From NCBI RefSeq assembly GCF_004138485.1, contig NZ_RYEV01000013.1, forward strand, positions 1-44,543: a DNA stretch of 44,543 nt. Direction: 5' to 3'. The notes beneath the pieces were generated by a model that was not told the origin of the DNA, searched no databases, and worked only from the letters and a program-made list of their open reading frames with translations. Within the stretch, counting starts at the first letter, position 1; the number at the start of each line of letters is the position of its first letter. Positions 1 through 44,543 of this stretch are shown here, in pieces. Source of the stretch: Peristeroidobacter soli (GTDB lineage Bacteria > Pseudomonadota > Gammaproteobacteria > Steroidobacterales > Steroidobacteraceae). Position numbers and translations under genes: made by a program.

Positions 1-127
1 CAAGGCCCGGAAACTTGCCAGCAAGAAACACGTCGCGTAAGAATCGCCCACTTCTGCTCCGCCAGTGACCTCACAAGGTGATCCCCAACTCGGGAAATCG
101 GGTGGTCCTCAACTGGGAAATCGCGCA
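1..127 (+). mobile_element. Right end of an IS21-type element (partial, cut by window edge)
   Basis: These 127 bases are the exact reverse complement of 44417-44543. Bases 2-40 read as the last 12 codons of a gene ending KARKLASKKHVA and a TAA stop, which would fit the tail of an IstB-like helper ATPase. After the stop come two near-copies of an AACTcGGGAAATCG motif (about 88-101 and 110-123). Repeated sites inside the ends are typical of IS21-family elements. The body of the element would lie to the left, outside the window. The family assignment is an inference from this architecture, since too little coding sequence is visible. Confidence 0.6.
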
Positions 128-376
128 CTGTGGCGATCTATCGGCCGGAGGGTAGAATCTGAGGACGGCTCAACTGGGCAAGATCAAGTCCCGCTCTCCG
201 TGCGGTCATCAATCGAAGGCCACCGCCGAGAGCGTTCAGGCCTCAAAAATAAGCCGCAATGACGCGAATCGCTCGTTCGGACTAAGATCGCAAAGTTCAG
301 ATTGCGCGGTCGCAGCTGCATCTTCTAATGAATGCATCGTTAAATCCGAGCGTGCCGAAATACAAGGAGGAGTCAA

Positions 377-769
377 ATGGGACGACGAGTTGTACGAGTC
401 ACTCGCAAGGGCGGGGGCGGCGTCCTCTTGGCATTGGAGGCGCTATGGGTCGGATTCATCGTGGGCACGTTGCTCCATCAATCGTTTCCGAAGATGCACC
501 TCGCTTTAATTGTAACGCTCGGCATTCTCACCGGCATCGTACTTTTTGTGCCGGTACTGAAGTTCGCGATGATCTTCTGGCTTTGGACCGCGACGCTTCC
601 CGGAGGCATCGGCTATAGCATTCTGCGGGATGTCCAAGATAAGGGATGGGCTATGTTTTGGGCGGCGGTCACCGTGCTACTCATTGTCGGACTACGTCTG
701 AACTCGAGGAACCCGCCGGCGGACCGAGCCGAGTTTCTGGTTGAGGATAGTGATCCTTCCAGTCCGTAG
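377..769 (+). CDS. Small inner-membrane protein of unknown function
   Basis: A 130-aa protein. The start is well supported: an AAGGAGGAG ribosome-binding site lies a few bases before the ATG. After a short basic N-terminus (MGRRVVRVTRKGGGG) there are about three hydrophobic segments (roughly residues 16-33, 40-62 and 92-105), followed by a polar acidic tail ending DSDPSSP. The positive N-terminus would by the positive-inside rule sit in the cytoplasm. I do not recognise a family. It stands alone on the plus strand between the left IS end and the convergent sox operon, so context gives no clue to its role. Confidence 0.6.
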   Translation: MGRRVVRVTRKGGGGVLLALEALWVGFIVGTLLHQSFPKMHLALIVTLGILTGIVLFVPVLKFAMIFWLWTATLPGGIGYSILRDVQDKGWAMFWAAVTVLLIVGLRLNSRNPPADRAEFLVEDSDPSSP

Positions 770-1083
770 CCTGTGAGGCTATTCCGAGAGGGTGACACGA
801 TCCATGGTTCGAACTCGGAAAGTTCAACCAGTTTTAGTTGCGCGCATGTTCCTCGAGTTTCCTTCAGCGCCGGACAGTGGTGACTGGCTCTGCGGCATCG
901 GATTGCAGCAACAACTGATGTGGCGCGGTTGTGCTTCTAGATCGATGGGCACATCGGTTCTTTGGATTCTTGCGCCACCGGTGAACCTCAGTTCGTCCTG
1001 AAGATGATCATGAGACTCCTGCGCTACGATCGACCATTTCGATTGGCAGCCTCTCGCCTCCACCCACGTCATGGTGACGAGCG
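770..1083. other. Intergenic stretch between convergent genes, nothing recognised
   Basis: This stretch of 314 bases separates the stop of the small membrane protein from the stop of soxG. The open frames that cross it overlap soxG in antisense or have no recognisable motifs or ribosome-binding sites. I saw no convincing terminator hairpin or repeat. Confidence 0.5.
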
Positions 1084-1671
1084 CTATCCGGCAGGTGCAT
1101 CGCGCACTGAGTTGAGCCAGCCGACGAAGTACTTGGTCCGGCTGCGCTCGATCCCAACGAGCCACTCGAACTTGCGCTCGTGGATGATCACGGCCGGGAT
1201 GTTGCCGACCAGAGTTCGCTTGGCATGCCCGACGGCCAAGCCATCCCGCTCTAACGAAACAAAGCCCCCCTGCTGCAGAATCGCCTCTGCACCTTCCCCG
1301 CACAGTTCGAGCCAATACAGATAGTCCGTGAACAGCGCGGCATGAAGCCGCTTGTCAGCGAATGCAGCATTGACGCGGGATGCAAGCTCGAGCTCATCGT
1401 CAACGGGGCACTGAACCAACCAAGCGCGAGGCGTGAGCCAAATGGCCGAGCAGCGAGGGCCTCGGCTGATCGAGCCCGGCCGTGCCGGTAATTGCACGCC
1501 GAGGGCTTCATTCCCGCCCTCGATGACCTCCGCCGCATTGACCGCCGCATTGAGGAACACACACCCCACATCGGCTCGTTCGCGCAACGCCATCCCATTG
1601 GGCAGGCCACCGGCCTCGTTCGGTGCCGCATCGAGATCCACCCCGAGCGAGGACTGCAGTTGAAGCTTCAC
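1084..1671 (-). CDS. soxG: Sarcosine oxidase gamma subunit
   Basis: A 195-aa protein, the usual size for the gamma subunit of heterotetrameric sarcosine oxidase, a membrane-free complex that oxidatively demethylates sarcosine to glycine. The gamma subunit resembles the C-terminal GcvT-like fold of the alpha subunit and has a structural role. The C-terminal half contains the expected pattern CPVDDELELASRVNAAFADK followed by a stretch with LYWLELCGEGAEAIL and KFEWLVGIERSRTKYF. Its ATG overlaps the stop of soxA by 4 bases (ATGA), so the two are translationally coupled. It is the last gene of the soxBDAG operon. I am confident mainly because the order and overlap match known operons. Confidence 0.85.
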   Translation of the reverse strand: MKLQLQSSLGVDLDAAPNEAGGLPNGMALRERADVGCVFLNAAVNAAEVIEGGNEALGVQLPARPGSISRGPRCSAIWLTPRAWLVQCPVDDELELASRVNAAFADKRLHAALFTDYLYWLELCGEGAEAILQQGGFVSLERDGLAVGHAKRTLVGNIPAVIIHERKFEWLVGIERSRTKYFVGWLNSVRDAPAG

Positions 1672-4607
1672 GCTTGGAGCCTCTGATTCGTTGGATCGTA
1701 GAAAATCGGGTTCGAGATCCGGCAGCTGATGGGTGTGCCGCCGCAGAACACCTTCACCACCTCCCCGTCACGCGTATGTCCTCGCTGAATGAGTGCGAGC
1801 CCGATGGACTCTCCCACTGAAGGACTGAAGCACGCGGAGGTAACATAGCCTTCCGTGGGACACGGCACCTGCGTATGCCCCCGCGATAGGATCCGACCGC
1901 CAACCTCCAAGGATCCATCGAGCGCTCTCAAGCCGACGAGCTGCTCGCGCTCCGAGCTCGTCGCAAATGCCAACTTGAGCGACCGCTTACCGATGAAATC
2001 GTCCTGGCGCTTGGCGACGATGCCGCCCATGCCAATATCGAGCGGTGTCGTGCGTCCATTGGTATCCGAGCCCACGTGCAGATACCCCTTTTCGAGCCGC
2101 AGGCGTAGCCAAGCCTCAAGCCCCACCGGGCGCGGCTCGAGGTCCCCCTCAGCCGTAAGAACGGTGCTCAACAACGAGGAGGCGTAGCGTGCCTGCACGG
2201 AGACCTCGAATTGCAGTTCGCCCGTGAAACTGATTCGTGCCACCCGGGCCGAGACACCACCAACGGTCCCCTCGCGGATTTGCATGTGGGGAAATGCGTC
2301 ATTTGAAATGTCGAAGTCCGGTTGCAGGCGCGCCAACAATGCGCGCGCAAGGGGTCCCGCGAGGGCGATCGATGTCCAATTGGCGGTGACGGGCGAGATC
2401 GCCACCTGCATCGTCGGCCACTCCGTCTGACGCCATCGTTCGAACCACGCAGCGACCGCCTCGGCATTGCCAGACGTGGGGCTCGCCAGAAAATGGTTGT
2501 CCGAAAGACAGGACACGACGCCATCATCGAAGATGACCCCATCTTCCTTTAGCATCACGGAGTAGCGCACCCGCTCCGGCTTGAGCGTCATTAGGTTCGA
2601 TACGTAGAAGCGGCTCAAGAACTTCGCGGCATCCGGCCCCGTGACTTCGATCTTTCCGAGGGAAGATGCATCGAACACCCCCACGTGATTGCGTACCGCG
2701 GCCATTTCGAGCGCGACCGCCGCTTCCCTTTCGTTAGCATTACTACGATACCAATCCGGTCGCTCCCACCCGAAATCCTCGAACACCGCTGAGCGATTTT
2801 CGTGAACACCATGCGTTGGAAACAATCGTCGAGGTTTGAAGAGATCGCCACGACGAGCATTCGCGATCGTTCCAAGACGTATTGCGGTGTACGGCGGCCG
2901 GAACGTCGTCGTGCCGACCTCACTCAACGTCCGGTTCGTCAGTGCCGCCAGGAGTGACAATCCCACGACATTCGAGGTCCGCCCCTGATCCGTCCCCATC
3001 CCGAGGGTGGTGTAGCGTTTCAAGTGCTCGATGGCGACATAGCCCTCACGAGCCGCAAGCTCGATATCGGAGGCTTTCACATCGTTCTGAAAGTCCACCC
3101 ACATCCGAGACGACGAACCTACACTAGGCTGCGTGGGGATTGCACCCGTTCCCAACGAGAGCACATCAACTCGGGGACTGTGTGCTGATCCCAAGCCGCC
3201 GCGTCCCGCTCGAATGGTGTGTGCAACGGCCCCGGCGTCGGCAAACGTTGCTGATAGATCGAGCGTTGCCTTGACGCCGCCGACCACGTGCCACCTCTCC
3301 GGCACGTCACCCGGCACGAAGGCCCCGCACGTGGGATCGTAGACCGGCTTGCTGCCTCGATGTCCCGCAAGATGAACGCAGGGAGAAAATCCACCAGACA
3401 CCGCAAGACCATCACACGCGATCTTGGTGACGGCGCTCACCTGCCGAACCGTGATCGTCGCTAGCCGCCGATAGCCGGCGGTCGCTTGGATCTGTGCATC
3501 GAAGAGGCATGGGATGCCCATCTCCTTGCTGAGCGTTGCATGCATGGCAGCCTCGGCGGAGCGAGTATCGACCACCGCGGCGATGGCCATGCCCGCGCGG
3601 TACGCTGCGAGTGCAGTGAGATAGCCACTGTCGTTGTTCGTATAGATGGCCATCCGCCGAGCAGGCGCCACACCGAACTCGTTGATCATCCGGCGCACCG
3701 TGCCCGAGAGCATGATGCCCGGTCGGTCATTGTCTGGGAACAATAACGGACGTTCGATCATGCCGGTCGCCAGCACGACGTGATGCGCACGCAGTTTCCA
3801 GAGGCATTCCGTGTGGACGCCGCGATCATCCCAGAAAGATTGCACCAGCACGAAATGATCGTTCTCGTAGGCCCCCGTGACCGTGGTGGAGGTGAGAATC
3901 GTCGTATGCGAATCCTCTGCGAGCGTGCGCGCCATCGACGCTGCCCAGGCTGATCCCGACTGACCGTCGATGAGCGCGGCCTCCCAGTTCAGCGATCCCC
4001 CGAGCTGGGGTTGATCCTCAGCCAGAAAGACCCTCAGGCCGCTGCCGATCAGCGAACGAGCGGTCGCTAATCCTGCAGGACCACCACCGACGATCAGCAC
4101 ATCGTACGTGGCATGACGATGATGAACCTTGCGGTTTTCATCCACGGCCTGCGGGCAACCGAAGCCAGTCGCCCGTCGAATCCACGGTTCGAACCAAGAC
4201 CACGACGGCCACTTGAACGTCTTGTAGTAAAAGCCCGCATTGAGCAAACCAGATACCAGCTGCACGCCGCCACCAACATCAAACACCGCAGACGGCCAGC
4301 CTCGCACCGACCACGCTTGCATTCCATCGCCCAAGCGCACTTGGCCTGCGCGAAGCGCCGGCTCGTAACCATACGCATCCCGCACGGCCACCATGGAGTT
4401 GGGGTCTTCAACGCCCGCACCATAGAGACCACGAGGCCGGCGATACTTGAAGCTGCGACCGATGATATCGACGCCATTCGCCATCAATGCCGAGGCCAGG
4501 GTATCTCCTGGATGACCTGAGAGCCTTCGTCCGTTGAACTCGAATGCGATCGTCCGCGTACGATCGATCCGTCCTCCGGAGGGCAATCGGTAACCGTGCG
4601 TCGTCAT
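1668..4607 (-). CDS. soxA: Sarcosine oxidase alpha subunit
   Basis: A 979-aa protein when started at the ATG at 4607 (MTTHGYRLPSGGRIDR). The longer open frame to 4778 is rejected because it would run through soxD. Visible domains, in order: an N-terminal 2Fe-2S-ferredoxin-like fold (FEFNGRRLSGHPGDTLASAL), an NAD/FAD-binding Rossmann segment with VLIVGGGPAGLATA near residue 175, and a C-terminal GcvT/aminomethyltransferase-like half (for example GVFDASSLGKIEVTGPDAA and GYLHVGSDTNGRTTPLDIG). The family transfers the methyl carbon of sarcosine to tetrahydrofolate. The start overlaps the soxD stop by 4 bases and the stop overlaps the soxG start by 4 bases. The length matches the family (about 970-1000 aa) and nothing looks broken. 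Confidence 0.93.
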   Translation of the reverse strand: MTTHGYRLPSGGRIDRTRTIAFEFNGRRLSGHPGDTLASALMANGVDIIGRSFKYRRPRGLYGAGVEDPNSMVAVRDAYGYEPALRAGQVRLGDGMQAWSVRGWPSAVFDVGGGVQLVSGLLNAGFYYKTFKWPSWSWFEPWIRRATGFGCPQAVDENRKVHHRHATYDVLIVGGGPAGLATARSLIGSGLRVFLAEDQPQLGGSLNWEAALIDGQSGSAWAASMARTLAEDSHTTILTSTTVTGAYENDHFVLVQSFWDDRGVHTECLWKLRAHHVVLATGMIERPLLFPDNDRPGIMLSGTVRRMINEFGVAPARRMAIYTNNDSGYLTALAAYRAGMAIAAVVDTRSAEAAMHATLSKEMGIPCLFDAQIQATAGYRRLATITVRQVSAVTKIACDGLAVSGGFSPCVHLAGHRGSKPVYDPTCGAFVPGDVPERWHVVGGVKATLDLSATFADAGAVAHTIRAGRGGLGSAHSPRVDVLSLGTGAIPTQPSVGSSSRMWVDFQNDVKASDIELAAREGYVAIEHLKRYTTLGMGTDQGRTSNVVGLSLLAALTNRTLSEVGTTTFRPPYTAIRLGTIANARRGDLFKPRRLFPTHGVHENRSAVFEDFGWERPDWYRSNANEREAAVALEMAAVRNHVGVFDASSLGKIEVTGPDAAKFLSRFYVSNLMTLKPERVRYSVMLKEDGVIFDDGVVSCLSDNHFLASPTSGNAEAVAAWFERWRQTEWPTMQVAISPVTANWTSIALAGPLARALLARLQPDFDISNDAFPHMQIREGTVGGVSARVARISFTGELQFEVSVQARYASSLLSTVLTAEGDLEPRPVGLEAWLRLRLEKGYLHVGSDTNGRTTPLDIGMGGIVAKRQDDFIGKRSLKLAFATSSEREQLVGLRALDGSLEVGGRILSRGHTQVPCPTEGYVTSACFSPSVGESIGLALIQRGHTRDGEVVKVFCGGTPISCRISNPIFYDPTNQRLQA

Positions 4608-4888
4608 GCGACCTCTTCTGCGGCCTGCGAGACTTCCTCGAACTTCCACACATCCAGGATTCTGTGACTCACCGTATCGCGCACGACCTTGAACCATTGC
4701 CCGCACCCGGCCGAGCAACACCACTGCTCCTGATGAATGCCCTTCGGATTGGTCCTCATGAAGAGATAGTCTGTCCATGCTTCGTCCGAGACGGTCTCGG
4801 CGGGGCGAGCGATGTTTGCTTCGCCCCCGTAGGTGAGCTCATCTTCAGTCCGCAACTCGCCGCAATAGGGACATCGAATCAGTATCAC
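4604..4888 (-). CDS. soxD: Sarcosine oxidase delta subunit
   Basis: A 94-aa zinc-binding subunit of heterotetrameric sarcosine oxidase. The N-terminus MILIRCPYCGELRTEDEL carries the CPYCG pair, and a second ligand group follows in HQEQWCCSAGCGQWF; together these supply the Cys/His zinc site known for SoxD. Its size is normal for the family. It begins 12 bases after the soxB stop and overlaps soxA by 4 bases, giving the standard B-D-A-G order. Confidence 0.93.
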   Translation of the reverse strand: MILIRCPYCGELRTEDELTYGGEANIARPAETVSDEAWTDYLFMRTNPKGIHQEQWCCSAGCGQWFKVVRDTVSHRILDVWKFEEVSQAAEEVA

Positions 4889-4900
4889 GATCGCTTACCC

Positions 4901-6157
4901 TCAGTGCGCGATGCCCGCGGCGGCGCCTTCGTCGACCAAGCGGTTACTTCGAAAACGATCGAGGCCAAATGGTTGAGCCATTGGATGCGTGCTGCCGGTG
5001 GCGAGCGAATGAGCTAGCATTAAGCCGCCAGCGGGAATAGCTTTGAATCCTCCTGTACCCCACCCACAGTTGATAAACAAATTGCGAACAGGCGTCGGAC
5101 CGAGAATTGGTGAACTGTCAGGCACGATGTCCACCGCACCGCCCCAGTGACGCATCAATCGCAGCTGGCCGAAACTTGGAAACATTTCCACAACCGCGCT
5201 CAGCACCTTTTCGATCGTCGGAAAGTTACCCCGCTGAGCGTAGGACTGATACAGGTCGAGCATGCCCCCCATCACCAACTCGCCCTTCTGTGTTTGATTA
5301 ACGTAGACGCCGGTCGCCGGAGAGATGACGACGTGATTTAGCACAGGACGAATTGGCTCTGACACCATGGCCTGCAAGGTGTGGGTTGTCAAAGGCAAGC
5401 GAAATCCAGCCATGGCCGCTAACGCGGTCGACTGCCCCGCCACCGCCATACCAACCCGCTCACAGTGGATGCGGCCATGAGTCGTGTGCACTGATGTGAT
5501 CTTGTCTGCGCTCTTCTCGAAGCCCACGACTTCACAGTTCTGGATGATATCGACACCCAAGCGGTCCGCAGCTCGCGCATAGCCCCAAGCAACGGCATCA
5601 TGCCGGATGGTCCCACCACGTCGTTGAAGGAACGCGCCGAGCACGGGATTCCGTGCATCACGACCCATATTAAAATGGGGCAGCATGCCTCGAACTACAG
5701 CTCGATCAATGATCTCACCGTCCACGCCATTGCACTTCAGCCAATTAAGCTTATGTGCGGCGAGTTCCATCTGGTGCTGATTGTGAATCAGAGTAAGCCA
5801 TCCGCGCTGGGAGAGCATGATGTTGAAATTTAGTTCACGGGCGAGATCTTCATACAATCGTAGCGCCAAGTCGTAGATCGCGGCGCTCTCTGGAAACAGA
5901 TAATCAGACCGAACGTTGGTTGTATTGCGTCCGGTATTGCCTCCACCGATCCAGCCCTTCTCGAGCAATGCTATGCGAGTGACACCATGATGCTTCGCAA
6001 GGTAAAAAGCGGTCGCCAAGCCGTGACCGCCGCCGCCGACGATCACTACGTCATAGGACGACTTTGGCTGCGGAGTGCGCCACGCGGGCGGCCAATCTCG
6101 ATGCCCCTGTAAGGCACACAGTGCTAGCGCGCGCAAAGAGTATTGGCGGATTTTCAC
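4901..6157 (-). CDS. soxB: Sarcosine oxidase beta subunit
   Basis: A 418-aa flavoprotein subunit containing the sarcosine oxidation site. The N-terminus (MKIRQYSLRALALCALQGHR, then PPAWRTPQPK) matches the usual SoxB leader, which is why the GTG at 6157 is taken as the start although its ribosome-binding site is weak. A dinucleotide-binding motif VVIVGGGGHGLATAFYLA lies at residues 37-54, followed by EKGWIGGGNTGRNTT. His186 in GGTIRHDAVAWGYARA is at the position where family members covalently bind FMN. It is the first gene of soxBDAG. Known enzymes also act, more slowly, on other N-methyl amino acids and on proline, which matters for the nearby NRPS prediction. No folate or formate-oxidation genes, common sox partners, are present. 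Confidence 0.93.
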   Translation of the reverse strand: MKIRQYSLRALALCALQGHRDWPPAWRTPQPKSSYDVVIVGGGGHGLATAFYLAKHHGVTRIALLEKGWIGGGNTGRNTTNVRSDYLFPESAAIYDLALRLYEDLARELNFNIMLSQRGWLTLIHNQHQMELAAHKLNWLKCNGVDGEIIDRAVVRGMLPHFNMGRDARNPVLGAFLQRRGGTIRHDAVAWGYARAADRLGVDIIQNCEVVGFEKSADKITSVHTTHGRIHCERVGMAVAGQSTALAAMAGFRLPLTTHTLQAMVSEPIRPVLNHVVISPATGVYVNQTQKGELVMGGMLDLYQSYAQRGNFPTIEKVLSAVVEMFPSFGQLRLMRHWGGAVDIVPDSSPILGPTPVRNLFINCGWGTGGFKAIPAGGLMLAHSLATGSTHPMAQPFGLDRFRSNRLVDEGAAAGIAH

Positions 6158-6472
6158 CGAACTGCCGACACCCTTGCGAGCCTATCGAGTTCCCGAACAA
6201 CCGCGAATACCAAGCAGCGAGTAGAGCCCCTCTCAGCGGCAACACCAACGTAACGCTCCAAGGCACGCTGACACATATTCAAGTCAACCTCCTGATCGCT
6301 CTGCGCCATCTTCTCAGGCGCAGCCTCGGACTGAGGCAAATCCGGTGCTCTCTTGCCAAAGAGGCAATCACTGCTTGAACTACAAGCTCCGCTTCAAACT
6401 CTCTCAAGATCCTCTCCGATGAAAGTCACTCGCCGATAGCGGATCCACGACTCGCGACAATCGCGCTGCAAT
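6158..6472. other. Intergenic region upstream of soxB
   Basis: This gap of 315 bases lies between the stop of the Tat-signal protein gene and the GTG of soxB, both on the minus strand. It should hold the sox promoter unless the operon is read through from upstream. I could not pick out a convincing -35/-10 pair, operator palindrome or RNA gene. Confidence 0.4.
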
Positions 6473-7837
6473 CTATGCGATTTCTAGATCGATACGCTGC
6501 ACATTGAACCCATAGTACGGCATGAACTTCCGCATCATTTTCGCGTTCTCTATGACATCGCCCTCGCTAATCTGGTTTGCGCTCGCCTTGCGTTCGTACT
6601 CTGCCCAGAAACGCTTCAGTTCCTCATTAGTCGCGCCCTGAAAGTCCGTCCACACGAGCCAGAATGATCTCCCATCGGCGGCTATCCATTTTGGGGCGAT
6701 TTGAGGCTGGTAAGCTCTCGCGTTCACGTCTCCCGCTGGGCGCCAAGAGGTGTCCTCATGAATCTGCATCCATGGCCCCCATGGATCGGATGCTACCCAA
6801 AAGCCAAGATAGCTGGGTTTGCTAAACCATACGCCTTCCGGCGTACATCCCGTCGCCCAGTTTGCCATCATGTACAGCCCTAGTGGGTCGTTGTAGACGA
6901 CACTTGGCTGCCACGCGTAGGGATGGACCAACTTATTGACCCAACCGCGAGGGAATGTATGCACGACCGCTCGCGACTCAATGTCTCTCGTCCATCTAGC
7001 CGCACCACCGTCTTGGCGCCCCGCGAAGTACTCGTAGAAGTGTCGATCGAGTAACCGTGCCTTTGGCACCCGGAACATTACAAGCTCGTTCATCGAGCCT
7101 TCCGTGTTCCCGTTGGGCGCATAAACATAGACGTAACCATCACGGTTGAAACCGTAGTTTCTCCCCATCTGAAGGACACTGAGTAGAGAGAAAGCCTCCT
7201 GATCCTCCTCAAAGAAGACCATCGTATCGCGTGAACGCCGATCCCAAGAATCCCAGACGATCGGCGTCGAGCCATCTTGATTGTGCCAAGTACGTCCTTG
7301 ATCCGGCGAATATATGAGCTTGACCCCATTGAATCGCATGACATCACTAGACGCTTTGCTTCTCAAGTTATCGACGTGAAATGGTCGATTAAATGTACTC
7401 ATGAACTGATAGAGAAATCCGTCAAGTGCAAGCGTGCCAAATCCATAGTACCGAGTGTCGCTGGCGGTCTGCGAGGGCGCCGCGAGATTTGGGTAGCCAG
7501 GCAGATCGTGAAACCTGGGATCCCTGGCCCCATCGCTAACGGAAATCATACGAGTGTTGTAGGACAAGCTCAGTTGACCTGAGAAGCCTACCCCATCACA
7601 CATGCTCACATATTGACGATTGTCAGCGGCCCAACTCATATGCCAGTTGTCACCATGCCCGCCGTGTCGCAGCACCTCTGTCTCTTGAGGTGTCACTGAG
7701 AGGATGCGTGGATGTCGCCGCGAGACTCTCGATCTCCCCAACGACGCTCCGCATGCCCTGGCGCCTGCAGTACTCGTCCCATACGCGATTACAGTTGCTG
7801 CACCAACCTGCTTCAGGAATTGACGGCGTGTAGTCAC
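6473..7837 (-). CDS. Tat-exported protein, probably DUF4185-like beta-propeller
   Basis: About 454 aa. The N-terminus TTRRQFLKQVGAATVIAYG is a twin-arginine signal, so the mature protein is probably periplasmic and folded before export. The GTG at 7837 is preferred over the GTG at 7843 because AGGGAG lies about 5 bases before it. The mature part is rich in aromatic residues and has repeating segments such as HGDNWHMSWAADNRQYVSM, YYGFGTLALDGFLYQFMSTF, KLIYSPDQGRTWHNQDGST and FWVASDPWGPWMQ. These recall carbohydrate-active or sialidase-type propellers and the DUF4185 group. No catalytic residues can be assigned. It sits alone between sox and the glycosyltransferase, and a role in the peptide pathway is only a guess. 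Confidence 0.6.
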   Translation of the reverse strand: MTTRRQFLKQVGAATVIAYGTSTAGARACGASLGRSRVSRRHPRILSVTPQETEVLRHGGHGDNWHMSWAADNRQYVSMCDGVGFSGQLSLSYNTRMISVSDGARDPRFHDLPGYPNLAAPSQTASDTRYYGFGTLALDGFLYQFMSTFNRPFHVDNLRSKASSDVMRFNGVKLIYSPDQGRTWHNQDGSTPIVWDSWDRRSRDTMVFFEEDQEAFSLLSVLQMGRNYGFNRDGYVYVYAPNGNTEGSMNELVMFRVPKARLLDRHFYEYFAGRQDGGAARWTRDIESRAVVHTFPRGWVNKLVHPYAWQPSVVYNDPLGLYMMANWATGCTPEGVWFSKPSYLGFWVASDPWGPWMQIHEDTSWRPAGDVNARAYQPQIAPKWIAADGRSFWLVWTDFQGATNEELKRFWAEYERKASANQISEGDVIENAKMMRKFMPYYGFNVQRIDLEIA

Positions 7838-8557
7838 AGGCACTCCCTACTCAGAATCGCTGAGTGCAGGCAGCATATGATCGAACAAAAGAACGTGGAC
7901 GCCGGCTCTTCATCTCCCGGAAAGAGTGGCAAGAGCAACTGCACCGATGATCCGCCCCGGGCAGGTCAGGAGTCGCCCTCGCGTGCCAATCACGGGCTAG
8001 CTGCGCAATCCTATCCTTCGTAGACCACCCGAACGTCGTGTCTATCCCCTGAAGAACATCGAAGGTTCCACGTGACTCAAGAACAGCAGCTAGCGCCTGA
8101 CCTATCTTCAGAAACTCTTAAGCCCGCAGATGGCACAAGACAGTGGCGAATCCATCAGCGGAGATGCGTGAGCCAGAGCGAATAGCGATCAGGACGTACT
8201 CACTACATCTCGGGGAACTCTGCGTCCGTATGGGCCAACGCCCATGTCGCGATGCATCTCAATGCCGCTCCGGCTCATCGCAGTGAAACCTGCAATCTCC
8301 AACGACCGACCCGATACGTATAGGTGCCGTGGTCAAGCCATTCAATTCTCGGGGCCTTCCCTGAGTTTTTTCCACGCATGTCGACTGTTCAGCCACAGGT
8401 GACGACTCCGCTTACTCATCTTCCCTACCGCCCGGCCCGGCGCATCCCATCTCCGGATTGCGCAAGGTGAACAACCGTCACCCGAGAGCAGTATCATCTC
8501 CACCGGAAAACAGGATCTCAACTGCCGCTCGTCACGGGCCTCCCCAAGGATTCACAC
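7838..8557. other. Non-coding region between divergent genes
   Basis: About 720 bases separate the Tat-signal gene (minus) from the glycosyltransferase (plus). It must contain both promoters. Open frames crossing it are short, have no ribosome-binding site and show no family motif. I saw no IS remnant, tRNA or clear repeat. Confidence 0.4.
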
Positions 8558-9592
8558 GTGTTCACTTGGAACACTCGATCATCGCCAGTGAAGCTCTCGA
8601 TCTGCATTACAACCTTCAATCGCGCGCAATTCATCGGTACCACGCTTGAAAGCATCCTTGTGCAACTTACCGAGGAATGCGAGTTAGTCGTCCTCGACGG
8701 CGCATCAACTGACGACACTGAACGCGTTGTTTCCGATTACTCAAAACGATTTGATCAATTGCGCTATTTTAGACAAAAAACAAACCAGGGCATCGATCGT
8801 GATTACGACTGCGTAGTTCAACTCGCGCGAGGCGAATATTGCTGGCTAATGTCGGACGACGATATCCTGAAGCCGCATGCTATCGCCACCGTTCTACACG
8901 CACTTGAGGTAGACCTCAGCCTCATCATTGTCAACGTTGAATACCGAAGTCTTGACATGTCGAAAGCTCTCTCGCGTCGGTGGGTCAATATTTCATCCGA
9001 CCGCGCCTATCCTCCATCGGAAATGGATCGTCTATTCTCAGAACTTGGCGATCTATTAAAGTACATAGGCTGCATCATCATCAAACGCTCGATCTGGCTG
9101 ACTCGAGAACGACAGAGGTACTACGGATCATCGATGACGTATTTCGGGGTAATTTTTCAGGACCGGCTTCCGCTGGAATCCCGGATGATCGCGACACCGC
9201 TGATCAGCTATCGTGGAGGCAATACACACGCTTGGTCGACAGAAATGATCGAGATTATTTTCCACCGATGGCCATCACTTGTAGAGTCACTACCCATCTC
9301 CGAATCTGCGAAGAGCCACGTTGCCAGCAGTCAACCCTGGAAGCACATGCAATGGCTGTTGCTGCTACGAGGAGCAGGCTTCTACTCATTCAGTGAGTAC
9401 AGGAAGTATGTCTGTCCAAAACTTGCCTCACGCATGCGACGAACAATGTCTGCTCTGATTGCCATACTCCCCGGGAGGTTAGTGAACGCAGCGTTTATCC
9501 TTTTCTACAATCTCACACCCCTCCACTTCCGCGAGGTGTGGCTACTCACAATGCGTCAAAGCCGGTTCTATTTTCTCAGGCGCGTGCCATAA
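8558..9592 (+). CDS. Family 2 (GT-A) glycosyltransferase
   Basis: A 344-aa protein starting at a GTG preceded by AAGGA at 7 bases. The N-terminal domain is a typical GT2 fold: LSICITTFNRAQFIGTTLESI at residues 13-33 (nucleotide-binding first strand), VVLDGASTDDTERVV at 44-58, and the metal-binding SDDDIL at 99-104. GT2 enzymes of this type move a sugar from a nucleotide-sugar to lipid-linked glycans or to other acceptors. The C-terminal third has hydrophobic stretches (LIAILPGRLVNAAFILFY) that could associate with the membrane. It is convergent with the 2OG oxygenase gene and separated from it by 162 bases. The base composition looks more AT-rich than its neighbours, which hints at separate acquisition. 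Acceptor unknown; decoration of the NRPS product (for instance on Thr) is possible but unproven. Confidence 0.8.
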   Translation: MFTWNTRSSPVKLSICITTFNRAQFIGTTLESILVQLTEECELVVLDGASTDDTERVVSDYSKRFDQLRYFRQKTNQGIDRDYDCVVQLARGEYCWLMSDDDILKPHAIATVLHALEVDLSLIIVNVEYRSLDMSKALSRRWVNISSDRAYPPSEMDRLFSELGDLLKYIGCIIIKRSIWLTRERQRYYGSSMTYFGVIFQDRLPLESRMIATPLISYRGGNTHAWSTEMIEIIFHRWPSLVESLPISESAKSHVASSQPWKHMQWLLLLRGAGFYSFSEYRKYVCPKLASRMRRTMSALIAILPGRLVNAAFILFYNLTPLHFREVWLLTMRQSRFYFLRRVP

Positions 9593-9754
9593 CTCTGAGA
9601 GACCTGTCCGCCCCCCGTGAGCCTTCACCATTGTGTACGAATGGCTTGCCGATTTCGAGCCGCGGCCTGCCTGGCAGCGTGCATTACGGCGCTCATCCCG
9701 ACCACCGACTCTTCAAGACAACACAGAATCCAGACGCGCCCCCGTCCCCCCCCA

Positions 9755-10933
9755 TCAGTTCAATTGAGCGTCCGTTCTCACCGCTGCGGCCCAATCCCGA
9801 AGAGCTGTTTGGAAGGATTCTCGTTGTGATGGAACCCACATGGGCGCGTCGAAAGAGAACACGACCTGCCCAGGCTCAATCCGAACACATCCCGAGATCG
9901 GCTCTGTGACAACATATGTCCACCCCTCCCAACCCCCTCGAAGGTCCAGTTCACCTATCGCATGGAGATGCGACGACGCCCACTGGTGCATCTCGCTACA
10001 TGACGCTCCATGGGGCACTGTAAACTCTATCGGACGCAGATCTGGAAGAGGAATCAGCACCGGCACAATGATTGTCGTTTTTCCATTGGTCGCTCCGAAC
10101 TGTAGTCTAGCAACCTCCTTCTGTACGATCGCTCTCACCGCAGAAACTGCCTCCGATCGATCATAGCCAATCGCCTGAGTTACTAGATTATCCGTGAGGA
10201 TTGCTATCGACTCCACCATGCCCGTCTCCGCCACGTGAAGCCTGTATACGACGGTTCCTTGCACGTCCTTGTAACCCCGGATGCGCTCATGAATCTCCGG
10301 GAGCACCCCCTTGACAGTCCTGCGTGCATCTTCCGGTGCGATACTTCCATCGACCATGGGCGAGGTGGCTCGGATGTGACCTACCAACGCAATACGCCCC
10401 TCGACGGGATCCATGCTGCCTTCGATGACTGGGGTTCCGTGTACAATCCTATCGTCAAAAATCAGCAGCTGATTGAAGTTCGCTGGCACCAATTCATAGA
10501 GCACTTCTCCGTGCACATGATGTCTCTTGTAGCTCGGCACGCCATCCCGCAGCAGGAGCGTCTCACCGCCTGAGAACTTCCTGCGATCCCACCGCGTCAG
10601 CGAGTAGACATACCCCCAGACTCCGTTGTGAAAATCGCTATGCAGTCCCAACCTGCATCCGTTGACCATCAAATGCAGCGAAGGCACATCGGCGGGCACC
10701 AGCCCGAGGTTTTCCAAGCACCAATCCCTAAGATGCCGAGTAAATCGGTCCAAAACTGAGGCGGGTAGCACTCCTTGCGGCGCTGTTCTGAGATACGCGT
10801 ACATACCCGGGTGACAGAAGTACCGCCAATTTATGCTGTGGGTATAGGGATCTCTAAAGCACAGATCCAGCGCGTCCCGCATCTCGTTGGCGCCGTCGAA
10901 AAAGTCTCGCACCACGTGCTGCCGCTTGAACAT
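9755..10933 (-). CDS. 2-oxoglutarate/Fe(II) oxygenase with an unusual C-terminal domain
   Basis: A 392-aa protein with GGAG 8 bases before its ATG. Residues 1 to about 190 form a jelly-roll 2OG oxygenase resembling prolyl hydroxylases: LGLHSDFHNG supplies the HxD iron pair (H98, D100), H165 in DDRIVHGTPV is the distal iron ligand, and R180 in EGRIALVGHI fits the 2-oxoglutarate anchor. Residues about 224-295 (GTVVYRLHVAETGMVESIAI and later LQFGATNGKTTIIVPVLIP) resemble the TonB/AgmX-type C-terminal fold, an odd partner for an oxygenase. It is the last gene of the NRPS operon, 86 bases after the stand-alone C protein. The likely job is hydroxylation of the peptide or of a precursor residue such as proline; substrate not determined. 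Confidence 0.75.
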   Translation of the reverse strand: MFKRQHVVRDFFDGANEMRDALDLCFRDPYTHSINWRYFCHPGMYAYLRTAPQGVLPASVLDRFTRHLRDWCLENLGLVPADVPSLHLMVNGCRLGLHSDFHNGVWGYVYSLTRWDRRKFSGGETLLLRDGVPSYKRHHVHGEVLYELVPANFNQLLIFDDRIVHGTPVIEGSMDPVEGRIALVGHIRATSPMVDGSIAPEDARRTVKGVLPEIHERIRGYKDVQGTVVYRLHVAETGMVESIAILTDNLVTQAIGYDRSEAVSAVRAIVQKEVARLQFGATNGKTTIIVPVLIPLPDLRPIEFTVPHGASCSEMHQWASSHLHAIGELDLRGGWEGWTYVVTEPISGCVRIEPGQVVFSFDAPMWVPSQRESFQTALRDWAAAVRTDAQLN

Positions 10934-11019
10934 TTCACTTCTCCGTGAGAATTTCCCGACCGGAAGACGGGATCGCCTGCCACCTACCTCTCATGCTGAG
11001 CGACGATCATTTCGCAACT

Positions 11020-12561
11020 TCAGCACTCCGGGAGCACGACCTCCTGCACCTTTCTCTCGGGCTGCTCAACCAAGGCATTTAGATAGACGAGAAATGCCTG
11101 CGCGAGGCGTTCCATTGATTCAACAGTGAATTGGCCCAATGGGAACTGAAAGTTTCCAATCACTTCATCGTCGGCATCGTAGAGCAACATGACCGGCTCG
11201 TAATCCAGCTCCAACTGCTTCAATGTCGGATGGGTGAACCCTACAGATGATAGGCTGATCTCATCTGCCGACCCGGCCAGCCTCGACACATCAATCTTTG
11301 ACCCTTGCGGTACCCAGTTGAAAGTTGTGTTTCTCGTGAATCCCTCGACATCGTCTTTGGCAGATAAATATGAGAAGTCTGCGTGTTCGTATGCCTGACA
11401 GTACTCCTGAGTAACTCGATTCAATAGATCCACAAAGCTATCGGCTTCTAGCACAGATATTCTCAGGTACAGCACTGTCGCAAAGAACCCTATCGTGTCT
11501 TGCACGCTTGGGCTCACTCTCCCGTCGGATTGATACTGAACTACAGACTCTGACGTGCCACACCAGCGCATGACGAGTGCGACATACGCAGTAAATATGC
11601 TCATCACAAGAGTGGTCTTCCTAGTGCGGCTCCAGTCTCGCAACGCAGCCTTCAACCGTCGATTGATTGAAAAGTGCACCGTACCCCAGCCCGGCCGCGC
11701 TCTGCACTGCAACCCTCTACGGTTCGGGAATCTCTGTCGATGGCAACCGGCTAAGCGCTGAGTCCAATATGCTTCATGCTCTTCTTTCCACGCCTCAAGC
11801 CCCCTCCGTTGACACACGGCATAATCGGCGTACTGAAGTGGCATAGGGGGCAGGGAAATAGAGCCCTCGCCGATCGCTTGCACGTACGCTGCAAAAGTAT
11901 CCCGCAACAGAATGTTCATGGAGTACGCATCAGAAATCATGTGATCCATCACGACCACTATCACATGCTCGTCCTCAAGGATCTTTAGCAGCCTCATCTC
12001 GAACAGTGGGCCCACGGCTATGTCAATTGGCTCGAGGACCAACCGATCAATCGTTTCTTGAACCGCCATGTCACGAACGTCCTTCGATCGCCCTGTCCAA
12101 TCCTCAACCCGTACCTGACGGACTCCTTCACTAGACATTTCCTGGGTTGGCACGCCGTTGGCCACGACGATGACAGTTCGTAGTGCGTCGCTTCGGCGTA
12201 CAATCTCAGAAGCACTTCTCTTGAATAGCTCTACGTTGAAGTGTCCGACTACGCGCGTCGCGGATGCGATTTGCCGTATCGCCCGCCGCTCACTTAAGCG
12301 ATAGGCATGCCAATGAGCCAATTGGGCAAACGTCAAAGGGGCCCGCCGGACCTGCTCGTGCACCAGTACAGGGGCGCCTTCGCGCGGCTCTTCGAACGCC
12401 AAGAGAAGATCTATTACCGTCCTCTTAGATGCCCTTAGCCTGTCAATATCCTCCTGAGTGAGGGCTCCCACAGGCGCCTTGTAGCGGAGCTGATCTCCCT
12501 CCAGCCACAGTCTAACCCCCCTTTCACGGAGAGATGAAAGAACATCCGCAATATTATCCAT
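11020..12561 (-). CDS. Stand-alone NRPS condensation protein with TubC-type docking domain
   Basis: A 513-aa protein. Residues 1 to about 55 (DVLSSLRERGVRLWLEGDQL and ALTQEDIDRLRASKRTVIDL) match the TubC N-terminal docking fold, which recognises the C-terminus of a partner synthetase. The rest is one condensation domain with no adenylation, carrier or thioesterase domain. The active-site motif usually written HHxxxDG reads DHMISDA at 206-212: the second, catalytic His (H207) and the Asp (D211) are kept, while the first His is Asp. The gene follows NRPS3 after 219 non-coding bases and has AAGGA upstream. As the cluster has no thioesterase, this protein may release the chain onto a free amine or alcohol, or by ring closure. 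Alternatively it could acylate the first residue in trans, as NRPS1 lacks a complete first C domain. Confidence 0.85.
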   Translation of the reverse strand: MDNIADVLSSLRERGVRLWLEGDQLRYKAPVGALTQEDIDRLRASKRTVIDLLLAFEEPREGAPVLVHEQVRRAPLTFAQLAHWHAYRLSERRAIRQIASATRVVGHFNVELFKRSASEIVRRSDALRTVIVVANGVPTQEMSSEGVRQVRVEDWTGRSKDVRDMAVQETIDRLVLEPIDIAVGPLFEMRLLKILEDEHVIVVVMDHMISDAYSMNILLRDTFAAYVQAIGEGSISLPPMPLQYADYAVCQRRGLEAWKEEHEAYWTQRLAGCHRQRFPNRRGLQCRARPGWGTVHFSINRRLKAALRDWSRTRKTTLVMSIFTAYVALVMRWCGTSESVVQYQSDGRVSPSVQDTIGFFATVLYLRISVLEADSFVDLLNRVTQEYCQAYEHADFSYLSAKDDVEGFTRNTTFNWVPQGSKIDVSRLAGSADEISLSSVGFTHPTLKQLELDYEPVMLLYDADDEVIGNFQFPLGQFTVESMERLAQAFLVYLNALVEQPERKVQEVVLPEC

Positions 12562-12780
12562 GGCACTTTTATCCTTGCGCGGATTACCACCGCAGATCGT
12601 CCCTATCTCGCACGCGACCTCACCTCGACGTCCATGCTCTCAAACGGCAGTACCGGCAGACCTTCGATGAGACACTGCCTATACGGCAGCGGAAGTCGAG
12701 GCATCTCGTCTCGATGTCCACCCGAACGGATCCTTTAGGGATTTGCGACCGCAAATCGTCATCTCCGTTCGATTTCAACC

Positions 12781-15700
12781 CTATATTGTTCCCTCCTCGG
12801 ATTGCTCCGGGATACTGTCAAGTGGCCGCTGATCAGTCGCTCGGAGCGACTCAACTGCCCTCGCCATTCGAGCTATCGTGGGATGCTGGAACATCGCAAT
12901 ACCACTCAGTCGCACCGAGAAACGCGCGGATACTCGCGCAATCAGCCGCATACCGTGAAGCGAGTGGCCACCGAGTTCAAAGAAGTTATCGGCTCGCCCG
13001 ATGCGCTTCACACCGAGCAACTCCTGCCAAATTTCCGCCACGGCTTGCTCGATCTCGCCTTGGGGCGCTTCGTACGTCTCAACTGCGTAAGCTCCCATCT
13101 CTGGGATGGGCAGCGCTCGCCGATCCAGCTTCCCGCTTGGGGTAAGCGGCAAGCTTTCCAAAATCACAAATGCGCTTGGCACCATGTGCTCGGGCACCAA
13201 CGCTCTCAAGTGTGCGCGCAAATCCTCAACGCCCAGGCCAACCTCATCACGCCGCGTGACATATGCCACCAGTCGCTTCTCGCCTGGCACATCCTCGCGA
13301 ACAATGGCTGCCACCTCCTTCACCTGCGCATGCGTTGACAGCTGCGCCTCGATCTCGCCCAGCTCAATACGATATCCACGGATTTTTACCTGATCGTCGT
13401 TTCGCCCCAGATATTCCAATGTTCCATCGGCCCGCCACCGCCCCAGATCTCCGGTCCTGTACAGACGCCTTCCTGCATCGGCACTGAACGGGTCCGCGAT
13501 GAAGCGCTGCGCAGTCACCCCCGGACGCTTACAATACTCGCGCGCAACATTTGCCCCACCAATATAGATTTCTCCGGCTACGCCTATCGGCGCCGGCTGC
13601 CACCCTCCGTCGAGAATGTAGATCTGTGTGTTTGACAGAGGCCGTCCTATGCTCGGCAGAACCGGCCAATCATCGGGACTGCCCGCTAAGGTCAGTGCCG
13701 TGACCACATGTGATTCAGTCGGGCCATAGTGGTTATGCAGCCGACAGCCCCTAAGCCGCTTGAAGAAGTTTGATATCTCCGCACTTACGCGCAGCTGCTC
13801 CCCTGCTGTGATCACATCTTGCAGACTGGTTGGAACCGCGCCGCTATCCTTGAAGGACTCCGCCAAACTTTGTAGCATCAGCGGTGGCAGGAACAGCCTT
13901 TCAACCGACTGCTCGATCAGCAACTCCATCAACGCTCGAGCATCTCGACGTAACCACTCATCCAACAATACCAACGTATCGCCCATGCACAGCGTCGAGA
14001 AAATCTCCTGAAATGCCACATCAAAGCTGAGCGCAGAGAATTGCAGAACACGCTTCCCTTCAGTTGCCGAGAACACCCGACGATGCCATTCAATCAGATT
14101 GACCATCGCTGCATGCGTCATCGCCGTGCCCTTCGGCAGCCCCGTCGAACCGGAGGTGTAGATCACGTACACCCGGCTCTGCCAGTTCAATCCAAGCTCT
14201 GTCGCAGAGCTGGCTTTCTCGGTACACCTCGATATCGCCGCCCATCGCGTATCGAGCGTAATGACTGTCTCCTGCTCCGCCGGCAACTTTGACCTCAACC
14301 TCTCCTGCGTCAACACGACCTTCGGCGCCGCATCCTCCAGCATGTACTGCAGCCGCTCGGTGGGGTAGTTTGGGTCCAAAGGCGCATAGGCCCCTCCCGC
14401 CTTCAGCGTTCCCAACACAGCCACCACCATCTCGACACTGCGCTCGACGCATATCGCCACTAACTGATCCGGCCCTACCCCCAGCGCTCTTAGATAGCGC
14501 GCCAAGCAGCTCGCTCGCTCGCTCAGTTCGGCGTACGTCACGTGCTGCTGATCATGCAACACCGCAATCCTGTCCGGCGTGCGCCGGGCTTGCTCCTCGA
14601 ATTGCTCATGAATCAGAAGGCTCTGTGAGCAGGGCGCCGCTGTTTCGTTCCACTCCAACAGCCGTCGCTTCTCGGCATTTCCAAGCATTGCCAGCCGACT
14701 GATCGGTCGGCCGGGGTACGCTAGTATCTCTCCTAACAGAGTATTGAAATGCACAGCCATCCTTTCAATCGTCTCTCTGTCGAACAAATCCGTTGCGTAC
14801 TCAAATATTCCCAATAAGCCCTTGTTGGTTTCCGCCAAGTGCAACGTCAGATCGAAATGCGTGATTGCGCATTCTGGATCGGCCCACGTCCACGTCAACC
14901 CCGCCAACTCAAAGCGCTGCTCTGGATAGTTCTGCAACGCAAGCATTACCTGGAAGATGGGTTGGCGGCTCAGACTTCGATCAGGGCGCAGTTCCGCGAC
15001 GAGGGCCTCAAACGGCAGATCCTGATGCGCATACGCACTGAGCGTCACGTCTCTTACGCGCCCCAACAGCTGCAGAAACGTCGGATCTCCAGAAACATCC
15101 GTGCGCAGCACTAATGTATTCACAAAGAACCCAATCAGCCCTTCCACTTCCTTGTGACGCCGCCCGGCCACCGGCGTGCCTACGACAACATCGTGTTGTC
15201 CACTCCATCGCGACAACACTATTTGAAAGGCGGTCAGGACCACCATGAACAACGTGACCCGCTCACGTATCGCCAGGTCCTTGAGTGCTCGAGTGATAGC
15301 TGCAGAGACTTCAAACTTCAGCTCCGACCCTCGAAAGCTCTCAACTGCAGGCCTCGGACGATCTGTCGGTAGATCGAGTTCCGGTGGGGCTCCACTCAGC
15401 CTCTCCCGCCAATACTGTAGATGCTCCTCCAGCACTTCTCCCTGCAGCCATTGTCGCTGCCAGCGTGCATAATCGCGATAGTGCACTTTCGGTTCCGGCA
15501 AGGGAGAGGCTAAGTCGCTGCAATATGCTTCATATAACGCACCTAGTTCACGGAACAGGATCCCCCACGACCACCCATCGGTTACAACATGATGTAACGT
15601 GAGCAAGAGAACGTGCTCTCGCGCCGCCAACTTCAAGACACTGGCCCGCATCAAGGGACCCTTGGCCACATCAAAGCGACGCTCTGCTTCTTCACGAATC

Positions 15701-16137
15701 AACCGATCCAGTCCTGACTTTCTCTCCGGCTCCTTCAATTCCGTCAGATCGACTGCCTTCAATACGAAGGCCTCAGGAGCGCTAACCACTTGATATGGAT
15801 TTCCTCCGACCGATTCAAATCGCGTGCGCAAGCTCTCATGCCGACGAATCAGCTCGGATATGCTTCGCTCCAAGGCCGTGCCGTTCAGCTCACCCTGCAG
15901 CCTCATCGACATTAGAGCGTTATACGCCGAGCCGACCAAACCGAGCTGCTCCAAGAACCATAGCCGCTCCTGCGCATAGGAGAGCGGCGAAGGGCCACTA
16001 TGCTCGTATGGCACCAGCGGTGGCATTCGTGCCCGGCGTTTGCCTCCCACTGAACCTTTGTTTACGTCCGCCCTCCGAGTTACGCCCGGTTGATCGAGCC
16101 GATTCTGCGCCTGCATTTTACCGAGCGATTCCGTCAT
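12781..16137 (-). CDS. NRPS module C-A-T, predicted proline (third synthetase)
   Basis: A 1118-aa single-module nonribosomal peptide synthetase. After a basic leader of about 45 residues there is an LCL-type condensation domain with LSYAQERLWFLEQ and the intact HHVVTDG motif. The adenylation domain follows, with YTSGSTGLPKG, SALSFDVAFQEIF and YGPTESHVV, and then a carrier domain with FFELGGHS (Ser1059 carries phosphopantetheine). Aligned by eye to GrsA, the specificity residues are D-V-Q-F-I-A-H-V-V-K, a proline-type code. The acidic C-terminus (IPEQSEEGTI) could be the docking peptide for the TubC domain of the next protein. There is no epimerase, reductase or thioesterase. Its ATG overlaps the NRPS2 stop by 4 bases. 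The A-T part is nearly identical to that of NRPS2, but the C domain is not. Confidence 0.93.
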   Translation of the reverse strand: MTESLGKMQAQNRLDQPGVTRRADVNKGSVGGKRRARMPPLVPYEHSGPSPLSYAQERLWFLEQLGLVGSAYNALMSMRLQGELNGTALERSISELIRRHESLRTRFESVGGNPYQVVSAPEAFVLKAVDLTELKEPERKSGLDRLIREEAERRFDVAKGPLMRASVLKLAAREHVLLLTLHHVVTDGWSWGILFRELGALYEAYCSDLASPLPEPKVHYRDYARWQRQWLQGEVLEEHLQYWRERLSGAPPELDLPTDRPRPAVESFRGSELKFEVSAAITRALKDLAIRERVTLFMVVLTAFQIVLSRWSGQHDVVVGTPVAGRRHKEVEGLIGFFVNTLVLRTDVSGDPTFLQLLGRVRDVTLSAYAHQDLPFEALVAELRPDRSLSRQPIFQVMLALQNYPEQRFELAGLTWTWADPECAITHFDLTLHLAETNKGLLGIFEYATDLFDRETIERMAVHFNTLLGEILAYPGRPISRLAMLGNAEKRRLLEWNETAAPCSQSLLIHEQFEEQARRTPDRIAVLHDQQHVTYAELSERASCLARYLRALGVGPDQLVAICVERSVEMVVAVLGTLKAGGAYAPLDPNYPTERLQYMLEDAAPKVVLTQERLRSKLPAEQETVITLDTRWAAISRCTEKASSATELGLNWQSRVYVIYTSGSTGLPKGTAMTHAAMVNLIEWHRRVFSATEGKRVLQFSALSFDVAFQEIFSTLCMGDTLVLLDEWLRRDARALMELLIEQSVERLFLPPLMLQSLAESFKDSGAVPTSLQDVITAGEQLRVSAEISNFFKRLRGCRLHNHYGPTESHVVTALTLAGSPDDWPVLPSIGRPLSNTQIYILDGGWQPAPIGVAGEIYIGGANVAREYCKRPGVTAQRFIADPFSADAGRRLYRTGDLGRWRADGTLEYLGRNDDQVKIRGYRIELGEIEAQLSTHAQVKEVAAIVREDVPGEKRLVAYVTRRDEVGLGVEDLRAHLRALVPEHMVPSAFVILESLPLTPSGKLDRRALPIPEMGAYAVETYEAPQGEIEQAVAEIWQELLGVKRIGRADNFFELGGHSLHGMRLIARVSARFSVRLSGIAMFQHPTIARMARAVESLRATDQRPLDSIPEQSEEGTI
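12957..14627 (-). repeat. Near-identical A-T coding repeat, copy 1 (in NRPS3)
   Basis: Matches 16280-17950 at a constant offset of 3323 bases. The repeat encodes the protein from SLLIHEQFEEQARRTPDR before the adenylation domain to the GGHSL motif of the carrier domain. From about 14146 to 14627 I saw no mismatch, while scattered mismatches increase toward 12957. Flanking C-domain sequences are clearly different. Confidence 0.9.
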
Positions 16138-19100
16138 AGCGCCTCCGCCGATACGTCCACGCCAATCTCCTCCGCAATCCAGTCACTCATCCCTTCAATC
16201 GTCGGCCTCTCGAAGAGGACGTGAAGTGGAAGCTCAACATCGAAAAGGTGGCGGATGTGCGCAATCACACGAGTTCCGAGAAGCGAGTGGCCACCGAGTT
16301 CGAAGAAGTTATCCGCTCGTCCGATGCGCTCCACGCCCAGCAACTCCTGCCAAATTTCCGCCACCGCTTGCTCGATCTCTCCTTGGGGCGCTTCGTACGC
16401 CTCAAGTGCGTAAGCCCCCATTTCTGGGATGGGCAGCGCTCGCCGATCCAGCTTCCCGCTTGGGGTAAGCGGCAAGCTTTCCAAAATCACAAATGCGCTT
16501 GGCACCATGTGTTCGGGCACCAACGCTCTCAGGTGTGCGCGCAAATCCTCAACGCCCAGGCCTACCTCATCACGTCGCGTGACATACGCCACCAGTCGCT
16601 TCTCGCCTGGCACGTCCTCGCGAACAATGGCCGCCACCTCTCTCACCTGCGCATGCGTTGACAGCCGCGCTTCGATCTCACCCAGCTCAATGCGATATCC
16701 ACGGATTTTTACCTGATCATCGTTTCGCCCCAGATATTCCAATGTTCCATCCGCTCGCCACCGCCCCAGATCTCCGGTCCTGTACAGACGCCTTCCTGCA
16801 TCGGCACAGAACGGGTCGGCGATGAAACGCTGCGCAGTCAACGCCGGACGCTTAAAATACTCGCGCGCAACATTTGCCCCGCCAATATAGATCTCTCCGG
16901 CTACGCCTATCGGCGCTGGCTGCCAGCCTCCGTCGAGAATGTAGATCTGCGTGTTCGACAGAGGCCGCCCTATGCTCGGCAGTACCGGCCAATCATCGGG
17001 ACTACCCGATAAGGTCAGCGCCGTGACTACATGAGACTCAGTCGGCCCATAGTGGTTATGCAGCCGACAGCCCCTAAGCCGCTTGAAGAAGCTCGATATC
17101 TCTGCACTTACGCGCAGTTGCTCCCCTGCTGTGATCACATCTTGCAGACTGGTTGGAACCGCGCCGCTGTCCTTAAAGGACTCCGCCAAGCTTTGTAGCA
17201 TCAGCGGAGGCAGGAACAGCCTTTCAACCGACTGCTCGATCAGCAACTCCATCAACGCTCGAGCATCTCGACGCAACCACTCATCCAACAGTACCAACGT
17301 ATCGCCCATGCACAGCGTCGAGAAAATCTCCTGAAATGCCACATCAAAGCTAAGCGCAGAGAACTGCAGAACACGCTTCCCTTCAGCTGCCGAGAACACC
17401 CGACGATGCCATTCAATCAGATTCACCATCGCTGCATGCGTCATGGCCGTGCCCTTCGGCATCCCCGTCGAACCGGAGGTGTAGATCACGTACACCCGGC
17501 TCTGCCAGTTCAATCCAAGCTCTGTCGCAGAGCTGGCTTTCTCGGTACACCTCGATATCGCCGCCCATCGCGTATCGAGCGTAATGACTGTCTCCTGCTC
17601 CGCCGGCAACTTTGACCTCAACCTCTCCTGCGTCAACACGACCTTCGGCGCCGCATCCTCCAGCATGTACTGCAGCCGCTCGGTGGGGTAGTTTGGGTCC
17701 AAAGGCGCATAGGCCCCTCCCGCCTTCAGCGTTCCCAACACAGCCACCACCATCTCGACACTGCGCTCGACGCATATCGCCACTAACTGATCCGGCCCTA
17801 CCCCCAGCGCTCTTAGATAGCGCGCCAAGCAGCTCGCTCGCTCGCTCAGTTCGGCGTACGTCACGTGCTGCTGATCATGCAACACCGCAATCCTGTCCGG
17901 CGTGCGCCGGGCTTGCTCCTCGAATTGCTCATGAATCAGAAGGCTCTGTGGATGCTGGACCGTCAAACCATTGAACGAACTGACGACCCTGTGTCGCTCA
18001 TCCTTCGGTAAGATCGTCAAGTCGCCTATGCGTCCACCGGCCCCTCGGATCATCGACCGCAACAGCTCTCCGAAACAAGCCATCCAACGCTCAATGGTCG
18101 TTTGATCAAACAAGGCTACAGCGTAGTTCACATTAGCAACGATCTCGTCTCCTCGCTCCTCTAGCGATACAAACAAGTCAAACATCGCTGGCTCGTCCTC
18201 TCCGTCCTCCAACGTCAGCGTCAGACCCGCGAGATTGAGCTCTGCCTTGGGGGCGTTCTGCAGCGCCAACATTGTCTGGAAAATTGGATTCCGATTCCTA
18301 CTTCGCTCCGGCTGAAGCATCTCAACGATGCGCTCGAACGGAACATCCTGATTCTCATACGCCCCCAGAGTGACGGCCTTTACTTGTTCAAGGAATGCTT
18401 CGAGTTCAGAATCGGCCTGTACCGCCACTCGAAGCACGAGTGTGTTCACGAAGAATCCGATCAAACTCTCGAGCTCTGGACGTTGGCGATTGGCGATCGG
18501 CGTGCCAATGACAACATCTTCCTGATTGCTGATCCTGGATAGCAATATCGCCCACGCAGCGTATAACACCATGAAGACAGTCATCCTATGACGCTGCGCA
18601 AATGCGCGAACGTTCGAGCACGTCTCCGAATCGAAGACTATCCAAATGTTTCTACCCTCGAAGCTGTGCGTGGATGGCCGCCCCCTGTCCGTTGGAAGCT
18701 GCAACTCCGGTGCTGCGCCTTCCAACCGGCTCCGCCAATAGTTGAGCTGCCGAGCCAGTACCTCGCTGTGAAGCCACTGCCGCTGCCATTGTGCGTAGTC
18801 TGCATACTGGATGGGTAGTGCCTCGAGTGCGCTGTTGCGTCCTGCGCAGTGCGCCGCGTACAGCTCTCCCAGTTCCCGAAAGAAGACACCCATTGACCAC
18901 CCATCGGATATGATGTGATGCATCGTGATGAGCAACAGGTGCTCTTGATCACGTACTCTGAGCAAGCGGCCGCGAATCAGAGGTCCCGCGCTCAGATCAA
19001 ATTTCTCATGAACCTCCTCCCTCTTCTGCTTGTGCTCATGAGCGCTTCGTTCGGACGCATCGTAGCCACTCAGATCGATCTCTTTCAAATCGAAGCTGTG

Positions 19101-19454
19101 TACCTCTCCGATTCTTTGCATCGGGTGTCCATCGACATTCGTGAACGTTGTTCGCAATGACTCGTGCCGCGTGATGAGCCTGTCCAATGCCAGCTTAAGC
19201 GGTTGACGATGCAATGATCCTATGATCCTGACTGCGATTGCGATGTTGTATGCCGCACAGCCGCACTCCATCTGATCGACGAACCAGAGACGCTGCTGCG
19301 CCCAGGATGGCGTCATCACCGCATGATCAACGCGCGGAAGCGCTTCGATCGTTCTAGAGTGATCGGATTGTTGTTTGCGGAGCAACTCGAGAAGGTCGCG
19401 CCTATCCTGCGACAATGCATGGAGCCTTTCCGTAGCAGAAGGAGAATGGTCCAT
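16134..19454 (-). CDS. NRPS module C-A-T, predicted proline (second synthetase)
   Basis: A 1106-aa synthetase, starting 3 bases after the NRPS1 stop. Domains: condensation at about 45-480 (SWAQQRLWFVDQ; HHIISDG at 179-185), adenylation at about 500-1000, and carrier at about 1020-1095 with Ser1057 in FFELGGHS. Adenylation motifs include YTSGSTGMPKG (658-668), LSFDVAFQEIF (701-711), DVITAGEQL (772-780) and HNHYGPTESHVV (799-810). The by-eye code is D-V-Q-F-I-A-H-V-V-K, again proline-type, identical to NRPS3. By co-linearity it would add proline to the N-methyl-threonine made by NRPS1. There are no tailoring domains. The A and T domains look recently copied to or from NRPS3. Confidence 0.93.
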   Translation of the reverse strand: MDHSPSATERLHALSQDRRDLLELLRKQQSDHSRTIEALPRVDHAVMTPSWAQQRLWFVDQMECGCAAYNIAIAVRIIGSLHRQPLKLALDRLITRHESLRTTFTNVDGHPMQRIGEVHSFDLKEIDLSGYDASERSAHEHKQKREEVHEKFDLSAGPLIRGRLLRVRDQEHLLLITMHHIISDGWSMGVFFRELGELYAAHCAGRNSALEALPIQYADYAQWQRQWLHSEVLARQLNYWRSRLEGAAPELQLPTDRGRPSTHSFEGRNIWIVFDSETCSNVRAFAQRHRMTVFMVLYAAWAILLSRISNQEDVVIGTPIANRQRPELESLIGFFVNTLVLRVAVQADSELEAFLEQVKAVTLGAYENQDVPFERIVEMLQPERSRNRNPIFQTMLALQNAPKAELNLAGLTLTLEDGEDEPAMFDLFVSLEERGDEIVANVNYAVALFDQTTIERWMACFGELLRSMIRGAGGRIGDLTILPKDERHRVVSSFNGLTVQHPQSLLIHEQFEEQARRTPDRIAVLHDQQHVTYAELSERASCLARYLRALGVGPDQLVAICVERSVEMVVAVLGTLKAGGAYAPLDPNYPTERLQYMLEDAAPKVVLTQERLRSKLPAEQETVITLDTRWAAISRCTEKASSATELGLNWQSRVYVIYTSGSTGMPKGTAMTHAAMVNLIEWHRRVFSAAEGKRVLQFSALSFDVAFQEIFSTLCMGDTLVLLDEWLRRDARALMELLIEQSVERLFLPPLMLQSLAESFKDSGAVPTSLQDVITAGEQLRVSAEISSFFKRLRGCRLHNHYGPTESHVVTALTLSGSPDDWPVLPSIGRPLSNTQIYILDGGWQPAPIGVAGEIYIGGANVAREYFKRPALTAQRFIADPFCADAGRRLYRTGDLGRWRADGTLEYLGRNDDQVKIRGYRIELGEIEARLSTHAQVREVAAIVREDVPGEKRLVAYVTRRDEVGLGVEDLRAHLRALVPEHMVPSAFVILESLPLTPSGKLDRRALPIPEMGAYALEAYEAPQGEIEQAVAEIWQELLGVERIGRADNFFELGGHSLLGTRVIAHIRHLFDVELPLHVLFERPTIEGMSDWIAEEIGVDVSAEAL
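16280..17950 (-). repeat. Near-identical A-T coding repeat, copy 2 (in NRPS2)
   Basis: Partner of 12957-14627. The end at 17950 is sharp: both copies share CTCTGTG, and the sequences then diverge completely into different C-domain/linker sequence. The end at 16280 is equally sharp within the carrier domain. Confidence 0.9.
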
Positions 19455-19457
19455 ACC

Positions 19458-22400
19458 TCACCTATCGCGCAAACTGCGCATCAGCTCCTGCACTTCGTTG
19501 TCCGGCATGGTCGATACCCGTTCCAAAATTTTCTCCATCTCTTCCCCTCCCGCTTCGATCGCTTTCAGCAAGCTCGCTCTCCGCAGTTCATCCACTTTCG
19601 TTGCCAGCTGCTGCACAGTCGGGAACTCAAACAGCAGTCTCATTGGAATCTCTATTGCGAACGAAGACTGAATTCTCACCGCCAGCTGAGTGGCCAACAG
19701 CGAATGCCCCCCGAGCTCAAAGAAGTTGTCTTGTATTCCGACCTGATCGATTCGCAGCAGCTGTGCCCAGATCTCCACAAGCGCACGTTCCAATTCCGTA
19801 CGAGGCGCAACATACTCACCCAGCTCCTCGCCGCGACGCTGAGGTGCAGGGAACGCTCCTCGGTCCAGCTTCCCATTCACCGTGAGCGGAAACTGTTTCA
19901 GAGTCACCCAAGCTGCAGGGACCATGTAGTTTGGCACCCGCTCCCTGAGATACTCTCGCAGCTGAGGGATAAGTTGCATTCGATAGCCGTTTCCCAGCGG
20001 GTCATTAGCAAATGCGCTCAACGGCTTTGACGCAACATGTGCGGGCACTTCGAATGACGCGCCCTGGGAGCGATCCAAGAACAGCACCTCAAAGCTCCCG
20101 AGACATTCCGGCGAACTCCAACGGATCGCGACCTTGTAGTGATAGGCGTGCCCTAGTTGCCAGAGGTCCTCCGGATCAACTCCATCGAGGGAGTTGGTAG
20201 TCAATTGCCGCCGCAGCGCGCTCGCCTCTTGCTCGCCCTCACCGCCCTCGATCAATCGCTGAGCCAGCAACTCTCGAGCGAGCCTGGCGTTCGGGATCGA
20301 CCTCACACACCAACTTCCGCCCGCTCTGCCTCGCAGCAATGCCTGCAGTTCTTCCACAGAGTCGATGTCGGCACCCCATTCGAAGACATCGCAATCCGGT
20401 TTGGCGTCGGCAATCTCCTCTGTGTATAAGACCACGTCATAACGATAACGCGTCAGTTCGTTCGCTCCTTTACCGCGCTTCAGCAGCACCTCCGCGGCGC
20501 TGATGCCTGCCAAGCGGTGCGGTAAAACGTAGAAGAGGAGCGGATCAATCACCAGTTCCTTCTCCTGCTCTACCGCCCGAACCACTCGCTTCCTCAGCTG
20601 ATTTGCCCTGACTGTGGCATTTGCCTTGTTCAGTTGAACCGCCGCATGAAACACGCCTAGCAATGGCAGATGGCGCACGTCTCCTATAAAGATCTTTCCA
20701 CCTGGGCTCAGCAGGCGGACGCACTCGCCTATCACCGCCACCAAGTAATCAATGGTGGGGAAATACTGCACCACTGAGTTCAACACCACCGTATCGTAGG
20801 AGCCCGCTTTGAGATCGGAGAGTTCCATCGCCGATCGATGCAATAGCTCGACCTGTTGTAGGTCTGCGCGGCGGTCTATCCACAGGCGCAGGCTCGACAG
20901 GGCAGCACGTGAGAGATCGGTTGCCGTATACCTCTCACAATGCGGCGCTAAGCGTTGCAGCACCAACCCCACGCCGCATCCCACCTCGAGGACTCTCCTT
21001 GGATGGAGAGACTTGATGCGATCGATCGTGTATTCCAGCCATTCCTGCATTTCATACTCGGGAATCGGCTGACCCGTGTAGCTGCTATTCCATCCGACGA
21101 AGCTCGGACCCGACGCCTGCGCTCCATACGTTTCGTCGTAAAGTGCCTCCCACTGCGCCACAATTTCGTCATCCACACCCTCTTCACTGGCGACCACTTG
21201 TTGATCGTGCACTCGCTCGCGATCCGGCACGATGTACGCCACCAATCGCCTCTCCCCGGGATCATCCTCGCGCACAATGACCGCCGCTTCGTGGACCTGA
21301 GGATGACGCGCGAGCTGCCGCTCAATCTCTCCCAGCTCGATGCGATAACCTCGAATCTTGACTTGAGAGTCATTACGTCCCAGATACTCAATGTCACCAT
21401 CGGCGCACCAACGACCAAGATCTCCGGTTCTGTATAGGCGCCCGCCCGAATCAGCAGAGAACGAATCCGGCGTAAACCGCTGCGCGGTCAATCCCGGTCT
21501 CGCAAGGTATCCGCGAGCAACTCCGGCCCCTCCCACGTAAATCTCCCCTGCGGCTCCAATCGGCACAGGTTGCCTGCGTTGATCGAGTATGTAGATTTGA
21601 AGATCGGGGATGGGCCTTCCAATTACGCTGGCTCGATCCAGCTCGATTTCGGCCCTCGTCAACGGACGGTAAGTGACATGAACCGTCGTCTCCGTAATCC
21701 CATACATGTTCACCAGCTGAGGCCTTTCTGCTCCGTTCCGGGCCACCCAAGGCCGCAACATACGTAAATCGAGCCGCTCACCACCAAAGATGACCAGACG
21801 CAATGAGCTCTTTGATGTGCTCCGGACTTGCGAGTCGATCAGCTGAGCGAATGCGCTTGGCGTCTGATTCAGCACGGTTACGCACTCTTCACACAGCAGG
21901 CGATAGAACTCATCCGAGGAACGTGCCGTGAGGTATGGAACCACGACAACGCGCCCGCCATACAGAAGAGCCCCCCAGAGTTCCCAAACAGAGAAATCAA
22001 AAGCCACAGAGTGAAACAGCGTCCATACATCACGTTGGTCGAAGCCAAACCACGCATGGGTCGCGATGAACAGTCTGGCGACATTCCGATGCTCAACTGC
22101 GACACCCTTTGGGTCCCCCGTAGATCCGGAGGTATAGATGACGTACGCCAAGCGCCCGGCCGAAAGTTCATTACGCGTCGAAACCAAGTCGCTAGTCTCT
22201 CTGGCTGCAATCGCCTCCCACTCCGCATCCATCGCAACCACTTCGACCAACTCACTCGGCAACCTTCCCCGAACACCTTCTTCGGTCAGCACCAACGCGG
22301 GCACCGCATCCCTCAGCATGTACGCCAGCCTTTCCGGAGGATAGGCGGGATCCATTGGCACGTACGCCCCGCCGGCCTTTAGAATGGCAAGAATCGCCAC

Positions 22401-25400
22401 AACCATATTCAATCCGCGGTCCATACAAAGGCCTACTAGCTGATCCGGCCCTACCCCTTTACCCTTCAGAAACCGCGCAAGTTGGTTTGCTTTCCGATTC
22501 AGTTCAGCATATGTCAATCTATTGTCTTCAAAGGTGACCGCAATAGAGTCTGGCGCACGCTCCACCTGTGCCTCGAAAAGCTCGTGAAGCAATGCTCCCT
22601 TCGAAGAGGGGTCACCTGACCGGCTGAACGACCCAATGATCTGCTGACGCTCGGCGTCGGGCAGAATCGATAGACCTAGAGAGGGCGCCTGCAATTCGGA
22701 CTCCAGTGCGCCAACGAGCGACTGCACCGCTGTAGCGAGATAGGAAATGACCCTCCTCGGATCGATGCGCAAAGCCGTTTGCGCCGTCAATCCGAAACCC
22801 AAACCTAAGTCGTCCACAGTCATAGTAATCGGGTAGCTCGTACGATATTGACTGGCCAGCAGCTCAACTCCCGGAGCTCGCGCCCACTCCGTGCCAGGGT
22901 CTACTTCATTGTGCCGATAGTTCAACACTGCGCTGAAGAGCGGAGGCGATCCCACAATACCGCTACAACGCTGCGCCACCGCCAACGACGACTGCTCGTG
23001 GCTCAACAGCTCTCCAAGTTCCTGGTGTACTTGCCGCAGCAGCGCCTGCGCTGCGACATCGCGAAGTTTCACTCGCAAAGGAAGCGTGTTGATGAACATT
23101 CCAATCATCGGGCGCGCTCCTACACCTCCCTGGAACCTCCCCAACAGCACCGTTCCGAACACGACATCATCTCGGCTGGAGCTGTGGGCGACCACCATTG
23201 CCCAGGCCGCATGAAAGAGAACCGCGGCCCCTACACCGAAGTGCTTCGCCTGAACTCGCACACGCTGGGCTAAAGAGGATTCCAAGTGGCTGCGCGCCTC
23301 TTCAATGCCGCTACCATCTCCGTGAACATCGAGCAACCCAAAAGGCGCGGTCGTCTCCGAGATATCCCCCAGCTTTCTCGAGAAGAACGCCTCAGCCGCG
23401 CGACCATCCGAACGCGACAACACTCTCCAGACGTGCTCGCGATATGCACTCGGGCTCGGCAGTTCCATTGCTGGGCCTGCAAAGCAGCTCACAGCCTCAG
23501 AAATCAGAATTTTTAGAGATGCTTCATCGTCGATCATGTGATGCATCTGGAGCAGCACAAGGCACCCGCCGCCACGCGGGTCTTGAGCGAACTGCAAACT
23601 CAGGAGAGGTGGTTTCCGCAGATCCATTCGACGACCGCTGACACTCATCCATTCGTCTATGAAGTCAGCCACCGGCCGATCTGAACCAATCGCGACCTCC
23701 TCCACGTTCAGCGCAGCTCGTCGGAGGACGACCTGTACTGGTTGCTCCAACTGCTCCCACAGAATCGAAGTTCGTAGAATGTCGTGCCGATCGATCACTC
23801 GCTGCAGTGCTGAGACCAATCGGTACACCTGCTCGCTAGACCGCAGCGACAGCAATGTAAGCTGCACGTATGCATCGCCCGCTTGTTCGTCGAGCAGATG
23901 ATGGAACAGCATTCCCTCCTGCAGCGGGAGCAACGGGTAGATATCCTTGATATTTGCCGCACCGCCCGGCACGATTCTCACGATCGCCTCTACGTGCGCC
24001 GCCGTCAATGCAATCATCGGCAGCATCTCGGGCGTAATGAAGCCACACTCTTCCGGAATTCTGTTTGGCGGCACCTCAACGGGTATCACCGGCTCCTCGC
24101 TTATAACTGACGCGAGATCGGATAGAACTGGATGCGCGTAGACACGGGAAACTGGGATGACCCGATTCTCTTCGCGCAGGCGCTCCATCATCTCTGCAAT
24201 CATCAGCGAGTGACCGCCCAGTTCAAAGAAATTGTCGTGGCGGGATATCTTCGCAATGCCCAACAACTCACGCCAAACCCTTGCGATGACCCGCTCCGCC
24301 TCCCCTTGCGGCTCTTCAAACGCACTGCTTACATATGCCTCTCGCTCCGGCTTCGGAAGACGGTATCGATCCAATTTTCCGCTCGGCGTGCGCGGAAAGC
24401 TCTTCAGAACAGTAATTGAACTTGGAACCATGTGCTCCGGCAACGCAGTCCGCAAGTTCAAGCGCAATTCCTCGACGGCTTTGTCGTTATCATCGCGCAG
24501 AGTCACGTACGCCATCAGCTGCGCTCCAATCGGTGTCCCACCGTCGTGCATAACTACCGCCGCTTCACGAACTTTCATATTTCTCAGTATCTGTGCTTCG
24601 ATCTCACCCAATTCGATTCGAGCCCCACGGACCTTGACTTGACGGTCTTTGCGCCCCAAATACTCGATAGTTCCATCCTTGCGCCATCGCCCCCGATCTC
24701 CGCTCCTATAAATGCGACCTCCGCCTTCTGTGCAGAATGGATCGGCTATGAAGCATTCCGCAGTTGCCCCCCCCCGATTCAGGTATCCACGCGCGACGCC
24801 CACACCTCCAATGTATAACTCTCCAACGACCCCCACCGGCGACGGCCGGAGTAGGCGATCAAGGATGTAAACCTTCGAGTTTGCTATCGGCCTACCAATC
24901 GATGGACGCGATCCTTCTGAATTTTTGACCAGGTAATAGGTGGCATCCGCCGCCACCTCCGATGACCCATATATATTTACAAAGCTGCACGATGGGAATC
25001 GCGCCTCCATCTCGCTGAGCAACTGTTCGGGCAGTTCCTCCCCGCTGAAAGTCCAGCTCCGCACACCACGGAGGAAAACTTCAGACTGAGCACAATCGAC
25101 CAGAGACCTCGCTAGAGAAGGCACAGTTATGAGGCGCGTGACGCGCTCGCGCTCGATCAATCGTGCCACTGACGGAATATCGCGAGCTGCGCCCGCCGGA
25201 GCTATCACCAGCGGGCGGCCGTGCGATAGTGGTCCGAAGATTTCGAAGATGGCATCCACAAAGCCGATCGAGGTCTTGTGGATACAAATGTCATCGTCCC
25301 GGAAGGCGCCGATCGCCTCTTGTGCCGAGATTCGATTGACCATGCCACGGTGCTCCCCTAGCACCCCTTTCGGCTTTCCAGACGACCCAGAGGTATAGAT

Positions 25401-26495
25401 TACATATGCAAGATTCCTCGGGGTCACCTGCACCAGGCCTCGGCCGAGGTTCTCGTGCTCGCCGTCTATCAGCGCCGACGATCCACTCTGTAACAACACA
25501 ACATCGCGCGCCACGTCTGCCAGCGTGCTCAACAGTCGCTCCTGCGTCAGCAGCACGCAAGGATCCGCATCTTCAATCATTGATCGAAGGCGCGCGTTTG
25601 GGTAGCCCGGATCTAGAGGCAGATAGGCTCCTCCCGCCTTCAAAACTGCGAGCAATGCGACTACCAACGCCGCACCCGGCTCGATACATACACCGACAAT
25701 TCTATCTGGGCCTACCCCCCGCGCCCTCAGCTGCAATGCAAAATGATTTGCTAATCTGTTGAGTCTTGTGTACGTGATCTCCTCCCCTTCAAACTTCAGT
25801 GCAATCGCATTCGGCACACGATCCACTTGCTCCTCGAAGAGCTCGTGTACTAGCGATTGCTGCCGATAGCTCATTTCAGTATTGTTGAACTCCGATGTTA
25901 CTTTATCCCTCTCGGCCTCAGCTAAAGTTGCCAGATCGCAGATCCTCTTTTCCGGATACTGAGCAAGCTCCTCCAGCATTACGCCCAACGATTCGGCAAT
26001 TCGATCGACCATTTCCTTTCCAGCGCGCCCGTTCAAGTTCCCTAGTGATATCTTCGCTCTTTCCGCCTCCCCCTCCAATGACATCCACAATATATTCTCT
26101 CCATCTCCGCGCTCGTGACCACTTCCTTCTGACACGCTCACTCTCATTCGATCGATCAGGTCCGATACGGTTAGCTCATCCACACTCTCAAGCGCATTGA
26201 TGCTGGCTAGCGCAGAGAGTTGTTGTTCATCTCTCCTACTTTCATTTCCAATGCCAGCAGCCGATGCTTGCTCTATGTTCTCTCCCCATGTGCTCAGAAG
26301 GCCTATCAACAGGCTATGCACTACCATTACCGAGGGTACGCCATGCGCTCCCGCCAACTCTCGCATTCGCTGCGTAACTTGCGAGGAGACCGTAAACTCC
26401 GACCGCCCTTCCGAAAGCCGAAGCCTCACCTGATACGATTCCCGCACCAATGCATCTCGACCCGAGAACTCGGGGGAAATTTGTGTGCTCACCAT
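19458..26495 (-). CDS. Two-module NRPS: (C remnant)-A-T-C-A-MT-T, predicted beta-Ala then N-Me-Thr
   Basis: A 2345-aa protein when started at the ATG at 26495, which has TTGGAG just upstream; a longer frame to 26606 would overlap panD. Domains: C-terminal half of a condensation domain (about 12-195, no HHxxxDG); A1 (about 215-705); carrier T1 (Ser763); condensation C2 (about 850-1290, YPLLPLQEGMLFHHLL and HHMIDDE at 985-991); A2 (about 1300-1755); N-methyltransferase inserted in A2 (about 1770-2050, VLEVGCGVGLVLQRLAPHC and NSVVQYFP); carrier T2 (Ser2265). The A1 code by eye is V-D-F-I-T-S-I-A-D-K: Val/Asp in place of the usual Asp235 pattern is the mark of beta-amino-acid domains, and it resembles the published beta-alanine code VDWVISLADK. 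The A2 code D-F-W-N-I-G-M-V-H-K is the threonine code. No epimerase. First synthetase of the operon, 43 bases after panD. Confidence 0.93.
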   Translation of the reverse strand: MVSTQISPEFSGRDALVRESYQVRLRLSEGRSEFTVSSQVTQRMRELAGAHGVPSVMVVHSLLIGLLSTWGENIEQASAAGIGNESRRDEQQLSALASINALESVDELTVSDLIDRMRVSVSEGSGHERGDGENILWMSLEGEAERAKISLGNLNGRAGKEMVDRIAESLGVMLEELAQYPEKRICDLATLAEAERDKVTSEFNNTEMSYRQQSLVHELFEEQVDRVPNAIALKFEGEEITYTRLNRLANHFALQLRARGVGPDRIVGVCIEPGAALVVALLAVLKAGGAYLPLDPGYPNARLRSMIEDADPCVLLTQERLLSTLADVARDVVLLQSGSSALIDGEHENLGRGLVQVTPRNLAYVIYTSGSSGKPKGVLGEHRGMVNRISAQEAIGAFRDDDICIHKTSIGFVDAIFEIFGPLSHGRPLVIAPAGAARDIPSVARLIERERVTRLITVPSLARSLVDCAQSEVFLRGVRSWTFSGEELPEQLLSEMEARFPSCSFVNIYGSSEVAADATYYLVKNSEGSRPSIGRPIANSKVYILDRLLRPSPVGVVGELYIGGVGVARGYLNRGGATAECFIADPFCTEGGGRIYRSGDRGRWRKDGTIEYLGRKDRQVKVRGARIELGEIEAQILRNMKVREAAVVMHDGGTPIGAQLMAYVTLRDDNDKAVEELRLNLRTALPEHMVPSSITVLKSFPRTPSGKLDRYRLPKPEREAYVSSAFEEPQGEAERVIARVWRELLGIAKISRHDNFFELGGHSLMIAEMMERLREENRVIPVSRVYAHPVLSDLASVISEEPVIPVEVPPNRIPEECGFITPEMLPMIALTAAHVEAIVRIVPGGAANIKDIYPLLPLQEGMLFHHLLDEQAGDAYVQLTLLSLRSSEQVYRLVSALQRVIDRHDILRTSILWEQLEQPVQVVLRRAALNVEEVAIGSDRPVADFIDEWMSVSGRRMDLRKPPLLSLQFAQDPRGGGCLVLLQMHHMIDDEASLKILISEAVSCFAGPAMELPSPSAYREHVWRVLSRSDGRAAEAFFSRKLGDISETTAPFGLLDVHGDGSGIEEARSHLESSLAQRVRVQAKHFGVGAAVLFHAAWAMVVAHSSSRDDVVFGTVLLGRFQGGVGARPMIGMFINTLPLRVKLRDVAAQALLRQVHQELGELLSHEQSSLAVAQRCSGIVGSPPLFSAVLNYRHNEVDPGTEWARAPGVELLASQYRTSYPITMTVDDLGLGFGLTAQTALRIDPRRVISYLATAVQSLVGALESELQAPSLGLSILPDAERQQIIGSFSRSGDPSSKGALLHELFEAQVERAPDSIAVTFEDNRLTYAELNRKANQLARFLKGKGVGPDQLVGLCMDRGLNMVVAILAILKAGGAYVPMDPAYPPERLAYMLRDAVPALVLTEEGVRGRLPSELVEVVAMDAEWEAIAARETSDLVSTRNELSAGRLAYVIYTSGSTGDPKGVAVEHRNVARLFIATHAWFGFDQRDVWTLFHSVAFDFSVWELWGALLYGGRVVVVPYLTARSSDEFYRLLCEECVTVLNQTPSAFAQLIDSQVRSTSKSSLRLVIFGGERLDLRMLRPWVARNGAERPQLVNMYGITETTVHVTYRPLTRAEIELDRASVIGRPIPDLQIYILDQRRQPVPIGAAGEIYVGGAGVARGYLARPGLTAQRFTPDSFSADSGGRLYRTGDLGRWCADGDIEYLGRNDSQVKIRGYRIELGEIERQLARHPQVHEAAVIVREDDPGERRLVAYIVPDRERVHDQQVVASEEGVDDEIVAQWEALYDETYGAQASGPSFVGWNSSYTGQPIPEYEMQEWLEYTIDRIKSLHPRRVLEVGCGVGLVLQRLAPHCERYTATDLSRAALSSLRLWIDRRADLQQVELLHRSAMELSDLKAGSYDTVVLNSVVQYFPTIDYLVAVIGECVRLLSPGGKIFIGDVRHLPLLGVFHAAVQLNKANATVRANQLRKRVVRAVEQEKELVIDPLLFYVLPHRLAGISAAEVLLKRGKGANELTRYRYDVVLYTEEIADAKPDCDVFEWGADIDSVEELQALLRGRAGGSWCVRSIPNARLARELLAQRLIEGGEGEQEASALRRQLTTNSLDGVDPEDLWQLGHAYHYKVAIRWSSPECLGSFEVLFLDRSQGASFEVPAHVASKPLSAFANDPLGNGYRMQLIPQLREYLRERVPNYMVPAAWVTLKQFPLTVNGKLDRGAFPAPQRRGEELGEYVAPRTELERALVEIWAQLLRIDQVGIQDNFFELGGHSLLATQLAVRIQSSFAIEIPMRLLFEFPTVQQLATKVDELRRASLLKAIEAGGEEMEKILERVSTMPDNEVQELMRSLRDR

Positions 26496-26538
26496 TGTGC
26501 TCCAACAAGCAGGGCGACGCGTTCCGATAGAGGAGGAG

Positions 26539-26916
26539 TTACTCGGCTTTCGCCGCCCGAACGATCTTATGTTCGGCCCTGTTATCGTCGTCAACCAAAA
26601 CGACAATCGGTTGATATGCCTTCATCTCTTCTGATTCATAGCTTGAGTACGCGCAGATGATCAGATGATCTCCGATTGCAGCTTTGCGGGCTGCGGCACC
26701 ATTGAGACAAATCTCACCGCTTCCTCGACGCGACTTTATTGCATAAGTCGTGAATCGCTCCCCATTCTCTACGTTATAAATCTCTAAGTGCTGGAACTCG
26801 CGTATTCCAGATCGCTCTAGCAGGTCATCGTCGATACCGCATGAGCCTTCGTAATGTAGATCCGCTCGTGTGACGCGCACGCGATGTAGTTTTGCTTGCA
26901 GCAGGGTTATCCGCAT
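26539..26916 (-). CDS. panD: Aspartate 1-decarboxylase (beta-alanine synthesis)
   Basis: A 125-aa pyruvoyl enzyme precursor that converts L-aspartate to beta-alanine in the cytoplasm. All hallmark residues are visible: K9, the self-cleavage site G24-S25 in HYEGSCGIDD (Ser25 becomes the pyruvoyl group), R54 and Y58 in GERFTTYAI, and N72-GAAA. The length is normal. GAGG lies 7 bases before the ATG. PanD normally feeds pantothenate synthesis beside panB and panC, but those are absent. Here it directly precedes an NRPS whose first adenylation domain looks beta-alanine-specific, so it probably supplies that starter unit. First gene of the biosynthetic operon as it now stands. Confidence 0.95.
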   Translation of the reverse strand: MRITLLQAKLHRVRVTRADLHYEGSCGIDDDLLERSGIREFQHLEIYNVENGERFTTYAIKSRRGSGEICLNGAAARKAAIGDHLIICAYSSYESEEMKAYQPIVVLVDDDNRAEHKIVRAAKAE

Positions 26917-27259
26917 AGGTATACCTCAAGAGAAGTAGGCAGCGTCGGCCAGGCTAGTCGCTCGGTAACGGGCATCTGTGACTCTCACCCTGGAATTCCG
27001 TCTCAACTGACGACACCGCGAGCTAAGGCTATGAGACACATGACATGACCAACCCGATAAGCGTACTTGAGTGCGTGATTCTGGATATGTCGGCAGACGA
27101 TATCGTCCTAACTTGTTGACTTTTGTATCTATCACAGAGGTTTCCGAGCATCGCTTATTCACTTGTTCTCTTGTCCGCTGAACATTGGCCCTTCTTCTGA
27201 CATGCTCGGCTTGTTGATGGCTGTCAGGAACCGCCTGTTTTTGGCGATGGCGCGTGTGT
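26917..27259 (-). promoter_or_regulatory. Leader/promoter region of the panD-NRPS operon
   Basis: This stretch of non-coding DNA upstream of panD ends at IS-derived repeats. It must supply the promoter for the operon unless transcription enters from the IS or from the upstream cassette. A perfect 12-base palindrome, GACGATATCGTC, lies at 27096-27107 and could be an operator, but it is short enough to be chance. No convincing -35/-10 pair was found. A long antisense frame here continues from the IS and is not a gene. Confidence 0.35.
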
Positions 27260-27324
27260 ATTCCGCCTGATGTCGGCCCCTGATTCCGCTGCATGCCGGC
27301 TCCCGATTCCGCGGCATGCCGGCC
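27260..27324 (+). repeat. Three 23-bp direct repeats (IS21-type end sites)
   Basis: Three copies of a motif close to ATTCCGCGGCATGCCGGCC start at 27260, 27283 and 27306, giving an exact 23-base period. Such arrays of transposase-binding sites are characteristic of the ends of IS21-family elements. No istA or istB is attached, so this looks like a solo IS end stranded upstream of panD. Confidence 0.7.
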
Positions 27325-27425
27325 CCCTCCCAAGGGCCGGCTGGAGGCTGTGGATAAACGCTGGGCCGGCCTAGAATTTCCTTGGACACCATTTTGGGCC
27401 AAAGTAGTGGCTGGAGGAGTGTCCG

Positions 27426-27767
27426 ATGGCAAAGAAGAATTCCGGTGTGAATGAGGTAGAGCGTGGCCGCTGGTCGGCCAGGAAGAAGTCGGAGGCGGTG
27501 CTGCGACTTCTGAAGGGCGAGGATCTGGATACGTTGTCGCGGGAGCTGAAGGTGAATGCGGCGACGTTGTCCGGCTGGCGCGATGTCTTTCTGGAGAATG
27601 GCCTGGCGGGATTGAAGAGCCGCGAGGTGGATTCGCGCGACGAGAAGATCGCGCAGTTGCAGAAGGCGCTTGGCGCGACGACGTTACGACTTGAGGTCGC
27701 TCGTGAAGTGATCGACGTGTATGAGAGGAAAGCGGGCCCTTTAGCGCCTGGGAAGTCGAAGCTGTGA
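27426..27767 (+). CDS. IS3-family transposase OrfA
   Basis: A 113-aa helix-turn-helix protein with GGAGGAG a few bases before the ATG. SARKKSEAVLRLLKGEDLDT and LKVNAATLSGWRDVF form the DNA-binding helices, and DEKIAQLQKALGATTLRLEV is the leucine-zipper-like region of IS3 OrfA proteins. It overlaps the orfB start by 4 bases, where full-length transposase is usually made by frameshifting. It is intact, but useless alone because orfB is broken. Confidence 0.85.
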   Translation: MAKKNSGVNEVERGRWSARKKSEAVLRLLKGEDLDTLSRELKVNAATLSGWRDVFLENGLAGLKSREVDSRDEKIAQLQKALGATTLRLEVAREVIDVYERKAGPLAPGKSKL

Positions 27768-28659
27768 GAGCCGCGATTTCGATTTCCCGCAATGAACGCT
27801 GCGGTTTGGGTGTGGTGTGTGAGGTGGCCGGCGTGGCGCGTTCCAGCGTGTACGCGCAGCGTCGAGCCAAGGCGACGGTGTCGAGCGTGCGTCGCGGACC
27901 AAGAACACCCTGGAGCGATGAGGAGCTGGTGGAACGGATTCGCACGCAGTTGAGCAGTTCGCCCTTCCTGGGCGAGGGCTATCGCAAGGTGTGGGCGAAG
28001 CTGCGCTTCGCCGGCATTCGCACCAGCAAGCCGCGCGTGCTGCGGTTGATGCGTGAGCACAGCCTGCAGGCGCCGACACGATGCGGCGGGCCGCGCGGAC
28101 CGCAGAGCCATGAGGGTACGATCATTCCGGACGCGCCGGATCTGCGCTGAGGCACCGATCTGACGACGACCTTCACGCTCGAGGAAGGTCAGGCCTCGGT
28201 GTTGCTCGCCGTGGATCACTAACCGCGGAAATCGTGGGTATCCACGCTGTCAAGCGTGCGACGCGTTGGGAGGCGCTGGAACCGATCCGCCAGGGCGTAC
28301 GCAAACACTTCGGGGCGATCGCACGCAACGTCGCCACCGGCCTGGAGTTGCGGCACGACCATGGCAGCCAGTACATGAGCGACGCGTTCCAGCAGGAGAT
28401 CGCCTTCCTCGGCATCCAGTCGAGCCCTTCGTTCGTGCGCGCGCCCGAAGGCAACGGCTGCGCCGAGCGCGCCATTCGCACGCTAAAGGAACAGCTGCTG
28501 TGGATCCGATCGTTTGCGACGATCGAGGAACTGCGTCGCGCGCTCATCGACTGGGCGGAGCTCTACAATGAGCGCTGGATGATCGAACGGCATCAGCATC
28601 GGTCACCGGCTCACGTGCGTCGAGCGTACTACGGCGCCAATACCAGATTGGCGGCCTGA
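27764..28659 (+). pseudogene. IS3-family transposase OrfB, inactivated
   Basis: The frame starts normally (LGEGYRKVWAKLRFAGIRTS, RVLRLMREHSLQAP) and stops at 28148-28150 (TGA where family members have Trp in DLRWGTDL). It is interrupted again near 28220 (TAA after VLLAVDH), then resumes as VGIHAVKRATRWEALEPI with the catalytic core LRHDHGSQYMSDAFQQEI and EGNGCAERAIRTLKEQLLW up to 28659. Two separate lesions make transposition in cis impossible. Confidence 0.85.
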
Positions 28660-28711
28660 GAGAATCGAATTACCTGCAACCGTGTGTCCAAGAAATCCTT
28701 GACCGCTTAAC

Positions 28712-28870
28712 AGGCCACGAGTGCAAGCGCTCCCATCTGTAGCAAGTGCGCCGAACGAACGCTGGGCGACGGACTTGTGCCGCGTGTGGAGCGGCCATGA
28801 TAGGTGGGCCGTTTTCGCTCTCGTCAGGCTGCTGCACTCCAGAGTTGCTGGGTTGCATCCGGAGCAGCCC
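28712..28870 (+). pseudogene. Fragment of a second IS3-type OrfB
   Basis: Fifty-three codons reading RPRVQALPSVASAPNERWAT and on through DLCRVWSGHDRWAVFALV match the middle of OrfB from IS3 relatives distinct from the neighbouring copy. It begins 12 bases after the inverted repeat of the first IS and ends in a stop. It lies just downstream of the P1 peptidase gene and is antisense to its direction. Confidence 0.7.
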
Positions 28871-28939
28871 TGAAAGACAGGCACACAAGCGGCAACGGAT
28901 CGATGCACTCGCAATTGCCAATTGAGCCCTCCCGGCAGG

Positions 28940-30124
28940 CTATATTGTCAATAAATTGTGTGCACGCAGAGTTTCCTGCACTCGAGAGTGCGGGAGACAC
29001 GGAACGTAAAGACCATTCACGCCCTCTGCAGCGTCTGATGCCACCAGTGCATTGAGTATGGCTTCCTCTGTCGCGTCGATCGCCGCCTCGAACAGAGCTG
29101 TCAGTGCCAGATTAGGATGCATTCTGACATTGTATGGATCGATGCACGCGGGGGCCGGAAACTCGCCAACAACCTCACCCAGATCGGCATTCGCTGTCGA
29201 GAACGCAAGAAACAGGTCGCCAGAGAGTGTGGTACCAATGCCGCCAATTCTAGCCATACCTAGCGCCGGACGTTTCGCAAGCCGTCTGAGCTGATGTGGC
29301 AGCAAAGGTGCGTCAGTTGCAACAATGACAATGATAGAACCTTCAACGACACCCTTTGTACACCAGGATGCGTACCTCCGCTTCAGATCATCGGGAAGGA
29401 CTCCTGGATCAAGATAGCGAGGCATATCCCCTGTCAGAGCTTCCCCGATTCGAATGCCGGCGATGCGCAAGTGTCTCCGCGCGCCATAGTTCGATTGCAC
29501 CAGCACGCCCACGGTATAGCCCCCTTCTTTCTCCGGAAGTCGGCGTGACGACGTGCCTGTCCCTCCTTTGTATGCGTAACTGATCATACCCGCCCCACCG
29601 CCAACATTACCCTCCGCGATCGGACCGCCCCTGGCGCTGTCCAACGCCTCAAATACGTGTGCTGATTCAATGTGACCGCCGTCGATATCGTTGAAGAATC
29701 CGTCGAAGGTTTCCCCAACCATCGGGACCACGTACTCGATCAATCGGGGCCATCGTCTGGCACGCATCCATTGAATTGCCGCATCACGCACGAGCCCAAG
29801 GCTATGCGTGTTAGTGATCAACACTGGCCCTTCAAAGATGCCGCGCTCTTCTAGCCAGGTGAAGCCCGTGAACTCCCCGCCAGCGTTCAGAGCAAAGGAC
29901 CCACCTAGGCAAGGTCTCGCATCCAGACGGCCTCGAGGAAGGATCGCAGTCACGCCAGTTCGCACGGGGCCCTCACCCACTTTGAGGATTCCACTCCCCG
30001 ACCACAGCGTCGAATATCCAACCTCAACACCAGGAACGTCGGTAATTGCGTTCAGAGTTCCGGGTGTACCAGAAAAAGGTATGCCTAGCTCGCGAGCGCG
30101 CATTGGGGCAGCCATCACTGTCAT
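28940..30124 (-). CDS. P1-family (DmpA/BapA) N-terminal aminopeptidase
   Basis: A 394-aa Ntn-type hydrolase of MEROPS family P1/S58. The precursor cuts itself before a serine that becomes the N-terminal nucleophile, here Ser263 in EGSIIVIVATDAPLLP. SNYGARRHLRIAG and SGDLFLAFSTANADLGEVVG supply other conserved active-site segments. Characterised relatives are DmpA, which removes D-Ala, Gly or beta-Ala from peptide N-termini, and BapA, a beta-peptidyl aminopeptidase. No signal peptide is visible, so it probably acts in the cytoplasm. It starts 15 bases after the S9 peptidase gene and ends the uptake cassette. The match between its known substrates and the predicted beta-alanine start of the NRPS product suggests it removes that residue. 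Confidence 0.88.
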   Translation of the reverse strand: MTVMAAPMRARELGIPFSGTPGTLNAITDVPGVEVGYSTLWSGSGILKVGEGPVRTGVTAILPRGRLDARPCLGGSFALNAGGEFTGFTWLEERGIFEGPVLITNTHSLGLVRDAAIQWMRARRWPRLIEYVVPMVGETFDGFFNDIDGGHIESAHVFEALDSARGGPIAEGNVGGGAGMISYAYKGGTGTSSRRLPEKEGGYTVGVLVQSNYGARRHLRIAGIRIGEALTGDMPRYLDPGVLPDDLKRRYASWCTKGVVEGSIIVIVATDAPLLPHQLRRLAKRPALGMARIGGIGTTLSGDLFLAFSTANADLGEVVGEFPAPACIDPYNVRMHPNLALTALFEAAIDATEEAILNALVASDAAEGVNGLYVPCLPHSRVQETLRAHNLLTI

Positions 30125-30139
30125 TGCCTTAACCTGCTC

Positions 30140-32131
30140 TCATATGGGATTCAACGCTGGCATATGCTCTAGAAACCAAGCGACGACTCGTGCTGAGTAG
30201 TCCAGCAAGGCTGGAAACTTTCGTACTCCATGACCTTCCTCCGGATAGGTAACCAATACCGATCTGACGCGGTTCTCCAATAGGGCTCTATGGAACTGCG
30301 CAGCCTCCTCGGGTGGTGTACACCGATCCAACAAACCACAGACATTCAGCGTGGGCGTTTTCACTCGATTAGCATATATAATTGGGCTGCGGCGGAAGTA
30401 TTTTCCACCGGGGTTGTTGTACGAATCGGCTAAGAACAGGTCGACGAACTCTGGAATGTTCGAGAGCAATCGCTGCGTAACGTGATTGGTAGTGGGCGCC
30501 ACGGCTACTGCCGCGGCAAAGCACTGCCTTTGTGTGATCAGCCAAGCAGTCATGAAGCCACCATAGCTGATTCCCGTAACGCCCAACCGAGTGGGATCTG
30601 CGACCCCTGCCGCACAGAGATGATCCAGTCCCGACATATAGTCACATGTATCAGCCCCACCCATATCGCCAACCACATACCGGGCGAAGCGGTGACCACG
30701 ACCTGAGCTACCACGCGGATTCGGAAGAAAGACCGCAAAGCCGCGGTTGATTAACATCAGAATCCAGCACAGCCGACGCCCTAACCACGCTTGGCGCCAA
30801 TGCCACACCGGTCCGCCATGTATATTCATCACCATCGGAAACGGCCCCTTTCCTTGCGGTGTCAATAGCCAACCTTGAATCTGAAGACCCTCTGTCGATT
30901 GCCAGCTCACGGTCTCAATTGATCCGATCGTACTAACCTCCTTCGTATAGCCGTTATCGAATGACTTAACTCGCCGATACGTGCCATTGCAAATCAGTGC
31001 AATCTCCGGCGCGCGCGCAAACCCCTCGCCAACTAACACGCAGTCACCATTAGGATTCGTGCTCGCGACTGTGACATACACGCCGCCCGTCGAAATTTCG
31101 CAGCTGCGCCACACATCCCGGTACGCTCCGATTCGGGGATCAAAGTGGCCGACAACTGTTTCCAGTCCTCTATGACCCGCGAGTAACAAGCGCGTCTCGG
31201 AACACCATTCGAGATATGCGACATCGACATCGCCCGTCGGCACGTAACGACACTCACCCGTCTCAGAATCAATCAGTAGCAGCACTCCGGCGACCAGACC
31301 TCGGTCACTGCAAATCGCCTCTACGACGGCTACAGATCTTCCTGATGGCGAACATGCAGGGCACCCCAGTTGCTCCTTGGGGACGTACAGCGTTTTAACC
31401 TCGCCGCTCTGAACATCGATCAGGCTTAGCCGTGCGCTATACCATAGCCCCTCACTAGGGCCGTAGGACGTAACAGCTGTGAGGGTTCGATTCCCACACC
31501 ATACGGCCTCCCAAGTGTTGCATCCAACTGGGCTCACTCGACGCACACGATCGTTGTCTAGATCATAAACCCATGTACTGCGCCAGCGATTGTCACCAAC
31601 TCCATCATCAACGGTGGGCATCCACGAGAGACAGGATTCGGCATCCCGCTTGCTTGTAACCGCGCCGTTCACGCCGGAAACATCCGCGCCGTGACCAGCC
31701 ACGCCGAGTAGTATCTGCCGACCGTCGGGTGACCAGTGAAAGTACTCGACCCAACCATCCACAGAGGGAGCCGACAGCACGGTACGACTCGCGAGCCTGA
31801 TGAAATGAAGTTGGAAGTTTCCAATGCCATTGCGATCCGACAGGAAAGCGATCACCTGACCGTCCGGCGAACATTTCGGTAGTCGATCTGTGTGAGGCCC
31901 CAGGCTCAACAGCTGAGTCTCCGCCGAGCCCAGATCGATCTGGAAGATTCCAGTTCTTGGGAGGCCCTCCAACGTCCCCATCACGGCGCCTGCAAAAACA
32001 GCACTTTGCCCGCCCGGTACTACTTGAACTTCCCTTACGTCACAAATCTCCCCGCTTCCCGGCCTCCATATCTCGGTGTGCATTCGCTCGGCTTCTCGAT
32101 ACAAGGCCTCATAGGAAGGGTCATCTTCCAT
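30140..32131 (-). CDS. S9-family (prolyl oligopeptidase-type) serine peptidase
   Basis: A 663-aa protein with an N-terminal beta-propeller (about 30-400, repeats such as PKCSPDGQVIAFLSDRNG and YFHWSPDGRQILLGVAG) and a C-terminal alpha/beta-hydrolase. The triad is visible: Ser522 in GVTGISYGGFMTAW, Asp602 in CGLLDRCTPPEEA and His633 in PEEGHGVRKF; the oxyanion region is NIHGGPVWHW. S9 enzymes cut short peptides, often after proline or acyl-amino acids. No signal sequence is seen, so it is likely cytoplasmic. AAGGGGAG lies before the ATG. It lies 26 bases after the MFS gene. A role in cutting a Pro-Pro containing peptide is plausible; lasso-peptide isopeptidases belong to the same family, but no lasso genes are present. 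Confidence 0.88.
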   Translation of the reverse strand: MEDDPSYEALYREAERMHTEIWRPGSGEICDVREVQVVPGGQSAVFAGAVMGTLEGLPRTGIFQIDLGSAETQLLSLGPHTDRLPKCSPDGQVIAFLSDRNGIGNFQLHFIRLASRTVLSAPSVDGWVEYFHWSPDGRQILLGVAGHGADVSGVNGAVTSKRDAESCLSWMPTVDDGVGDNRWRSTWVYDLDNDRVRRVSPVGCNTWEAVWCGNRTLTAVTSYGPSEGLWYSARLSLIDVQSGEVKTLYVPKEQLGCPACSPSGRSVAVVEAICSDRGLVAGVLLLIDSETGECRYVPTGDVDVAYLEWCSETRLLLAGHRGLETVVGHFDPRIGAYRDVWRSCEISTGGVYVTVASTNPNGDCVLVGEGFARAPEIALICNGTYRRVKSFDNGYTKEVSTIGSIETVSWQSTEGLQIQGWLLTPQGKGPFPMVMNIHGGPVWHWRQAWLGRRLCWILMLINRGFAVFLPNPRGSSGRGHRFARYVVGDMGGADTCDYMSGLDHLCAAGVADPTRLGVTGISYGGFMTAWLITQRQCFAAAVAVAPTTNHVTQRLLSNIPEFVDLFLADSYNNPGGKYFRRSPIIYANRVKTPTLNVCGLLDRCTPPEEAAQFHRALLENRVRSVLVTYPEEGHGVRKFPALLDYSARVVAWFLEHMPALNPI

Positions 32132-32157
32132 CGTATCTCCCCTTGATCACCCGTCGC

Positions 32158-33546
32158 TCAATGGGTTCGTGCACGTTTCTTCAATGTCGTGGGTTCGTCC
32201 TGCGAGAAGGCAGCCGGCGCAAGATTCAGATCTTCGTTGATCGTTTCGCTGGCCTTCCACAAATGCCAAGCGCCCCACAGGTAGCCAGGGGATAAGGCCA
32301 GCAGCGCATATCGTAACGACTCCCCGCCAACGATCGGTTGAAAGGCATCGCTCAGCATCCCTGCTACTAGTGGCCCAAGCCCCATTCCTATTAGATTAGC
32401 GAACAGATATATCAGCGATATCGCCATCGCCCGCATGCGTTCTGGAATCAGCGTTTGGATGGTCGCGAAGAACGGTCCGTTGGCGGTAGTGATACCAATC
32501 GCGGAAATTCCCATCAACGTCAATGCTAGATAGAGGCTTTGTGATAGGTACATGCAGGTCGATAGAGCGCCGAAACCACAGTACACAACCGCCAAGGCTT
32601 TCAGTTGCAATGACTCATTGTGAGGCGCGTGGCGAGATGCGAGCTCTCCACCTAGCAATGTCCCCAGCAATCCACCACCACCCCAAATAATGGCGAACCA
32701 AGTTCCGAGTTCGCCCGTCTGCAGTCCATAGGTACGTACGAAGAATGCGGGTTGCCATTGCCAGATCCCGTACCCAAAGAAAGAGAGGACGGACCAACCC
32801 ACCAGCAGGTGACGGAAAGTCCGATTCGCCCAAAGGGTCATGCACACTGCACGCACGTTGGGATGCTGAGGCGATGTCCGTGTATCGAACATCTGTGACT
32901 GCAATGAATCAGCCGCGGGAGAACTACCGCACCGCGGTTCTCGCAACGTTGCCCACGAGAGCGCGGCGAGGAACAACCCAGGCATGCCAAGTATCATGAA
33001 CGTCGTCCGCCACCCGAACAGCTCGTTCATCCATCCCGCAAAGAAGAACCCCCCCACCATGCTCAAAGGAATTCCCAGCATGTAGATTGCAACCGCACGA
33101 GGGCGCTCCGCGCGGGAAAAATGATCAGCGATCAACGAATACGCAGGAGGAAAGCACCCCGCCTCTCCCACTGCCACACCCACGCGAATGCACATGAGCT
33201 GAATGAAGGTGCCGGCAGTTCCACATAGCGCCACCGTCACGCTCCAAAGAGCCGTGGTCGCTGCAATGATTGTTACCCGGTTTCCTCGATCCGCCCATCG
33301 CGCGATCGGTATGCCCATCACAGCGTAAAACAAAGCAAACGCTATCCCGCTCAGAAGACCAAGCTGCGTGTCACTCATCCCCAGATCATTCTTAATGTTC
33401 TGCAGTAGCAGCCCCAATGCAATCCGATCTAAGTAGTTGCACGCTAAGATTAGGACGAGAACGCAGAGCAGATAGTTCTTATATCGAAACATGCGCAACA
33501 CTACTCTCTGCCGTTCCTGCGGGCATCGAACATACCTAATACTCAC
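32158..33546 (-). CDS. MFS transporter, Spinster-like
   Basis: An integral membrane protein of 462 aa (444 if started at the ATG at 33492, MFRYKNYLLC) with about 12 hydrophobic segments. The stretch QLGLLSGIAFALFYAVMGIP followed by IARWADRGNR is the loop 2-3 signature of MFS transporters of the Spinster type. GEAGCFPPAYSLIADHFSRA is also typical. It sits between the amidohydrolase (142 bases away) and the S9 peptidase. In catabolic clusters, partners of TonB receptors of this kind carry the imported compound across the inner membrane. Export of the NRPS product is an alternative. Start uncertain. Confidence 0.85.
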   Translation of the reverse strand: MSIRYVRCPQERQRVVLRMFRYKNYLLCVLVLILACNYLDRIALGLLLQNIKNDLGMSDTQLGLLSGIAFALFYAVMGIPIARWADRGNRVTIIAATTALWSVTVALCGTAGTFIQLMCIRVGVAVGEAGCFPPAYSLIADHFSRAERPRAVAIYMLGIPLSMVGGFFFAGWMNELFGWRTTFMILGMPGLFLAALSWATLREPRCGSSPAADSLQSQMFDTRTSPQHPNVRAVCMTLWANRTFRHLLVGWSVLSFFGYGIWQWQPAFFVRTYGLQTGELGTWFAIIWGGGGLLGTLLGGELASRHAPHNESLQLKALAVVYCGFGALSTCMYLSQSLYLALTLMGISAIGITTANGPFFATIQTLIPERMRAMAISLIYLFANLIGMGLGPLVAGMLSDAFQPIVGGESLRYALLALSPGYLWGAWHLWKASETINEDLNLAPAAFSQDEPTTLKKRARTH

Positions 33547-33688
33547 TCGCGACAGATCACTGGATATCTCTAAAACGCCCCGATATCATTGGTTGTGCCA
33601 GGTAAGCGTGCCAGTCTCATGTAGAAGATTCAGAGTCTCTCATCGGCAGACACGTCACCTGCCGCTCATGATTCAACCATCGATCGGC

Positions 33689-35158
33689 TCAGCGCGGAAC
33701 GCACATCGGACACATTGGAAATCCACTTCGACCGATATGACGGTGAGCTCGATAGTCCAATACTTCCTCTGTCGGTGGGTCAAGAGGGCGCGTCAACACA
33801 GGGTTCGTCGGCAGTGAACTGCGGTCGACGACCACACCATCTTTGAGCACCATGTGGATGCTGCGGTAGTTTTCAGCCGACGTTAGAGGATTCCGGTCTA
33901 GAATGACCATGTCAGCGATCTTTCCCGGCTCCAGTGTTCCCAGATCCTTTTCTTTGCCGTAGGCAACAGCGATGTTGCGTGTCGCGGCGCGCAGTAGCTC
34001 CATTGCCGGGGTTCCTTTTTCCTCCATTGCCTTTAGCCAGACAAAGTGCCCCTGGTCGAGCGGGTTCAGATTGTCATCCCCGGGAGCGCTCCAGTATGTA
34101 CTGAGCAATGGATCAGCTGCCTGACTTGGCCCCCACTGCGTACCATCGTTGGCGAGCAACAGCATCGCTCCTGCGCGGAGAAGATTTCGACAGTTCACGT
34201 CTGACGTCGAGAAGTACGCACGATCAATCTCACAGTTTCCCATGATCCAATCGAATCGCTGTTGCGTGAATGGGAACACGACTGCCCCAGTTCTTCTTTC
34301 CACCATCAATTTGAGCGTCTCCTCCGGAATGGGGAATGGCCCTGTGATATTGCAGTGTTGAATGAGATCGCAGCCCGCTTCAACTGCTGCTCTCAATCCC
34401 TCTACGGAGGACGTATGGGCCTGCACCGTGACTCCCGAGCGATGAGCTTCCTCGACAATTGCGGCCTGCGCTCGAGGAGAAAACACAAGTGATGTCGTTG
34501 CGTCACCCCATCGATGTTCGTTGGCGGCATACTTTATGAAGTCGACCCCTTTTCCGATATACCTACGAATCTCCTTGGCAACTTGCTCAGGTGTCATCCA
34601 AGATAACGCGGGCCCCACATTCTCGGCGCATTGAGCGTTGATGTATTCGACTATGGTCTTGTCGAGTACCGGGGCGGCGTTTGGATTGAAGTCAAGGGAG
34701 AAGATTCCGTCAAGCCCGACAATCCAACCGGCGCAGAATATGCGGCTACCTACTAACTCGCCCGCGTTAATTCGCTCACGCACCGCAATGAGCGGTTTCC
34801 GGGCACCCATCGTGTCGAACACGGTGGTGAGTCCATTTTTTAGTGCAACTTGCGCCGCCTCGGCGACAACGTCTTGGGCCCGATCGTTATATCGAAGAAG
34901 ATCACCGAGAGGAAATATTCCAAGCCATAGATGAACATTTGCATTCATCAGACCGGGGATCAGGTATTTGTCTCGAGCATCGATAGTCTGCGTTCCCGGG
35001 GGTATCCTCAAGTTCTCGTACCGATCGATTGCCCGAATTCGATTCCCTTCGATCCAGACTGCGCAGCCTTGAATCGGACGATCTTCCACACCATCAATAA
35101 TAGTTGCACCGGAAATCAGGAGTGACGAACCGCTTCCAAGTGTAGTTGACAAGTGCAC
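33689..35158 (-). CDS. Amidohydrolase-superfamily enzyme (imidazolonepropionase/Xaa-Pro dipeptidase-like)
   Basis: A 489-aa protein starting at a GTG with GAGG upstream, 11 bases after the TonB-receptor stop. The N-terminal small beta domain (LLISGATIIDGVEDRPIQG) and the TIM-barrel metal ligands are visible: K209 (FIKYAANEH), H248 (TVQAHTSSVEG), H268 (DLIQHCN) and D338 (LLLANDGTQWG). The first metal motif, normally HxH, reads N74-V-H76 in PGLMNANVHLW, so one ligand is changed. Relatives include cytoplasmic hydrolases of Xaa-Pro dipeptides and of cyclic amides. In this cassette a dipeptidase acting on proline peptides is the attractive guess. The N for H swap may shift metal content or substrate. 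Confidence 0.78.
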   Translation of the reverse strand: MHLSTTLGSGSSLLISGATIIDGVEDRPIQGCAVWIEGNRIRAIDRYENLRIPPGTQTIDARDKYLIPGLMNANVHLWLGIFPLGDLLRYNDRAQDVVAEAAQVALKNGLTTVFDTMGARKPLIAVRERINAGELVGSRIFCAGWIVGLDGIFSLDFNPNAAPVLDKTIVEYINAQCAENVGPALSWMTPEQVAKEIRRYIGKGVDFIKYAANEHRWGDATTSLVFSPRAQAAIVEEAHRSGVTVQAHTSSVEGLRAAVEAGCDLIQHCNITGPFPIPEETLKLMVERRTGAVVFPFTQQRFDWIMGNCEIDRAYFSTSDVNCRNLLRAGAMLLLANDGTQWGPSQAADPLLSTYWSAPGDDNLNPLDQGHFVWLKAMEEKGTPAMELLRAATRNIAVAYGKEKDLGTLEPGKIADMVILDRNPLTSAENYRSIHMVLKDGVVVDRSSLPTNPVLTRPLDPPTEEVLDYRAHRHIGRSGFPMCPMCVPR

Positions 35159-35169
35159 AGCCCGCCTCG

Positions 35170-37617
35170 CTAGAAATCGTATCCGAGACGAACGCCAACG
35201 GTGCGCGGCCGAAGTCTGTAGCCACCGCCGATCCCACCGGCGTTAAGAGTCAATGCATCCTCGTTTGTCAAATTTCGAACGAAGAGGTCCAAAGTCAAAC
35301 TCGCGAACGTCATCCGTGCTGCAAGATCAACCTTCACATATCCGCCAGGCCCTTCCGCGGCGGCTACTTGTCTTGGAGCGACCGGAAAGGACTCGACATA
35401 TATGGTATCCGCGCGGAGCGAAGTGGCGTGACCAGCGAAATCTAGCGCGTATTGAAGACTAAGACTCCCGTTCACCTTCGGTGACCCTGGCAATGGATCA
35501 CCGGAGAACAGCCCCTGCGCTGGCACGTCCTCGGTTAGATGTGCGTCAATGTATGCCCCTCCAAGGTCCACTCGGAATGAATTCGTCAATTGAAATTGCG
35601 CCTGAACCTCGACGCCTTCTGAAAGAGCCGTGCCGCCATTTACGTCAAAGCCCCAATTACAGGCGGAGGGATTGATTGCTCGGGGATTGGAGTTGACCGG
35701 GATATCAGACCACTCCGTCCGAAAGACAGTCGCGTCTATCGTGAGGCGTCGGTCCAAGAGCGCAAACTTGCTACCCACCTCGTAGTTCTCGAGACTGTCT
35801 GAGTTAACAAATTTGGACGATTCGATCGTGATGGCGGTTCCATCGATAACTCCGTCACCATCGTGGTCGCACAAGGCAGAAGGTGCTACGGGTTGAGGCT
35901 TACCGAGACGAAACCCCTCGGCCCATCCGGCATATACCAGTGCACTTTCATTCGGTTTGTAGCTCAAGTTTCCGCGGAAGGTCGTGCCTGAGGCATCGAT
36001 GCCCCCCTTTTCCGATGCGCCGCCACCATGGATATCCCCTGTCGAGACACTCTGAATCTTGCGTTCATACTCATAGGCACGCACGCCCCCCGTCAGGGTA
36101 AATTTGGGTGAGAACTTCCAGGAGGCTTCACCAAACACTGCCGTCTGCGTCCGATCGCGCTGATCAAAGTACGTCCCCAGGTCTCGCGTTCCCGATGGGA
36201 AAAAATTGGTTGCTGGATCACCATGCCATAGCCAGTTGTATGAATAGTCGTCATAGACGTCCTCTGCGTAGAGCCCGACGAGGAAGTTCCACGCCCCGTC
36301 GAGTCGCGTCGCCAGACGGATCTCTCCTACGTTCTGGCGGTTATGACTCGTTGTCGAAAACGATACCGGCCAGGGCAGATTCAGGTAGGTCGCGGGGACG
36401 ATCACTGGCGCTCCCCCCTCAAGGTATGAATAGGTTCCCAGAAGGTCCGCCCAGCCCAGGTCATACTCCACCACTGCGTTTGCAATTTCGAGGTTCGAAT
36501 CGGCCAACCCGCCAGTCTGCCCACGGCGAACGTGTTCCGGTGCGACCTGCAGCAACTGCTGATCGAAGGCGACTCCATTCGAAGTTATCGGAAATCCATC
36601 CGTTTCAGTCTCCTGATTGAGGTAGCTGAAGGTGAACCGCAGCTTCTCGGTGGCTTGGAACAGCGCCGCCACGCGCGCACCCCAAACAAAGAACTGTCCA
36701 ACTTCCTTCTCATCGCGAGCGAACGCCTGCGCGCCATAAGGTATGACCGCAGCTGCTTGGAAAGCCGCATCAGAACCTGCGCGATTTCGATAATAGCCGC
36801 TGTCTTGATACTGATACGCGGTCGCGCGAATCGCCAGCTTGTCCGTGATGATGGGAAGATTGCCCACAGCCTGAATTTCGTAGTTGTCCCCACCAGTCCC
36901 TGAAGTGACCGAATAACCTGCCGCTACTTTGCCCTCAATTCGATCTAGCCTTGGGGCCACTGGAATAGTCCGTATGGCGCCGCCCATCGAAGAAGTACCA
37001 AAGGCGGTGCCTTGCGGCCCGCGCAATACCTCGACCCGTTCGATGTCTGCCAACTTCGTGTCCACGTTTGAACCACCCGTTACTCCCCCAGAGTTTGTGG
37101 TTGGCGTCTCCCCAAAGTACGTAGCGACCGTCGGCCCCGATCCATAGTTCTGGAACGAGGTAGTGTCGACAATTCCCCGGATAATGATTGCAGGCCCCCC
37201 AAAAGCACCGTTGGTTTGACTTACCGCGGGGATTCCCCGCAGGTAATCCTCCGCGTTGACGATGCCCCGCTCCTCGATGTCAACGGCTGTAACCACCGCA
37301 ACGCTCATTGGAACATTCTGTAGAAGCTCAGACCGCTTGGTCGCTGTTACAATAACCTCCTCTATGCTCCTGCGTTTGCGCTGACCATCAGTGGCGCCGC
37401 TCTCATTGGAAGTGCCGCTCACCACGTTTCCGCTCTCTTCCTCTTTCAGCATCACCAGCTTGAAGCTCGTTGTTTTGGCAACCGCCTGTCCACTGTTCTC
37501 ATCGACAACTGGTTCATGGTCGACATCCGGATTGCGAGTATTGTCAGCTGCCTTACCCAGTGTCGGAATCGCAAGACACACGGCGAGTGGTACTAGACCA
37601 CGATTAATAGTTTTCAT
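35170..37617 (-). CDS. TonB-dependent outer-membrane receptor
   Basis: An 815-aa precursor from the ATG at 37617, which has CGGAG 6 bases upstream; the longer frame to 37734 lacks this. Residues 1-24 are a signal peptide (MKTINRGLVPLAVCLAIPTL, then GKAA). After a 60-residue linker comes the TonB box region IEEVIVTATKR (85-95). The plug domain has AVVTAVDIEERGIVNAEDYL and DIERVEVLRGPQGTAFGTSS. The beta-barrel ends with RTVGVRLGYDF, the expected terminal aromatic residue. It imports a bulky nutrient across the outer membrane using the TonB system. No siderophore-type genes are nearby, so a peptide ligand is more likely here. First gene of the uptake and peptidase cassette. Confidence 0.92.
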   Translation of the reverse strand: MKTINRGLVPLAVCLAIPTLGKAADNTRNPDVDHEPVVDENSGQAVAKTTSFKLVMLKEEESGNVVSGTSNESGATDGQRKRRSIEEVIVTATKRSELLQNVPMSVAVVTAVDIEERGIVNAEDYLRGIPAVSQTNGAFGGPAIIIRGIVDTTSFQNYGSGPTVATYFGETPTTNSGGVTGGSNVDTKLADIERVEVLRGPQGTAFGTSSMGGAIRTIPVAPRLDRIEGKVAAGYSVTSGTGGDNYEIQAVGNLPIITDKLAIRATAYQYQDSGYYRNRAGSDAAFQAAAVIPYGAQAFARDEKEVGQFFVWGARVAALFQATEKLRFTFSYLNQETETDGFPITSNGVAFDQQLLQVAPEHVRRGQTGGLADSNLEIANAVVEYDLGWADLLGTYSYLEGGAPVIVPATYLNLPWPVSFSTTSHNRQNVGEIRLATRLDGAWNFLVGLYAEDVYDDYSYNWLWHGDPATNFFPSGTRDLGTYFDQRDRTQTAVFGEASWKFSPKFTLTGGVRAYEYERKIQSVSTGDIHGGGASEKGGIDASGTTFRGNLSYKPNESALVYAGWAEGFRLGKPQPVAPSALCDHDGDGVIDGTAITIESSKFVNSDSLENYEVGSKFALLDRRLTIDATVFRTEWSDIPVNSNPRAINPSACNWGFDVNGGTALSEGVEVQAQFQLTNSFRVDLGGAYIDAHLTEDVPAQGLFSGDPLPGSPKVNGSLSLQYALDFAGHATSLRADTIYVESFPVAPRQVAAAEGPGGYVKVDLAARMTFASLTLDLFVRNLTNEDALTLNAGGIGGGYRLRPRTVGVRLGYDF

Positions 37618-38219
37618 TTGTATCTCCGCAGAGCGACCCGAGACGCACGTGATCGACCAAACACCTTGAATAGATCGATCCGGTCTTATCCTTGACCCCT
37701 TGCTTATGATTGAAATGACGCTGGAGGACATCATTGAAGCCGGACATGTTGCGGCTAACGAAGAAATGGCGTGCCAAAGGCAGGCGAGACCGGCTCACTC
37801 CCCGTCGTCGCTCAGTGAATCGAACAGACACAGTGATTCAGTTCCGCACCTCTGAACTTTTGGCGAGCTAACGTCCGCCATCAATTCGGGTGCAGTAAAT
37901 TGGCGTCGGCGAACCAGTTCCGCGGCTTTCGGCACAAGCTCAGCCCCAGTACCGGCACGGATGTCTACATAGTCACGCTTGAAGATCCTTCTGGAGTTGC
38001 CTCTACGAACAGGACGGACAGGTATATTGAATTTGTCGTGTCTGACCTCATTCCGGCAAACGATACTTCAACGCTCGATTCGAATGGCCGAGATTGTAGT
38101 AGGCGAACCCGGTCGGGCAGCTCTTTCAGCAGGACCTCTCAGCGAGAGTTGCGGCGCGAATGGCCACATAGTCGCGCTCGAAGGTTCAGGAAGAATTCGG
38201 CTGCCGTTGCTTTGAGGTG
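37618..38219. other. Upstream region of the TonB-receptor gene
   Basis: About 600 bases between the receptor start and the IS3 remnant. It should carry the promoter of the five-gene cassette. Short open frames here have no ribosome-binding site or family motif. No operator or regulator gene was recognised. Confidence 0.4.
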
Positions 38220-38229
38220 ACCGATGAAG

Positions 38230-39090
38230 TATCCGCCCCGGGATGGAGCCGTTTTTCTTCAGGGAATGGCCGAGTTTTCACGAGCCATATATATACCGAA
38301 CCGCTGTCGATTGGCCACTCAGCGACTCAGTTGCTCCGGCGCAAGACCAAAGCGTTCCAACAGCATCTGTACCATCGCGTGGCCGATAAGCTCTCCGCGG
38401 ATTCCGCCGGTAGTGGTTGCGAATTGAATGGCTTGGCGGTCGCAGCAGTCCAGACGGAAGGCGACACGAACCTGTCGCCATTGTCACAGCGGATTTCGAA
38501 GCCATCTGAGCAATAGCGCTGATCGCCGCGCTCCACCGCGACGGTACCCTTGTGCGCCAAGCCGCACGAAGGCTCACCGGCATGCCGCTAGAGCAGCAGC
38601 TGATGCGCCTTCGCGAGTCGATAGACCCGCTTGGCGCCTATTCGGGATTGGCCACGAGCAGCACGAAGCCGACGTGGCAATGCCCACCATCTGCGGTAGC
38701 GATAGGTCGGCCGCTGAGTCGCGAGCTCTCTCAATTGCCCCGATGAACTCCGGATCATTGACGGGGCGGAGCGTCCGCGCCGATTACGCAACGTCGATCC
38801 GCGTGAACGTCGTTCGATTACGTCGATCGTGCGACAGCAAGTACTATCCGTTCCCCAGCGCATATCGGGCGCCGGCGAGATGATCGTTCCGTCGTGAGAG
38901 CGTGGCCCCTTCAGTGCACCGAAGTTTACCGGCGCTCGCAGGTTGTGCTCACGCATCAGACGCATCACCCGCCCGGGGCTCGTGCGAATGCCAGCAAAGC
39001 GCAGCTTCCCCCAAACCTTGCGATAACCTTCGCCGAGGAACGGCGTCGCGGCCAGGACCTGACATAGCGTGCCGCTCTGGCAAGCCACTC
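38230..39090 (-). pseudogene. Composite remnant of IS3-family OrfB
   Basis: Read on the minus strand, the first part (about 39055-38855) gives PFLGEGYRKVWGKLRFAGIR, VMRLMREHNLRAP and SHDGTIISPAPDMRWGTD, close to the IS3 copy at 27.4-28.7 kb. A second part (about 38650-38450) gives IGAKRVYRLAKAHQLLL, a stop, then HKGTVAVERGDQRYCSDGFE and IRCDNGDR, which belongs to another IS3 OrfB type. Frames are shifted and stops intervene throughout. It therefore appears to be two broken IS fragments joined together. Confidence 0.7.
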
Positions 39091-39298
39091 TAGACATTGG
39101 CCCAGAGACCCGGAAGTTTGCGAGAATACGAGACCTATACAAACCTGAGGACCGTCTTCGCACTCAACCGGACCGAACTCATTCGCATACCATGAGATGA
39201 TGGACTGTCCGCGCAAGTCGTTGCGCTCGCCCCCCTCAATCAGTGCAAGTCGTCAGGGCGACTGCTGAGACAAGGCACGAATGGACTCGCTCTCAAGC

Positions 39299-40450
39299 CT
39301 ACCGTCTGAGATATTCCTCGATGCGATTAGCAGTTTCCTCGCCTCCAGGCTCACGACGAGTTATGCCACTCAGCAGTTTCATTCTGTCGAAGAATTCCTT
39401 CTGCTGAAGCATCTGGTAGGTTGCAGTTCGCAGCCTTGCGGCACTAATTTCTCCTCGAAGATGTAGTCCCATACCCAATCGTTCTGCATTCTCTGCGTAG
39501 GACTCCGGGTCGATGTCGCCGTGCGTTATCATTAACATCGGCACCCCATGATACATAGCTTCTGCCGCCGAGGCTGGACCTGCTTTGCAAATGAACAAAT
39601 CGACGTAGGGCATTACCTTGACCTGCGGAATACCCTGAACGACCTCGAAGTTTGGGGGCAGTACACCCAGCACATTGGCGTCCATCCGGTCTCCGATCGA
39701 CAAGATGACATGACCCTGAAGTTCGGACAGCGCTTCAATACACATCTTGAAGTACTGCGGACCTGGTATATATGCCGTCGACGTGGCCACCAATACTGTT
39801 GGCCCCCGTCGCTCCCATTTCGGCTGCCAATTTGCCCAACATGGCAACTCGGCAGCACACCGCCCGGCATAGAAATCCCTCTCATCGAAGACGCTTCCTG
39901 CGACCTGATATATCCGCGGATATAAATGTATGTTCAAATCTTCTTTGTGAAAAAATGTATTAGCGTTTTCAATCCCACGCTGGGTCATGAAGACATCTCT
40001 CTCTTTATGAGACATCATAAGAACATCGCGCCATTTCCTGGCGGATTCACCCAGAACCTCCGGGTTTGCCAGTTCGAATGCAAGGACTGATGTGCTCGTC
40101 GCCGCTTGTGTACCCCACCGCCGTGCGAGCAGCCGTCCCGCTAGGCATGCCCGGTCGTAGATGACCAGATCTGGTCTATTTCCTTCGTAAAAAGCAGCGA
40201 CAGTATCAATCGTTTGATCCGTGAGAGCAAAGAGATCAGTGCATATTGGCCTGCCGTTGCCCGACATGTTGATAAATCGTGGGCTTATAACTGCGTGAGC
40301 CCCCGCCTCCTTCACCCTTACCTCGAATATATCCGGCGCAACGTAAGTGACCCGATACCCTCGCCTGGCTAGTGCCGAGACAAAGGCAAGCGTTGGAAGT
40401 ATGTGTGGATGATGCGGAAACGGAAAGAACGCGATGTGCTTAGGACTCAT
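39299..40450 (-). CDS. Family 1 (GT-B) glycosyltransferase, macrolide-GT-like
   Basis: A 383-aa protein with GGAG six bases before its ATG. The N-terminus HIAFFPFPHHPHILPTLAFV is the acceptor-side start of GT1 enzymes, and VVQGIPQVKVMPYVDLFICK followed by AGPASAAEAMYHGVPMLM is the nucleotide-sugar-binding C-terminal signature. The His usual in that signature (HGG) is replaced by K (CKAG). GT1 enzymes glycosylate small molecules. In antibiotic clusters they decorate or inactivate the product. It is on the same strand as, and upstream of, the TonB cassette, but separated by IS debris. Sugar and acceptor are unknown. Confidence 0.82.
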   Translation of the reverse strand: MSPKHIAFFPFPHHPHILPTLAFVSALARRGYRVTYVAPDIFEVRVKEAGAHAVISPRFINMSGNGRPICTDLFALTDQTIDTVAAFYEGNRPDLVIYDRACLAGRLLARRWGTQAATSTSVLAFELANPEVLGESARKWRDVLMMSHKERDVFMTQRGIENANTFFHKEDLNIHLYPRIYQVAGSVFDERDFYAGRCAAELPCWANWQPKWERRGPTVLVATSTAYIPGPQYFKMCIEALSELQGHVILSIGDRMDANVLGVLPPNFEVVQGIPQVKVMPYVDLFICKAGPASAAEAMYHGVPMLMITHGDIDPESYAENAERLGMGLHLRGEISAARLRTATYQMLQQKEFFDRMKLLSGITRREPGGEETANRIEEYLRR

Positions 40451-41148
40451 TTATTACTCCACGTTGGGGGAAAAGACCGGCAGTCTTGGCTTCCCATCCG
40501 ATCGCATTTTCGGCAGTACAAGGACTGCATCATCACTCGACGAGAGCGTCAACAACGCCAGCCCATTTGCCCTGACAAGATCGACTCTAATGCGTGCAGA
40601 CTCGGAATTTGGCGCGATCCACTCAGTGCGTACCCGTCATGAACAAAGTGTCACGTATTGGCATCTTAGTTATTGAGAATCTCGATACCGCTTTACATCG
40701 CGTGAACAATTGTTTCGAAATCAGAAAGTAGCCAACAATCCTTGCTCGTCGGCGTAACGACAATTCAGTAACGTAATCGATCAAACAACCGCATCTTGCG
40801 GTTGCCGGCTCAGCGTGTTTAATCCGCGGTTTCTGTGTACAGGCACGAATTTTCCCGGAACCCAGACCTCCGGCCATCAACCTAACGATTCAGGCGACGC
40901 ACGCCGGCTCAGCCGGCGCAGTCGGCCGAGGATATCGACAAGACCTCCAAAGCTTGCGAGCTGATGAGCTATTGACCTGCTAGTCGAATTTCGGAACAGT
41001 TCCAGCTTTGTGAGATGATCGCTCCTCGGATCGAGAAGCAAGATGAAGAAGAGTCGATTCACAGAAGATGGTATGGACGCCTCCCACCCGACATGACGGA
41101 GAAATGGAGGCGCTGCTCAACATCTCCGGGAGGCTTCTGTGCAACGTA
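40451..41148. other. Intergenic region upstream of the GT1 gene
   Basis: About 700 bases without a supportable gene. The short frames lack ribosome-binding sites and recognisable motifs. It contains the promoter region of the glycosyltransferase and, near 41.06-41.15 kb, sequence leading into the IS21 remnant. Confidence 0.4.
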
Positions 41149-41535
41149 TCATTGGGCTACCGGCGGTGGGAAAAGCGCCTGTAGCGCTCGATGCGTCGCC
41201 TGGCCATAACGCTCGGCGTACTCTTCCCACGGCAGTTGCAGCGTCACGTGCCGGTGGCGTTTGAGCTCGTTGTGGATCCACGCGCAATCCGGCGCCACTA
41301 GCGCGCCGGTCGTCGCCGTCGTCGTCGTCCCGAAGAGGCGCAGCTCTAACTCGACCTCCGACAGAGATTCGGCGTCGGCTGGGCTGATTCCGGCCGCGCG
41401 CACCGCTCGCAGGTACTTTGAGACCGCTCCAATCGACAGATCCAGGGCACGCGCCAGCGCCCGCACGCTCAAATTGCTCGATTGCAGCCCGATCAGCTGC
41501 TTCAACTTCGACATGGAGATCCTCTCGTTCGGCAT
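41149..41535 (-). pseudogene. Truncated IstA (IS21-family transposase) N-terminus
   Basis: 128 codons. MPNERISMSKLKQLIGLQSS, LSVRALARALDLSIGAVSKY and CAWIHNELKRHRHVTLQLPW followed by EEYAERYG match the N-terminal helix-turn-helix region of IstA, normally about 500 aa. After EEYAERYGQ the frame runs into unrelated sequence and stops. The DDE domain and istB are missing. Confidence 0.8.
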
Positions 41536-41610
41536 CGACTACGGCTCCGCGGGGCAAAACCCGCAAGATTACGCAGTTCGCGTCTCGATCAATCTCCAGC
41601 CGCCGACGAC

Positions 41611-41660
41611 TTTCCACGCATCGTGAACGCTTTTCCACGATCGTGAACACCTTTCCACGC
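41611..41660 (-). repeat. IS21-type terminal repeat array next to istA remnant
   Basis: Two copies and a half copy of TTCCACGatcGTGAAC at about 41611, 41633 and 41653, period about 21 bases. On the minus strand they lie upstream of the istA remnant, as expected for the left end of an IS21 element. The same motif recurs inverted at 43876-43963. Confidence 0.75.
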
Positions 41661-41670
41661 CCCGCGCATT

Positions 41671-43848
41671 GCCTCATAAGTAATGTTACCGAGCAGGGAT
41701 CGTTGCCTCACCTAAGATGTTACCGGTGATCATCACTGGCACCATGCTTGTCTCCCACTAACTCAGAGGCAAGCTATGGGCACCACGATGACACATACGG
41801 CGCGGGCTGAGCTGACCCACGTGGTTCGTCGCCGATATGGCGCGGCATCCGGTGCTGAGAAGCGCAAGATCCTCGATGAGTTCATTGCTGCGACCGGCTA
41901 TCACGAGAAGTCGGCGATTCGGGCACTCAACGCTAAGCCCACCACGAAGAGGCGACAGACCCGCAGCCGACCATCGCTGTACGACGAAGCAGCGGGCGCC
42001 GTGCTGATCGTGCTGTGGGAGGCATCCGATCGCGTGTGTGGGAAGCGCCTGCGGGCACTGCTGCCGATCTTGTTGCCCGCCTTAGAGCGGAACGGACATT
42101 TGCATTTAGGCGAGGCGATGCGCCAAAAAATTCTGGCCATGAGCGCCTCGACCATTGATCGGCTGTTGCGAGTACCGCGTAGCGCGACACGCTTGAAGAA
42201 GGCCCGCCGTGCGATGCCTGCGGCACGCCGGCGGGTACCGGTACGAACGTTTGCGGACTGGAACGAGCCGCCGCCGGGGAGCATGGAGATGGACCTCGTT
42301 GCACACTGCGGAGATGCCAACTGCGGAAGTTACGTCAACAGCCTTGTGATGACTGACATTGCCAGCGGTTGGACCGAGGCTGCACCGCTGGTGGTTCGCG
42401 AGAGTGGCTTGGTTGTTGAGACACTCGACTGCATTCGCCAGGCACTACTGTTCGCACTTCGTGCGCTGGACGTTGATAATGGCAGCGAGTTTGTGAACGA
42501 GTCTCTGATCAAGTACTGCCTCAGCCAGGGGATCGAGCTCACTCGCTCGCGGCCTTGGAGAAAGAACGACCAGGCCTGGATCGAGCAGAAGAATGGCGCT
42601 GTTGTGCGCAAGCTCCTCGGCTACCGTCGCTTCCAGGGGATCGCCGCCGCGCAGGTCATCACTCGACTGTACGGTGCCGCCCGTCTGTTCGTGAACTTCT
42701 TCCAACCCTCCTTCAAGCTCGCGGAGAAGCATCGCCAGGGCGCTCAGGTGTCCAAGCGGTACCATCCTCCGCAGACCCCTTGCGAACGGCTGCTGCAGGC
42801 AGAGAACCTTTCTGAGACTGCCAAAGCCAAGCTGCGGGAAGTGGCCGGCGCTTTAGATCCGTTGAAGCTGCTAGAGGAGATACGCGCGGTCCAAGCGCAT
42901 CTGGTGACACTCGCTGATGGAGGCCACCTTCCCAGCACAATGCCCGAACCACCCGATCTTGCCGGCTTCGTTGCGAGTCTTTCCAGTGCGTGGCGCGCTG
43001 GCGAGATTCGCCCGACATTTTCCGTAGAAGCCAAACCGCGCTATCTGCGCAGTCTGCAGACCGTGGCGCTACCCGTTGGCGCCCAAACGCCGAAGAACGC
43101 AGCGGCGGCCGCGACTGTGATACAGCCGCTCGTCCAGACTCCGCCAGCTATTTCACCCAAGCCTATTCTTAAACGACCTCAGTTGATCTACGCCGAACCC
43201 GGCAAGCCCGTCTACCGTGCATTCACAATGATCTGGCCACTGGTGTGTCGCCGTCTCGAAGGCTTCCCGAATATCACTTCCGCGCAATTATTCGACGAGC
43301 TGTGTGTCCAGTTTCCCGGTCGATTTCATCCGAAGCACGTGAATCGTCTAGCAAAGTTGGTGAAACAGTGGCGCCAGGACGCACGGGCTCGAGGCGTCAT
43401 GATCCCGCGCCCTAAGTATCGCCGCTTCAGCAATAACCCTCGCGGACGTGGCCGTACTATGCAGAGCTGCACAGCTCACTGGTCTGAAATGCTTCAGTGG
43501 ATGGAGGAACATCCAGATCAAACCGCAGCAGAACTGCTCGTCGAATTCCAAGCGCGTTATCCGGGGCTCTACAACCGCAGCCATCTGCGCACGCTGAGGC
43601 GTCGCCTACAGATCTGGCGTCGAGAAGCGATTCAGCGGTTGATCTGCGGGATGCAGGACCATACACAGGACGTGAGTTCCGCAGCGGCGGTGTGATGAAT
43701 CATGACCAATGTAGACGCAGCTTCTGCTCACGTCGGGTGTCACCCTGGGCTTTGCTTTACAGGTGGGCAAACGCCGTTCAAATCCACGAGACCGAGCCAA
43801 GCCGGTAACATCATTGGTGAGGCATCCGGTAACAAAATTACGTGACGC
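41671..43848 (+). mobile_element. Complete-looking transposable element with double-motif inverted ends
   Basis: The left end carries two copies of GCCTCAccTAAGATGTTACC (41671-41690 and 41705-41724). The right end carries two inverted copies (about 43804-43823 and 43827-43848). Between them is a single intact 639-aa transposase gene. The element lies between two inverted arrays of IS21-type repeats, so it may have inserted into or between IS21 ends. The family name is left open. Confidence 0.75.
41776..43695 (+). CDS. DDE (integrase-core) transposase, 639 aa
   Basis: An intact transposase. The N-terminus (MTHTARAELTHVVRRRYGAA) and the basic region up to about residue 155 look DNA-binding. 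The catalytic core has MEMDLVAHCGD (D173), LDVDNGSEFVN (D234) and AWIEQKNG (E270), a DDE triad of the retroviral-integrase fold. A further C-terminal region of about 350 residues has two basic segments resembling each other (FDELCVQFPGRFHPKHVNRL and LLVEFQARYPGLYNRSHLRT), perhaps duplicated end-binding domains. It starts about 50 bases inside the left terminal repeats. It is probably the only functional transposase wholly inside the window. Confidence 0.85.
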   Translation: MGTTMTHTARAELTHVVRRRYGAASGAEKRKILDEFIAATGYHEKSAIRALNAKPTTKRRQTRSRPSLYDEAAGAVLIVLWEASDRVCGKRLRALLPILLPALERNGHLHLGEAMRQKILAMSASTIDRLLRVPRSATRLKKARRAMPAARRRVPVRTFADWNEPPPGSMEMDLVAHCGDANCGSYVNSLVMTDIASGWTEAAPLVVRESGLVVETLDCIRQALLFALRALDVDNGSEFVNESLIKYCLSQGIELTRSRPWRKNDQAWIEQKNGAVVRKLLGYRRFQGIAAAQVITRLYGAARLFVNFFQPSFKLAEKHRQGAQVSKRYHPPQTPCERLLQAENLSETAKAKLREVAGALDPLKLLEEIRAVQAHLVTLADGGHLPSTMPEPPDLAGFVASLSSAWRAGEIRPTFSVEAKPRYLRSLQTVALPVGAQTPKNAAAAATVIQPLVQTPPAISPKPILKRPQLIYAEPGKPVYRAFTMIWPLVCRRLEGFPNITSAQLFDELCVQFPGRFHPKHVNRLAKLVKQWRQDARARGVMIPRPKYRRFSNNPRGRGRTMQSCTAHWSEMLQWMEEHPDQTAAELLVEFQARYPGLYNRSHLRTLRRRLQIWRREAIQRLICGMQDHTQDVSSAAAV

Positions 43849-43875
43849 AATACGCGGGTCACGCACCCCACCCAA

Positions 43876-43963
43876 GTGTTCACGATGCCGTGGAATCGTG
43901 TTCACGTTGCCGTGGATTTGGTGTTCACCATCCCGTGGAAACCCTGTTCACGATCGCGTGGAA
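43876..43963 (+). repeat. Four tandem 20-bp IS21-type end repeats
   Basis: Copies of GTGTTCACGATgcCGTGGAA start at 43876, 43898, 43921 and 43944, with spacing of 22, 23 and 23 bases. They are in inverted orientation to the array at 41611-41660. The last copy stops one base before an IS3 OrfB fragment begins, marking a sharp insertion or deletion junction. Confidence 0.8.
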
Positions 43964-43964
43964 T

Positions 43965-44197
43965 AGTCACTATGGGCTCCGACAGGAGTTCATCACGCCG
44001 CACTCGCCGGAGCAGAACGGCATGGTCGAGCGCGTGATCCGCACGCTCAAGACCAATGCGTGCACCGCCATCGCTTCGAGACCTTGCAGCACGCCAGTCG
44101 GGTGATCGGCGACTGGATCCGCTTCTACAACAACGGCAGACCTCATCAGTCGCTGGAGATGAGAACGCCGGCTGAGGCTTTCAAATTAGCGGCATGA
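43965..44197 (+). pseudogene. C-terminal fragment of an IS3-family OrfB
   Basis: Reads YGLRQEFITPHSPEQNGMVE then RVIRTLK, with the E of the DDE triad. It shifts frame near 44055 and continues as QCVHRHRFETLQHASRVIGD, WIRFYNNGRPHQSLEM and RTPAEAFKLAA to a stop at 44195-44197. It belongs to the same OrfB type as the fragment at 28712-28870. The N-terminal part is absent, cut off by the IS21-type repeats. Confidence 0.8.
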
Positions 44198-44416
44198 CCT
44201 GAGCAGGATTCGCCGGGTCATTACATGGGCGCAGTGGGCCCGATTCGAAACGCAGCGGCGATGCCAGCTGGCATGCTCGCAGCCCTTGTGCGTCGGCAAG
44301 GTGAAACGCTGCCGCAGAGGACGTATCAGATTTTCTGTGTTCGAGGCGGGTTGCGTTAACTCGCGTGACTGACGAAGCGATCTCCGTACAGCACAGCGAA
44401 CTGATTCATCGCCGGC

Positions 44417-44543
44417 TGCGCGATTTCCCAGTTGAGGACCACCCGATTTCCCGAGTTGGGGATCACCTTGTGAGGTCACTGGCGGAGCAGAAGTGGGCGA
44501 TTCTTACGCGACGTGTTTCTTGCTGGCAAGTTTCCGGGCCTTG
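44417..44543 (-). mobile_element. Right end of an IS21-type element (partial, inverted copy of 1-127)
   Basis: Exact reverse complement of bases 1-127: on the minus strand it shows the same KARKLASKKHVA tail (44504-44542), stop and paired GGGAAATCG motifs. The rest of the element would lie to the right of the window. Together with the left copy it forms a pair of inverted IS ends facing inward. Confidence 0.6.

What the first reader, a model, noticed from the sequence alone, without database searches (positions are those of the whole stretch)
11020..37617. A make-and-take-back locus: synthesis operon paired with import and dedicated peptidases
On one strand, separated only by an IS, lie an NRPS operon for a putative beta-Ala/N-Me-Thr/Pro-Pro peptide and a cassette of TonB receptor, amidohydrolase, MFS transporter, S9 peptidase and P1 peptidase. 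Each hydrolase suits a bond in the predicted product: P1 enzymes remove N-terminal beta-Ala, S9 enzymes cut prolyl peptides, and the amidohydrolase group includes Xaa-Pro dipeptidases. A similar logic (TonB receptor plus S9 isopeptidase) is known for lasso peptides but, to my knowledge, not for an NRPS peptide of this kind. The IS lies between them, suggesting one ancestral unit later split.
Basis: inference. Interest (0 to 1): 0.85.

Follow-up and report, generated by a model that had tools for sequence, protein, structure and literature searches.

The report
Peptide factory with matching recycling genes
A soil bacterium's genes for building a small beta-alanine/proline peptide sit in one unit with genes that would import and dismantle such a peptide, and close relatives repeat the pattern with different enzymes, which suggests, though no experiment shows it, that the cell takes its own peptide back.

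Summary
The minus strand carries panD and an NRPS (beta-Ala, Thr+methyltransferase, Pro, Pro by code), then, across a decayed IS3, P1, S9, MFS, amidohydrolase (AmH) and TonB-receptor genes. Its first A domain is also beta-Ala-type. In the genus, 6 of 6 Pro-coding NRPS loci away from contig ends have a TonB receptor and an S9, S15 or M24 peptidase within about 11 kb; like for like, 5 of 6 against 0 of 20 background stretches. Against: related hydrolase sets occur in genomes without condensation domains (4 of 8 tested) and once in this genome without NRPS; G010 has the oxygenase and NRPS but no close P1, S9 or AmH match. The parts are modular; that the cassette takes back its own product is likely but unproven. 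Closest known: lasso-peptide isopeptidase clusters, siderophore recycling.

The parts
35170..37734 (-). TonB-dependent receptor (plug + barrel); likely start at 37617
   Evidence: Pfam PF00593/PF07715; 51% to the receptor in the S. agaridevorans cluster
33689..35158 (-). amidohydrolase, molinate/phenylurea-hydrolase-like
   Evidence: PF01979; best PDB 4ub9/4wgx/4whb; 60% and 58% to NRPS-adjacent copies in G001 and G011
32158..33546 (-). MFS transporter, probable importer (direction inferred)
   Evidence: PF07690; 55% to the MFS in the TonB-MFS-M19-S15-AmH cassette of Sphingomonas sp. Y57, a genome with no PF00668 match
30140..32131 (-). S9-family serine peptidase, no signal peptide seen
   Evidence: PF00326; crude N-terminal hydropathy check; 56% to S9 in G001
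28940..30124 (-). P1/S58 (DmpA/BapA-type) aminopeptidase, no signal peptide seen
   Evidence: PF03576; best PDB BapA 3n2w, E 4.1e-89; in a 33-row tree sister to P1 of Sphingosinicella microcystinivorans
27371..28705 (+). decayed IS3-family element between cassette and biosynthesis genes
   Evidence: IS3 model pieces below its cut-off, PF01527/PF13276/PF13683, terminal inverted repeats and broken frame read by eye; ends approximate
26539..26916 (-). PanD, aspartate 1-decarboxylase, one of two panD in the genome: beta-alanine supply
   Evidence: TIGR00223 over cut-off; two matches of PF02261
19458..26606 (-). NRPS1: A(beta-Ala)-PCP-C-A(Thr)-MT-PCP, with an N-terminal stretch like the end of a C domain
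   Evidence: Pfam; codes; N-terminal stretch by alignment to G001
16134..19454 (-). NRPS2: C-A(Pro)-PCP
   Evidence: Pfam; code DVQFIAHVVK
12781..16137 (-). NRPS3: C-A(Pro)-PCP
   Evidence: Pfam; code DVQFIAHVVK
11020..12561 (-). stand-alone TubC_N docking domain + condensation domain, probable release/condensation step
   Evidence: PF18563 + PF00668; 41% to the gene in the same place in G001
9755..10933 (-). putative 2-oxoglutarate/Fe(II) oxygenase (conserved HxD...H motif), last gene of the biosynthesis row
   Evidence: no Pfam match and no credible PDB match; HSD, DDRIVH and GHIR invariant in 3 homologues; family call by recalled motif only
8558..9592 (+). family-2 glycosyltransferase kept beside the cluster
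   Evidence: PF00535; homologues beside the G001 and G010 clusters
6473..7843 (-). DUF4185-like protein kept beside the cluster (Tat-type N terminus by eye)
   Evidence: PF13810 below cut-off; 58% homologue in the G001 cluster

Best explanation
The region is one make-and-take-back unit. PanD makes beta-alanine; the NRPS builds a beta-Ala/N-methyl-Thr/Pro/Pro peptide; a stand-alone condensation domain releases it or adds an end group; an oxygenase modifies it; it is secreted. The TonB receptor and the MFS protein then carry it, or close relatives of it, back into the cytoplasm, where P1 removes beta-Ala, the S9 peptidase cuts at proline and the amidohydrolase opens another N-substituted amide bond. 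An IS3 copy later inserted between the two halves and decayed. Shown here: gene content, codes, collinearity with S. agaridevorans, recurrence in the genus. Inferred: secretion, direction of the MFS, substrates and cut sites of each hydrolase, what the peptide is for.
For: Same order without a transposase ORF between in S. agaridevorans: AmH 60%, MFS 41%, S9 56%, C protein 41%, oxygenase 60%, TonB 51% (named). At the beta-Ala slot two non-homologous pairs could do matching jobs: P1 + PanD here, C45 (NF040521 161 bits, cut-off 85) + PLP decarboxylase there, with beta-Ala-type codes VDFITSIADK and VDFLTSQSDK. The C45 gene has a match at 1e-30 in 1 of 196 relatives, in this operon, and that genome has no P1 at 1e-30. 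In insects the isopenicillin-acyltransferase-like Tan removes beta-Ala added by NRPS-like Ebony, and Black makes the beta-Ala (PMC5085778, passages; the C45 label for Tan is recalled). 6 of 6 Pro-coding NRPS loci away from contig ends have a TonB receptor and an S9, S15 or M24 peptidase within about 11 kb. Like for like (TonB and S9/S15, both 500 bits or more) it is 5 of 6 against 0 of 20 background stretches, and for MFS of 600 bits or more 5 of 6 against 0 of 20. MFS homologues at 50% identity or more lie within 20 kb of an NRPS in 6 of 11 cases, against 1 of 30 below (Fisher p 0.0006; without the window 5 of 10, p 0.002). The 3 genus genomes with an amidohydrolase match at 1e-60 all have it beside an NRPS. 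No signal peptide seen on P1, S9, AmH by a crude test.
Against: No enzyme or product data. Related hydrolase sets occur in genomes with no condensation-domain match (4 of 8 tested, a fifth only below cut-off) and in this genome at C1:666-681 kb without NRPS, so the substrate may be foreign. G010 has the oxygenase and Pro-coding NRPS but no P1 (1e-30), S9 or AmH (1e-60) match (only the best few candidates per genome were scored), though its contig starts inside the NRPS. P1 is common (60 of 196 relatives) and none of 29 other P1 loci of about 4 kb showed an NRPS. G010 C26 codes show no Pro, yet S15 and DPP IV genes lie about 14 kb away. The one 'S15' protein tested is CocE/NonD-type, not a proven X-Pro enzyme. 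The window P1 groups with a Sphingosinicella P1, not with kin, and the MFS is only 41% like that of G001, so single parts may have come separately. The models were seeded from these clusters, which favours them over the background.
Confidence: 0.6

Rival explanations
1. The cassette is a general scavenging unit for foreign N-alkylated or prolyl peptides that happens to have been recruited next to NRPS genes; own product is at most one of many substrates.
For: For G011 the same gene order TonB-MFS-M19-S15-AmH (66-71% for S15 and M19) in Sphingomonas sp. Y57, without any PF00668 match; S9, AmH and P1 homologues near an MlrC-like gene in S. microcystinivorans, also without PF00668; a cassette without NRPS in the same genome; a plasmid S9 gene (47%) beside MFS, dipeptidase and serine hydrolase genes in Variovorax.
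Against: Repeated adjacency to NRPS in one genus and slot-by-slot matching of decarboxylase, beta-Ala code and candidate beta-Ala hydrolase are not expected from a general scavenger.
Confidence: 0.22
2. The cytosolic hydrolases protect the producer by destroying stray intracellular product, and the MFS protein is an exporter.
For: Hydrolases seem cytosolic by a crude test; co-location with the biosynthesis genes.
Against: Does not explain the TonB receptor; a homologous MFS at 55% sits in a genome without PF00668, with no such product to export; G011 has a further MFS gene on the NRPS strand beside the C protein, a better exporter candidate (its role is inferred).
Confidence: 0.08
3. The hydrolases mature the product (prodrug-type trimming) before or during export.
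For: Peptidases in NRPS clusters often mature products (recalled).
Against: Prodrug peptidases are usually periplasmic or membrane-bound (recalled), these show no signal; three hydrolases plus a receptor exceed a single trim; related sets stand alone in genomes without NRPS.
Confidence: 0.05
4. Chance neighbourhood in a genome rich in TonB receptors and peptidases.
For: TonB receptors are frequent: 10 of 20 background stretches hold a match, and 3 of 20 hold TonB with S9/S15 at any score.
Against: Collinear row of genes in a second species; 0 of 20 background stretches hold the high-scoring combination against 5 of 6 NRPS loci; MFS adjacency 6 of 11 against 1 of 30.
Confidence: 0.05

Closest known systems
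Lasso-peptide clusters with S9-type isopeptidase and TonB receptor (astexin, sphingopyxin, benenodin)
   Same: Producer cluster holds a TonB receptor and a prolyl-oligopeptidase-family hydrolase that opens the cognate product, with sigma/anti-sigma genes (PMC9266682, passages); G011 C10 has a FecR gene beside its TonB receptor.
   Different: Product here is nonribosomal; three hydrolases of three families; window S9 scores 68 against the isopeptidase cut-off of 400; no sigma or FecR family among the window ORFs scanned.
NRPS siderophore systems with TonB receptor and hydrolase (enterobactin FepA/Fes type; recalled)
   Same: NRPS, outer-membrane receptor and cytosolic hydrolase in one locus; secreted compound is taken back and cut.
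   Different: No catechol, hydroxamate or hydroxy-acid ligand is predicted by the codes; hydrolases are peptidases and an amidohydrolase, not an esterase.
Insect Ebony/Tan/Black beta-alanine cycle
   Same: NRPS-like beta-Ala activation, aspartate decarboxylase, and an isopenicillin-acyltransferase-like hydrolase that reverses it (PMC5085778, passages); the S. agaridevorans operon has an NRPS, a C45 and a PLP decarboxylase gene.
   Different: There a one-step amide on an amine; here a multi-module peptide; the window uses P1 and PanD instead.
P1/S58 beta-aminopeptidases DmpA and BapA
   Same: Window P1 belongs to this family (best PDB BapA).
   Different: Lies beside a beta-Ala-type NRPS and a second panD, which points to a possible natural substrate.
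Stand-alone peptide-catabolic loci of sphingomonads and actinomycetes
   Same: Same hydrolase families, in Sphingomonas sp. Y57 the same order as in G011.
   Different: No PF00668 match in 4 of 8 such genomes tested, one more only below cut-off.

Membership tests
Isopeptidase-containing lasso peptide cluster | lasso isopeptidase equivalog NF033523 | tested here: not met
   68.5 bits against cut-off 400
Isopeptidase-containing lasso peptide cluster | precursor, B and C lasso genes | not tested
   no lasso maturation family among the window ORFs scanned, but no search for a small precursor was made
Siderophore NRPS with uptake and hydrolase | TonB receptor and hydrolase beside NRPS | tested here: met
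Siderophore NRPS with uptake and hydrolase | iron-binding groups in the product | tested here: inconclusive
   codes read beta-Ala, Thr, Pro, Pro; oxygenase action and end group unknown
P1/S58 (DmpA/BapA) peptidase | PF03576 over its full length and the Ser at the chain-cleavage point (role of the Ser recalled) | tested here: met
   PF03576 349 bits, profile 1-304 of 307; Gly-Ser before the I/V-rich strand and TDAP, as in 31 of the 33 rows; BapA has Asn-Ser there
P1/S58 (DmpA/BapA) peptidase | activity on N-terminal beta-Ala | not testable with these tools
   needs enzyme assay
Xaa-Pro dipeptidase (amidohydrolase type) | NF051886 cut-off | tested here: not met
   145.7 against 500; nearer molinate hydrolase
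Microcystin mlr pathway | MlrC model NF041767 in the related Sphingosinicella locus | tested here: not met
   MlrC-like, 331 against cut-off 999
C45 hydrolase (isopenicillin acyltransferase kind) in S. agaridevorans | NF040521 cut-off | tested here: met
   161.2 against 85

The most novel reading that the evidence does not exclude
Steroidobacter keeps a class of revocable nonribosomal peptides: its Pro-coding NRPS loci are each paired with their own receptor, importer and a set of cytosolic hydrolases chosen residue by residue to match the product (beta-Ala cap with P1 or C45; Pro with S9, S15 or aminopeptidase-P-like enzymes), and beta-Ala-capped peptides of this kind are a natural substrate of beta-aminopeptidases.
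Probability: 0.4. Interest if true: 0.82.

Novelty: new variant of a known kind. Interest (0 to 1): 0.72.

Why it matters
If true, NRPS clusters outside siderophores can encode the full life cycle of a peptide, and the hydrolases give an independent readout of its structure. It would also give P1 beta-aminopeptidases, mostly studied on synthetic beta-peptides and carnosine (recalled; the carnosine work was seen in passages of PMC9235088), a natural substrate that can be tested directly.

Tried and rejected
Composite transposon carrying the cassette: rejected, because the second IS remnant (match 38846-39045) is only 73% like the first and the unit is collinear without a transposase ORF between in S. 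agaridevorans. In the own genome the IS stretch had 2 further matches, both partial.

Structure of the oxygenase: one AlphaFold2 job on the single sequence gave mean pLDDT 33, not used; the PDB profile search gave one chance-level row, E 0.57. The family call rests on the conserved HxD...H motif, which is recalled.

Wider spread of the oxygenase: 3 of 196 relatives, own genome included; 1 of 369 class genomes, the window's own. Rfam found nothing in the window. Plasmids: one distant amidohydrolase record and three S9 records.

Papers: ten searches in the held PMC library. Of the four aimed at an NRPS peptide with TonB uptake and dedicated peptidases, or at recycling, three returned nothing and one search listed two siderophore or drug-delivery reviews that I did not open. 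One search also returned nothing. Of PMC10681181, PMC9266682, PMC5085778 and PMC9235088 I saw passages only. This is not proof that no such report exists.

Limits: code extraction missed some A domains of the giant NRPSs in G010 C26 and G000 C4 (differ), so 'no Pro' for C26 is provisional. The background has no M24 or DPP IV model, its models were seeded from the clusters, and its 20 stretches were set by hand at round positions on four contigs of one genome, 20 kb each against NRPS regions of 30-120 kb. The 6-of-6 count leaves out Pro-coding loci at contig ends or on short contigs: G010 C1 and C25, and G004 C298 (13.4 kb, no TonB match); one of the six, G001 C9, has M24 and no S9/S15 match. 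The P1 tree holds 33 rows, not every P1 place. The signal-peptide check is a hydropathy scan without calibration; for the C45 and S15 proteins of the relatives the start was unsure, so I claim nothing for them.

Full report
What is there. The window is a whole 44.5 kb contig (C12) of a 9.37 Mb genome. Two named members of its genus group are Steroidobacter agaridevorans SA29-B (G001) and Peristeroidobacter agariperforans KA5-B (G011): one search names records whose lengths, 29,970 and 1,912,170 bases, and match places equal those of G001 C17 and G011 C10. On the minus strand lie panD, three NRPS genes, a TubC_N + C protein and a protein without a Pfam match. Upstream of an IS3 remnant lie TonB receptor, amidohydrolase, MFS, S9 and P1 genes. 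The A-domain codes read beta-Ala, Thr, Pro, Pro (code meanings and the anchor recalled), with a methyltransferase domain in the Thr module. The genome has two panD genes, one of them here.

Does the pair occur elsewhere? Yes. G001 contig C17 holds, on one strand, DUF1611, AmH (60% to the window), MFS (41%), S9 (56%), a C45 hydrolase, a PLP decarboxylase, an NRPS with three A domains, a C protein (41%) and the oxygenase-like gene (60%), then on the other strand homologues of the window genes at 6473 and 8558 and the TonB receptor (51%). From AmH to the oxygenase this is the window's order, with no transposase ORF between. G010 has the oxygenase-like gene and two Pro modules, the last fused to a reductase, at a contig edge, and no P1 match at 1e-30 or S9 or AmH match at 1e-60 (only the best few candidates of a genome were scored).

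The beta-alanine slot. In the window P1 and PanD flank the IS; in G001 the same two places hold a C45 hydrolase (NF040521 161, cut-off 85) and a PLP decarboxylase (MfnA model 219 under 299; best PDB hits sphingosine-1-phosphate lyases, then MfnA-type Tyr/Asp decarboxylases). The first A domains read VDFITSIADK and VDFLTSQSDK. The C45 gene has a match at 1e-30 in 1 of 196 relatives, here; P1 is absent from G001 at 1e-30. In insects Ebony (NRPS-like), Tan (isopenicillin-acyltransferase-like) and Black (aspartate decarboxylase) make and reverse beta-alanyl amides (PMC5085778, passages). I read this as two independent solutions for adding and removing the same cap; that is inference.

Recurrence in the genus. 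PF00668 occurs in 7 of 14 genus genomes. Six loci have a Pro code and do not run off a contig end: window, G001 C17, G001 C9, G011 C10, G011 C1, G000 C4. All six have a TonB receptor and a peptidase within about 11 kb: S9 in three, S15 by Pfam in two, one of them CocE/NonD-type by NCBIfam and the other not tested there, an M24 protein with creatinase/prolidase domains, aminopeptidase-P-like to my eye, in one. G011 C10 adds AmH, an M19 dipeptidase, MFS and FecR. Loci without a Pro code on long contigs: G000 C3 has none of these genes; G000 C9 has AmH-like and S10-like genes and no TonB match; G010 C26 has S15, MFS, DPP IV and TonB about 14 kb away. Background: of 20 stretches of 20 kb, 10 had a TonB match, none had a TonB and an S9/S15 match of 500 bits or more together, 3 had both at any score, and none had an MFS match of 600 bits or more; by those two cut-offs the six Pro loci give 5 of 6 and 5 of 6. 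The models were seeded from these clusters, which favours them. MFS homologues of 50% identity or more lie within 20 kb of an NRPS in 6 of 11 cases, those below in 1 of 30; three of the five others sit on contigs of 4-5.4 kb.

Cassettes without NRPS. The genome scan kept 80 of 81 loci for the amidohydrolase. Sphingomonas sp. Y57 has TonB-MFS-M19-S15-AmH, the order of G011. Sphingosinicella microcystinivorans has S9 (58% over 395 residues, cut by the locus end), AmH (54%) and P1 (64%) homologues in 21 kb with an MlrC-like gene. Of 8 genomes of such loci tested, 4 have no PF00668 match and a fifth only one below the cut-off; 3 have NRPSs. The window genome has S9 (57%), MFS (59%) and TonB genes on C1 without a PF00668 match on that contig. 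So the cassette can live without a producer, and its MFS is then more likely an importer.

How it probably works. P1, S9 and AmH show no signal peptide by a crude test, so import through TonB receptor and MFS to the cytoplasm fits. P1 would free beta-Ala, S9 would cut at Pro, and the amidohydrolase, nearest enzymes that split N-alkylated carbamate and urea bonds (their chemistry recalled), could open an N-methyl or prolyl amide. These substrate matches are inference from family. The S9 protein's nearest solved relatives are an S9 peptidase and acyl-peptide hydrolases, so a proline preference is not settled by sequence.

The IS. ORF pieces with stops, and terminal repeats read by eye, show an old IS3-type insertion between P1 and panD. 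With G001 uninterrupted, insertion into one unit is the simplest history.

Verdict. It is a new variant of the receptor-plus-hydrolase logic known from siderophores (recalled) and lasso peptides (PMC9266682, passages).

Noticed in passing
window 38278-39163: A second, more decayed IS3-like remnant (HTH_21 piece; 38846-39045 is 73% like the first IS) lies just upstream of the TonB receptor, on the other strand.
   Followed up: partly
window 39299-40450: A macrolide-type glycosyltransferase (MGT model 211 bits, cut-off 260) lies beyond that remnant; whether it belongs to the unit is unclear.
   Followed up: no
window 19458-26606, first ~250 aa of NRPS1; L043 11467-12777: NRPS1 starts with what looks like the C-terminal part of a condensation domain; in G001 the whole domain is present but its second active-site His reads as Arg by eye, as if a starter domain is being lost.
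   Followed up: partly
L045 6363-9260, L071 12531-16066, G001 C9, L188, L216: Dehydrogenase E1-type genes, with SDR or aldehyde dehydrogenase genes in some, recur beside several Steroidobacter NRPS loci or cassettes; role unknown.
   Followed up: no
L082-L086 (G000 C4, 1.16-1.26 Mb): A large NRPS region of the same genome with MFS, C69-like peptidase, GH116, S15-family and TonB receptor genes interleaved among the synthetases.
   Followed up: partly
L080 4682-16703 (G000 C9): A one-module NRPS plus C protein beside a tannase-like DUF6351 protein, two S10-like and two amidohydrolase-like genes, without a TonB match in 32 kb.
   Followed up: no
L153, L155, L144, L150 (Jiangella, Acrocarpospora, Actinomadura): Actinomycetes carry AmH with S9, S15, M19 or C45-like genes in short clusters, so the hydrolase set crosses phyla.
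   Followed up: no
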